DNA from: Engraulis encrasicolus
Lineage: Eukaryota > Chordata > Actinopteri > Clupeiformes > Engraulidae
DNA length: 64,000 nt
Assembly (NCBI RefSeq): GCF_034702125.1
Contig: NC_085860.1
Location: 52,284,393-52,348,392 of the forward strand
Direction of reading: 5' to 3'
Position numbers and translations under genes: made by a program
Notes under the pieces: model-generated
Database searches by the model: none
What the model saw: the letters and a program-made list of their open reading frames with translations, nothing else
What the model was told of the DNA's origin: nothing
Shown here: positions 1 through 64,000 of the stretch, one piece after another
How the letters are laid out: every line of letters starts with the position of its first letter
Position numbering within the stretch: the stretch's first letter is position 1

Positions 1-981
1 TGCATGATTTCAATTTCTTGAAAATGCCAGCTAGACTTATTTGTGCATCAGTGAAGTTTTGCCAACTTTGTACAGCTTTAAGGACCTGAAATAATGAGAT
101 CGTACCGTATACAGTTCTGTGTTGAGCTCAAACTGGGGGAGGACCCCAACACCCCCTGCCAAGGTGCTCCCCCATACCCCATCAAATGTCGTCCAACACC
201 TTAGTTCTGCAGCCGGGTCTGTTTCTTGTATGTAGGCTATCCTAATCTGTTTCAGTTTCCATTCAATCTTAAATAGTTTAGTAATTATAAGTGGTGTCAA
301 CAATAATCGATTTCGGCAATGCAATGCAATGCGGGGCATGGACAATTCAATTCAGTTCCAGAATTGATGCGGCAACATTTTTAAAGGGCGATGTTTAAGT
401 TGTTTTCATGATGAAATCTACACATAATATTGCGTAGGGATTCATTTTATAAGCTGTTTGAAAAAATGATGATGAATCACCATCCCCATCCTCAGAACAA
501 AATAGATTGAAATGTGCTGTTTTTTAAATTGGTGAAACATCACAAAAAAAAACCATAACCTTTCAAGTACACGCCTCCTTTCATATGAAGATGCTACCAG
601 AGAGGTTCTATAAACTGGCTGTGATGCTACCGCCATTGTAGCTGACAGCTGCTTTGCTGAATGAGCGCATTTGCAGGGTTGTGTAGTAAATAGCGTTCAA
701 AGTTCAAAAATGCTCAACCTCAGGTCCCTCATTTATCTACCAGCGAAATGGTGATCAATGTTGGGCTTGTGAAATGGTTGTGTAATATAGCTAGCTTTTT
801 TTTGGTCTTTAACAACAGGTGTGGGCAGCAGCTAGCTGTCCTTGTTCAGGTCTCATGTCGACCTATTTAGTCATTGACATACACATTCCTAAAAGGGCGT
901 TGCGTTCCTCCAATACCAACAACCGTTTAGCCTTGCCCTCTACTCACACAAGGCAATCCCATTCCAGACGGTTTTCCGTCA
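1..981. other. intron/unassigned DNA with a dispersed-repeat copy
   Basis: No exon was recognised. Positions 381 to about 790 match 21059 to about 21540 closely (shared start TTAAAG(G/A)GCGATG and the stretch around ATATTGCGTAGGGATT). A reversed, more diverged piece is at about 24950-25160. The family is unknown to me. Confidence 0.5.
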
Positions 982-2991
982 GGGTCATTCCATGTCAATT
1001 CACATGATTCCCTAGAATCTCCCCAGGTGACCCTCTCCGATTTACCCGATATCTCACATACAGGTACCTTTTGATGTAAATTGAAAGAATACCAAGTATT
1101 AGCACCCTACGTCCAACGGTTGCGGAGATGAAGCCCTCCAAAGTTGGGGTGCCATGCCCACTTTTCAAGCCTGTGAATTGCATACAAAATTTACAAGCAG
1201 ATTTTGACACCTCTGGTTTTAGTTTGAAGGAAGATACAGGCCTAAAAATCACCATGGCCCCTCAATATGACCCTGTCTACCAGATGATGTACTTACAAAT
1301 GGCATGCCTTAATTATTTTTGCCTATATTAAGCCTTAAAAACTGAATTTGTGAAAGGCGTGTTGAAGAGTCTTGCCATTTTGGGGTTCCAGATCTTGGAA
1401 ACAATGTATGCTTTGGGAGTTATAATTGATTTTCCATCATATTTGGGAACTGCACAGTGTATTCCAAAAAATGTAGGGCACTCAGACTTGAAAAGATAAA
1501 ATAGGAGGGACTCAAAAACAGCTTTGGGACAAAATGACCCTACGGTACCCTCTACTTCTGGCCTCAAATTAACCATGTGGGCACTTGATGACTGGAACGC
1601 CCTTTTAACCCCATGTAGAGTAGCACTGTATCAAACATTCAAGCTTGGAAAAACTTTGTTTTTCAAAGTTCTTCATATTAATCTTGGCCTTCAAAGTATA
1701 TGTTGTTGTCTATGTCTTATCACAGTGCCAGTTTTGTCTGCTGCCATCTGCTGGTCTAAAAAAGTAACAACAGCGTAATGTAAGAAAACAAAAGGGGCTA
1801 GAAAATCTTGCCCATAATTTACCAATAAAGCAACATAATTATGATACAGTATATTGCTATATACTAATTATGATTTTAACAATCATGATGAATTTTTATA
1901 GATTCAATAATTTCCTAAGTGTGACTGCTTAATGCTCAATCATGATGCCAGTCCCAAGATGGCCTCACCCTGGACTACATTTCTACCAGACATGGGGGTG
2001 GGGGTGTCCTGGTAGAAATGTAATCATGATTGAGCATTCTGCATAATGCTTGTTAAAATCATAATTAATATATAGCAATATACTGTAGAATTAAAGTGCT
2101 TTATTGGTAGCCTAGCGAGCTTGACCCCCAGGGGCGTCTAGATTTCTAAGCTACTTTATTGGTTAATTATGGGCAAAATTTTCCAACCCATTTTGTTTTC
2201 TTACATTACACTGTTGTTGCGTTTTTTGACCAGCAGATGGCAGCAGACAAAACAGACACTGTGATAAGACATAGAGAAAAACATATACTTGAAGGCCAAG
2301 ATTAATATGAAGAACTTTGAAAAACAAAGTTTTTCTAAGCTTGAATGTTTGATACAGTGCTATTCTATATGGGGTTAAAAGGGCGTTCCAGTCATCAAGT
2401 GCCCACATGGTTAATTTGAGGCCTGAAGTAAGGGGTACCGTAGGGTCGTTTTGTCCAATAGCTGTTTTTGAGTCCCTCCTATTCCATCATTAAAAGTCTG
2501 AGTGCAGTACTTTTTTTGGAATACACTGTACAGTTCCCAAATATGATGGAACATCAATTATAACTCCCAAAGCATACATAGTTTCCAAGATCTGGAACCC
2601 CAAAATGGCAGGACTCTTCATCACACTTTTCACAAATTCAGTTTTTAAGGCTTAATATAGCCAAAAATAATCAAGGCATGTTATTTGTAAGTACATCATC
2701 TGGTAGACAGGGTCATATTGAGGGGTCATAATGATTTTTAGGCCTGTATCTTCCTTCAAACTAAAACCAGAGGTGTCAAAACCTGCTTGTAAATTTTGTA
2801 TGCAATTCAGAGGCTTGAAAAGTGGGCATGGCACCCCAACTTTGGAGGGCTTCATCTCCGCAACCGTTAGACATAGGGTACTAATACTTGGTATTCTTTC
2901 AATTGACATCAAAAGGTACCTGTATGTGAGATATCGGGTAAATCGGAGAGGGTCATGTGGGGAAGGCGTGTGAATTGACATGGAATGACCC
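982..2991. mobile_element. 2.0-kb foldback element with GGGTCATTCC ends
   Basis: Nearly the whole element is a palindrome of two arms of about 0.9 kb (982-1870 and 2085-2991), for example GGGTCATTCCATGTCAATTC at 982 and its complement ending at 2991. The spacer holds a second, smaller hairpin around 1935-2035. It is flanked by GTCA (978-981 and 2992-2995), a candidate 4-bp target duplication. No transposase was seen; the short open frames in the arms mirror one another and are not genes. Class: non-autonomous DNA element, superfamily undecided. Confidence 0.85.
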
Positions 2992-3006
2992 GTCATTGTC
3001 TCTCAA

Positions 3007-4808
3007 TGGTGGAATAAGCTACCAGTTGCTCCAAGAGCAGGGTCATCCCTCTCAACCTTCAAGAAGCTAGTGAAGACTCATCTCTTCCGAGAAAGCTCCC
3101 CTGCTTAACACTCGAACATAACTAATTCTATTCACCTTGTAGCCTTTAGTTTAGTCTCTTTCCTTAGTCTTAATCTCTGAGGTCTTTTCTTAAGCCACTG
3201 CTATTAACATCTCTTATGTAGCCTACCTGACATCTTTATGTACCTAATTTGCTTTAACATCCTTTTTAAATCCTTTACTTATTTTTTCTTATTACAGTGT
3301 TGGACATTGTTGCCAGTGTTGCAACTGTACACTGCGCCTAGATGTCTTGCTTATTATCCAATATGCCTTGTTACCTTCCTATTATTTAATGTTGCGTCTA
3401 TTACCTGTGCTTGACAATGTTGTCAGTGTTGCAACTGTACACTGCACCTTGAGGTCTTTTGTTTACTTCTTTGCTACTTTTTAATGCATTGTCCTCTTCC
3501 ATACTCTTTGAAGGACAATGCTATCAGTGTTGCAACTGTACATTGTACCTTACCCTGTTCTTTTTTAAATTGTGTTGGGTAAGTTACTTTTTAAAGGTAG
3601 TTAGTTACTTTACACTAGTTACTGCGTTCAATTGTAACTGAATTACTTTACTTATTACTAAATTTAAAAAGTAACTTGTTACTTATTACTTTACTTTACT
3701 TTTTCACGGGAAAAGGGATTTTAACCAGCACACCTCATAATACACCTGCTTCCCAAGGTTGTAGGCCGGCTGTGTAAATGGCCTAATATTTTAATCTGTG
3801 CAAACTGTAGGCCTACCTCTATGGAATCCCTCATATAGGCCTATTGTCATTCTCACATCTAAAATGCATTTCATGATTGCCCTGTAGGCCTGTTTATAAC
3901 AGTGTCAATACATTTGAATCTAGTCTAATATTACACCATAGAATAGAATTGTCATGTCATGTCAGCATTAAAATAACTTTTGGTCTCACAGAATAAAAAC
4001 AGAATGAGTAAGGTGAGGTGGCCATACCAAACAGAAATGTTGTAGGTAGGACACTCTGCTTACATCCTCTCCTAGATGTTGCAGCTTAGGCTACTCCAAA
4101 GCCTTTCAGTTTCCTGCGCATTGCATTGCATATGCATCAACATTATTATTAAAGATTCTGCCGAATGCAGAATCCGTTCGTGCTGGAAGACGGTTTGATC
4201 AGGCACATTTGAATAGCCTGAAGAACGTGGCGGCCTCAACGCCATGGTGTTGCTTGCGCTGTTGTTCTCACATTATTATTCCAAATTACTTGACTTGCGC
4301 TGGCTGCTGCTGCTGACGGAGCTACCCAAATTGTTTTTGTTGCCGTGTAGCCTATTTAATTGTCATCAGTGAGCACAAAAGAGGCTATGGCATTTGCGAT
4401 ATGGGGTACAGCTGTTTTTAGAATGCATTTGCGTAACGATGAACTCGGAATGACTGTAGATTTAACTGCGCAGCGAATCACTTTCACTTTCCCTCTATGG
4501 CACTAAATTAAAAGGTTAGAATGAAGGTGGAACTCCAAGTATTGTAGTATAGGATAACCACATCACAGAGCAATGGGCTCATGAAAGTCCCAGTGAAAGA
4601 CCTTGCATGCACGAGGAAGGAACAGCAGCGCAGTAACTGCAATTAAATTACTGAAAATTTAAGAGTAATGCGTTACGTTCCTACGTTAGTGCCAAAAGTA
4701 ATTAAATTACGTAACGATGTTATTTAGTAACGCGTTACCCCCAACACTGGCCGCTTTGATCAAAGGCGTCTGCTAAATAGGCCTACTAATGTAATGTAAT
4801 GTAATGTC
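3007..4808 (+). mobile_element. L2-type LINE 3' end, split by a later insertion
   Basis: Positions 3007-3108 encode WWNKLPVAPRAGSSLSTFKK, then LVKTHLFRESSPA and a stop, the typical C-terminus of an L2-clade reverse transcriptase ORF. A 3' UTR follows with three ~110-bp tandem segments sharing GTGTTGCAACTGTACA (about 3296, 3420 and 3515). The family tail (CGCTTTGATCAAAGGCGTCT, then TGTAATGTAATG) resumes at about 4750-4808, after a DNA element inserted at 3571-4749. 5' truncated and inactive. Confidence 0.8.
3571..4749. mobile_element. hAT-like DNA element with TAACGCGTTAC ends
   Basis: The right end reads GTAACGCGTTACCCCCAACA and the left end is its diverged complement, TGTGTTGGGTAAGTTAC. The CAGTGTTGGGG...TAAC terminus is common in fish hAT-type non-autonomous elements. 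A clean 8-bp target duplication could not be found. It interrupts the L2 3' UTR. No coding capacity is seen inside. Confidence 0.6.
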
Positions 4809-6326
4809 ATGGGCCTTGTTGTTCTGTCACCGAAGTGGCGTCTCATTTCAAGATTTTGAATGGTTGAAAAGAAAACTAGTTGTGAACACAACACCCACCG
4901 TGTGACCCGCCTGGCATAGTCTGGTTAGCTTGAAGGGGCTAGCTAGGTCATGTCAATCAATTTACCACTTGGACGTTGTTTTTATGATGAAATCAAAATG
5001 TATTATTGGTCAGGGGTTACTTATAATGTCTGTGCAAATTACCAAAATCCACCATCGCCAGCATCAGAAAATTAGATACCAAAGTGCCGATGTCACTTAC
5101 AAAAAATCCTTCCCCACTGGTGGTTGTGTTTCTGGGAAATGCACCGCTATCCCAACTGCCGTCCTCCCTTGTGCTTGTGGCCTCGTGATCACTTCATCGA
5201 TAACAGAAATGTCATGATTTTTTTTTTTTGCAAAAGCGCAATTGGGATGTTGAATAAGTGAAGGTGCCCGAGAAGTTGTTATGACCAGGCTGACTGCAGG
5301 CAGGGCCGGTGTTCTGTCGAGATGAGTTGCCTCGTCGAGATGAGCGACCGGTAGCCTTACTCGATAGTGTTCTAGCGATTTGCGCTGCCTCATCTAAATG
5401 AGCTACCTTGATTTTCCGTGGAAGACGTTTCAATCGGCCATGGTCCACATAGGACTGTTTTAATAACCATTACTTTATTTATTTCACGGACAGGGGTGTG
5501 CAATCTTAAATAAGAACGTGCGGCTGCTGACCACTAAAAAAAACATGAGCCTCTCGTTTGAGCAAGTTAAGAAACGTGCCATATGAAAGAGACTGAGCTG
5601 AGTTTGCGCAAATACAGGACTCGGACTGGAGAAAGTGTTTGGGACCTGGCTACGGGTTGTTTAATGCAGCCATTTGCTGTTGGTTTGGTTTCAATGCGAC
5701 GTGGGCCTGTCTCGCAAGGCAACATTGCCATATGAAATTATGTGCTATGGGGATAAACAAGCGCAGTTTAGAGATTCCCAGATAGCAGATAGCGTATTGT
5801 GGCTTTGTTTTGGCAGATGTCTGTCAATTTATGGGCAACACCTCTTTTAATGACCGGAATCATATTTTCAAAACATCCCCACCAGTGCTTGATCAGATGC
5901 ATGATCCTTCCTGCCATCTCGAGTTTGTAAACTGCGGTAGCACAATTCGATGGGCAATCACCCGCGAAAACCGCCGCGAGGGTGTGCGCATGCGTGCGCA
6001 TGCTCAGTAGCGAAAAGAATCACATTTCGACGGGTCGCTCATTTAGACAGGACACCGGCGCCACGAGGGGGCGTTTGGGTGCGACGCCCCCTCACGCCAC
6101 GTCCCACGCCCCCTTGGGCGTGAGTTCTCAAAATTGTTTTAATAATAATAGGCCTAATAATAATAATAATAATTATAATAATAATAATAATAATAAAATT
6201 ATGGAAAATATGGTGAGATACGAGCTATTGAGTTATATTGGACGTCGACAGTTTTGAGCCTTTCTGAAAAATATATGATAATTGGGCAATGGGCACAATA
6301 GCAATAGGCCTTATCAACTTGCTTAA
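4809..6326. other. intron/unassigned DNA
   Basis: No exon or complete element was recognised. It includes a fragment similar to the repeat at 381 (about 4950-5080), a (TAA)n-rich stretch at 6139-6196, and short GC-rich hairpins at about 6064-6122. Confidence 0.5.
6139..6196. repeat. (TAA)n microsatellite, interrupted
   Basis: Imperfect AAT trinucleotide run broken by GGCC and TTA. Confidence 0.9.
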
Positions 6327-6685
6327 AGGGACACTGTGCAGGAAATGGTCAAAAAAAGGTACTGCAACTATGCTGCTCATTGAAACTGGGCTGCCTATTG
6401 CCAAATTTGATCTTTACATGAAAGTTTACCAAGTAATAAACAAATATTTTCTAGTATGGTCCAAGTACAGTCATTTTTGCAGCTAAAAATGGCTATTTTG
6501 GGAAATTCAAAATGGCGGACCATGGAGAAGATCCCCCTTTTCATGTATGAAAAGTGCAATTTTTCCAGTCATAATGAATACTTAGAATTTGATGCTGGTG
6601 GTAAGTATTCATGAAAAAGGTGACATTAGTGAGTTGGCAGCATGAATTCTGGAAATAAACAACGAAAAACATTACACAGTGTCCC
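6327..6685. mobile_element. TTAA-flanked MITE, copy 1
   Basis: Ends AGGGACACTGTGCAG and ...ACACAGTGTCCC, with TTAA on the left (6323-6326) and TTGA on the right. No ORF. A second copy at 59474-63380 is about 85-90% alike over the shared parts, and a truncated right end lies at about 9560-9592. TTAA targets point to a piggyBac- or Kolobok-type mobiliser (inference). Confidence 0.85.
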
Positions 6686-7085
6686 TTGAAGTCTGAAGCG
6701 GCAACCTCTTCTGTTTGTCCCCTAAAGCACACCGTAATCTGGGGTACGTCATCCAGTTTACTGCCAAAGTTCCCTCATTCAAGAAATCTGCGTACTGCCG
6801 CCAGATTTCTGCTAACAGTTGTGTTTTCAGTTGTACTGGGGTTTGATATAACATTGATTTGTTGTATATCCTTATAGTTGAAATAATGTAATTTGCGACA
6901 CATTTGGGATATGGGTAGTGAGTGACATTAGGCCTACTAATGTCTGAAGAAACGGAAGAAAATGTTTTACCATACACGAGATGCATTAGCAATGCAATGC
7001 TGAGTGTATTCCGTTTGGATGTAAGTGGAATAGCCTACTTGTAAGAAGTCTGTAGACTATCAACAAATTTTGCAGCATAATGTAG

Positions 7086-7441
7086 GAGTCCACCCCTGAA
7101 TCCCATAGAAAACCTATGGAGAGATCTCAAAACGGCAGTGTGGAGAACACACCCTTCAAATCACCTCAAGGATGGTCTAAAATTCCAGCAGAGCGTTGTA
7201 GGAAACTCATTGATGGTTATCAGAAGTGGTTGTTCGCAGTTATTTTGTCTAAAGGTTGTGCTACCAAGTATTAGGCTGAGGGTGTCAATACTTCTGTTCG
7301 ACCCATTTTTGGAGTTTTTGTGTAAAATGATCATTCATTAGACTTTTTTTTTCATTCTCCTTTGTGTTTTCATTTTCTGGAAGAGATTGAGTATTATCTG
7401 ACAGAATTGAAGGGGTGCCAATACTTTTGGCCTACACTGTA
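7086..7441 (+). pseudogene. Tc1/mariner transposase 3' relic and terminal repeat
   Basis: The reading starts LNPIENLWRDLKTAVWRTHP at 7096, shifts frame, and resumes RKLIDGYQKWLFAVILSKGC, then ATKY and a stop. These are the C-terminal Tc1-type blocks. The 3' end, GGTGCCAATACTTTTGGCCT then ACACTGTA, is a Tc1/mariner terminal repeat ending at a TA. Truncated and frameshifted. Confidence 0.85.
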
Positions 7442-8052
7442 ATAACTTTATTTTAATTTTTTCAGTTTATTCAACCTTTGTATGTTTGTATGTTAGGTAA
7501 TGTTTTACGAATATAACTTTACAGTATAAGACAAGTGCATGAAAATAAGCGGTTGCAGAAAATGGCAGCCATATTTTTATATATAAAGTTTTTATATATA
7601 AAGTTTGGAGAAAAATTGAGATGGCCACGAGTTTCAATCTCTTCCAATAGGCCTTGCGGTCTGTAATCCACTGCAAAAACCTTGGTAGAACAATAGCCCT
7701 ATTTTCCCAGACATGGACTTTCTATATGCTATTCAACCATTGTTCTGAGCACTTTCCTTTGTTAAACATTTATGTAAGCAAATAGGACAGAACAGTGCTG
7801 AAATAAGTTAATCTTTCATGAATACCCTAGAGTATAGTGAATAATGTATGAAAACCGGTCATTTTGGAAAACGGCCTAATTTTTCCATCTGGTGACCTAC
7901 CTATATGTTGTGAGTATGGTAACTGGATTGAAATGTTGAAAAAGATAAGGGATGGTAAGGGTGATGGTGTGGGAATCTTATTTGCTTTTATATGTAAAAA
8001 ACTGTGATGGAAAGCTGAAAAGCACATGTTTCATTGGTGTGGGGCTTTGTAC
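7442..8052. other. intron of rnf213-like gene
   Basis: AT-rich with no recognisable element or exon. It lies 3' of the last visible exon. Confidence 0.5.
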
Positions 8053-8241
8053 CTGTCCAGTCTGGTGTAGAACACCTCTAGCAGCTTGTCGTTTTGCAGT
8101 ATGTGTATCCAGAGGGCCTTGAGGGGTTCAGGCAGCTGAGGGTCCAGCAGGAGATCCAGGTTGCAGTCACGGTCCAGCACTGACAGCAGTTGGGCCAAAC
8201 AGGAAGTCACTACAGCCTGCAACCGCTTCCACAGAGTGTGT
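8053..8241 (-). CDS. rnf213: RNF213-like exon, last one in the window
   Basis: A 189-bp exon encodes HTLWKRLQAVVTSCLAQLLS, then DRDCNLDLLLDP and ALWIHILQNDKLLE, matching RNF213 (TLWKRVQ...DRDGNLELL...LWMFIFSDTMLL). Acceptor TCCTTCAG at 8242. The donor GACAG followed by GTACAA at 8052 is placed by phase and consensus, and is less sure than the others. No later exon (NERH...YIVVQNH block, then the RING) was recognised between 1 and 8052, so the next intron is probably longer than 8 kb. Confidence 0.9.
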
Positions 8242-9984
8242 CTGAAGGAATACACACAAGAACATAAACAACAAAAAGAGTAAACATACACACACTTTAT
8301 ATCTAGCATTGGCCCGGGAGCCAGTTTGCCATCTCTCATTGCTATTGTTTCATGGTACACGTGGACCTGTGTACCATGAACATTACTCTACACTTACTGT
8401 AGCTGATGCTTTTATCCAACGCAGCTTAGTTACAAAACAGGGTGTTGGTTTGTGTCCCTGGATAAATGTGGAGTTAGATGTAGAGGTTCCATTTCACTTT
8501 CTCATAGAATATCATTTTAACAGGCAGGGTTGAAAAAAACAACAACAGTAATCACCTGTCATCTTGATTTGCAATGTGCAGTTGTGAACCCGAGCCGCAA
8601 AAAATATACACAATTCTCTGCCAACAGAGTAAACAGCTTTGAAACAGCTTACACACAGTGGTGTGTTCTTGCAGACCTCAAAGGATGCCTGGATTCCCTA
8701 ATACCCCCAACAACAGCTTTCATATTCATTAATCATTAAAACATTCTGTCTATCAAGTCTCCTGCTTTAATATTCCTTTCCACTCTCGTTTTCTCAGTGA
8801 GTATTTTCCAGCTGGGGAAATATGGCGCACCATTTGTGCCATGCGTTTCATAGGCCATGTTCTGATATTTGTACTGTATCTGTTGGTTTTGCGTCCCATG
8901 TCAAGGGGTTGGCGTCAATCTGTTATACAGTGCATTCGTTTGTTCATTCCCTGAATAATAATAATAATAATAATATCATTAATAATAATAATGATAATAG
9001 TAATAAAAAACAATAAAAAGCATGTCTTAGAAAGAACAGCTATTTCTCCTTCGCATCCGAGAAAAAATTGTCACACCACTCACAGTTCTTGACACTAACT
9101 TTTTGCTTACTGGCCATTTTGACTAGTAGTTTAGCCATATTTCCAGCTAAAGACCTTCTATATTGGATACTATTTTGAAGACTATTGGTGGCTGCACAAG
9201 TCAAATTTGAGGCTCTTTCATGCCACAGAGATAAACAAAAGCATACAGTTTAGCCAACATTTGTGAGAAAATGTAACTTCAAGAGCTCAAAAAAAAGTGG
9301 TTTCGCTAGCACCATCATTAATACAAAACAGGGATTCTTGAGAGATGGGACAAAACGCCAGTGTTGTGCCCGTTAACAGCTTTTCTGAACTAGTTCAAGT
9401 TCAGTTCATACATGCTCAGAGTGAACAGTTCACATTCACAATTTTATTTTTCTGAACTAGTTCAACGTTCAGTTCGATCATTTTACTTTTTTCGTGAGAT
9501 AAATAAATACCAGAAGGGTAGCATTTACCCAAAGATTCTTTTAATTCATAATAGACTAAAACAACTAAAAATATTACACAGTGCACCTTTAAATTAACCA
9601 AACAGTTAATCACATCACGGTCATTTTCTTAATCATCATTTGGAGGTGCAGAGACATAAGCTCTGCTGCTGCACATGAGGTAGTCTCGTGACAAGCAGGG
9701 AGATAGGCAGACAGGCGCAGGATAACAGTAGCTTATTTACGTGTAGTAAGAATTGTCTCTGCGCTGATAACTGATTTAAAGGCACACTTGCTCTACTGGA
9801 TGGGGGTGTACTGTGCTATATCACCCTCAATGTAATCTGTCAAAATGATGGACCGGCTTCAGATTTTTCCGTCATCCTTCCAAAAAATCGGTCAATGACA
9901 GAGAATTCTGGGTTAACGCGACCTATGGTTAGTGCCTTGATCATAGGCACTTCCGCCATGGATGGTGGTGTAGGGAGAGGTAAG
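8242..9984. other. rnf213 intron with repeat debris
   Basis: Contains an antisense L2-type tail (about 8378-8432, with GCTTTTATCCAACGCAGCTT), an (AAT)n run (8953-9006), repeated GAACTAGTTCAA motifs (about 9386-9470), and a truncated right end of the TTAA MITE family (about 9560-9596). No exon was recognised. Confidence 0.55.
8953..9006. repeat. (AAT)n microsatellite
   Basis: Imperfect trinucleotide run with ATC and ATG interruptions. Confidence 0.9.
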
Positions 9985-10053
9985 GGTGGGATTCGAACCT
10001 ACAACCCTCTGATCTTAAGACTATGTCCTTAACCATTAGGCCACAGCTGCCCC
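9985..10053 (-). mobile_element. tRNA-derived SINE head
   Basis: On the minus strand it reads GGGGCAGCTGTGGCCTAATG then GTTAAGG (A box TGGCCTAATGG), followed by GTAGGTTCGAATCCCACC (B box). This is the tRNA-like head of a common fish SINE. The body probably extends to about 9890. It starts 18 bp downstream of the exon at 10071. Confidence 0.85.
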
Positions 10054-10070
10054 TGAACATGTTCGCTCAC

Positions 10071-10212
10071 CTGAAAGTGCCTCCCTCATGCAGGGCGTCA
10101 ATGTTGACTGCCTCTTTGAAGACCCAGGAGTAAGCAGTCAAGAGCACCTGGCCTTCTTCACGTGCCACCAGAAGCAGGTGCAGACGCCTCTTCAGGCTCC
10201 GCAGAAACATGC
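10071..10212 (-). CDS. rnf213: RNF213-like exon
   Basis: A 142-bp exon encodes MFLRSLKRRLHLLLVAREEG, then WVFKEAVNIDALHEGGTFR. This matches the stretch in mammalian RNF213 that ends GTFRQTLWKRVQ. Acceptor CCTCTCCAG at 10213, donor TTCAG followed by GTGAGCG at 10070. A tRNA-derived SINE head starts 18 bp beyond the exon. Confidence 0.92.
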
Positions 10213-10318
10213 CTGGAGAGGAAGAAAGGTTTGGCAGACAGGCAAATCTACTTTGTCAAAGGATTCATATTTTCAGTCACAAACATTTCTGGTTACTTTT
10301 CATCTTTGGTTCCCTCAC

Positions 10319-10478
10319 CATACAGCTCTTCCTGGGTGCTCAGGAGCTTAAGCAGAACCTCCACCCTCCTGGTGCTGCGGGGTACATTCTCTGCCTCATC
10401 TCTGAGCATGCCCACTGCACTCTGCACACAGCTACGTAGCAGTGCTGTGGTGTCCAAAAAGGCCTTGCCGCCACCGGT
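10319..10478 (-). CDS. rnf213: RNF213-like exon
   Basis: A 160-bp exon encodes FLDTTALLRSCVQSAVGMLR, then RRVEVLLKLL, the DTTRLLRSCVQSAVGMLRD helix of RNF213. Acceptor ATTAACAG at 10479, donor TATG followed by GTGAGG at 10318. In the sense strand, the region just upstream of the acceptor is a (GTTGT)n repeat rather than a normal pyrimidine tract. Confidence 0.93.
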
Positions 10479-10490
10479 CTGTTAATAGAC

Positions 10491-10625
10491 ATAACATAAC
10501 ATAACAACACAACACAACACAACACAACACAACACAACACAACACAACACAACACAACACAACACAACACAACGTAATATTACATAGTATACAACACAAC
10601 ACAACACAACATAACATAACATAAC
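10491..10625. repeat. (ACAAC)n pentanucleotide repeat
   Basis: Two runs of ACAAC/ATAAC units separated by about 20 bp. It sits directly upstream (sense: GTTGT) of the splice acceptor at 10479. Confidence 0.95.
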
Positions 10626-10677
10626 AACATAACAGAGTACAATGAGCTTAAAGGTAGAGTGATGAGTTATGACTCAC

Positions 10678-10742
10678 TTCTCCCTGTTCCTGTTCCATGG
10701 GTTCCTGGTCAGTTTCAGAGTACATGTTCTCCACCTCCATAG
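10678..10742 (-). CDS. rnf213: RNF213-like short acidic-linker exon
   Basis: A 65-bp exon encodes MEVENMYSETDQEPMEQEQG, the acidic linker that in mammals reads EEAMETE... Acceptor TGTGGCAG at 10743, donor GAA followed by GTGAGTC at 10677. It keeps frame between neighbours, phase 1 in and phase 0 out. Confidence 0.88.
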
Positions 10743-10798
10743 CTGCCACACAGAGGAGGAGAAGGCAGTATTATTATCAATACTGACAGAAGAGAAAA

Positions 10799-10801
<3 letters not shown>

Positions 10802-10875
<74 letters not shown>

Positions 10876-10906
10876 GTGTGTGTGTGTGTGTGCGTGTGCG
10901 TGCGCA
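10802..10906. repeat. (GT)n run beside a splice donor
   Basis: A nearly pure GT dinucleotide run with a few GC units. In the rnf213 sense strand it is (CA)n and begins about 10-20 bases after the donor of the exon 11058-10924. Confidence 0.97.
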
Positions 10907-10923
10907 TGCACGCGTGTAGACAC

Positions 10924-11058
10924 CTTCAGCCCGGTCCTCTCTCTCCTGCTCCCTCTCATCAAACAGCTTGCTGATGGTGATATTCCTCAGGGTCTTGATG
11001 TCAAGCATCATATCTTTGGACTTATGCAGATCATCTATGTGAACTGATGCCCATGCCC
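10924..11058 (-). CDS. rnf213: RNF213-like exon bracketed by (CA)n runs
   Basis: A 135-bp exon encodes GAWASVHIDDLHKSKDMMLD, then NITISKLFDEREQEREDRAE, matching the VHIDDLR...TISQLF block of RNF213. Acceptor TTTTTTTACAG at 11059. The donor is GAAG followed by GTGTCTACACGCG, leading directly into a long (CA)n run in the sense strand. A second (CA)n run lies about 45 bp upstream of the acceptor. The acidic end of the exon starts a low-complexity acidic linker. Confidence 0.93.
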
Positions 11059-11098
11059 CTGTAAAAAAACATAAAGCAGATGTGGTTAATGACAAGTT

Positions 11099-11198
<100 letters not shown>

Positions 11199-11627
11199 AA
11201 TAGAATAAGAAAAGTGCAAAATGATACCATTTAAAATGGCCCATTTCTTTACATATTCCATTTTGTTCATCACCTCTGCAGCTCCTCCTTATCTGCTGTT
11301 TTTTTAATGATTGATTCATCTTGTTTTAAATCCTTCTGAGCATTCCTCTCTTCTGTTGATCAGTAAATACTGAATATTGCAACTTCATCTTTGCTATTTT
11401 AAACATATACACATGTTCACAAACGTACAGTAGTCACCAATATAGTGAAAGTATATTGTTGTGGAATAAGGCTTGAATATGGAGTCGTGATGTGCAATTT
11501 TCAGGTTACAGTGCAGTTATTAAAATCACCATTTTCAAATATAGGACCATCATTGCTTCAAAAACAGTCTTGCTAAATTTTGTTAATTAACTTATCAACT
11601 CTTATCTACAGGAAGTAGATGTCCCAC

Positions 11628-11749
11628 CTCCATGAAATCCGACATAAGAAGTTCCCCCTTCAATCCTGGTCAGTTTGGTAATGAAGTAAACAAAGACGGT
11701 TCCCTCTTGGTCCAGCTTCGTTTTATTGATTTCATTCGCTGCTGAATAC
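11628..11749 (-). CDS. rnf213: RNF213-like exon
   Basis: A 122-bp exon encodes YSAANEINKTKLDQEGTVFV, then YFITKLTR and GTSYVGFHGG, closely matching RNF213 (NEINKI...VYFITKL...VGFHGG). Acceptor CTTTAG at 11750, donor GGAG followed by GTGGGA at 11627. The following intron contains a ~90-bp CA/GT run. Confidence 0.93.
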
Positions 11750-11837
11750 CTAAAGCAAAACAAAACATTTTCAAATGTCACACATCAATTTGCAAGTTTC
11801 TAAAAATGTATTACCATATGAGATGAACAAGACTTAC

Positions 11838-11933
11838 TTGGCTGAGGCAATAAGGTTGGAACTGTGAGTGGTCTCATCGAAATCCGTCTGAATGAGGATA
11901 ATTTTTTGCCCAGGAGCAGTATCCAAAAAATTC
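11838..11933 (-). CDS. rnf213: RNF213-like exon
   Basis: A 96-bp exon encodes NFLDTAPGQKIILIQTDFDE, then SNLIASAK. This is the QTDF...LIASAKYS strand-helix segment of RNF213 following the AAA core. Acceptor TTTTATAG, donor GCCAA followed by GTAAGT. Phases: one base completes R, two bases remain for K. Confidence 0.92.
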
Positions 11934-12034
11934 CTATAAAAGTAATTTTTTAAATTAATGAAAATAATAAAAACAGTATGAAAATAACACCTCAAAGTGA
12001 ACTTTGGTTACAATCAATTCTTCCAGTTGCCAAC

Positions 12035-12159
12035 CTGATTTTCCTTAAGAAGGAGTACTCTGTGTCAAACTGCTGCAGAGAGAGGAGCTCAATGTATCCC
12101 ATGACCTCTTTAAGGTGGCAAAGGTCTGATCTTGTCAAAAGTCTGGAAAACGTGGTCAC
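12035..12159 (-). CDS. rnf213: RNF213-like exon
   Basis: A 125-bp exon encodes VTTFSRLLTRSDLCHLKEV and QQFDTEYSFLRKI, matching the TFSRLLT and QFDTEYSFL blocks of RNF213. It joins FTE from the giant exon in phase 0 and leaves two bases (AG) for the next exon. The acceptor ends ATGAAG at 12160; the donor is CAG followed by GTTGGC at 12034. The 4.4-kb intron before it holds a SINE head but no other gene. Confidence 0.9.
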
Positions 12160-15100
12160 CTTCATGTAGGACAGAAACCATCGACACCATTTTTGACATT
12201 CTCCAAAATATTATATGTAAATATATATTAGGGTTGGGCATAGATTATTTTTTTTAAATCTAGATTAATCTCACTGTAATTATGAGTAATCTATATTAAA
12301 ATGGCTCATTCATAACATGCGTCCTACCGGAATAATGACTAAAAGTAATTCTTGGAAACAGGTGTCATCGCCTTTATCCAAAATGCATCTAAAAAATGTT
12401 CTATGTTGCTACTTGGCGATGAAAAAATATATGAACTGTTTTACAGCAATAGGCTGCTATTTGCTAAGTGTGTCAAACTTGTTAAAGAATCATTAACAGT
12501 CATGAACAAGCTTAGGTTTCAAAATGAGCAGTGACATACAGTAAGTGGTACATGTAAAGATGGTCACAAGGCATCAACCCAAGTTCAGCAACTTAAATTC
12601 TTGCACCAGGCCTGGAATAAAGTCATCTAAGAACAATGTGAGGAACTAATGGGCGCATACCAAAACGCAGGAAAGCTGTGACTAAAAATCCGGCTTATTC
12701 CATCAAATGTTGATTTCTGAACTCTTCCTGAGTCAATACATTATTATCATGTTGTTTCTAAGTTAATATCATCTTGTTTTCTTTGCGTTTTTTGAGATTT
12801 GGAAACATTGCATCTTATGTGTTATTTTGACTATTTGATATTTTCTGCAAATAAGTTATCTAAATGACAATATTTTCTTTTGAAATTGGGAGGAAATGTT
12901 GACTGTAGTTTATAGAATGAAACTAGATTGCATTCTCGCAGAAAATGCTGGAAGCAGGCCTTTTGGGCCAGAGCTGAGCAGTTATATATTTAATATCTAT
13001 GGGTGGTTGACGTGACGCCTTGTTTTTACGTAACATTGATTAAAAACCTACAAAAACTAAAAACAAATGTAAATGAAAGAAGATGTGGTACATTATGTTT
13101 CATATTAGTGTTAGATGAGAAGAAACATTTCTGTTAAGATTCATGTAAGGTTTACATGTCAAATGTCCTGCAGAGTGACTGTAACATTAATGAAACCTGG
13201 AATATAATTAGTGGTGGGCCGTTATTGGGGTTAATGTGCTGCGATAATGTGAGACTCTTATCGTGCGATAAATAAAATAATAAATATAATAATAATAATA
13301 TAATAACAAAATAATCTATTCTCATAATACGAGTTTGGAGTTTGGGTATGCGAGTCACCATAGCGTTTGATTGACAGACCAGTTCAAACTGCGCTCCAGT
13401 CACTTCTCTCCACCTGTTGCTTCAGCAGTCCTACTAAATATGAACAGTGTTTGCATGCTGAAAACATTAATCTCTCTGCCGTGGTAGGTGTTGTGTGAGT
13501 GCTTTTTCATAAGTGGTAGACTAGAGAGACGTTATTGTGTGTGAGTAGCCTACCAGCCCGACAGCCTAGGCTACTTTCCTCAAACATTGCATGGAACACA
13601 AACAGTCCTGTTCCAGAAATCTTGCCTGTGCCATAATTGCAAAACATTCCGTGTGATATGCATTTTGAAGATTGTCAAACTGAAACTGTCAATATCTACT
13701 CTCGCTGAATGTTTGTGTTGCTATTGCGCATTTGCGACTAAGTGAGATATTCTAATGTCAGATTCTAACTCTGAGAACAACTGTCAGGTGAAAGCCAAAT
13801 CACTGTGGACCAGTGCTGTAGGGTCTAGTTGCCTGGCTCTGCTGTGAGCACTTTGCTTTACCTGCTGCGCGTAGCTCCTCCGTCTTTTAACATTAGCATT
13901 AGCATTAACATTAGCAATTCTTCTAGCATTATTGTGAAAACAAAGCTAAAAAAAATGTGGGAAAAATCCATCCACCCAGTCAGAAGTTATGGGCCAAACA
14001 ATTCAGCCATCTTGAAAGTGTTGGCGGTCCGGTTTTGGGGATATACTAAATAACATACCGGTATATGCTACTTTAAGTTGGCTAAGGAACACTATGATAT
14101 AATTTGAAAATCAACATGGGTCCGAGTGGGATTCGAACTCACAACCTCCATCCCTAATCCAGCACCTTTGCCACTGAGTCAAGCAGCTGGGCTGTCATAA
14201 GCATTCCGGCAAGACAATATCACATTGCATTGAAGAGCTTTACAATAGACTTCTAGAATAGTGCAGGTGCTCGTTAAGAATAGTATGTTGAGAGAATGTG
14301 ACAGTTGAGATGGAACCCTTTATTGGCAGTACCTGTTCTGATTCTCTGTATGGCAGTTAATATTGTACTCTAAAGCTGAGGGCAGAATCACAACAGTTTC
14401 TATTTTTTAACTCTCTGTTATTAACTCTATAAGACCTGAACCATGACAGCATAGACAGAAAATTCGAATTTCTTGGAATTTGCCTCAATATTGGTCCGTT
14501 ATAAGAAATGTTTTTTTTTTTTTTAAATCAAAATTTTGTTAAGGTCACTGAGATATGTAATGCATCATATATGATGCATCAGGCTTTAAATAAATGACCA
14601 GGCCAATTTCATGACCATTGAAAAATGACTTTTAATGCATTTACAACTTTTTTTTTATTTAAAAAAGTTGTCAGACAATTTAATTTGAGGATTATCTCAA
14701 ATGTTATTAATATTTAGTGAGATCCTGCCATTTATTTTAGTCTGTCCTTGTTTTAGCAGGACCATATTTTACATTTCCCACAGCCTGGTTGGGTAATTTT
14801 TTAAAATATATGTAAAAACATACCTGATCGAATGCTTAACAATCTATTGATGAGTGTAATATAGATCATTATTCATTTTTGATGTGGAATTTGAATATAT
14901 GGGTCCATTACTCCAAAAATTCAATTTTTATGAGATCATAATTTCAACATTTTGCATTACATTTTCAAAATTGCAAGTAAAACCTGTTTCTTAAGGCAAT
15001 ATCTTTGTCTTCAAATAAAACAAGTTGTGTGTTTTGTTAAATGATCGTCGTGGTATGCTTTGTAAGTTTCCCTATGGCAAAATGCACTGATGGCTGACTT

Positions 15101-16530
15101 CCTGCCACCGCCGGATGGTGCTTATTTGTTTCATCAGTTTTAGCACGATCTCTCTGCAACACGGTGTAAAAATATAAACTCTTCCTTGATTAATTGCACA
15201 AAGTAAGTGTTCAAATTAAAGTATATAGAGTTACATTTCGGAAATTTGTACACAAACCCTTTGCAATTTCACAATATCTCTGCGTCGGTTGGGGAAACCG
15301 CTTCTACCCCTGTGGTACGATGTTTCACCGAGCTGTGGTGAACTTGTTGTTGATCGCTGCTCTCTTGTGGCGGTTTCCGTGTACTGCAGGATGTTTGGAA
15401 ATGACACGCAAGATGTTTTTGAGATCGATTTTTTTTTGTGTGTCAGCAGGGAGAGGGCTTTGAATTTGATGAAACAAATATGATGCATCCGGTGCGATAG
15501 GGTTAAAAATGTAAAAACAATTGGCACCATTGGAGTCATATCCCAGATCTGTCTAACAATGCTTGAATTAAGTTCATAGGTTAAATGGTTCAGTCACAAA
15601 TGGACCTCTTGTGGCAGATGTGCTGACCTCTTCAGAGAGACACTTCAAAAATGAATAGGACACAGCCATTGGGGTTTTTACACAGCTGCCATTTAAAAAG
15701 TAATGGTTGTTGGGACATGATCTTTTCACCGTTTGGAGTCACATTCCAGAGCTCTCTAACAACATCTCAACTAAACTTCTAGGTTTTATGAACGAAAAAG
15801 CTTCCTACACTCTAATCTCTGTGGCCGGGACCTTCATCCTGAGCATTCTACCATTGTTTTCTATGGGGACCCAAACTTGCACAAAATCGACAAAAACGAA
15901 AAAAAAAATAGAATTTGAAATACTTTGTTAGTTTGTACGGAACATCTTTGAGTTTCCAAAGACTCATGTCAACACTGCTTTTTTTAACATGGCATTTCTC
16001 CACTTTCTATGAAATACTATGAAATTGAACTACTTTTTCCTTTTTTTTTTTTTTGCTTTGAAATAGAATGTGCAGTGCACACATAAGTGTCCCTAAAGAA
16101 CTTTTGGTCATTAAAGTGCAATTTATTTGAAGACTTTCGACATTTACTCATCTTTGTGAAGGCACTGCTATTTTTATGAGCACAACTGCATAATGCATCT
16201 AACATACCGTTAAGAAATAATTATTTACCCTTACTTATCTATTACGTAATAGCTACTTTACTGTGAATTGTGGCCCCTTATTTGGAAGTGTTACCGGCTA
16301 TTACATTTTAACCATGCTATTTTAGACTCCATTGATTGGGTCTAATGCAGATTGATACACAGTGTGAATAAATTAACCTCCTCACCAATGCACAGTTATT
16401 ACATTTCATGTGACAGATGACAGACTGTAAAGCTATTCATATCTAGATTATTATCAAAAGCTTTGGACTTTCTGGGTTTCCCTCTACTGGTTTGCAATCT
16501 TTAACATAATTAGTCATTTGAAATTCTTAC
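12160..16530. other. 4.4-kb rnf213 intron
   Basis: Contains an AAT-rich run (about 13267-13318), repeated TTAGCA hexamers (about 13891-13918), a SINE head (14121-14193), and two related stretches (about 15530-15610 and 15720-15790). A short palindrome, TGCATCATATATGATGCA, is at about 14561. No coding exon was recognised. Confidence 0.6.
14121..14193 (-). mobile_element. tRNA-derived SINE head, second family
   Basis: On the minus strand it reads GCCCAGCTGCTTGACTCAGT then GGCAAAGG (A-box-like), with GAGTTCGAATCCCACTCGG (B box) 40 bp on. It differs from the SINE at 9985. It could be a decayed tRNA gene, but the arms do not pair well enough for a working tRNA. Confidence 0.7.
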
Positions 16531-19500
16531 CTCAGTGAAGGAGACAGGCATTCGGTCAGTCTGCTGGATGTGGGAGAAGAGGAAGTCAATCAAACAGCTG
16601 TGCTTCTGTTCCTCAAAATACACCATCTCCAGGTGCTGACTCTCCGGATGGGGCAGTTGTGCGTAGCCGAGCCGAACAATGGCATCTGGGGTGGCACAGT
16701 TTAGCAAGACCAGCTTGGCCTCCTGGAGCACTGCCCTCTGATCTTCTAAAATTCCCTTGTTTCTTAATTTCTCAGTAATTTGCAGGATGACAGATGCACA
16801 GGTATCTGAGTGGTAGCCGATGAAGACATCAGGAGACTGATATTTGTGAACCTGGTCTTGGATGGTCAGTGAGGCTGTGCTGTCTGTAGTAACAAAGTCC
16901 TTCATCCATCTATCCAGTTCCTTGACAATACCCTTTTGTTCACTTCCGAGGACAGTGTTGATGTCAAGGTAGTGTTTCTCCAGTCTGTTGATGAGGGGAG
17001 TGGGAAACTCTTTATAAACAATCTCCTTCTCTTCGATCACAATGAGCCGGAAGTTTTTGTGCACCCTACACTTGACTCGATGAGTGCCCAAACCCAGATC
17101 CACATACTTCTGCCCACCCATGTATACATAGTATTGGTTGAGGGCATCGTACAGACTTTCATACAGGTTCTGCAAGTTCAGCAGCATGATGGTCTTGCCA
17201 GTCTCCATGCAGATCTTTACTCGATTTACATTGCGACAAATCTGGGTGTATTCCTGGTCTTTCGGGAAGCTGGAGCCAAATATGATTTCTGGTTGGGGGT
17301 CTTGAGCGAAGAGTCTTTGCTGAAGAATCTGCAGGGCTGCATAGTTTTTGGTCAAGACAAGGAGATACCGGCATTCCTCATCTTCTCCAACAGTGGCAAT
17401 GTTTTGCCGGACAAGTTCAATAGCACTAATGCTGTCCACGTTTGATAGGTCTTGCAGCCTGGTTGTGAATATTTCAATGACATTCACATTGTCTCTTCCA
17501 CTGAAGTTCCTCAGCACTGCTTCTACAATCTTCTCTGCACTGGGCTTCTGTTCAGAGGCTTTGGCCATGGCAAATACCATCTTGATTAAGCTGTAGTAGT
17601 CACGCAGACCAAAAAAGCCTGCCCCCTGATGTTCACAGACTTCCAAGTAAGACGAAGCAAAAGACTTAAAGAGGTCTGTCACTTTATCAAGAACCACTGG
17701 CTCAGATGAGCATATCCCCTTGGCAGTTTCAATCAACTCTACCTCATCAGGGTCACCACGGGAGACAAAGATCCCTCTGTTCATCTTGGCTGGATCCAAG
17801 GCCCAATTGGATATGCCAATAAATCCAACCTTCTTGTAAGGCAAGTGCTGATCGTCGATACACCCATCCTCCAGAAGTGGATGGAGGGTTTTCAGAGGCA
17901 TTTTGGGTGAATCTTCAGCCAATCCAATCTCATCCAGGACCACCACAGAGATGTATTCCTGGAGATTCTTACCCTCCTGGAAGCGGGCGCACTGTTTGAA
18001 AGTCTTGATGATGCCATCGGGAGATGAGTGGGGACTGCACTGGAATGATACCAGGTGGATCTCTTTGAGCTGGCTGTAAAGACTGTGGTGTGATCTCTGG
18101 CCCTGCATGGCGTCTGCCACCAGCGTTTTCGACAGTGACTTGGAGCTCCCAGGTTTCCCCACGAGGAAAAGAGGGATCCTCAGTTCAATGCAAATCACCA
18201 TCATGAAGAGGTTTTCCTTCAGGGCATTGTTGCGTGCAATTGTGTCCCTAAGTGGCACTTTACTGAGCATCAGGTCATGCATTAGTGAAATTTCATCTCT
18301 GATCTCTGTGCTATTATAGACATCTTCGAAGTGAGCACTGATTTTCATCCTGTAGTTGTCTTTGTCCTCCAGGCAGGCATGGTAGCAGACTCCAATTGCC
18401 ATGACTAAGGACCACAGCACTGGATCCCTCTTCTTGGCCGTATCACTTGGCATAGATATCCTTAACTCATCAAAGAACATTGTGTGGTGATTGTAAAACC
18501 ACACAAATATCTGCATGCAGCGCTCAACATCCCTGAGACTCACAAAGCTGCACTCATCCTTTCTGGATCTCATGTACTTCTGAGATGATGCCATTACATC
18601 AGTAATTACACTCACTACACTCACATCAGTAATGTTTCCCTTCTCCACCACTCTCTGAACCATCTGCTGGATGTACACTCTCTCTGTCTGGTCATTTAAC
18701 TGCCCAAAGTCCCAGACCAGCGGCATCATGCTGGGGGGCAAAGCTTGTACTCGGTACACGAGTTGGCGCAGTGGTATGGTACCCAGTTTCTCTTCTGTCT
18801 CATCAGCCCGGACTCTGTACCCTAATCCAGCAGATTCTAGTCTTTTTATCATCACATCTGTATGCTTCCGGTATGGGTTGCAAGCAGCAATAATGTGCAA
18901 GCCTGTGTTTGGGATGAGCTTTTCACCCATAACAGTGTGATCACACAAGACTTCCTTGATTTGCGAGCCTGTTTCTAGGATGAGCTTTTCACCCATAACA
19001 GTGTGATCACACAAGACTTCCTTGATACTGCAGATGGCCTCAGTTGTGTTTGCCTCATCAAAAAACAAAACCATGCCATGCTTGTTGTTCGTTCTTGCAA
19101 TGTCCTCAGCCTCCCGCACTTTGCGGTAGAGCATGTCTGAGTTTGTGCCACCATGAACTTTGACTAGCATCATGTTTTCAGTGTTTACAGTACCCCTTTT
19201 TAGCTCACACAAGAACTTAATCAGCCTGGTTTTCCCACACCCTGTCTCTCCCATGATGATAACCGGGATCCCGCATCGGAAACGCATGTGAATGGCCAAC
19301 ATTTTCAATATGTTGTCTGTAGTCAACTCAAATGTTTCATCAGGATCATGTGAGTGTTGGATTCCCAGGACATTGCAGAGACGCTCTATTTTGGCTCGCC
19401 TGTGGAGTCGATCAAAGTCATCATTGAAAGGGACGCCATAACGTTTCAAGCCATCATACAGCTGCATGCTCATGATGTTGTTCTTGATCACTCTCTTTGT

Positions 19501-20156
19501 TGCTGGATCAATGGCATCTACCCACGTCTGTGCATTTGGTTGGAGGTGGAAGCCAATAAATGTCATGGACACGTGATCATCGTTGAAGAAGATGTACGGG
19601 TGTGGCTCTGTCTCCCATCTTTTTCTGATTCTGAAGGGGTCTAAGTCTGCTTCGTTCAACCCCTCCATATTCATCCCAAACATTCCAGGACTCTGATCTG
19701 AAATGCTGAGAGATGGAGTGGCGAAGTCTTTCGCCATGAGGATCATAAAGTCCACCACAACATTTTTGAAGCCTTGTAAGGTGTCTCCTACCAATGAGGC
19801 ATTGCAGAAAACTGATGTCTCACAGTCCCGTAATTGTATATTCAAGAACCAGGCAAAGTTTCTCAGCTCAGCCCAAGATGGATCACTGATGCCACAGTAG
19901 AAGAACATCATCTGCAGGCACTCTTTGGGGGTTCCTTCTACTCCCTTATACATGAAGTTGTCCAGGCTTTGACCTGTGTGGAAACGGGTCAAGTACTGGT
20001 AAGGACGTTGAAAACCCTCACTTCTGAACTCCTGGTCATCCATCAGAGGGTCTTCAGGCCGTGGTGTATTGGGATAGTCATGAATCTTCACCTCCAACTC
20101 AAGGACCTCCTTTGGAGGATGGCAGAAAATATTTGGAAAGACATCCGGAAAGAAGT
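16531..20156 (-). CDS. rnf213: RNF213-like giant exon with two AAA+ units
   Basis: A single 3626-bp exon (1208 codons) corresponds to the uncommonly long internal exon known from RNF213. It opens FFPDVFPNIFCHPPKEV. The first AAA unit has Walker A GETGCGKT (19251-19228) and Walker B LFFDEANTTEA (about 19070-19040), followed by HIIAACNPYRKH. The second has GKPGSSKS (18159-18136), which has S for the usual G before the lysine as in the family, and Walker B VVVLDEIGLAEDSP (about 17950-17915). Later blocks such as GISNWALDPAKMNRGIFVSRG and NLYESLYDALNQYYV are strongly RNF213-like. Acceptor CTCTACAG at 20157, donor GAG followed by GTAAG at 16530. Oddity: a 66-bp in-frame duplication (18901-19032) just after the first Walker B. 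Confidence 0.97.
18901..19032 (-). repeat. 66-bp tandem in-frame duplication in the AAA exon
   Basis: Two adjacent 66-bp copies (18901-18966 and 18967-19032) each encode IKEVLCDHTVMGEKLI followed by a short variable linker (LETGSQ in one, PNTGLH in the other). The copies differ at a few bases. As I recall them, other RNF213 proteins have this segment once, directly after the Walker B DEANTTEA. Frame is kept, so the protein would carry 22 extra residues in the ATPase unit. Confidence 0.9.
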
Positions 20157-20270
20157 CTGTAGAGCAATTATGGACAAAACAAAAGTAAGTAAACGTCATG
20201 CTTATGTCAAAAAATATTTACTGTGCGACTGGTCAAGTAAGGAAACAACTCACAGATTTTGCATCTTTAC

Positions 20271-20409
20271 TTTGCAAGTTCCGATCAGGTAGCAAAAGTT
20301 CAATGAGGTAAAGATGGTCGCTACTGCATTTCCATATTCTTCCATTAGAATCCATCAAGTACCGCAAGATTAACAGTTTGAACAGGAATTCGTGCACACC
20401 TTTCTGCAC
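20271..20409 (-). CDS. rnf213: RNF213-like short exon
   Basis: A 139-bp exon encodes VQKGVHEFLFKLLILRYLMD and DHLYLIELLLPDRNLQ, similar to the FLFKLLILxYLMD block of mammalian RNF213. The acceptor is CCACTAG at 20410. Two donors are possible. GTAAAG at 20270 is chosen because it gives the phase the giant exon needs. A stronger-looking GTGAGT at 20253 would put the giant exon out of frame and hit a stop quickly. Confidence 0.85.
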
Positions 20410-20547
20410 CTAGTGGTCATCATAAAAGAGTCATTTTTTGTCATTGTCTGGCTAAATATTCATGTAGCAACATTTTCTATTATTGTAGAAGATTAAAATG
20501 TTGATAATAATCAATGTGAAAAAAAGAAAACGTTTGAAAAGTCTTAC

Positions 20548-20729
20548 TGAGGTTGTGACATCAAAATGGAAAATCGCAAGCTCTTTTTTCTCCATACTGT
20601 TCAGCAATGCAAGAAGAATGGCGTTTTCATCCACCCTGGGCTCAAGCAAACGGATGCATTTCAGGGTTGATTGCTCTTTGTTGATGAGTTCCAGCTTATC
20701 ATACAGTCTCTGTATGTACAGTGATTTTC
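20548..20729 (-). CDS. rnf213: RNF213-like exon completing the P-loop
   Basis: A 182-bp exon starts with the two bases that complete the glycine codon of the P-loop, then KSLYIQRLYDKLELI. It continues CIRLLEPRVDENAILLALL and ends IFHFDVTTS. Acceptor TCTTTTAG, donor TCA followed by GTAAGAC. The lysine and serine of the Walker A motif are present, so nucleotide binding in this unit is probably kept. Confidence 0.93.
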
Positions 20730-21804
20730 CTAAAAGAGAGCAAAAAGATGTGAGGTGGGGTCCTACAACCTCATCATGGTTGAAGTGCAGTGGAGTTGAG
20801 CAAGGAAAGTAACCCTGTATGGTTTACGGACTATGATAGATATCCTATTCTTACAATCGACCATCCAGGCACTTGTCCAAAGAACATCTCTATTCATCGC
20901 TACTTAGGGTGGCTTTGCAGCAGCAACCCATTCTCATTGGTTTCAGCAATTACAAGCACAACTTGCCAAAGTAAACATTGATTGTCAAAACGCATGTTGA
21001 AAACCCATTATGGTAACTCGTGCTTGGTTAGTCTATCGTGAGTGCTAACCTACAATCCTTAAAGAGCGATGTGAAAGTTATTTTCATTATGAAATTTACA
21101 TTTAATATTGCGTAGGGATTACTTTTATAAGGTCTGTGGAAAAATGACGAAGAATCACCATCCCCATTCTCAGGAAAAAATAGATTAAAAGATGCAGGTT
21201 TTTTTTCATTTTCCCGCTGTTAGTATGTTCTGTTACATAGCTTGAGGAATCCAATGAAATTGGTGAAACATCACAACCATTTTTTCATGACCTTTCAAGT
21301 ACACGCCTCCTAGCAACCCCAGGTGACCCCAGAATTGCCTCTGTATGTGAAGATGATACCAGTAGCCACTACAGCTGTTTGGCTGAATGAGCGCATTTGC
21401 AGGGTTGTGTAGTAAATAGGATTTTCATTTTCAAAGTTAAAAAATTCCTCGTGTTCGACCACAGGTCCCTCATTTATCTACCAGCGAAATGGTGGGCGTG
21501 TGGGCTTGTGGTTGTGTAATAGTTGCTATAGCTTAGTTTTGAAAACAAGCAGAAAAAAATTACTCTACATGTTTTTTTTTTTTAAATGGGTCGACGTAAA
21601 CCTTTGTGGGCAGCGCCTTCTGTCAATGTGACGCAACACAGAAAGGCTTTCGTTCGTTTTTTCTGCATTATTTATGTCAATTGGGAAACACCGGGAAACA
21701 CAGCCAGGCGAGGTGACGCACTGCTATGAGAGCCTTCTGTGAGTTTAACTTGAGATGACCATCCGAAGGAGTGAGTAAAACTGTGTTTTATTGGAAGTTG
21801 GCCT
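20730..21804. other. rnf213 intron, left part, with dispersed repeat
   Basis: Positions 21059 to about 21540 are a copy of the unknown dispersed repeat also at 381-790. No exon was recognised. Confidence 0.5.
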
Positions 21805-22112
21805 TTAAAGTGATACTGTCCCATTGTTGGAAATAAGCCTATTTTACACCTCCCCTTGAGTTAAATAATAGGGTTTTACTGTTCTCCTATACTTTCAACT
21901 GTTCTCTGGGTATGGCAATGCAAATTTTACCTCCAAGCTAGCAGTTAGCCGCCAGCTGGTCTCATAGGACTCAATGTTAACTGCTAGCTTGGAGGTAAAA
22001 TTTGCACTGCCATACCCGGAGAACGGTGAAAGTGTAGGTAAAACCCTATTATGTAACTCAAAGGGAAGTGTAAAATAAGCTTATTTCCAAAAATGGGACA
22101 GTATCACTTTAA
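21805..22112. mobile_element. 300-bp palindromic MITE flanked by TTAA
   Basis: Ends AGTGATACTGTCCCATT and its complement, with TTAA at 21805-21808 and 22109-22112. The arms (for example CTAGCTTGGAGGTAAAATTT and its complement at 21919) pair over most of the length. No coding potential. Confidence 0.9.
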
Positions 22113-22219
22113 GTCCGATTTAGCTCACTTTAAATGTGATTAAAGTTTAATTCTGCTCTAAAATATCATGTAAACACGAACAGGATTTAAGTTTATTCAG
22201 ATTTAAACTTAAGTCTGAT

Positions 22220-23031
22220 TACAGTTTTTCTCGATTGCTTTCACACAATTTCTGGTACTTCACACACAATTCTCGGAACATCTCACCCATTTCCCAACTC
22301 CCCTAACCAATGTCACTGAACACTAAACACAATTCCTTCTTTACATTTCAGTATTAAAACACACTCTTGGCAAACCACTACACACAATTATCTGGATTAC
22401 ACACAATTTTCATGAAGGAAATCCTGGTTGTCGCATTGAACACACTGTCATTCAAAATACTAAAATCAACCGCCATACTATGTTCACTTCCTCATCACAT
22501 GGGCAGACTCTCTTCATACCAGTTTACAATCTGAAATCATCACCCCATAAGGACACACATTGCATGTGATATTGATGAAAACATGAGTGGATACAGTGAG
22601 AAAACACATTTGTTTAGTTTTTGAACTCCAAAATATGTTATACAGGAGATCACTTTCATGTGGTTACCCAATATTTTACAATAAATTAGTGCAATTTATT
22701 TAATGTCAGAAAAATACCCTCTTTAGTAAGTAGAACCCTGAAGAAAATACGTTTCTACTGTGTGTCAAGTTGAGTATAGAGTTTTACCTTGTTCACATTA
22801 GTGTTCAATGGTTCACATAAGAGTGTGTTAAAATGACTGCTTGTGTGTGTCATTTGAAAACAAAATGACCTTTTTAGAAGAGAGTACATTGTTTTGAGAG
22901 AAGACGTGCACTTTTCAGAGGTAGTGAAGAGTTTTACCCGTTGTGTGTGAGGTTTGGAGATTTGTGTGTAGAGTTTTGAGAATTGAGAACTGACTCCGAA
23001 AATCGTGTGTAAGCAATCGAAAAAAACTGTA
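22220..23031. mobile_element. TA-flanked MITE with CAGTTTTTCTCGATTGC ends
   Basis: The left end CAGTTTTTCTCGATTGCTT and the right end AAGCAATCGAAAAAAACTG are complements, bounded by TA on both sides (22220-22221 and 23030-23031). This suggests Tc1/mariner-type mobilisation. The interior is rich in short ACACAATT/GTGTGTG motifs, and no ORF is kept. A solo copy of the end repeats at about 23063-23080. Confidence 0.85.
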
Positions 23032-23085
23032 GAGTGGGTGGTTTATTCCTCTTTCAAATGCGATTACAGTTTTTTCTCGACATTA

Positions 23086-24793
23086 GGGTAATTTCACGTG
23101 AAATCAGACACTTTGGGACCTGACCGAACCGGATTTCAATCATACTTGGTGTGCCTTTTTAGTAGCAAGGTAGCACCCCAGAACTGCATTGGTTTGAATC
23201 TGACATGAATATTAAGGGAGAAACAGACTAGCGAAGGTTTACAAATGAGGGTAGGACACTATACATTCAGCCTTGATTATATCAGTCAGTGTTAGTCACA
23301 AAAAGATGTCTGTGGTGTTGTTTGAAAGCTCTTTTCTGGCTCTACATATGATATTACACAATCAGCTTGGAATACAACAATCCTCAGAATATGAATTATG
23401 ATCAATTAAAAAAAATAAGAAATGAATATTTAAAAAACTCATATTTTAAAATGGCCAGTTCCTTGTCCAAGCCGGCAATGTCATGAACAACACCTGAAAT
23501 GCTGGTGTTTGGTTCTTTATTAATTTCAAAGATAATGGGACTCAAAAATATGGCATCATACAAATCACCTAGTAATAATATGGTAATACCATAGTAATAT
23601 CACATGACGGCATGTCTATCGGAATATGTGAAGGATGGAGATGGTCCATGAGGATGCAGGGAGTTCAGTTTCACCTCTCCAGTGCTCGGCATACATTCCT
23701 CAACACATGCTAGCCACTAGTTGACATCATGTACAGCTACAACATACCCTTTGATGCTTGAACATTTAGAAAATTCCTTTACTGAGCTTATTCTTTCAAC
23801 CCTGCTTTCTCTGAATGCTGAAACTGGATTAACTTCGCTTCCACTGTGTCCATTGGCAATGGGCAGAAGCTGTGTAGTTTTTGAGTACCTGCAATAGAGC
23901 TTGAAAGTCCCGCCCCTTAGTTCCGCATTTCATGGAACCTAAGCTGACCATCTAACAACATGGTAGCGAGTAAATATCTTCTGATCTCGGTCATTATATG
24001 CACTGGGCTACAAATATGCTGTTGAAGAGGCTGGATAAAGATTTTTCATGCAAAAGTATCAATGTTTTGTTCCGAGGCTGTCTGCATGAAAAATGTGAAG
24101 AAACATAACTTTCTAAAACGTTTGGGGGTTCGTACGAAAAATCAAACAAAAATATCAGAAACAACATATGTGGAGCTCGTTGCACAAATCGAAGGGGATC
24201 GAAGTATCATTTTAATACCGCCATTGGATTGCATGCTACGATTTTCGGCTAAAAACGCCGTTGAGGTCCCATGAAATCGGGGGAAGTGACATCACTTTCA
24301 AGCTCTGTAGGGACCAACGAGGGTGCAGGGCCCACTGGGAAAATGCCCGGTATGTCATATGGCCAGTCCAGTCTTGTCCCTGACACTAATCTATTACTAC
24401 TTCATTACAACTCATTTCAACCTTTATGTCCCATGATCTCTGAAATTAATACAGAACCAAACACCAGAATTTCAGGTGTTGTTCATGGCATTGCAGGCTA
24501 CGTTAAGACAAGGAACTGGCCATTTAAAAAAATGAGTTTTATAGATATTCAATTTTTAATTTTTCAATTTATCATAATTCATATTCTAAGGGTTGTTGTA
24601 TTCCAAGCTGATTGTGTAATATGTAGAAAAGAGCTTTCAAACAACACCTAGTCTGTTTCTCCCCTACTATTCATGTCAGATTCAAACCAATGTAGTTCTG
24701 GGGTGCTACCTTGCTACTAAAAAGGCACACCAAGTATGATTGAAATCCGGGTCGGTCGGGTCCCAAAGTGTCTGATTTCACGTGAAATGACCC
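23086..24793. mobile_element. 1.7-kb foldback element with GGGTAATTTCACG ends
   Basis: The left end GGGTAATTTCACGTGAAATC and the right end GATTTCACGTGAAATGACCC are complements. Pairing continues far inward, for example the GCTGGTGTTTGGTTCT region at about 23500 against about 24450. Candidate 4-bp target duplication ATTA (23082-23085 and 24794-24797). No transposase was seen. The ends share GGGT(C/A)ATT with the elements at 982 and 57504. Confidence 0.85.
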
Positions 24794-25708
24794 ATTANTA
24801 GAACACCCATGACATTAAAGACGTCTTTTGGAGCTATGGAAGTTTATTAGTTGCAGAGGACTGGTAGAAATGACACCAGGCCCGGGTGAGCTAATTGCTA
24901 GCTGGCTAGCCCTGCAAGAAAGCACTGGAAATAAGACATGCCCTACCGACAAATAGTGTATTGCACAACCATTTCACAAGCCCGAAAATGCTCAACATTT
25001 CAGTGATAGATGAAGAAAGACCCTGATGTTGAAAACGAGGCATTATAAACGTTGTAGGTGAAAAATGACTTTAATAGGCAACTCGTTTTGGTGGTCAATC
25101 ACAATTGTGGTGGTTATGTAGCCGCTTTGCTAGCGACATAGACACATCACTCCCATAGCGTTCTGGATAGCATTTATCTCAAATTTCTGCCACGACCCAC
25201 CACAGCCTGTCAAAACAATTGATAGCCACCATTTCGTACTTGGAATGTATTGATGGTTATCATACCAAGTAGCCTACACTGGTTCATAAGACCTGTGTTT
25301 CAATGGTTGAACCAGCGTGAAATACACTGTCTAGTTGAATGGACATGCTGAAATGCTGCAATGACGGTCCAGTCCTCACAGAAAGTGAATCTGCAATTGA
25401 CATTCAATCAGCGAGATGAAATGACAACCCAAAGGATAACAAGTGCATACGTATTTACTCAAAATGAAACGCATTGACAATGAAAGCCTACATTTATTTC
25501 ATTTACATGCAGGTAAACATTACTGATGGAAACACTGTTAGCATAGTCTATCATGCCAGTGAAATCACCAGCTATTTCCACCCATTCGCCATAATCATTC
25601 CAGCAGCTGTAGGCTATAGCTCTACCTTTCTTTTCTTCTCATCATCCCTAACCCTATCCATCTTCTAATTGCCCTGTCCATAAAGCTGCGGGCCATCATC
25701 CTCTATGT
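24794..25708. other. rnf213 intron
   Basis: About 24950-25160 is a reversed, diverged piece of the repeat at 381-790. The single N of the window is at 24798. Nothing else was recognised. Confidence 0.5.
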
Positions 25709-25964
25709 CAGGGGTGGGGAACTTCTCATGAAATATGACATATTTTGTAAAGAAATCATAGAAAATGCATTTGAAATACAATTAAATTATATTCAGGAAA
25801 CCTAGAGAAGGTGGGGTCTATTTTAAAGTAGGCTGCCTTCAATATAGGACTAAAGTGCAGGGGGAAAGCCTGGGTTGTGTTCATAGTATGGCCCTCAGAG
25901 GACTTCTACGGCCCTCGGATGAATTTGAAGTGGCCCTTCAAATGAAAAAGGTTCCCCACCTCTG
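25709..25964. mobile_element. hAT MITE with perfect 8-bp target duplication
   Basis: Ends CAGGGGTGGGGAAC and GTTCCCCACCTCTG; both flanks read CTCTATGT (25701-25708 and 25965-25972). These are Charlie-like hAT termini. No ORF. Confidence 0.93.
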
Positions 25965-26451
25965 CTCTATGTTGTTTTTTGCCTTCATGCTGATTTTTTG
26001 ATGTTGAATATTTTCACATCCGTGGAACTCGTCCTACATGACATGCGCCCAAACCTCGTTTTGGGGATTAAAGTTGTTTTTTTATATTTACAGTGAAAAA
26101 TTGTGACCTTGAATGCCAATTTACTTATCCAATTAAGATTGGAGATTCAATTGAGACAAATGCAATGAGCTATAGTAGTGTGTAACTGAAAATAGACACT
26201 TTAAAAGGACAAGATGACAGCTGAGGGATAAATTGTAGTCCAACAAGTCATGTCTGGGTCTTTGTTGTTGTTAAATTGGTACACCCTGCTCCATGATAGC
26301 TTTTATCGTTGTGTAGAATGTTTAGCTTTGGATGGTTAATTCACTGATTACCCTGAAAAGCATTGAAATACCTTCACTCTTTACAGACCCTTTACCCTAC
26401 CCAACTTGACTCAGGTCATGCTGATTGCAAGAATATCTACATACTGTAACT

Positions 26452-26500
26452 GTAAATTGTTTCGGATAAAAGCTTCAGGTAAGTGTAATGTAATGCACTT
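26452..26500 (+). mobile_element. short L2 LINE tail next to a splice donor
   Basis: Reads TTGTTTCGGATAAAAGCTTC, then GGTAAGTGTAATGTAATGCA, a worn L2 3' tail. It ends within about 10 bp of the donor of the exon 27761-26510. Confidence 0.6.
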
Positions 26501-26509
26501 AACACTCAC

Positions 26510-27761
26510 CTACACCTGCCCTTTTGGAGGTCACCAACCCCACAAAAAGCCCAGATTTGAATACAGTGGGTGCACTGTATTGACCTGCAGAAACCCTATA
26601 ATGAGAAGCCAAATACCTCTGTATCTCTTCAAGAGGTTCTTGTGGCACAATGTGAAGGCGGTAATGGCTGAAGGCGGAGGGAATGTAGGCATGTTCGCGA
26701 TCAGAGCTACAGATTAGAACTAAGTAATAGTCATCCTGGATTGGTATTGTTGGCTTTTGAAAGAATTGCTCGACCTTCACACTGACTTCATATGAGAGCT
26801 GGTCAGGATATACCATGGTGAAGATCTTCCCAGTGTCGTTGTTATATTTTGTCATCATGCAGCGCCGGAGGAACAGCTCCACTTGCTCAATTGGTGTTGT
26901 GGGACTGCAAAGCAGCACCTCGTCAAATGTTGGAAGGGGTTCTGAATGGCTGGTCATGTAAACAGAAATGCAGGACATGAGGATCTCGGCAGTGCGACAC
27001 ACAATAAGATTTGGACGCCCATCCACCAATCCATGTGGCAACTCCCTTTTAACAATTCCATCTGTCTTCAAACTGTTTTCACTGTTGACTTCGTCAACTG
27101 GATTCGTCAAGCTTTCGAGCAGCTTACCCAGACACCCCATTTCAAGAGAATCCGGGAGAAAAGCATTCATATCTCTCATGTAGGCCTTCCAAACCACATC
27201 CAGTTTACCTGCGCCCTGAACCTGTTGTATCTTACTGCAAAGGTCATCAACTCTGGAGTCTGATGCAGCCTGTAATTCTGTTTCCATTGTGTGGACATCA
27301 TGAAACTCAACATCTTTGCTCTTCTCAGGGGGCTGCAGGGAGCTCTGCATGGAGTGCCAGGCCTCTTGGAGGTCTCTGTGGTTGCAATGTGGCTTAATGA
27401 AGGACAGCATCATGAGGGCCTGTGGGTTGGGTTTACTGAAGTTCTTCTTTGCCAGGTTGGTGCACAAGTAGACAATCTGCTCAGCAGTGAAGTAATTGAG
27501 GTAATAATGGTGAGATCTCTGTTTGTCCATGAAGTTGTTCCAGAAGCTGAGACAGGTCTCCATCTTCTTGCACAAATCCGGTAGATGCTCAGCTGGACTT
27601 CCCTCCACAATGGTAATTTCAAGGGCACTTATGCCGAAGTTCATGACTACGACCGGCTCAACTTTGCAATTAATGTTTGCCTCCCAGTGATGGAATAATG
27701 GATTGCCAGCAGTTAAGAGGTCTATGAATGCTACTGCTAACCTCTGCACATTGGCAAACAC
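26510..27761 (-). CDS. rnf213: RNF213-like large exon ending in a split P-loop
   Basis: A 1252-bp exon with a phase-1 end encodes about 417 residues from VFANVQRLAVAFIDLLTAGN, through HYYLNYFTAEQIVYLC, LMMLSFIKPHC and PTFDEVLLCSPTTPIEQVEL, to VTSKRAGVG. These blocks are characteristic of RNF213 between the N-terminal arm and the second AAA unit. The last residues are the first half of a Walker A loop (RAGVG), completed by KSLY in the next exon 5.8 kb away. The acceptor is CTTTTCAG at 27762 and the donor is GTGAGTG at 26503-26509. An antisense L2 LINE tail begins within about 10 bp of this donor. The frame is open throughout. Confidence 0.95.
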
Positions 27762-27951
27762 CTGAAAAGGTAGAAAGGCATTTTAATGTTTAGAATACAC
27801 ATAAAACATAGAGGATATTGCGTACATTACAAATATAAATGTACTAATGTAAATGTAAATGTACTACATACTGTATGACGCCACTACCACCCTTCATTTC
27901 ACTACATTAGCCTGCCGTTTACATTGCCACTAAGCATGGAGACAGGTCGTT

Positions 27952-28110
27952 TCGTCTAATGTATTTTTCCAAGGGGACCATTCGGATAAAACTTGAGACC
28001 ATTCATATTAGGCATGGGGCGTTTTGTCGAGGAAGTTCCGTCTACCACAAAGACCTACGAAACGTCCTTAAATTTGAACTAAACATCCTTAGGTTTGAAC
28101 TAAACGTCCC
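27952..28110 (+). repeat. left terminal inverted repeat with AAACGTCC motifs
   Basis: Outer ~35 bp matches the right end at about 85%. Inside are three spaced AAACGTCC/AAACATCC words with GAACTAAACGTCC context (about 28057-28110), typical of sub-terminal transposase-binding repeats (inference). Confidence 0.75.
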
Positions 28111-28802
28111 TTCAGGCTGCCTATTTTGTTGAATAGTTTTTGTTGGAAATCGTCCATCAATCCCTTCAAGCCTGCAGGCTGCCAATTTTGTTTTAATTTT
28201 TGTTGATTTAAAAATGTAGCCTATATCAGCTCTTTTAACACTCATTTTAACTTTTTTGTTGTTGATTTAAATGTAAATCAGCTGTTGTTCATTTTAACTG
28301 TAAAGACAATATAGAGCTCTTCAGCGTTGACGTCAACTTGTATGCGGCGTTTGGACTACTGGTTCCCTGGCGATTTTTTACATTGCAAAACGCCATAGGG
28401 ATTCAGGTTTGGCAAAAATATAAGTTGCACGGCAACAACGAACATTAGCGTGTCCCCGCATCCCTTTCTCATTAGTGGAACGGATCGTATCATCATGTTG
28501 GTGTAGTCACATGTTAAATCATGACGATTTTAATTCAATATTGCTAACCCCTTTCTGATCATTAAAACTTCCGAACTACATGCAGTTGTCTCTTACCTGT
28601 TACATCATCCGTGGTACGCTACATCACGATTCACAACAAGCACTTAGTTAGCTACTCTAACTACATATCTAGCTACTGACCTTGATAGCCACTACATACA
28701 CTGTACTTTTTCATATTATATATTACACACACAAACAAAATGGCAATACCTCTTCATGCCATTATGTTATTCTTCGAAAACGAAAAAAAAAAGTGTAGTT
28801 AG
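28111..28802. other. left sub-terminal region of the giant element
   Basis: Positions 28111-28320 match 54375-54560 in the same (direct) orientation, for example TTTTTGTTGGAAATCGTC. A palindromic TGACGTCA (CRE-like) is at 28328-28335, about 470 bp before the first nuclease exon seen. A start codon exon for the nuclease gene may lie here but was not found. Confidence 0.5.
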
Positions 28803-28911
28803 GGGTGAGAACCATTTTAACTCGGGACATGTGGAGGAGTTCCGCTATGTTGCAGGTTGTCTTGCAGGTGCAGTCAGGGCCAGCATGAGAGATAGACTGT
28901 ACAAGGTGTCG
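28803..28911 (+). pseudogene. SWIM-YqaJ nuclease gene, upstream exon
   Basis: A 109-bp exon encodes GENHFNSGHVEEFRYVAGCL, then AGAVRASMRDRLYKVS. The SGHV...V(R)xSM(R)xxxYxV pattern is what precedes the SWIM finger in YqaJ-type transposon proteins. Acceptor TAGTTAG, donor TCG followed by GTAAGT, phase 0 into the next exon. Reversed relatives of this exon lie at about 43930-43655 and 44240-44110. Classed as pseudogene because the next exon has a nonsense codon. Confidence 0.75.
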
Positions 28912-29308
28912 GTAAGTTGATATAGGGTGGCACATCATTGAAGCACTACAGTTCTACAGTGATTTAACAGATACTGAGTAAGGCTACCATGCTTTGAAAT
29001 AAGAGCAGTTGTTTTTACTCTGTTTAAATGTACACAAATGTAGGCTACCAACAACACTAATAAGCTAGCCAAGAGCCTGAACTGAAAAACAAATGAAAGG
29101 AAGACAGAATGAATGAACACTTTTATTATTCAATTTAATTTAATTAATATCAAGAACAATAGAACACAATGTCAAATGCTATGCTTAATTTTTTAATATA
29201 TTATCATTGACAACGAAGTATTTCAGTGTTGAGGTTTGCACTGCTTTGAGGTCACCAGGTCAACGTTTGATCTAACAAAGTAATGTGTGCTTTGCTCACA
29301 TTTAACAG

Positions 29309-30346
29309 GTTTACATAAACACAAATGGTGAAATTCAATCCACCTGGTGTGAATGCCCCCGGGGAGAGCACAAATGCAGCCATGCAGTAGCCCTCTGCAT
29401 GGTGGGCCACCACAATTTGAGCCGCACTGATGTGGAGTGTGTATGGAAAAGGCCAAAGGTTGCAAATGTAGACCACTCAGCTGAAGTCCTTTTTCCCCGC
29501 AAGCCATATGAGTCACTGGCAAGGCAGCCCTGTGAGGAGGACCGTGAATGGCTGAGGCAACGCCTGGCCGGAAAGGGGACGGGCATAGGCTGGCTCCTTG
29601 CTCCCGAGCCACAGCCAGAAGCACCGGCACCAGTGCTGGCTTTCTCTGTCCCAGAAGTCATCAGGTAGAGGCTGCACATGGGTGTCGACAGTGTCCTCGA
29701 CAGTCTGTCTGTGTCTGGTCCACAGCAGGAAGCTGTACAACTGGCAACAGTGGGCCAGCGCACCAATCCTCTCTGGCACAAGCTCCGTGAAGGGAGACTG
29801 ACGGCAAGCAATTTTGGTGCTGTTCTCCGTGCCAAGCGAGTTACAGCCTCTCTTCTCACCAGAGTCCTGGGCCACAACAGCCTGGATGGGGTTCTATCTG
29901 TGGAGTGGGGGTTGAAAAATGAGAAGGAAGCTGTCAAATTGTTTTCTGTCTCCACTGGCCTGAAAGTACAGGACAGTGGGTTGTGGCTGTCACCATCGGG
30001 CATCTTGGGGGCATCTCCAGATGGTCTTGTGGAGGATGAGGCTCTCCTTGAGGTGAAATGCCCATACACAGTCCGCAACATGCTCATCCAAGAGGCTGTG
30101 AACACCAAGGGCTTTTACATCAAAGAACACGAAGGCTCGTACCGCCTGGATGATGAGCACCCTTACTGGCACCAGGTCCAGGGCCAGCTTCATGTGGCCC
30201 AGAAGGAGGCATGCTATTTCGTTGTCTGGACCACCAAAGACGGCCTCATCATCCGCATCACCCGCGATCCGGCATGGCAGACAAACCTGCAGATTTTAGA
30301 AAACTTTTTTACATCACACATGCTCCCACAAATTATGAAACAGTGA
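29309..30346 (+). pseudogene. SWIM zinc finger + YqaJ exonuclease exon with one nonsense codon
   Basis: A 346-codon exon follows acceptor TTTAACAG. Residues about 14-25 form a SWIM finger, CECPRGEHKCSH (C-x-C-x6-C-x-H; 29348-29383). Codons from 29774 on form a YqaJ/lambda-exonuclease PD-(D/E)xK fold: WHKLREGRLTASNFG, GASPDGLV (Asp at 30020), LEVKCP (Glu at 30050, Lys at 30056) and YWHQVQGQLHV. The Asp-10-Glu-2-Lys spacing matches lambda exonuclease. The protein ends MLPQIMKQ and stop. An in-frame TAG at 29666-29668, between the finger and the nuclease, would cut it; the related copy at 43.4 kb has CAG there. The gene is convergent with the transposase copies. In ISL2EU-like elements the nuclease is a companion of unproven function. 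Confidence 0.88.
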
Positions 30347-30514
30347 ACCATTTGTGTGTTTACAAAGTTATTTGTATACATATGTATACATTGTGTACAT
30401 TTGTATATATATATATGTGTATGCTGAGCTGCCCTAGCCCCAGACCAGACTCTTGACAGGTGTGTGTGTGTGTGTGTGTTGTCTACTCTACTTAAAAAAA
30501 AAAACAAAAAAAAA

Positions 30515-30656
30515 CCCTTCTTTGCGTCTTGCACTTGTTGTTTTGTATATTACCGGTGCACTTTGTATCTGCTAGTGATGTTGGCTATGATTATGTCCTC
30601 GTTTGTAAGTCGCTTTGGTTATAAAGCGTCTGCCAAAAGCAATGTAATGTAATGTA
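30515..30656 (+). mobile_element. L2 LINE 3' tail
   Basis: Reads TCGTTTGTAAGTCGCTTTGG, then AAAGCGTCTGCCAAAAGC, then TGTAATGTAATG. Only the tail is present. Confidence 0.75.
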
Positions 30657-30690
30657 AAATATTTGTTATAGTTCATGATTGTTAAAAGAA

Positions 30691-30705
30691 CCCCCCCCCC
30701 CCCCC

Positions 30706-30742
<37 letters not shown>
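30691..30742. repeat. poly-C followed by poly-A tract
   Basis: About 16 C, then about 36 A. Its length is likely uncertain in the assembly. Confidence 0.9.
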
Positions 30743-30744
<2 letters not shown>

Positions 30745-33138
30745 TAAAATCCTGGTATGCATCTGATTAAAAACATGAGAATGTCATACCAACACACTTT
30801 GTCCAGGGTGGTTATGCGTCTGTATAAATGGTATAAAAGGCATGTGAGCACAGAACAGTACTATTTTTTACTCTTAAGTTACGGAATTGTGGTTTTTGCC
30901 ATCTAAAAACATTAAGGAGTTTCCTTTAAAAGGCACATTACTTTGTATTGGTGACCAAGGCACACAGTATGATGCAGGTCATTCTACTGGTTCTAATTAA
31001 TTTCCCATACACCTAAAGCTAAAAGTAGTAGAGTAGAGTAACCATAAAAGAAAAAAAAAAGTAAAAGACACCATGCCATAACACCAGAAGTTGCGGTACA
31101 CTTGCAGTTAAGTTCAGTCACGTCAAGTACTCAACTCTTCAATCACTACACTGGAATCCTCAGGTTGAAATGGGATATTCTTCCTCGTCAGTGACCTTGG
31201 TAAATATCACGCACATACATTTATTTAAAAATTGATATTGAACTGGACAATGAAATTAACACCTGTGGAATATGAAATTTATGTTCCAGTAGGCTACATT
31301 AACTTGACGAAAGTTATTGTCCCCTACATGAAATGTCAAAGGAATCAACCTTTCTGTAATGATCATCATGCGGGCCAGAGACTGTTTCCAGTCATTCTTC
31401 CTTGTCTGCGACCTTACACGTCACATTTAGTGACAGTTGTACCTCACATTTGCCAGTTGTACCTCACATTTAGCGAATGTGACTTCTTGACGACACGGAA
31501 CAAAACAAGGAAAAAAAGAGTAAACCAAATCTTCAACCCTCGTGACACATTTGATTCAGGAATAACTCAATTCAATACTGGAAAAAAGTCGTCACAATTT
31601 CAAAAGCATCACTTAACGTGGACGTTGTAAAACCTACAAACAAAAAACTGCGGCCACCATGCCAGCTGGCGTGCGCGCATATGAAGTTGATGAGCTGTGG
31701 CGCGCGTAAGCACACGCCAACACCATATCGCTCAAATAACATTGTTTGTTTCCGAACATGGAAGAAACAAACGTGGATTGTCTTAAATTAACAAAATATC
31801 TCCGTGAAATGGCAGACACAACCTGTAAAGGTGTGTAGGGCATAGCACTAACCTTTCACCTTGGTGACATATACCATCTTTGACCATCCATCGTCATTCA
31901 CATACCGCTTAACACTGTACACGTGAAACACACCAACTTACAAGACAGATATTCACACTATCAAAAATCATGTTGAAAACAATGTCTAACAAGCTGAGTA
32001 AGTCTTCACGTCGACAGCATGGAGCGTGCGTAAAAGCAATGTGCGCTTGGAACGCGAGCTCTTGTACCATGGGAGCCTGACAAAATATAGAAATTCACAT
32101 CTCATTTCAAATATCCAAGCCTAGTTCTACCTTTACGTCTCCTTGCAGTAGGCCTATTGTCCATTTCTTTGCTTTAACAACCACCCTACAGCCTAATCGC
32201 CACAGCGCTGTGGCGCGTGGAGGCAACATTAGCACATTACAGCTGCTAAAATTGTCATTCGGCTACATCAACAGTGAACAGGAAACATGGCGATACTTAC
32301 GTGGAGTACTTCAATGTACAAGACGGAGACGTTCATCAATGTCACACGGCTCCTTACTATCACCCTTGGCTGCACGAACCCCAGAGTAATCGAAGGTGTT
32401 GCGTCACTAGGAGGGCACAGCTGAGCCCGGCTATCTGCTGGCTGAAACACTCAGGTTTTCCCCGATGTGCTGAAGTACCATTTCATCGCCGGTATCCGTT
32501 TCCCATGTCTGTACACACAGGCCGGTCTACCTCTGTACACTTTCTAGTTCATCTGTAAAGTTCAAGGAGTACATATTTGTAGGCCTACTTCCCGTCAGAA
32601 TCAACTCTGAAACAAGCACAAACCGTTAACCTTCAAATGCCTATCCGTTGAGATTGTGTTGCGCGTGCTGCTCCAGCTCAGCAACAGAAAAACCCTTGTG
32701 ATGACAGAAGTTTCGTGTATCATTCCGTTGGATCATTCGAAGCAGCGTCTCACATTGTGGTCGGTGGTTCCACATCACTGTTTTTTTTATTTTTTATTTA
32801 TTTTTTAGCATAACATAAAATGTACAACAAAGTGTCAACCAATCCTGTCAGCACCGTGAGTGGAGTCGGGCGATTCGTTCAATGGACGTTTCCAAAAGGA
32901 TGTTCAAATGTAAGACTTTTTGTAGCCTTATGCAAATAAAAATGACCAGGAGGATATGCTGATGTCTATGTTATAATAACAATTGCTCAAGGGTGTTGCG
33001 TTTACAGTTAAAAATAAAATAAATAATAAAGCATAGAGGTGATGCGTTAAAGGCAGGGCGATCACCTACATAGATACAACAATGTAAAAATAGATTAAAA
33101 ATGATCAGGAGTGTGGCCCTATGTATTTCACAATAATA

Positions 33139-33142
<4 letters not shown>

Positions 33143-33194
<52 letters not shown>
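33143..33194. repeat. (TA)n microsatellite
   Basis: Pure TA run of about 52 bp. Confidence 0.95.
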
Positions 33195-33196
<2 letters not shown>

Positions 33197-35639
33197 TGCC
33201 TTAACAATAGTGTTAAATTAATAATAATGAATAATTAAATTAGATTATTCATGGAAACTGACAGACAAGTACAGCTGAGTAACGTTTTTTAAATTAACAT
33301 TTTTAAAATTTAAGTTGCATGTTGCATTACACGAATTGTCCATCAATCGCACACAGGGAAGAAAATGTAGGCATACCAACACAATTCACCTGGATGTTTG
33401 TGTTCATTTGCAAAGCGTAGCATGAAACATTTTTCAGTTTCCCTTTTATTGTTGAAAATGACCGTTCATATGTTCGATCACCTATAATTCTTGCCATTCA
33501 AACATTTTGAGAACACATTTTAAACATATATACTAGCACTTTGCAATGCAATTGAAAGGCCGATAAACATTTCCCAAAATTCTACAAAGTGATGCACTGT
33601 TTTGGTAATGAATGTACAACCTACATGTTCACCATTGGCATAAACTTGAAACCACTTCTTCACTGACTATGTTATGCATGGGGAAACCACTGGAACCTGT
33701 ATCAGAATTTGTTGGAGTTGCATCTTAAACTTCACATCTTCAACGGCTGCTATCTATCTATCTGCTGGGTACATATTAAAGGAATGGTAGTGCTGGTTAG
33801 GATAACCATCTTTAATTAGAGTCAGTTAACTGAAGGACTGTATTTCCACCTGTCACTTTTCATGCAACATTAACATGACTATATCTCTTACTTTGTACAG
33901 TTAAAAAAACACAATCTGTACTTGGTTGGTACAATGACATCCATTATGAACATGACGTGACCATTGAAAAACAACAGACAAAGTGAGTACCTTTTCAAAC
34001 TTTAATTAATTAACACACCATATTTATACATTAACATTAACAGCACATTAGGCATTTTGTCAGAACAGGTGAGTGCTGCATTAGTAAATTACTGTTGCAA
34101 CATTTGTTCATATTCTGATACAAACAGGCCATTCTGGAACACCACAAGAACTTGGAGAAAGCAAACAAGTGCACATTCAGGCACTTAAGTTAGTCTTTAG
34201 CCAACATTACCAATAACCTTATCAATTCGAATGTAAATCTTGTCCAATTCCCATGGTGGTGAAAAAAAAGAGATGTTGGAACTGGTGGGACAGGCAGTTG
34301 AACAGAGTCAGTGTGTGAGGGCAATATGACTTCTTGGCATTGAACTTCCACGGATATTATACATTCCAAACATAGGCAATGGACATGGTTGGTTTAAGGG
34401 TCCACATGCAGTTGACATGGTGAGTAGACATTGTGCTACATGTTGAAGAAGCTGCCGTTCAGATTATGTTTACAGTACACTCCTGAAGTTGATGGGACCA
34501 TGGGCTTGCCTTGGTAGTCTGGCAGAGAAAGTTCACTGAAAGCTGCTGTGTGGAAAACTGGTACTGGGACAGGGTAAATGACAGCATTTTGCTGTATGGT
34601 ACAGCACTAGTGGCAGTGAAAAAGATGTTGCGAATGTCACATTTGATCTACAAATGGCGGTGAATAGCATGTCAGATGGAGTTAGAATTACAGTACACGT
34701 TGGCAGTACATTCGTGAGGTTAAAGGCACTGGCAGGTTTAACATTGTTCAGACACAGGCAGTGGACATAGTGGATAAGTCAGGGTACACATGTTGGTATA
34801 ACAACACTTTGCAAGTTGGTGATGTAATGCTCTATGCAGCACGTTCACATTTTAACGGAATCCATAGTCATAAGTTCAGGGGAAGACAGACAGACTGTAT
34901 CAGACTGTACCGGAATTCAGTTAACATACTGGTATTGCTAAGCTGGAAGGAGGCATAGTGGACAGTGGCATTGCAGAGGGACAAAGACAGTGTTAAGAGT
35001 TCAGGACTACACAGGCTGCAAACATACTGCCATCACAGTTTGAGGGACACCGGCAGGAAGGACACAGGCTGAGCAGAACATCTTTGAGGAGTTGAGGGGA
35101 GCACTGGCAGTGTTATAGCTCAGGAGAAAACAGCCCATGGCTTACGTGGAAAGAGGATTTCAGCTGACGTGTGTTCTTTTGCAGCTTTTGGGCCTTTTCC
35201 CATACACAAGAACTATACAGAGGGCAAGTTGTTGAAATAATAGCTTGAGGGATCACAGGTATCAGATGATTCTGTTGTCATTCTACCACTCTGGGCTTTT
35301 TTCGTGAGCAATTCACATGACTGTGGCTAAAACTGTGGTGGGCAGTCATGCAGAGGGTCTGCTGTTAATTACAGCATTTATACTGTACACACAGGACTAC
35401 ACAGCCAGCTCAAATATTTGCATTGATTTACAGTAAAGCGGCACTAGACATTCTCAAGGAGGCGTAGTGGACAGTGGCATTGCCGTTTCAGGGGTAGACA
35501 GTGTTGGAGTTCAGGAGTACACAGGCAGGCAGGACAAAGATACTGGACTTGGTGTATGAGGCATAGTGGACAGTGGCATTACAGCTTGAGGGTCAAAGGC
35601 AGGCAGGTCAAAGGTACTGGACTAAGTGTGTGAGGCATT

Positions 35640-35765
35640 GTGTTCACAGCCTCTTGGATGAGCATGTTGCGGACTGTGTACGGGCATTTTACCTCAAGGA
35701 GAGCCTCATCCTCCACAAGACCATCTGGAGATGCCTGATGGTGACAACCACAACCCACTGTCATG
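35640..35765 (-). pseudogene. YqaJ active-site fragment at the array edge
   Basis: The minus strand encodes HHQASPDGLVEDEALLEVKC, then PYTVRNMLIQEAVNT, the catalytic segment of the nuclease with its Asp, Glu and Lys. It is flanked on both sides by satellite words. This segment is otherwise absent from the array. Confidence 0.85.
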
Positions 35766-38700
35766 CAACTTCAAGCCAGTGGAGACTGAAAACAATTTTA
35801 ACAGCTTCCTTCTCATTTTTTAACCCTCACTCAACTGATGGAACCCCATCCAGGCTGTTGTGGCCCAGGACACTGGTGAGAAGAGAGGGTGTAACTCGCT
35901 TGGCACGGAGAACAGCACAGGTACTGGACTTGGTGTATGAGGCAAAGTGGACAGGTGGCAGTCAGGTCACAGGCAGTTATGTCAGGGGTACTGGAAGTAA
36001 TGTGTGAGGCATAGTAACTCGCAGGAGGCAGGCATGTCACAACTACTGGATTTGGTGTATGACACATATTGGACAGTGGCATTACCGCTTGAGGGTCAAA
36101 GGTACTGGACTTAATGTGGCATTACAGCTTGAGGGTCAAAGGCAGGCAGGTCAAAGGTACTTGACTTACTGTGTGAGGCATAGTAGACAGGAGGCAGACA
36201 GGACACAGGCAGGCAGAACACAGGTACTGGACTTAGTGTGTGAGGCATAGTGGACAGGAGGCAGGCAGGACACAGGCAGGCAGGGCACAGGTACTGGACT
36301 TAGTGTGTGAGGCATAGTGGACAGTGGCATTACAGACAGAGGGTCACAGGCGGTTAGTTAACATATTGCTGCTCGGAAAACACGTACTGAACTCAGTGAT
36401 GGCCCTGGAGCAAAACAATTTGACAGCTTCCTTCTCATTTTTCAACCCCCACTCCACAGATAGAACCCCATCCAGGCTGTTGTGGCCCAGGACTCTGGTG
36501 AGAAGAGAGGCTGTAACTCGCTTGGCACGGAGAACAGCAAAGCTACTGGACTTGGTGTATGAGCCATAGTGGACAGGAGGCAGGCAGGACACAGGCAGTT
36601 ATGTCAGGGGTACTGGAATTAATGTTTGAGGTATAGTAACTCGCTTGGCACGGAGAACATCACCAAAATTGTTCGCTGTCAGTCTCAGGAGGCAGACAGG
36701 TCAAAGGTACTTGACTTACTGTGTGAGGCATAGTAGACAGGAGGCAGACAGGACACAGGCAGGCAGAACACAGGCTTAGTGTATGAGGCATAGTGGACAG
36801 TGACATTACAGCTTGAGGGTCAAAGGTACTGGACTTAGTGTGTGGAGCATAGTGGACAGGAGGCAGGCAGGACACAGGCAGGCAGGACACAGGTACTGGA
36901 CTTAGTGTGTGAGGCATAGTACCTCGCTTGGCACGGAGAACAGCACCAAAATTGTTCGCTGTCAGTCTCAGGAGGCAGACAGGTCAAAGGTACTGGACTT
37001 AGTGTGTGAAGCATAGTGGACAGGAGGCAGGCAGGACACAGGCAGGCAGGGCACAGGTACTGGACTTAGTGTGTGAGGCATAGTGGACAGTGGCGTTATC
37101 GCTTGAGGGTCAAAGGTACTGGACTTAATGTGTGAAGCATAGTGGACAGGAGGCATGCAGGACACAGCTACTGGAATTAATGTTTGAGGTATAGTGGATA
37201 GTGGCATTACAGCTTGAGGGTCAAAGGCAGGCAGGTCAAAGGTACTGGACTTAATGTGTGAAGCATAGTGGACAGGAGGCATGCAGGACACAGCTACTGG
37301 ACTTAGTGTATGAGGCATAGTACCTCGCTTGGCACGGAGAACAGCACCAAAATTGTTCGCTGTCAGTCTCAGGAGGCAGACAGGGCACAGGTACTGGACT
37401 TAGTGTGTGAAGCATAGTGGACAGGAGGCAGGCAGGACACAGGCAGGCAGGGCACAGGTACTGGACTTAGTGTATGAGGCATAGTGGACAGTGGCGTTAC
37501 CGCTTGAGGGTCAAAGGTACTGGACTTAGTGTGTGAAGCATAGTGGACAGTGGCATTACAGCTTGAGGGTCAGAGGCGGGCGGTTAACATACTGGTATTG
37601 CTGCTCGGAAAACACGTACTGAACTCAGTGATGGACCTGGTGCCAGTAAGGGTGCTCATCATCCAGGCGGTATGAGCCTTCATGTTGTTTAATGTAGAAG
37701 CCGTTGGTGTTCACAGGCTCTTGGAGGGGCATGTTGGCGGAGGCAGGCAGGACACAGGCAGGCAGGGCACAGGTACTGGACTTAGTGTGTGAGGCATAGT
37801 GGACAGTGGCGTTACCGCTTGAGGGTCAAAGGTACTGGACTTAATGTGTGAAGCATAGTGGACAGGAGGCATGCAGGACACAGCTACTGGACTTAGTGTA
37901 TGAGGCATAGTGGACAGTGGCATTACAGCTTGAGGGTCAAAGGCAGGCAGGTCAAAGGTACTTGACTTACTGTGTGAGGCATAGTAGACAGGAGGCAGAC
38001 AGGACACAGGCAGGCAGAACACAGGTACTGGACTTAGTGTGTGAGGCATAGTGGACAGTGGCGTTACCGCTTGAGGGTCAAAGGTACTGGAGTAAGTGTG
38101 TGAAGCATAGTTGACAGGAGGCAGGCAGGACACAGGTACTGGACTTAGTGTATGAGGCATCGTGGACAGTGGCATTACAGCTTGAGGGTCAAAGGCAGGC
38201 AGGTCAAAGGTACTTGACTTACTGTGTGAGGCATAGTAGACAGGAGGCAGACAGGACACAGGCAGGCAGAACACAGGCTTAGTGTATGAGGCATAGTGGA
38301 CAGTGGCGTTACCGCTTGAGGGTCAAAGGTACTGGAGTAAGTGTGTGAAGCATAGTTGACAGGAGGCAGGCAGGACACAGGCAGGCAGGACACAGGTACT
38401 GGACTTAGTGTATGAGGCATAGTGGACAGTGGCGTTACAGACAGAGGGTCACAGGTGGGCAGTTAACATATTTCTGCTCGGAAAACACGTACTGAACTCA
38501 GTGATGGCCCTGGTGCCAAACAATTTAACAGCTTCCTTCTCATTTTTTAACCCTCACTCCACTGATGGAACCCCATCCAGGCTGTTGTGGCCCAGGACTC
38601 TGGTGAGAAGAGAGGGTGTAACTCGCTTGGCACGGAGAACAGCACAGGTACTGGACTTGGTGTATGAGGCAAAGTGGACAGGTGGCAGTCAGGTCACAGG

Positions 38701-41700
38701 CAGTTATGTCAGGGGTACTGGAATTAATGTGTGAGGCATAGTAACTCGCTTGGCACGGAGAACATCACCAAAATTGTTCGCTGTCAGTCTCAGGAGGCAG
38801 ACAGGGCACAGGTACTTGACTTACTGTGTGAGGCATAGTAGACAGGAGGCAGACAGGACACAGGCAGGCAGAACACAGGCTTAGTGTATGAGGCATAGTG
38901 GACAGTGACATTACAGCTTGAGGGTCAAAGGTACTGGACTTAGTGTGTGAAGCATAGTGGACAGGAGGCAGGCAGGACACAGGCAGGCAGCTTAGTGTAT
39001 GAGGCATAGTGGACAGTGGCATTACAGCTTGAGGGTCAGAGGCGGGCGGTTAACATACTGGTATTGCTGCTCGGAAAACACGTACTGAACTCAGTGATGG
39101 ACCTGGTGCCAGTAAGGGTGCTCATCATCCAGGCGGTATGAGCCTTCATGTTGTTTAATGTAGAAGCCGTTGGTGTTCACAGGCTCTTGGAGGGGCATGT
39201 TGGCGGAGGCAGGCAGGACACAGGTACTGGACTTGGTGTATGAGGCATAGTGGACAGTGGCGTTACCGCTTGAGGGTCAAAGGTACTGGACTTAATGTGT
39301 GAAGCATAGTGGACAGGAGGCAGGCAGGATACAGGCAGGCAGGACACAGGTACTGGACTTAGTGTATGAGGCATAGTGGACAGTGGCGTTACTGCTTGAG
39401 GGTCAAAGGTACTGGACTTACTGTGTGAAGCATAGTGGACAGGAGGCATGCAGGACACAGCTACTGGACTTAGTGTATGAGGCATAGTGGACAGTGGCAT
39501 TACAGCTTGAGGGTCAAAGGCAGGCAGGTCAAAGGTACTTGACTTACTGTGTGAGGCATAGTAGACAGGAGGCAGACAGGACACAGGCAGGCAGAACACA
39601 GGCTTAGTGTATGAGGCATAGTGGACAGTGGCGTTACCGCTTGAGGGTCAAAGGTACTGGACTTAATGTGTGAAGCATAGTTGACAGGAGGCAGGCAGGT
39701 CAAAGGCAGGCAGGTCAAAGGTACTTGACTTACTGTGTGAGGCATAGTAGACAGGAGGCAGACAGGACACAGGCAGGCAGAACACAGGCTTAGTGTATGA
39801 GGCATAGTGGACAGTGACATTACAGACAGAGGGTCACAGGCGGGCAGTTAACATATTGCTGCTCGGAAAACACGTACTGAACTCAGTGATGGCCCTGGAG
39901 CCAAACAATTTAACAGCTTCCTTCTCATTTTTTAACCCTCACTCCACTGATGGAACCCCATCCAGGCTGTTGTGGCCCAGGACTCTGGTGAGAAGAGAGG
40001 GTGTAACTCGCTTGGCACGGAGAACAGCACAGGTACTGGACTTGGTGTATGAGGCAAAGTGGACAGGTGGCAGTCAGGTCACAGGCAGTTATGTCAGGGG
40101 TACTGGAATTAATGTGTGAGGCATAGTAACTCGCTTGGCACGGAGAACAGCACCAAAATTGTTCGCTGTCAGTCTCAGGAGGCAGGTAGGTCACAGGTAC
40201 TGGACTTGGTGTATGAGGCAAAGTGGACAGGTGGCAGTCAGGTCACAGGCAGGCAGGACAAAGATACTGGACTTGGTGTATGACGCAGAGTGGACAGTGG
40301 CGTTACCGCTTGAGGGTCAAAGGTACTGGACTTAATGTGTGAAGCATAGTGGACAGGAGGCATGCAGGACACAGGTACTGGAATTAATGTTTGAGGTATA
40401 GTGGATAGTGGCATTACAGCTTGAGGGTCAAAGGCAGGCAGGTCAAAGGTACTGGACTTAATGTGTGAAGCATAGTGGACAGGAGGCATGCAGGACACAG
40501 GCAGGCAGGGCACAGGTACTGGACTTAGTGTGTGAGGCATAGTGGACAGTGGCGTTACCGCTTGAGGGTCAAATGTACTGGAGTAAGTGTGTGAAGCATA
40601 GTTGACAGGAGGCAGGCAGGACACAGGCAGGCAGGACACAGGTACTGGACTTAGTGTATGAGGCATAGTGGACAGTGGCGTTACAGACAGAGGGTCACAG
40701 GCGGGCAGTTAACATATTGCTGCTCGGAAAACACGTACTGAACTCAGTGATGGCCCTGGACCTGGTGCCAAACAATTTAACAGCTTCCTTCTCATTTTTT
40801 AACCCTCACTCCACTGATGGAACCCCATCCAGGCTGTTGTGGCCCAGGACTCTGGTGAGAAGAGAGGGTGTAACTCGCTTGGCACGGAGAACAGCACAGG
40901 TACTGGACTTGGTGTATGAGGCAAAGTGGACAGGTGGCAGTCAGGTCACAGGCAGTTATGTCAGGGGTACTGGAATTAACGTGTGAGGCATAGTAACTCG
41001 CTTGGCACGGAGAACAGCACCAAAATTGTTCGCTGTCAGTCTCAGGAGGCAGGCAGGTCAAAGGTACTGGACTTAGTGTGTGAAGCATAGTGGACAGGAG
41101 GCAGGCAGGACACAGGCAGGCAGGTCAAAGATACTGGACTTGGTGTATGAGGCATAGTGGACAGTGGCATTACAGCTTGAGGGTCAAAGGCAGGCAGGTC
41201 AAAGGTACTTGACTTACTGTGTGAGGCATAGTAGACAGGAGGCAGACAGGACACAGGCAGGCAGAACACAGGCTTAGTGTATGAGGCATAGTGGACAGTG
41301 ACATTACAGCTTGAGGGTCAAAGGTACTGGACTTAATGTGTGAAGCATAGTGGACAGGAGGCATGCAGGACACAGCTACTGGACTTAGTGTATGAGGCAT
41401 CGTGGACAGTGGCATTACAGCTTGAGGGTCAAAGGCAGGCAGGTCAAAGGTACTTGACTTACTGTGTGAGGCATAGTAGACAGGAGGCAGACAGGACACA
41501 GGCAGGCAGGGCACAGGTACTGGACTTAGTGTGTGAGGCATAGTGGACAGTGGCGTTACCGCTTGAGGGTCAAAGGTACTGGACTTAATGTGTGAAGCAT
41601 AGTGGACAGGAGGCAGGCAGGACACAGGCAGGCAGGACACAGGTACTGGACTTAGTGTGTGAGGCATAGTGGACAGTGGCATTACAGCTTGAGGGTCAGA

Positions 41701-43087
41701 GGCGGGCGGTTAACATACTGGTATTGCTGCTCGGAAAACACGTACTGAACTCAGTGATGGACCTGGTGCCAGTAAGGGTGCTCATCATCCAGGCGGTATG
41801 AGCCTTCATGTTGTTTAATGTAGAAGCCGTTGGTGTTCACAGGCTCTTGGAGGGGCATGTTGGCGGAGGCAGGCAGGACACAGGCAGGCAGGGCACAGGT
41901 ACTGGACTTAGTGTGTGAGGCATAGTGGACAGTGGCATTACAGCTTGAGGGTCAAAGGTACTGGACTTAATGTGTGAAGCATAGTGGACAGGAGGCATGC
42001 AGGACACAGCTACTGGACTTAGTGTATGAGGCATAGTGGACAGTGGCATTACAGCTTGAGGGTCAAAGGCAGGCAGGTCAAAGGTACTTGACTTACTGTG
42101 TGAGGCATAGTAGACAGGAGGCAGACAGGACACAGGCAGGCAGAACACAGGCTTAGTGTATGAGGCATAGTGGACAGTGACATTACAGCTTGAGGGTCAA
42201 AGGCAGGCAGGTCAAAGGTACTTGACTTACTGTGTGAGGCATAGTAGACAGGAGGCAGACAGGACACAGGCAGGCAGAACACAGGCTTAGTGTATGAGGC
42301 ATAGTGGACAGTGGCGTTACCGCTTGAGGGTCAAAGGTACTGGACTTAATGTGTGAAGCATAGTGGACAGGAGGCAGACAGGACACAGGCAGGCAGAACA
42401 CAGGCTTAGTGTATGAGGCATAGTGGACAGTGGCGTTACAGACAGAGGGTCACAGGTGGGCAGTTAACATATTTCTGCTCGGAAAACACGTACTGAACTC
42501 AGTGATGGCCCTGGACCTGGTGCCAAACAATTTAACAGCTTCCTTCTCATTTTTAACCCTCACTCCACTGATGGAACCCCATCCAGGCTGTTGTGGCCCA
42601 GGACTCTGGTGAGAAGAGAGGGTGTAACTCGCTTGGCACGGAGAACAGCACAGGTACTGGACTTGGTGTATGAGGCAAAGTGGACAGGTGGCAGTCAGGT
42701 CACAGGCAGTTATGTCAGGGGTACTGGAATTAATGTGTGAGGCATAGTAACTCGCTTGGCACGGAGAACAGCACCAAAATTGTTCGCTGTCAGTCTCAGG
42801 AGGCAGGCAGGGCACAGGTACTGGACTTAGTGTGTGAAGCATAGTGGACAGGAGGCAGGCAGGACACAGGCAGGTAGGTCACAGGTACTGGACTTGGTGT
42901 ATGAGGCAAAGTGGACAGGTGGCATTACAGCTTGAGGGTCACAGGCGGTTCATGTTGTTTAATGTAGAAGCCGTTGGTGTTCACAGCCTCTTGGATGGGC
43001 ATGTTTTTTGTTGTATTTTTTTATTGTCTTTTTTTAACAATTATATGAACAAAATCAACAAATACCTTTGCAAGCACAAAAATGGTT

Positions 43088-43485
43088 CACTGTTTCATAG
43101 TTTTTGGGAGCATGTGTGCTTTAAAAAAGTTCTCTAAAATCTGCAGGTTTGACTCCCTTGCCGGATCAAGGATGATGCGGATGATGAGGCTGTCTTTGGT
43201 GGTCCAGACAACGAAATAGCATGCCTCCTTCTGGGCCACATGAAGCTGGCCCTGGACCTGGTGCCAGTGAGGGTGCTCATCATCCAGGCGGTACGAGCCT
43301 TCGTGATTGGTGCGCTGGCCCACTGTTGCCAGTTGTACAGCTTCCTGCTGTGGACCAGACACAGACAGTCGAGGACACTGACGACACCCATGTGCAGCCT
43401 CTGCCTGATGACTTCTGGGACAGAGAAAGCCAGCACTGGTGCCGGTGCTTCTGGCTGTGGCTCGGGAGCAAGGAGTCAGCCTATT
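43088..43485 (-). pseudogene. second SWIM-YqaJ copy, catalytic core deleted
   Basis: The minus strand reads from the linker (LAFSVPEVIRQRLHMGV) across a frameshift to QQEAVQLATVGQRTN, then jumps straight to HEGSYRLDDEHPHWHQVQGQ and runs to the end MLPKTMKQ and stop. The segment with WHKLREGRL, SPDG and EVKCP is missing. It keeps CAG where the copy at 29666 has TAG. It lies at the upper end of the satellite. Confidence 0.88.
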
Positions 43486-43639
43486 CAGGTCAGGTCACAG
43501 GCAGGCAGGACAAAGATACTGGACTTGGTGTATGACGCAGAGTGGACAGGAGGCAGGCAGGACACAGGCAGGCATGTCACAACTACTGGATTTGGTGTAT
43601 GACACATATTGGACAGTGACATTACAGCTTGAGGGGGAG

Positions 43640-43925
43640 ACCTTACTCAGTATCTGTGAAATCACTGCAGTTGCTTCAATGATGTGCCACCCTACATCAA
43701 ATTACCAATACTTGGTACAGTCTATCTTTCATGCTGGCCTTGACTGCACCTGCAAGACAATCTTCAACGCAGCGGAATTCCTCCACATGTCCAGAGTTAA
43801 AATGGTTCACACCCCTAACTACACTTTTTTTTATCGTTTTGAAAGAATGACACCATGGCATGAAGAGGTATTGCCATTTTGTTTATGTGTGTAATATATA
43901 ATATGAAAAAAATACCGGCTATAGG
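43640..43925 (-). pseudogene. copy of the nuclease upstream exon and flanks
   Basis: The complement matches 28712-28990 closely: AATGGCAATACCTCTTCATG, GTGTAGTTAGGGGTG, then the SGHVEEFR-coding exon and the GGGTGGCACATCATTGAAGC intron stretch. So intron and exon were copied together, as DNA. A shorter third piece lies at about 44110-44240. Confidence 0.88.
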
Positions 43926-44532
43926 GTCACAGGCAGGCAGGCAGGTCAAAGGTACTGGACTTGGTGTATGAGGCATAGTGGACAGTGGCATTACAGCTTG
44001 AGGGTCAAAGGTACTGGACTTAATGTGTGAAGCATAGTGGACAGGCAGGCAGGCAGGTCAAAGGTACTGGACTTGGTGTATGAGGCATAGTGGACAGTGG
44101 CATTACAGCTTGAGGAGAAGACAGTGCACAGTGCAAGACAACCTTCAACGTAGCGGAATTCCTTCACATGTCCTGAGTTTAAGTTGTTTTCACCCCTAAC
44201 TACACTTTTTATCGTTTTGAAAGAGCGACAATGGACTTGGTGTATGAGACACAGTGGACAGGTGACATTACAGCTTGAGGGGGTACACTGTGCACAGGAC
44301 ACACAGGCAGGCATGTCACAGGTACTGGAATTAATGTGTGAGGCACAGTGGACAGTGGCATTACAGCTTGAGGGTCACAGGCAGGCAGGTCAAAGGTACT
44401 GGACTTAGTGTATGAGCCATAGTGGACAGGAGGCAGGCAGGCAATGTCACAGGTACTGGAATTAATGTGTGACATAGGCAGGGAGATCACAGACACTCGG
44501 TGAAGGAGTCTTAGTGGACAGTGGCATTGCAG

Positions 44533-45725
44533 GTACAATCGAATGTTTAATGTTTCATTGTTTCACAATAGCATGAGTGCTTTAAGAAAGTTCTCTAAAA
44601 TTTGCAGTTTTGACTGCCATGCTGGATCGCTGGTGATGCTAAATATAAGGTGCCATGTGGTGCTACTCCCACCAACAATTTGAATGAGTGCATGCCACGG
44701 TAAACTGAGTACACTGCTTTCTGCTTGTCCATGCCTTTTGGTTTTTCCATTTCAATGTCAGTACAGTCAATCATCATTCTGCAGTCAGGAAATTTAGAAA
44801 ATGATGCCGGCATTTCTGGGCGTTTTTTTTGACGACTTGGAACAGTGGACATTATGTCGTTGAAGAGCAGTGTGTGAAGAACATCAAAGAAGATGTGAAT
44901 GATGCTGCTGACTGTGGCTATACCACAATGGAAAAGTGAGGCCAGGTGAAGGTGCGTGTAATTTTTTCGGAGTTTCATTAACGTCACAAAGATTTGGTCC
45001 TCTAGGCTGATGGACTCCACTTTCCATTTGCTGTAGTAGATGACAGAGGACTCAAAGCGTGCCACATATTCCACCACAGTCAAGAATGTGTCCCTGTCCG
45101 GTAAGCCTGTCTCCATTCTGAGGACTTCTTCAGAGACGGAGGAAGCGGAGTACACATTTCGGCCATATGTTATTTTCTCTTCTGCATCATGTAACTTGGC
45201 CTTTGTGTTCTCAAGCTCATTCTGCAGAAGGATGCGGTGCATTCGCTCTTCATGCAAGGCTTTAAACAAAGCAGAGTAGCTCATTTCATTTTCTGAAGTA
45301 CCCCCTGCACGGTCCACATTCTCCTCGTCCACATCTGATAGTGTCATCCATAGCGAGAAAACCTGAGTCCCCCTCAACATAGCTTGTGTCAATGTTGCCA
45401 GCATGTGAGCCATCAAGTGTGCTTACAAAAGATCTACAGGTGCCTATGCCTCTGAAAACAAAGAATTTGCCATACCTGTGCCCATGTCGGTGTCCTCGTC
45501 ACACTCCAAAATGTCGTGCCCGTTTTGGTCCATCTGAACAGGTCCCTCAGAACAATCCACCTTTGGCTCTGAAAACAGACTGTTTACTGTCTCCACCATA
45601 CCTGTTTGAATGCCTGCGACCATGCCTGTGTCCATGCCTGCGACCATGCCTGTGCCCATGCCCTGTAGTGGGCCCACATCTGCCACGGCATGTGATTCAG
45701 AAAATGACTGAGCCAACCTTCATCT
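44533..45725 (-). pseudogene. transposase unit 1, truncated, fused to nuclease tail
   Basis: Encodes the coiled N-terminal part (VDRAGGTSENEMSYSALFKA), the helix-turn-helix region (LEDQIFVTLMKLRKNYTHLH) and the first catalytic block MIDCTDIEM. At VGVAPHGT (about 44665) it runs into the complement of the YqaJ gene end (GGATCGCTGGTGATGCT...CTCTAAAATTTGCAG). The second Asp and the Glu are lost. A 2-bp deletion near 45343 also breaks the start region. Cannot be active. Confidence 0.88.
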
Positions 45726-46858
45726 TCCAGCCAGTGTAAACTTCAATACAGCCTGAGGTCCCCTCAACTCCTGGAATGCAATGCCAAAATCAGTATAATT
45801 GCCTCTAACCTACTTGATTCCTTGATAAATGGGGCACTCAATCACAGTCAAAAGATCTACAGGTGCCTCTGCCTCTGAAAACAAAGAATTTGCCATACCT
45901 GTGCCCATGTCGGTGTCCTCGTCACACTCTAAAATGTCGTGCCCGTTTTGGTCCATCTGAACAGGTCCCTCAGAACAATCCACCTTTGGCTCTGAAAACA
46001 GACTGTTTACTGTCTCCACCACACCTGTTTGAATGCCTGCGACCATGCCTGTGTCCCTCTGAAAACACAGACCCAGGATATGCTTCACTGCAGTATGTGA
46101 TGGTGCCATGTGGTGCTACTCCCACCAACAATTTGAATGAGTGCATGCCACGGTAAACTGAGTACACTGCTTTCTGCTTGTCCATGCCTTTTGGTTTTTC
46201 CATTTCAATGTCAGTACAGTCAATCATCATTCTGCAGTCAGGAAATTTAGAGAATGATGCCGGCATTTCTGGGCGTTTTTTTTTTTGACGACTTGGAACA
46301 GTGGACATTATGTTGTTGAAGAGCAGTGTGTAAAGAACATCAGAGAAGGTGTGAATGATGTTGCTGACTGTGGCTATACCACAATGGAAAAGTGAGGCCA
46401 GGTGAAGGTGCGTGTAATTTTTTCGGAGTTTCATTAACGTCACAAAGATTTGGTCCTCTAGGCTGATGGACTCCACTTTCCATTTGCTGTAGTAGATGAC
46501 AGAGGACTCAAAGCGTGCCACATATTCCACCACAGTCAAGAATGTGTCCCTGTCCGGTAAGCCTGTCTCCATTCTGAGGACTTCTTCAGAGACGGAGGAA
46601 GCGGAGTACACATTTCGGCCATATGTTATTTTCTCTTCTGCATCATGTAACTTGGCCTTTGTGTTCTCAAGCTCATTCTGCAGAAGGATGCGGTTCATTC
46701 GCTCTTCATGCAAGGCTTTAAACAAAGCAGAGTAGCTCATTTCATTTTCTGAAGTACCCCCTGCACGGTCCACATTCTCCTCGTCCACATTCTCCTCGTC
46801 CACATCTGATAGAGTGTCATCCATTGCGAGAAAACCTGAGTCCCCCTCAACATAGCTT
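45726..46858 (-). pseudogene. transposase unit 2, internal deletion
   Basis: The frame 46824-45970 starts MDDTLSDVDEENVDEENVDR and includes MIDCTDIEM. After SEAYPGSV it joins DNA of the upstream linker exon, losing the ADKGF and HVERAIGRL blocks. The A tract after PSRQ is 11 long, giving KKKR instead of KKR. The stretch below about 45850 repeats the 3' flank of the other units. Confidence 0.85.
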
Positions 46859-47440
46859 GTGTCAATGTTGCCAGCATGTGAGCCATCAAGTGTGCTTACA
46901 AAAGATCTACAGGTGCCTATGCCTCTGAAAACAAAGAATTTGCCATACCTGTGCCCATGTCGGTGTCCTCGTCACACTCCAAAATGTCGTGCCCGTTTTG
47001 GTCCATCTGAACAGGTCCCTCAGAACAATCCACCTTTGGCTCTGAAAACAGACTGTTTACTGTCTCCACCATACCTGTTTGAATGCCTGCGACCATGCCT
47101 GTGTCCCTCTGAAAACAAAGAATTTGCCATACCTGTGCCCATGTCGGTGTCCTCGTCACACTCTAAAATGTCGTGCCCGTTTTGGTCCATCTGAACAGGT
47201 CCCTCAGAACAATCCACCTTTGGCTCTGAAAACAGACTGTTTACTGTCTCCACCACACCTGTTTGAATGCCTGCGACCATGCCTGTGTCCATGCCTGTGT
47301 CCATGCCTGCGACCATGCCTGTGTCCATGCCTGCGACCATGCCTGTGTCCATGCCCTGTAGTGGGCCCACATCTGCCACGGCATGTGATTCAGAAAATGA
47401 CTGAGCCAACCTTCATCTTCCAGCCTGTGTAAACTTCAAG
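46859..47440 (-). repeat. duplicated linker-exon pieces of the transposase gene
   Basis: Two successive copies of the linker exon (VETVNSLFSEPKVDCSEGPV, then DQNGHDILECDEDTDMGTG), each next to a block of 12-bp MDTG/MVAG codons, with no DDE domain between them. Confidence 0.85.
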
Positions 47441-47530
47441 ACAGCCTGTGGTCCCCTCAACTCCTGGAATGCAATGCCAAAATCAGTGTAATTGCCTCTA
47501 ACCTACTTGATTCCTTGATAAATGGGGCAC

Positions 47531-48621
47531 TCAATCACAGTCAATGTTTTTGATTAGAGGGTTCTGCAGATTGACCAAGGCACAGCACAGTTGAAAAATT
47601 TGCCCAGCATGAGGTCGAAGGCTCCATTGCATGCTGTTCAGGATCTCAAAGTCTTTCAGCCTTCCAATAGCCCGTTCAACATGGATCCTGTTCTTTGCAA
47701 TGTCCTTGGTTGCCTCAACTTCACTATTTGTGAGTCTGCCGTGATTGAGAAACGGTGGGATGTTCAAAATAACGCCAGGTGGTAACAAGTGCTGAATGTG
47801 AAAGCCTTTATCAGCAAGTATCTGGTCTCCGGCCACAAAAATTTCACAAATGCCAGATTCCTCTACAATAGTTTTGTCAGACACAGACCCAGGATATGCT
47901 TCACTGCAGTATGTGATGGTGCCATGTGGTGCTACTCCCACCAACAATTTGAATGAGTGCATGCCACGGTAAACTGAGTACACTGCTTTCTGCTTGTCCA
48001 TGCCTTTTGGTTTTTCCATTTCAATGTCAGTACAGTCAATCATCATTCTGCAGTCAGGAAATTTAGAAAATGATGCCGGCATTTCTGGGCGTTTTTTTGA
48101 CGACTTGGAACAGTGGACATTATGTCCTTGAAGAGCAGTGTGTAAAGAACATCAAAGAAGGTGTGAATGATGTTGCTGACTGTGGCTATACCACAATGGA
48201 AAAGTGAGGCCAGGTGAAGGTGCGTGTAATTTTTTCGGAGTTTCATTAACGTCACAAAGATTTGGTCCTCTAGGCTGATGGACTCCACTTTCCATTTGCT
48301 GTAGTAGATGACAGAGGACTCAAAGCGTGCCACATATTCCACCACAGTCAAGAATGTGTCCCTGTCCGGTAAGCCTGTCTCCATTCTGAGGACTTCTTCA
48401 GAGACGGAGGAAGCGGAGTACACATTTCGGCCATATGTTATTTTCTCTTCTGCATCATGTAACTTGGCCTTTGTGTTCTCAAGCTCATTCTGCAGAAGGA
48501 TGCGGTGCATTCGCTCTTCATGCAAGGCTTTAAACAAAGCAGAGTAGCTCATTTCATTTTCTGAAGTACCCCCTGCACGGTCCACATTCTCCTCGTCCAC
48601 ATCTGATAGAGTGTCATCCAT
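47531..48621 (-). pseudogene. transposase unit 3, frameshifted in an A tract
   Basis: The N-terminal frame (48621-48043) and the C-terminal frame (48082-47531) are both long and well preserved, including MIDCTDIEM, ILADKGF and HVERAIGRLK. They are thrown out of register at about 48091, where the A tract is 7 long; units 1 and 4 have 8. A single-base loss therefore splits an otherwise complete DDE protein. Confidence 0.9.
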
Positions 48622-48659
48622 AGCGAGAAAACCTGAGTCCTGTTGCCAGCATGTGAGCC

Positions 48660-49087
48660 ATCAAGTGTGCTTACAGGTGCCTCTGCCTCTGAAAACAAAG
48701 AATTTGCCACACCTGTGCCCATGTCGGTGTCCTCGTCACACTCCAAAATGTCGTGCCCGTTTTGGTCCATCTGAACAGGTCCCTCAGAACAATCCACCTT
48801 TGGCTCTGAAAACAGACTGTTTACTGTCTCCACCATACCTGTTTGAATGCCTGCGACCATGCCTGTGTCCATGCCTGTGTCCATGCCTGCGACCATGCCT
48901 GCGTCCATGCCTGCGACCATGCCTGTGTCCATGCCTGCGTCCATGCCTGCGACCATGCCTGTGTCCATGCCTGCGACCATGCCTGCGACCATGCCTGTGT
49001 CCATGCCTGTGTCCATGCCTGTGTCCATGCCCTGTAGTGGGCCCACATCTGCCACGGCATGTGATTCAGAAAATGACTGAGCCAACC
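48660..49087 (-). repeat. expanded MDTG/MVAG linker of unit 3
   Basis: About 16 copies of a 12-bp unit (CATGCCTG(T/C)G(T/A)CC on the plus strand; 48847-49035) encode M-D-T-G or M-V-A-G, followed by the VNSLFSEP linker. Unit 4 has only about four copies, so the tract changes length quickly. Confidence 0.93.
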
Positions 49088-49206
49088 TTCATCTTCCAGC
49101 CTGTGTAAACTTCAAGACAGCCTGTGGTCCCCTCAACTCCTGGAATGCAATGCCAAAATCAGTGTAATTGCCTCTAACCTACTTGATTCCTTGATAAATG
49201 GGGCAC

Positions 49207-50313
49207 TCAATCACAGTCAATGTTTTTGATTAGAGGGTTCTGCAGATTGACCAAGGCACAGCACAGTTGAAAAATTTGCCCAGCATGAGGTCGAAGGCTC
49301 CATTGCATGCTGTTCAGGATCTCAAAGTCTTTCAGCCTTCCAATAGCCCGTTCAACATGGATCCTGTTCTTTGCAATGTCCTTGGTTGCCTCAACTTCAC
49401 TATTTGTGAGTCTGCCGTGATTGAGAAACGGTGGGATGTTCAAAATAACGCCAGGTGGTAACAAGTGCTGAATGAGAAAGCCTTTATCAGCAAGTATCTG
49501 GTCTCCGGCCACAAAAATTTCACAAATGCCAGATTCCTCTACAATAGTTTTGTCAGACACAGACCCAGGATATGCTTCACTGCAGTATGTGATGGTGCCA
49601 TGTGGTGCTACTCCCACCAACAATTTGAATGAGTGCATGCCACGGTAAACTGAGTACACTGCTTTCTGCTTGTCCATGCCTTTTGGTTTTTCCATTTCAA
49701 TGTCAGTACAGTCAATCATCATTCTGCAGTCAGGAAATTTAGAAAATGATGCCGGCATTTCTGGGCGTTTTTTTTGACGACTTGGAACAGTGGACATTAT
49801 GTCGTTGAAGAGCAGTGTGTAAAGAACATCAAAGAAGGTGTGAATGATGTTGCTGACTGTGGCTATACCACAATGGAAAAGTGAGGCCAGGTGAAGGTGC
49901 GTGTAATTTTTTCGGAGTTTCATTAACGTCACAAAGATTTGGTCCTCTAGGCTGATGGACTCCACTTTCCATTTGCTGTAGTAGATGACAGAGGACTCAA
50001 AGCGTGCCACATATTCCACCACAGTCAAGAATGTGTCCCTGTCCGGTAAGCCTGTCTCCATTCTGAGGACTTCTTCAGAGACGGAGGAAGCGGAGTACAC
50101 ATTTCGGCCATATGTTATTTTCTCTTCTGCATCATGTAACTTGGCCTTTGTGTTCTCAAGCTCATTCTGCAGAAGGATGCGGTGCATTCGCTCTTCATGC
50201 AAGGCTTTAAACAAAGCAGAGTAGCTCATTTCATTTTCTGAAGTACCCCCTGCACGGTCCACATTCTCCTCGTCCACATTCTCCTCGTCCACATCTGATA
50301 GAGTGTCATCCAT
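49207..50313 (-). CDS. DDE transposase, best-preserved copy (unit 4)
   Basis: A 368-residue open frame. Residues about 1-85 are acidic and coiled-coil-like; about 120-165 form the helix-turn-helix (LEDQIFVTLMKLRKNYTHLH, then FHCGIATVSNII); about 195-345 are the DDE nuclease: MIDCTDIEM (Asp201, with Asp204 the alternative), ILADKGF (Asp276) and HVERAIGRLK (Glu321). This is the DDE_Tnp_4 family used by Harbinger- and ISL2EU-type elements; it would cut and rejoin the element ends. The frame is open upstream of Met1, with GNIDTSYVEGDSGFLA. However, the linker exon just above runs in another frame and stops at 50406-50408, so this copy may not make the full THAP-DDE protein. Confidence 0.88.
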   Translation of the reverse strand: MDDTLSDVDEENVDEENVDRAGGTSENEMSYSALFKALHEERMHRILLQNELENTKAKLHDAEEKITYGRNVYSASSVSEEVLRMETGLPDRDTFLTVVEYVARFESSVIYYSKWKVESISLEDQIFVTLMKLRKNYTHLHLASLFHCGIATVSNIIHTFFDVLYTLLFNDIMSTVPSRQKKRPEMPASFSKFPDCRMMIDCTDIEMEKPKGMDKQKAVYSVYRGMHSFKLLVGVAPHGTITYCSEAYPGSVSDKTIVEESGICEIFVAGDQILADKGFLIQHLLPPGVILNIPPFLNHGRLTNSEVEATKDIAKNRIHVERAIGRLKDFEILNSMQWSLRPHAGQIFQLCCALVNLQNPLIKNIDCD

Positions 50314-50408
50314 TGCGAGAAAACCTGAGTCCCCCTCAACATAGCTTGTGTCAATGTTGCCAGCATGTGAGCCATCAAGTGTGCTTACAAAAGATCTACA
50401 GGTGCCTA

Positions 50409-50730
50409 TGCCTCTGAAAACAAAGAATTTGCCATACCTGTGCCCATGTCGGTGTCCTCGTCACACTCCAAAATGTCGTGCCCGTTTTGGTCCATCTGAA
50501 CAGGTCCCTCAGAACAATCCACCTTTGGCTCTGAAAACAGACTGTTTACTGTCTCCACCATACCTGTTTGAATGCCTGCGACCATGCCTGTGTCCATGCC
50601 TGCGACCATGCCTGTGCCCATGCCCGCGTGCCTGGTCTGAGTTGGCCAGAATCTTGGCCCCGCCTTCTTGCCCTTCGGAAAATGGCAGCTGCAAACCCGG
50701 GAGGTAGCAGCTGGTCTCCTGTCAGCACGT
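50409..50730 (-). CDS. transposase gene, second THAP half and linker
   Basis: After acceptor CTCCTTCAG at 50731 the frame reads RADRRPAATSRVCSCHFPKG. It supplies the C-x2-H half of a THAP zinc finger, then about four MVAG/MDTG units (about 50575-50625) and the linker VETVNSLFSEPKVDC...CDEDTDMGTG. Phase joins exactly with the THAP exon 53760-53648. It ends at TAG (50406-50408), out of frame with the DDE part at 50313. A frameshift in this copy, or unusual splicing, must be assumed. Confidence 0.82.
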
Positions 50731-52284
50731 CTGAAGGAGAGGGGAGAAGAAAAAAGTTATTATATCATTGTGGTTTTCATGGAATTTCATTTTTATTACT
50801 GTTACTGTACTTTCATGTTCATAATAAAGCAAATAGCAAACTCTACTGCATATCTGCATAATATGCAAAAGGTAGGCTTGCCTACTGAGGGCCAAGGGTT
50901 AGCGTGCGTGTGTGTGTGTGTGTGTACTGTATAGGCCGAACGTGCAAAAAGTGCAAAAGTAGCCCAGAGTGCACACAGACTGTGTAAGTGTGTGCGCGTG
51001 CGTGCGTGCAGTGTCTGTGTGTGTATGTGTGTGTAGTCTTAGACTGCACACAGACTGTGTGTGTGCGTGTGAGCAGTCTTCACCAAAAGTTTGAATGCAC
51101 GTCGTTCATAATTTTGGTCTAGACTGCACACACAAACGTGTGTGTGTGCAGTGTTCAAACTTTTGGCCTAGACTGCACTGCACACATATACATAATACAC
51201 TATATCCCATAAGTGAGTACAACCCTCACATTTTTAGTATATCAAAGTGAAATTTCTTCAATGCTCTCCTATGAAAAGATATACTAAAAATGTGAGGGTT
51301 GTACTCACTTGGGATATGCTGTATATGTTTGTTGTCTGTGCATATGTGTGCGTGTGTGTGTGTGCGTGTGTGTGTAGTCTAGGCCATAAGTGTGAACGCA
51401 CTGAGAATGAGTGTGTTCAAACTTTTGATCTGGACTGCACACACATACAGTATATCTATATACAAAATCTATGGGTGCAGTCTAGGCACTGAGAATGAGT
51501 GCGCTCACACACACACACATATATACACACACACACAGTGTAGCCCAAAAGTTTGGACGCACTGAAAATGAGAGTGTGCTCAAACGTTTGACCTAGACTG
51601 CGGATACACACACACACGTCTGTATGTGTGTGTGCAGTATATGGCAAAAGTTTGGACACAGCCACATTCAGAGGAGTGAATGACAATGAGTTTACACGTT
51701 TGGCCTAGACTGCGCACACACACAAACACTGTGTTTGCGTGTGCACGGTCTAGGCCAAAACTTTGAGCGCACTCACATTCTCAGGGCGTTCACAATGTTG
51801 GCCTAGACAGCGCGCACGCACGCACACACACACACACAGATCAAGGCCAAGACATTTATTCTTACAAATGTTGGCCTTCCAGCTCAACAAAACCATGACT
51901 TGTAATGTACTTCCTAAATGACATGTCAATGTTCAATACTTGGTTAGGAATGTCTTTGACTTAGTCACTGCCATGATGTGTTTTTAACAAGGAAGTGAAT
52001 GAAGGAAGCCCAGGTGTCCTTGATGCTTTGCTATCCCCGTTTTTTAGTCTTTTTTGCCTAATCAAACTCACCAGAAATAAAGTCCCATAGAAAATGAGAA
52101 ACACCAAAATATGGCATGGACATCTACAGGGTATATTGAAGAGTGAAGTGTAGATCACCAGATCAAAGAAACAAAAACAGCTAACAGCAAAGCGTTGAGG
52201 GTATCTGGGAATAATCTGTAATCTAATGGAGTTATGGAAATACAACAAGTTTTTCATGTTATTCTAATCGTTTTGGCCAGGATC

Positions 52285-52366
<82 letters not shown>

Positions 52367-53647
52367 TGCATTCCAGAGTAGAAAAACATAACATTGAAGA
52401 CATGAAGAACCAGAGAGGGAGACTTACCATTAAAAACATAAGCTACATCACACAAGAAAGTCCAACAAATAATTGGAGAGGGAGGGCGAGGACGGACGGT
52501 GACCCAGTTACCCTGTGTTTGAAAGGTGCCTATGTTTCTGGTATGCAGGCCATCCTACTTTGAATTGAAACTATTTTTTTACCACCCACTTTCACCCCAC
52601 CGGCGACTACACAGACTGGGACATTGTTATTACTCCTGCTACTTCTACCACATAACAGTGTCAGCATTAGTATGCGAGCATATCATGGTTTCCCCCATGT
52701 GCAGCAACTAATAAATGCATTACATTAAAATGCATTCCCGATTACGAAAGCTTAACATTACAACGACACGCACCATATGAAGAACCAGAAGAGGGAATCA
52801 ATAACATCATACCACAAAGCCCAACACATAAATATGCAATGTAACACCTTGGCATATGTCCTATCGTAACAATATTGTGCGACGACTGACGCTGTTTGCA
52901 AACACACGAAGTGAACAAAGAACGCGCAACACGTGGGTTGATTTTTCTGTTTGATTTTCCGTGTACCATACGTCAAACAGAAATTGATGATTTACCACCA
53001 ATTACAACATAAAATACAACAGCATTGCATGACAACTATCGCCGTTCGCAGACACAAGACAAACAAACATTACGCTAACTCTGAACAACTCTACTGCCTA
53101 TGTCCTGCACCATGCGTAACATCACAACAGCAAGCCCAACAAATACGCATGCATTTAAACATTTAAGCATCCTAGCATATATCCTTATCGTAGTCGCATT
53201 GCATGACAAATATACATGAAAAACTGCATTTAAAAGTGGCCTTTGCTATCAAACACAGACACGCGCTGCAGATTGGCGCCCAAAATGGTGTTTGGAATCT
53301 CGTAACAAAAAACGCGCGGCGTAAAGGACAAAGACATTGTTCCATAGAAAATAATATAGGGTATAACTAGTAAAATATGTCACAAAGGCATACCAGAAAC
53401 CTACTAATTATGCCGGAATAAACCGAGCAATGCATAAAAGGACAGGATCGGTCATGCTACCGTGCATTACACCAAACCTGTCCTGCAAATCTGCATAAAA
53501 CTGTCTATATTAATGTATCCATTTCAATTCTCTGTTACCCTATGCATGCACATAGTTCATACAGTAACCTAACTGATGTGAGGTAAAACAATACATTTTC
53601 AAACATTAATAGGCCACGTGCTAGTCCTTTTGCATGAAGTTACTTAC
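50731..53647. other. transposase intron rich in CA/GT
   Basis: Positions 50895-51835 hold a loose repeat of TGCACACA/GTGTGT stretches alternating with TAGGCCAAAAGTTTGAACGC-like and CACTGAGAATGAGTG-like words. They include a pair of complementary stretches, CTCACATTTTTAGTATATC (51225) and GATATACTAAAAATGTGAG (51279). A pure (CA)n run lies at 52287-52364. No exon was recognised. Confidence 0.6.
52287..52364. repeat. (CA)n microsatellite
   Basis: Pure CA run of about 78 bp. Confidence 0.97.
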
Positions 53648-53760
53648 CTTAGCTTATGAGCCCACTCTCGCCGCTTTCTTTCATCTGTAGGAAAGCGGTA
53701 AAAACTACAAATCTTCCTTGAAGAACGGTGGGAACATCCCGGTGCAAAACAAAAAACCAT
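53648..53760 (-). CDS. THAP zinc finger, first exon of the transposase gene
   Basis: Starts with ATG at 53760 and encodes MVFCFAPGCSHRSSRKICSF, then YRFPTDERKRREWAHKLR, ending at donor AG followed by GTAAGTA (53647). With the exon at 50730 the ligands are Cys4, Cys9, Cys51 and His54: C-x4-C-x41-C-x2-H, inside the THAP consensus, with Pro24 and Trp33 also present. THAP fingers bind the terminal or sub-terminal repeats of their own element. The intron is about 2.9 kb. Only one THAP exon is seen for all the tandem DDE units. Confidence 0.92.
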
Positions 53761-54016
53761 CTTTGTTGATGCAATATGTACAATGCGACGCTGGGAAAAA
53801 ATCTTGGTAACGTGAAAGACGATGAATATATTTATATATATATATATATATTGCTAAACGTGAAAGACTATAAATACTTGTGGTTAAAGTGAAAGACGAG
53901 CTCTTGCTAAACGCTGGAAGGATGCTATCAAAAAGCGGATGAGAGGACGATCGAGAGCTCGAGCCCGAACTTATACTTTCCTTTGGTTGCCATGGATACA
54001 ACCCTCCGCACGTACA

Positions 54017-54024
54017 TGACGTCA
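54017..54024. promoter_or_regulatory. CRE-like TGACGTCA upstream of the THAP exon
   Basis: Perfect CREB/ATF palindrome 257 bp upstream of the transposase ATG, in a locally more GC-rich stretch. The same octamer lies upstream of the nuclease exons at 28328. One octamer is weak evidence on its own. Confidence 0.35.
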
Positions 54025-54324
54025 GATACAGGCGCCGCTTCTGTAGTCGCCAAAAGTTTCCGGGTTTAGCATATGGACGCAACATCGTATTTATGTCGAA
54101 GTTTGACACAAAATGATCAACCATGTCATACCTACAGCCTATTTTTAACACCCTCGCCAGTTTGCGGGGGTTCGCTAAGCGCGTGCTTGCACTCGGAGCT
54201 TATTTGAAATTTACCCCTATTCATTCCCAATGGAGGCCGGAAGCCGATAGGAACCAGGACGTCCTTAAATGCTAACATGAAAGACTACAATCTACTACAT
54301 GCTTCCGCTTCCGCTGAAGAACTC

Positions 54325-54880
54325 TATTCTTGAGCAATTATTTTCTTTGTATTAGGCCTCATTATCAAATAAGCTGGTAGCTGCCTATTCTGTTTTTTAG
54401 TTTTTGTTGGAAATCGTCGTCAATCCCTTCAGGCTGCCTATTTTGTTTTTATAGTTTTTCTTGTTTTATCTACTAAGCCTATTAGGCTATTTGTTATTTA
54501 AAAATGTAAATCAGCTGTTTGTAATGCTCATTTTAACTGTAAAGGCAATGCTCTTGAGGAATTATTTTATTTGTTGCCTATTAGGCCTATAATGTTCATT
54601 ATTAAATAAGCTGGTAGGCTTAGGCTACATAACACTGCCTTTAACGCATCACCTTTAGGCATACACTAGCTTATTTTGTTTTAATAGGCTATTTTTTAGG
54701 CCTATTTAATTAAAAAATGTAAATCAACTGCTCTAACGCATCACCTTTACGCCCATTTTAACTGTAATGGCAACGCTCTTGAGCAATTGTTTTATTTCTG
54801 TTAGGTAGGCATATATTGTTCGTTATTATAAACAAGCTGTTCCCCCTAGGCTAGATAATTCTGCCTTTAACGCATCATCT
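54325..54880 (+). repeat. three ~224-bp tandem units near the right end
   Basis: CTTGAGCAATTATTTTCTTTG-like starts at about 54331, 54552 and 54776. Shared words are AACGCATCACCTTTA, AAATGTAAATCA(G/A)CTG and ATTTTAACTGTAA(A/T)GGCAA. Part of the unit recurs at 28111-28320 in the same direction. Confidence 0.75.
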
Positions 54881-56399
54881 TTATAATGTAGTATAATGCA
54901 GTTACATTAGGCCTATTTATTTTTTTAACACAAGAAACATACACATCTCTGTTACATATTAGCACTGGTGGTTTGTTTTTAAAACCTACCATTGCTTTAC
55001 ATTTACACCCAAAGGTTGGGTAAGTTGTAAAAGGGGGAAGGTTAGTTGTAACACATGCTGAAAAGATTTATTTAAACAATTAATTCAGTATAATTTCACC
55101 ATAAGTCTGTTTGTTTATAAATCTATGATACTTAAAGATACTTTGTTAGCAAACACTCTAATAAAAAAATAAGTAGATAGGCTTTAGAGGCTTACATTTT
55201 ATTAGTAATTAAAAAATCACAAAATCCAATTTCACAGTATAGCCTAATAGTAACTTTTATAATCAATTTTTTCAAGAAAAAGGACGAAGGTCCGAAACGT
55301 CGTGCAAATAAATCACTGGGAGCATTAACAGTGTAGACTTCTATCATTTATTTTAGATATTCATGGCCCCATGGTCTATCAACCCCTGCCTTACCGTTGT
55401 AGGGAAACGCCCTTTAATTACATTAAATATTTAGGGCACAAGCGCATAAATGGCTACATGTAGGCCCACGTTCACATTGCTTATTTCCGGCTCCACAGAC
55501 GACAGAACCGGCTCTGATTATTATGGACAGGACAGTGACTACTGAGTGATTACTGCATGACTTTCGCATTAGCTTGCCGTCATTTAAAAGACATGAAAAT
55601 CACTCACGTGCACACGCGCATAACAATGTATGAGTTGCAAAGATAACAACAGAAAACAACAAAAAGAAAGACAGGACAGAATTAAACTACATGAAAATAG
55701 TGCAGGGGCATGAAAATAAGATGGACATTCAGTGCATGTGTAGGTGGCACGGTGGGCACATGAAATGGAACGCAGACGTGCACCTGAAGAAGTTCATGAA
55801 GGGAATAGGGCTAAAGTATCCCCTTTTTATTATAATAGCCTACCAGTGAGAGCGTGCAGGCAAGATAACCTGTGCAACGTGCGTGGAATAATTAGATTAC
55901 ACTACGCAGACGGGCTACGAGAGGCGCGCGAGAGAAAGACTGTGCGAGGCTGTTTGGGAGTTTTCACACATCGCGACTGATTGACAGAGAGAGCGCGATG
56001 GTTGGTTTAGTCTGCAAAACTATTATAGCCAAGAACCAACGGCAATCGACCTTGAGATAGCATGCGGTTCTCCAGGCTCCTGGCCACAAAAGAAAAAACT
56101 TATTGGGATCGAGCGTTTTGTCGCTTGATTTTCAACATTACAGTGTGGCGCATTGGATAGAGTTTTCTTTGGCTCAGTTCAGTGTAGCGCCCTGGCCGAT
56201 CTGGCATTACCTCAGTTAGGCTACTCTGATTTCACGACATATTATCTTGTGTGCTGATAGTATAGCGTGTCTTCCGAAGCTCGTCTGAGAGCTCTGACAA
56301 TTCTTACAAGTTATCGTGCATAACATGGTTACATTTTTGTTTTGTGGTCATTGCATTGTGATGGTAGGTACACACGTTTAATAAAATATGAAAATAATA
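54881..56399. other. right sub-terminal region of the giant element
   Basis: No gene was recognised. A hairpin with GAAAC resembling part of a hammerhead ribozyme or Penelope-type tail is at 55282-55303. The rest is AT-rich unique-looking DNA. Confidence 0.5.
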
Positions 56400-56559
56400 A
56401 TAAAATTGGCAGACTGAACTAAACGTCTGCCCAGTTGCATGAAAGGTCTGCCTGGGTTGAACAGAACGTCCTTAGGTCTTCCACGAAACGTCCTCAGGTA
56501 CTCTACGAAACGCCCCAAGCTTTATACAAATGGTCCCCTCGGAAAAATTCATTAGACGA
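56400..56559 (-). repeat. right terminal inverted repeat with AACGTCC motifs
   Basis: Complement of the left end. It carries GAACTAAACGTCTGCC, GAACAGAACGTCCTTAGG, CACGAAACGTCCTCAGG and TACGAAACGCCCC words. It ends 58 bp from the coding exon at 56618. Confidence 0.75.
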
Positions 56560-56617
56560 GTCGTCTTGCATTCCTTAGCATTGACTGATCCCTTTGACTT
56601 TGCAGATGGATGTATAC

Positions 56618-56782
56618 CTCAACAAAGTGATCCACCTCGCTGCGGCCCTGGTCTCCCTTCCCAGACATTAGCATCAGTTTATTTTGGAGCTCTCGCAGGT
56701 CCTCCAGTGAGTAACTTCGCAGCTCCTGACCCTCTGCATGCTCCTCTGGAAGTTGTAATCTTATCACTTTGTCTAGACCAGA
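56618..56782 (-). CDS. rnf213: RNF213-like exon before the 28.9-kb intron
   Basis: A 165-bp exon (55 codons, phase 0 at both ends) encodes SGLDKVIRLQLPEEH, then YSLEDLRELQNKLMLMSGK, and ends DHFVE. The donor is GAG followed by GTATAC. The upper border at 56782 uses the acceptor GATCCAG and keeps phase with the previous exon; an alternative AG about 20 bp further upstream cannot be excluded. The terminal inverted repeat of the giant intronic transposon ends only 58 bp after this donor. The next exon, VFANVQRL..., lies 28.9 kb away at 27761. Confidence 0.85.
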
Positions 56783-57074
56783 CTGGATCAAAGGCAATAG
56801 CAATTCTAATCATTATGGACATACTTGACATTCAGTGCACTGCTACAGCCAGAGTAAGAAAATATGTATCGGCATGTGTCCAAATTCTATCTTTTTAACA
56901 GTATTTAATCTAAAATGATCTAAAAGCAAGGTTTTAGGTGTAAAATAGCAGACTTTCCATTTAAAGCCTAAAAAGGAAAGGACACACTGGAAGCTGTATT
57001 ACTTATTTTGACATTCATATACATCCTCAATAATAAACAACTAAAATAATTTCCTAAACAAGTCAAAGTCCAAC

Positions 57075-57212
57075 CTTTTGTTGTCCTTTAGCACTAATGA
57101 TGTAGATTCCCCTCTTGTTGATGGTGGAGGCAAGGGACAGTGAAGATCGTTCCACTGACCCATGGCTGTCGTTCACAGTCTTTAGCCACTCCAGCTGCCT
57201 AGCTGTGTCACA
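57075..57212 (-). CDS. rnf213: RNF213-like exon, most 5' seen
   Basis: A 138-bp exon in phase 0 at both ends encodes 46 residues beginning CDTARQLEWL and containing HGSVERSSLSLA and INKRGIYI. This resembles the RNF213 region just before the first AAA unit. The acceptor is the pyrimidine-rich run ending CCCCACAG at about 57213-57220. The donor is AAAAG followed by GTTGGA. Its 5' partner exon is not visible; the upstream intron runs beyond the right edge of the window and holds a foldback element and an LTR retrotransposon. The family call rests on recall of RNF213 and on the next exons being certain. Confidence 0.8.
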
Positions 57213-57503
57213 CTGTGGGGTGGGGAAGGCAATAGGTTGTGGTACAGAAATCCACTGAAAAATGAGTTTCATTCTCACTTTGAGTGGCAGCTTAATTTTG
57301 CTGGTATAAACTCCAATGAGACAGAATGAGAATCAGCATGCTGGTACCACCATTAAAATATCCTCTTTGATATGAATATTAAAAAAAAACAAAAAGACAC
57401 CGACACGGGCAATACTCAATGCAAAATCAATGTGTCCATCAGAGTTGAAGGGGCAATATTACTCCGCTAATCATGCTCATCATGCTAGCTTAATCATATA
57501 TAT
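57213..57503. other. rnf213 intron start
   Basis: Nothing recognised apart from the splice acceptor tract next to 57212. Confidence 0.5.
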
Positions 57504-58926
57504 GGGTCATTCTACGATTCGGCTGCGCTTTTAAGTCCATGGATTTTATTTGCCAATTCCACTAACTATTAACTGCATCCAATGATGTTTTGGACATTAG
57601 CACACATTTATCGTTCATATAATACAGAAAGTGTAGACATGGCATTATTTCCACCAGCAAGAATGAATATTTAATACTGGTTTTGGGCGTTTTCATGCCG
57701 TCCTATTTTCCAAATGTCAGATTCAGTTTTCATATTAGCATGTAAAGAAACTTGTTTTGCCCAAGACGATTGCAAATGTTGATTCACAGTAATAATCACA
57801 ATATGACAAAACTGTCAGAAAGACCACTGTGCTTTCCATTATACATGAAATTTGCCATTTTGTGTGTGTCCACGAAAACTGTGTTAACCGTGTCACGGTC
57901 TGAAACCCCCTCCATAAATCAGTAATGGTTTGGTCTTAGGCCATACGAATAACATCACGTGATGTCATAACCTCTTTGGCAGGATATGGGAAGACTTTTT
58001 GGTAAGTTTTGAGCTCCATCCTTCCATAATTTAATCCATTCTTTTTCATGTTCTCATAGCGGGAAAATTGCCTGTCAACTGTGTCATCAACATATTCATA
58101 ACAATCTGAATTAGAAATCACATGTAGAAAAACACAGATAAAGCATACAAATACATGAATTGATTAAGGTGTTGTCGTGGAACTTCTGAGGTCCTCAGTT
58201 AGCACAACACCATAAAAATGGCTGAAATGTCAAGCCGTGTTACCGTCAATGGTGTTACGCATCAGCTATGACAGTTGAGGAGGAGTATGTTTTTGCCAAT
58301 TTATCTCCATATTGACAGACAAACAAACAAAATAATTTGTGTTCTAGGGAGATGGGTTTGTCTGCTCTGTTTTTTTCTCCTAAAAAAAGTGCCGACTTGT
58401 TCCCCTGCACTGTTGACCGTAACACAGTTGAGTAACACGGTTGACTGTTTTGAAAGTGTTTTTGTGCTATTGATCCCTATGTGTTGGACAAATCCTATGA
58501 ACAGACACTAGGGATTATCTCTGGAGAGGGAAGTCTTGTGTAAGGAGGGTGACTAAATTCAAATCAGACGTTACAGGGATTTATAATGAAAAATGTGTCA
58601 GTCTGTATCACAGTGAATCATAAAATCCTACTTGTGAAGCTCAACAATCACATTTTCTATATCAGTTGCACAGATTAATGACAACATTATTGTTAAGGGA
58701 CATAAGCACTTTCAAACGTATGTTGTTTCAACTCTGTAGTATTTTTATCGCTTTCATTAGAGTATTTATCAAATTATTTAAGATTAAGCTTGGCAATTTG
58801 TTTGTTTGGAAACTTAAATATATACACTATGTAAACATCTAGGTCATTTATTTGAAAAAAAAAAAAAAAACCTGATAATTGACATTTTGCGTTTGCCAAA
58901 AGCGCACTGGAAACGTAGAATGACCC
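57504..58926. mobile_element. 1.4-kb foldback element with GGGTCATTCTACG ends
   Basis: The left end GGGTCATTCTACGATTCGGC and the right end ACGTAGAATGACCC are complements, and both continue with a GCGCTTTT(A/G) word. Flanks ATAT and TTAT fit a 4-bp target duplication with one change. A minus-strand frame (58121-57936) encodes NGLNYGRMELKTYQKVFPYP and neighbours; it looks protein-like but I do not recognise it. Same end class as the elements at 982 and 23086. Confidence 0.8.
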
Positions 58927-59564
58927 TTATATAAATGGATAATTCCGCTGAATTGTTGGAACAATGGTAGCATTAAATCATTATTATTTTCACTATTACT
59001 ATTGTCAACATAGGAATTTTTTTTCATTTGCCAAACATATATATTCCATAATGTTTGGCAATGTGTGGGTTCTTTTTTTATTTGTTTGTAGACTCTTACA
59101 ACTTTTTTGTTCTCTTTTATTTTGAAAGCATCTGCACGCTTATGTTACTGCTTCCGGTGATAAGTTCACACAGAAAATGACATCAAGATCTAGACAGGAA
59201 GGCAAAACAGAATAGAATGCAAAGGTCAACTTCTGAATGGACATTTTCAGTAAAAAAGATCTACAGCCTTTTTTAGGCAGCAGGTGCTGGAGCAGCATGT
59301 GGCTTGCCACAGCTACAAATATTGTAGGCCTAACACTTTGTTATGCTCACCCGATTAGCTGCTAATAACGCCGTGTGGACTGACAGACCACATAGCAATC
59401 GGCATGAAGCGACGATCAAAAAGCTGATCGTTAAATATTAAATTCCTCACACAACTTTTTGGATTTACCTTAAAGGTAGACTGTGCGGGAAATGGTAAAA
59501 AAAAGGTACTGCAACTATGCTGCTCATTGAAACTGGGCTGCCTATTTCGAAATTTGATCTTTAT

Positions 59565-60891
59565 TGTAACAGGGTAGACCTGTTTACGGTCAAGGTGAGC
59601 TTTGTCCCTTGCCAGCTCCCGTACTAGTCTGACGTCACAAACTCGGCTAGCTGCTGAGTGGCTCCGCAGTAAGCGGCGGCTAGCCCATTGTTTTATAAAA
59701 AACAGCGGAAAGTGAGCGCTTAGCTGGAGCTCTCCCGGTGTTTGGGATTTTGTGTTGGCGAACGCTGCGCTCTGGCTGAGCTAGCCAGAGAGCCTGGGAT
59801 GGCCAGCCCCAGTTGTGAATCTATGTCTGTCAATGTGGAGGTACGTGTTCGTGTAACCATTTATGATGTGTGTTTGCTGAACCTTCCGAACACTGTATTC
59901 ACTACCGTGTTGATCTCTAGGTGAGCCTGAGATTCCCCCTTGGTGTGCGACCTGTCGATACCAACCTGTAACGCACTCTGTCCTCCTGTGCTAAGGTATG
60001 TGTACCGCTGTGTTATATTAACACTATGTTCTATATATTTAATGATGGACGTTCATTCACTGATGTTTGTTTGCCTCACCCCTCAGAGTGTGCCGTCGAG
60101 GGTCGGCAACATTTGCTTACTGCTGTTTTGTCCCTGCCCAAATAATTAGTTTTGCTTTTCTGTTGTTTGTTTTTGTTTGTTTAATTTCCGCCCGGCCGCC
60201 TTCCCCCCTCTCCTGGTCTGACTAGTATTGCTGCTGTTAACTAGGCCTACCTAGGCAATAGATTTACTCTGTTGAAGTTCTATTCTCTCACCGCTTTCAG
60301 TGCAGGCCCCGTGACTCCTTATGCACTTGTAGCTTTAGGGGTGACGTGCACAGTTTGACGTGTAAAGACTTACTGATTGAATCACTTGCTTGCAGTGGAA
60401 AGACTTGCTGTTTAAATCACTTGCTTGACGTGGGAAGACTTACTGATTGAATCACTTGCTTGCAGTGGGAAGACTTACTGATTGAATCACTTGCTTGCCG
60501 TGGTAGCCTATGCCTATGCGCATATGGTAAATAGGAATACTGTAGACACGGGTTACCTGCACTGAGCGTCTCATTGAGTTCTACCATATAACCTCAGACC
60601 TCCCCCTCTGCACATTCCTGTCCCTTTTTGTTTCCGGCGGTCCCGGAGTTTTAATGTATGTTTATTTTCTTATTTTAAATATGTGTTAATAAAGAAAAGA
60701 CTTTTTATTTTGAAACAAGAAGTACACGTCTCTGTCTACGTCTATCCGAACCTGTTGTGCCTTGGGTTATCATTGTCTTCAATCAATACTCTGGGTGGCG
60801 AAATTCCCCCAGTGGCGTAGTCGTGCAATTACACATAAAAGGGTAATTATTGTTTTAAGGATAATTACCGTAAAAGTTCCACTCTGCTACA
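59565..60891 (+). repeat. 5' LTR
   Basis: TATAAAA at 59694-59700 and AATAAA at 60688-60693 mark likely start and end of the RNA, giving a very long R region. It holds a tandem repeat of about 36 bp in four copies (60361-60503, word GACTTACTGATTGAATCACT). A possible primer site TGGCCTATAGTCGGC follows at 60894, but the tRNA was not identified. Confidence 0.92.
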
Positions 60892-61092
60892 TTTGGCCTA
60901 TAGTCGGCAGAGATAGCGTACAGAGACGTGCTTTTTGTTTGTTAGGTTTTTGTTTTTTAGTTTTTATTTGAGTAAAGGGCAGTGCAGGGGCAAAACAGCA
61001 GTGGGCTCGGCGGGGGACTCGAATCTCCACAACGAACCACCGAGTCTTGGGTTGCCTGAGAGGGGGTAAGGTGGTGTCCGTCCCCGCTCAAG

Positions 61093-61524
61093 ATGGAGGA
61101 AGACTATGAGGGACTGTTGGAGTTGAAGGACATGGCAAGGCAGCAGGGGGAACAGATCCGTCTCCTGTCGCAGTGGGTGGAGCTGCTGCAGCGGCCTCAA
61201 GCAGGGTCGCCTATGAGCCCCAGGGTGTGTTGGCGGTGCCGTCAGCCCGGCCACCTGGCCCGGAACTGTGATGGGCAACGGGTCCCTGCCCCGCCGCAGC
61301 CCTCGCCGGTAGCCCAATCGGGGCGTAATGGGAGGCCCTCCCCTCGTCGGCCAACAGGAGGCCTGCCGTCCCCTGGACTGAGTAGTGGCCATGCCAGCGG
61401 AGCGCTGCCGGGCTCAAGGGACATGTCCATGCCTCTCCAACCTCCGACCTGGGTCCTCTTGCACTGTGTGTGTGTATGCTTGTGTGTGTGTATGATGCTG
61501 TTCAATTCTCTTGGTGCATTGTAG
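61093..61524 (+). CDS. Gag-like zinc-knuckle protein of the LTR element
   Basis: A 143-residue frame begins MEEDYEGLLELKDMARQQGE, a short helical stretch. Residues 47-60 are a retroviral-type CCHC knuckle, CWRCRQPGHLARNC (C-x2-C-x4-H-x4-C). It continues proline-rich and ends in a CVCVC tail read from a GT run, so the true C-terminus may be eroded. It is much shorter than a full Gag: the matrix and capsid parts are missing, leaving only a nucleocapsid-like RNA-binding piece. Confidence 0.8.
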   Translation: MEEDYEGLLELKDMARQQGEQIRLLSQWVELLQRPQAGSPMSPRVCWRCRQPGHLARNCDGQRVPAPPQPSPVAQSGRNGRPSPRRPTGGLPSPGLSSGHASGALPGSRDMSMPLQPPTWVLLHCVCVCLCVCMMLFNSLGAL

Positions 61525-61793
61525 GGTGTGTGTGTGTGTGCGATGGGGTGACTGTGTGCCTGTCTGCCTGTAGGTGCGCGACTGCCCGTGTGCATGATTG
61601 TGGGGGAGCATGCCTGCCTGCCTGCCTGCCTGCTTGCCTGTGAGGGTGCCAGTGTGTGAGTGTGACTGCTTATTGTATGCGCATGCTTGTGTAAGTCTGC
61701 CTGCCTGTGTGCATAGGCCTACTGTGACCTGAATCCTGGTGGTGGAAAGCTAGCCTATCGTCGGGGCGCCGATGAAAAAAAGCTGGGAGAAAA

Positions 61794-63120
61794 TGTAACA
61801 GGGTAGACCTGTTTACGGTCAAGGTGAGCTTTGTCCCTTGCCAGCTCCCGTACTAGTCTGACGTCACAAACTCGGCTAGCTGCTGAGTGGCTCCGCAGTA
61901 AGCGGCGGCTAGCCCATTGTTTTATAAAAAACAGCGGAAAGTGAGCGCTTAGCTGGAGCTCTCCCGGTGTTTGGGATTTTGTGTTGGCGAACGCTGCGCT
62001 CTGGCTGAGCTAGCCAGAGAGCCTGGGATGGCCAGCCCCAGTTGTGAATCTATGTCTGTCAATGTGGAGGTACGTGTTCGTGTAACCATTTATGATGTGT
62101 GTTTGCTGAACCTTCCGAACACTGTATTCACTACCGTGTTGATCTCCAGGTGAGCCTGAGATTCCCCCTTGGTGTGCGACCTGTCGATACCAACCTGTAA
62201 CGCACTCTGTCCTCCTGTGCTAAGGTATGTGTACCGCTGTGTTATATTAACACTATGTTCTATATATTTAATGATGGACGTTCATTCACTGATGTTTGTT
62301 TGCCTCACCCCTCAGAGTGTGCCGTCGAGGGTCGGCAACATTTGCTTACTGCTGTTTTGTCCCTGCCCAAATAATTAGTTTTGCTTTTCTGTTGTTTGTT
62401 TTTGTTTGTTTAATTTCCGCCCGGCCGCCTTCCCCCCTCTCCTGGTCTGACTAGTATTGCTGCTGTTAACTAGGCCTACCTAGGCAATAGATTTACTCTG
62501 TTGAAGTTCTATTCTCTCACCGCTTTCAGTGCAGGCCCCGTGACTCCTTATGCACTTGTAGCTTTAGGGGTGACGTGCACAGTTTGACGTGTAAAGACTT
62601 ACTGATTGAATCACTTGCTTGCAGTGGAAAGACTTGCTGTTTAAATCACTTGCTTGACGTGGGAAGACTTACTGATTGAATCACTTGCTTGCAGTGGGAA
62701 GACTTACTGATTGAATCACTTGCTTGCCGTGGTAGCCTATGCCTATGCGCATATGGTAAATAGGAATACTGTAGACACGGGTTACCTGCACTGAGCGTCT
62801 CATTGAGTTCTACCATATAACCTCAGACCTCCCCCTCTGCACATTCCTGTCCCTTTTTGTTTCCGGCGGTCCCGGAGTTTTAATGTATGTTTATTTTCTT
62901 ATTTTAAATATGTGTTAATAAAGAAAAGACTTTTTATTTTGAAACAAGAAGTACACGTCTCTGTCTACGTCTATCCGAACCTGTTGTGCCTTGGGTTATC
63001 ATTGTCTTCAATCAATACTCTGGGTGGCGAAATTCCCCCAGTGGCGTAGTCGTGCAATTACACATAAAAGGGTAATTATTGTTTTAAGGATAATTACCGT
63101 AAAAAGTCCACTTTGCTACA
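61794..63120 (+). repeat. 3' LTR
   Basis: Same length as the 5' LTR. Differences noticed are at the CTC(T/C)AG site (about 62147) and three bases in the last 20 bp. Confidence 0.93.
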
Positions 63121-63384
63121 TTTACATGGAAGTTTACTAAGTTATAAACTAATATTTTCTAGTATGGCCCAAGTACAGTCATTTTTGCAGCTAAAAAATT
63201 AAAAATGGCGGACCATGTTAGAAGAGCCCCCTTTTCATGCATGAAAAATGCAATTTTCCCAATCTCAGTGAATACTTAGAATTTGATGGTGGTGGTAAGT
63301 ATTCATGAAAAAGTTAAAATTTGTGAATGGGTAGCATGAGTTCTGGAAATAAACCACTAAATATCTTACACAGTGTACCTTTAA

Positions 63385-64000
63385 GTCCTACATGTGGTGC
63401 TGTGTATAGTAGCCAAAGACGCTAGCTCTCAAGGCACAGTTGAAAAATCTGTGACAAGAATGCATCTTTACTTGCTTTTAACTTATGCGCATCTGTGAGG
63501 AGTTGATCTCCCCCCTCCTCACTGCTTCGCTGTGAACTCTTGATAGAGTAGCGTTTGGCGATGTTACACGCAGCAGGTGACTGTTACATTGCGCAAGCAA
63601 AGCGCAACGCGGATTTCGTATTCATATTTACTGACTCGCATACACTCGCACACATACACTCACGAAATGCACCAGGACCCTCAATGGACAATGTAATGCT
63701 TGTGGACAATATTTGTATGCTTGGTGTGAACTGGGGAAACATTCCAGGACTTGGGAAAAGTGTGTGACTTGTGGGGGGAAACGGAAGTGTTTGGAGGCGG
63801 CGCCATTGCGACAGCCTCGCAGTTTGGCGTTTTCACACACACAACCCCGACAGTAAAACTCACTCGCTTATCATTTCTCCCGTCTGCCACAAAGTAACTT
63901 TTACACCATCTTTGACACGTAGTAAGGGCCCTACTACCATGTCTCATTCCACTGTTAATTTCCCCATAGCCTTGAGCACAAACATTACCAAACATACCTG
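63385..64000. other. rnf213 intron, right edge
   Basis: No exon or repeat was recognised. The final bases (complement CAGGTATGTTTGG) look like a splice donor on the minus strand, so an upstream rnf213 exon may begin just outside the window. This is speculative. Confidence 0.35.

What the first reader, a model, noticed from the sequence alone, without database searches (positions are those of the whole stretch)
27952..56559. A 28.6-kb transposon-like unit fills a once tiny rnf213 intron
Imperfect inverted repeats stand 190 bp from one coding exon and 58 bp from the next. Everything between them is mobile-element DNA: a nuclease gene at one end, a transposase gene at the other, and satellite in between. 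Without it the intron would be about 250 bp, normal for a fish. DNA transposons of this size with recognisable ends are rare, and the gene stays open-framed on both sides, so the transcript must splice across it.
Basis: partly seen in the sequence, partly recalled or inferred. Interest (0 to 1): 0.92.

Follow-up and report, generated by a model that had tools for sequence, protein, structure and literature searches.

The report
Oversized jumping gene inside rnf213
A known kind of animal jumping gene, swollen to about 28.6 kb partly by repeated copying of pieces of its own two genes, sits inside what would otherwise be a tiny intron of a fish rnf213 gene; the family is known, the size and the internal repetition are unusual.

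Summary
Imperfect inverted ends (27943-28033 vs 56568-56477, 73%, E=5e-11) flank 28.6 kb in one rnf213 intron, 190 and 58 bases from coding exons that, joined as protein, match solved RNF213 with no gap at the joint. The content fits ISL2EU, a two-gene animal DNA transposon group: at the left a YqaJ exonuclease gene (one in-frame stop), at the right, convergent to it, a THAP + HTH + DDE transposase gene. Published autonomous ISL2EU elements average ~4.84 kb (PMC4482050, passages). About 59% of this copy is repeated inside itself: a ~9.5-kb satellite array with 24 pieces of the nuclease locus, 24 of 24 inverted, and four tandem transposase exons, 94-99% alike. No second end was found inside and no match to the flanks. 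Not shown: a target-site duplication, an empty site, other copies, or movement as one unit; the genome search did not complete 12 times. I favour one ISL2EU insertion whose interior grew by tandem amplification. New variant of a known kind; moderate interest.

The parts
27930..28139 (+). left inverted end; best-matched core 27952-28007
56391..56578 (-). right inverted end; best-matched core 56504-56559
28058..28109 (+). subterminal short repeats
   Evidence: 5 of 5 window matches of CTAAACGTCC (up to 1 mismatch, both strands searched) lie here or at 56419-56493, all on the + strand; of 10 matches of GAAACGTCC, 5 lie in the ends and 5 elsewhere
56419..56515 (+). subterminal short repeats of the same type on the right
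   Evidence: tandem row 56465-56512
28885..28911 (+). start of the nuclease gene (MRDRLYKVS), followed by a GTAAGT donor
   Evidence: read; relative P0240 begins MRDRLYKVS
29309..30346 (+). nuclease gene: SWIM-type zinc finger, then YqaJ domain; one in-frame stop at 29666-29668
   Evidence: YqaJ 1.3e-15; SWIM 17.0 bits, below its 19.6 cut-off
35137..44650 (-). satellite array of ~59-67 bp units in higher-order repeats, with pieces of the nuclease locus, all on the minus strand
44649..50629 (-). four tandem copies of the transposase exon, 94-99% alike, with 12-bp minisatellites
49207..50460 (-). uninterrupted 417-residue transposase frame: HTH_Tnp_4 and DDE_Tnp_4, conserved acidic residues kept
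50409..50730 (-). second transposase exon with the C-terminal half of the THAP domain (exon start 50730; its 3' end not fixed)
53648..53760 (-). first transposase exon: start codon and N-terminal half of the THAP domain, then GTAAGTAA donor
   Evidence: THAP 8e-12 on the joined exons, profile positions 1-61 of 87
26499..27761 (-). rnf213 exon downstream of the intron
   Evidence: E 4e-87
56618..56809 (-). rnf213 exon upstream of the intron (5' limit of the exon not fixed)

Best explanation
This is one ISL2EU-type DNA transposon inserted in an rnf213 intron. A THAP-DDE transposase would bind repeated sites near the two inverted ends and cut and paste the unit; an element-encoded YqaJ (lambda-exonuclease-like) enzyme would assist. 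Before or after landing, the interior grew by tandem amplification: a second, inverted and broken copy of the nuclease locus was mixed with ~60-bp satellite units into a ~9.5-kb array, and the transposase exon was multiplied to four copies. The host transcript most likely splices the whole unit out, because the exons on both sides and their splice sites look intact. Shown: ends, genes, array content, uninterrupted flanking exons. Inferred: single origin of the two ends, mechanism of movement, role of the nuclease, time of growth, splicing.
For: Inverted ends above controls. DDE_Tnp_4, HTH_Tnp_4 and THAP in one gene and YqaJ in the other, the pairing published for ISL2EU (PMC4482050, passages; PMC9179366, passages). 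Among the best 120 of 1050 transposase relatives and 119 of the best 120 of 350 nuclease relatives (one has no contig), 11 longest-contig lengths are shared, against a jittered mean of 0.88 and maximum of 5 in 1000 trials; 10 of the 11 share a source and 6 are 2.7-4.6 kb, an indirect sign that the two genes travel together in compact form elsewhere. The core AGGGGACCATT occurs twice in the window, once in each end (23 of 100 shuffles also have two or more matches, so placement matters, not number). No match of the unit in the flanks. 24 of 24 nuclease-locus matches are inverted, one at 100% over 128 bp, and the array abuts the transposase copies, which ties left end, centre and right part together.
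Against: No target-site duplication above chance: best flanking direct repeat 5 bp, reached or beaten in 188 of 1000 shuffles. At the boundary that fits the published A|AT|T target the unit would begin GT/GA, not the usual GG. Left-end subterminal DNA recurs at 54380-54549 in the same orientation, and short inverted matches to 54.5-54.9 kb lie at 32973-33056, which hints at mosaic history. About 4.6 kb (30.4-35.0) and most of 51-56.4 kb are unidentified. The nuclease gene has an in-frame stop. Three of four transposase copies are truncated or split.
Confidence: 0.7

Rival explanations
1. Two or more related elements landed in the intron, partly nested, and recombined; the left and right ends come from different insertions.
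For: A second, inverted and broken nuclease locus lies in the array. Left-end subterminal DNA recurs at 54.4 kb in direct orientation, and a patch near 33.0 kb matches 54.5-54.9 kb in inverted orientation.
Against: No further terminal core found in the window. The two ends face each other as expected of one element and lie close to both exons.
Confidence: 0.2
2. The array and the fourfold transposase copies are partly an assembly artefact, and the true element is shorter.
For: Near-identical tandem copies (94-99%) are where assemblies fail; another 1.3-kb repeat at 99.7% lies in the same window.
Against: Array stretches differ from each other (about 74-98%) and hold varied arrangements of nuclease pieces, unlike a simple repeated-read artefact.
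Confidence: 0.1

Closest known systems
ISL2EU transposons (PHIS superfamily; PMC4482050 and PMC9179366, abstracts and passages)
   Same: Transposase with DDE, HTH and THAP parts; partner gene with a YqaJ exonuclease domain; inverted ends within the published 6-259 bp range; animal host, reported in several teleosts.
   Different: About 28.6 kb against a published mean of ~4.84 kb for autonomous elements; internal satellite array made partly of its own nuclease locus; four tandem transposase exons; AT target duplication and GG start not established.
Galileo and Tetris elements of Drosophila (PMC3688188, PMC4079207; titles and abstract starts in the listing only)
   Same: Tandem repeats in a DNA transposon; for Galileo a THAP domain that binds multiple sites in the inverted repeats.
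   Different: Galileo belongs to the P superfamily and Tetris is a foldback element; nothing I saw gives either a YqaJ gene.
Teratorn and Maverick giant elements (PMC5601938, PMC8097293; titles and abstract starts in the listings only)
   Same: Large DNA elements of vertebrates.
   Different: Those carry virus genes (a herpesvirus in Teratorn, capsid genes in Maverick). Here 9 of the 12 proteins scanned with Pfam come from the unit; their only virus-named matches were the YqaJ 'viral recombinase' and viral alkaline exonuclease models on the nuclease.

Membership tests
ISL2EU | transposase with DDE and HTH domains | tested here: met
   DDE_Tnp_4 1.6e-39 and HTH_Tnp_4 1.7e-13
ISL2EU | THAP domain in the transposase gene | tested here: met
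   THAP 8e-12 on the two exons joined at consensus splice sites; 13 of the best 120 relatives carry PF05485, all of 435 residues or more, while some others of that length do not
ISL2EU | second gene with YqaJ exonuclease domain | tested here: met
   YqaJ 1.3e-15; conserved columns kept; the gene has an in-frame stop
ISL2EU | terminal inverted repeats of 6-259 bp | tested here: met
   imperfect inverted ends of about 190-210 bp
ISL2EU | AT target-site duplication in A|AT|T, ends usually starting GG | tested here: inconclusive
   A|AT|T fits at 27958-27960 / 56551-56553 but with GT and GA starts; no flanking repeat above chance
ISL2EU | transposase groups with ISL2EU in a tree | not tested
   no named ISL2EU reference sequence was fetched and no tree was built
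Kolobok (KolobokE lineage: transposase with a lambda-exonuclease-like nuclease; PMC9587614, passages) | TTAA target-site duplication (recalled) | tested here: not met
   no TTAA among the flanking direct repeats of 3-8 bp listed

The most novel reading that the evidence does not exclude
A giant ISL2EU that moves as a 28.6-kb unit and whose own YqaJ exonuclease, by exposing single strands for annealing, drives the amplification of fragments of its own genes into an internal satellite.
Probability: 0.15. Interest if true: 0.7.

Novelty: new variant of a known kind. Interest (0 to 1): 0.42.

Why it matters
If it is one unit, it is several times the published mean length of ISL2EU and shows a DNA transposon building a satellite from its own gene. 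One paper states that no proof of ISL2EU activity had been reported (PMC9179366, passage), and the passages I read do not settle what the YqaJ partner does; this copy offers a concrete case for asking whether it promotes repeat growth, and how a vertebrate gene tolerates an intron about a hundredfold larger.

Tried and rejected
Rejected: a chance inverted repeat. Rejected on partial evidence: a viral giant element; of 12 proteins scanned with Pfam, 9 from the unit, none matched a capsid or polymerase, but only the longer or suspected frames were scanned. Not accepted: three candidate target duplications (GTCGT, AGCAT, and AT within A|AT|T), none above shuffles. I considered a 16-bp palindromic target, TCGTCTAATTAGACGA, made by joining the flanks at the AT; it is possible, but the seven outer bases may equally belong to the ends.

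Led nowhere: the end pattern in viral contigs gave 4 stretches that agree with the ends only within the pattern; transposase profile in viral contigs (42 pattern matches, 0 relatives) and in genome contigs (34 pattern matches, 0 relatives); nuclease profile in viral contigs gave 31 relatives of 54 pattern matches at 25-31% identity, not followed up. Rfam at gathering thresholds and the tRNA scan gave no match. The rnf213 relatives did not name the species. Literature: no oversized ISL2EU was seen in the rows listed by searches (30 of 109 papers; 14 of 14; 20 of 107; 15 of 80; 12 of 67), nor such an element in rnf213 in one search (10 of 20); mostly titles and abstract starts, open-access papers only.

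Full report
The host gene. The window carries rnf213 on the minus strand. The exon at 26499-27761 matches solved RNF213 chains (E 4e-87), a long exon at 16510-20217 does too, and so does the frame 57066-57332 upstream. The exon ending at 56618 and the one starting at 27761, joined as protein, align to RNF213 with no gap at the joint. The intron between them is 28.9 kb; without the unit it would be about 250 bases (coordinates).

The ends. BLAST pairs 27943-28033 with 56568-56477 in inverted orientation at 73% over 92 columns, E=5e-11. A local alignment of the intron edges runs from 27930 to 28139 and from 56578 to 56391, score 49.5; 0 of 1000 Markov shuffles and 1 of 1744 random pairs of window pieces scored as high (2000 pairs drawn, 256 dropped as closer than 1 kb or as comparing the repeat-rich centre with itself). 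The core AGGGGACCATT occurs twice in the window, once in each end (up to one mismatch; 23 of 100 shuffles also have two or more matches, so it is the placement that counts). A short subterminal motif, CTAAACGTCC, has 5 matches in the window (up to one mismatch, both strands), 5 of 5 within the two ends and on one strand; a second form, GAAACGTCC, has 10, 5 in the ends and 5 elsewhere.

The genes. From the left end runs a nuclease gene: a start stretch MRDRLYKVS with a GTAAGT donor, then a SWIM-type zinc finger (17.0 bits, under Pfam's cut-off of 19.6; 3 of the best 120 relatives carry the SWIM model) and a YqaJ domain (1.3e-15). Eleven chosen relatives, among them fish and a coral, are 46-60% identical, and the invariant acidic and lysine columns are kept. 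One in-frame stop lies at 29666-29668, upstream of the YqaJ domain. From the right end runs a transposase gene: THAP split over two exons with consensus splice sites (joined, 8e-12), then an uninterrupted 417-residue frame with HTH_Tnp_4 and DDE_Tnp_4, 47-61% identical to eleven chosen relatives. Of the best 120 relatives of 1050, 13 carry THAP in the same protein.

Family. THAP + HTH + DDE with a YqaJ partner is the published make-up of ISL2EU (PMC4482050, passages; PMC9179366, passages). Ten of the 11 also share a source, and six are 2732-4619 bases long. This indirect sign suggests that the pair often sits in a compact element; gene order was not seen.

Why it is so long. About 59% of 27930-56578 is repeated within the unit (at least 50 bp, 75% identity). 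Between 35.1 and 44.65 kb lies a satellite of ~59-67 bp units in higher-order repeats. It holds 24 matches to the nuclease locus 28310-30400, 24 of 24 inverted: a 128-bp piece occurs five times at 95-100%, a 51-bp piece seven times, a 110-bp piece three times, and near 43.06-43.91 kb lie longer pieces in gene order with gaps. From 44.65 to 50.63 kb the transposase exon is present four times, 94-99% alike; only the last gives one full-length frame, the others are truncated or split. Taking away the array and three extra copies by arithmetic would still leave roughly 15 kb, so other unidentified DNA (30.4-35.0 kb, most of 51-56.4 kb) also contributes.

One unit or several. For one: no further end found inside, no match to the window's flanks (low-complexity filter on), ends in the right orientation, and nuclease pieces in the centre that link left and right parts. 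Against: subterminal-type DNA at 54380-54549 in direct orientation to the left end, a patch at 32973-33056 that matches 54.5-54.9 kb inverted, an inverted broken nuclease locus, and no target-site duplication: the best flanking direct repeat is 5 bp, matched or beaten in 188 of 1000 shuffles. Han et al. (PMC4482050) give AT within A|AT|T and ends that usually start GG; A|AT|T fits at 27958-27960 / 56551-56553, but the ends would then start GT and GA. This is left open.

Mechanism. By family knowledge, the transposase should bind the end and subterminal repeats by its THAP domain and cut at the ends; the role of the YqaJ enzyme was not stated in the passages I read. That an exonuclease working with strand annealing could favour tandem growth of nearby DNA is my inference. 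The high likeness of the transposase copies fits recent growth, which may postdate insertion. The transposase is on the sense strand of rnf213, so chimeric splicing is possible and should be looked for.

Verdict. Observation confirmed, interpretation partly supported. An ISL2EU insertion in an intron is ordinary; the length and the self-derived satellite are not. The decisive search, other copies and the empty site in the source genome, was asked twelve times and not answered.

Noticed in passing
18896-19026: A 66-bp tandem duplication (93% alike) inside the long rnf213 coding exon; it keeps the frame and adds 22 residues in the AAA region compared with solved RNF213.
   Followed up: partly
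59565-60894 and 61794-63123: Direct repeat of 1330 bp at 99.7% identity, 2229 bp apart, containing 35-bp repeats; recent duplication or assembly effect.
   Followed up: no
1020-1830 and 2154-2963: Inverted repeat with 811-bp arms at 93% identity.
   Followed up: no
23086-23541 and 24428-24793: Inverted repeat in two pieces at 96% and 88% identity.
   Followed up: no
61060-61524: Frame with a CCHC zinc knuckle (Pfam 8.3e-6), perhaps a retroelement remnant.
   Followed up: no
30575-30660: Sequence resembling, from memory, the tail of common fish SINE elements, next to the nuclease gene.
   Followed up: no
36968-42878: Several minus-strand frames of 142-203 codons run through the satellite; probably a by-product of its 126-bp repeat.
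   Followed up: no
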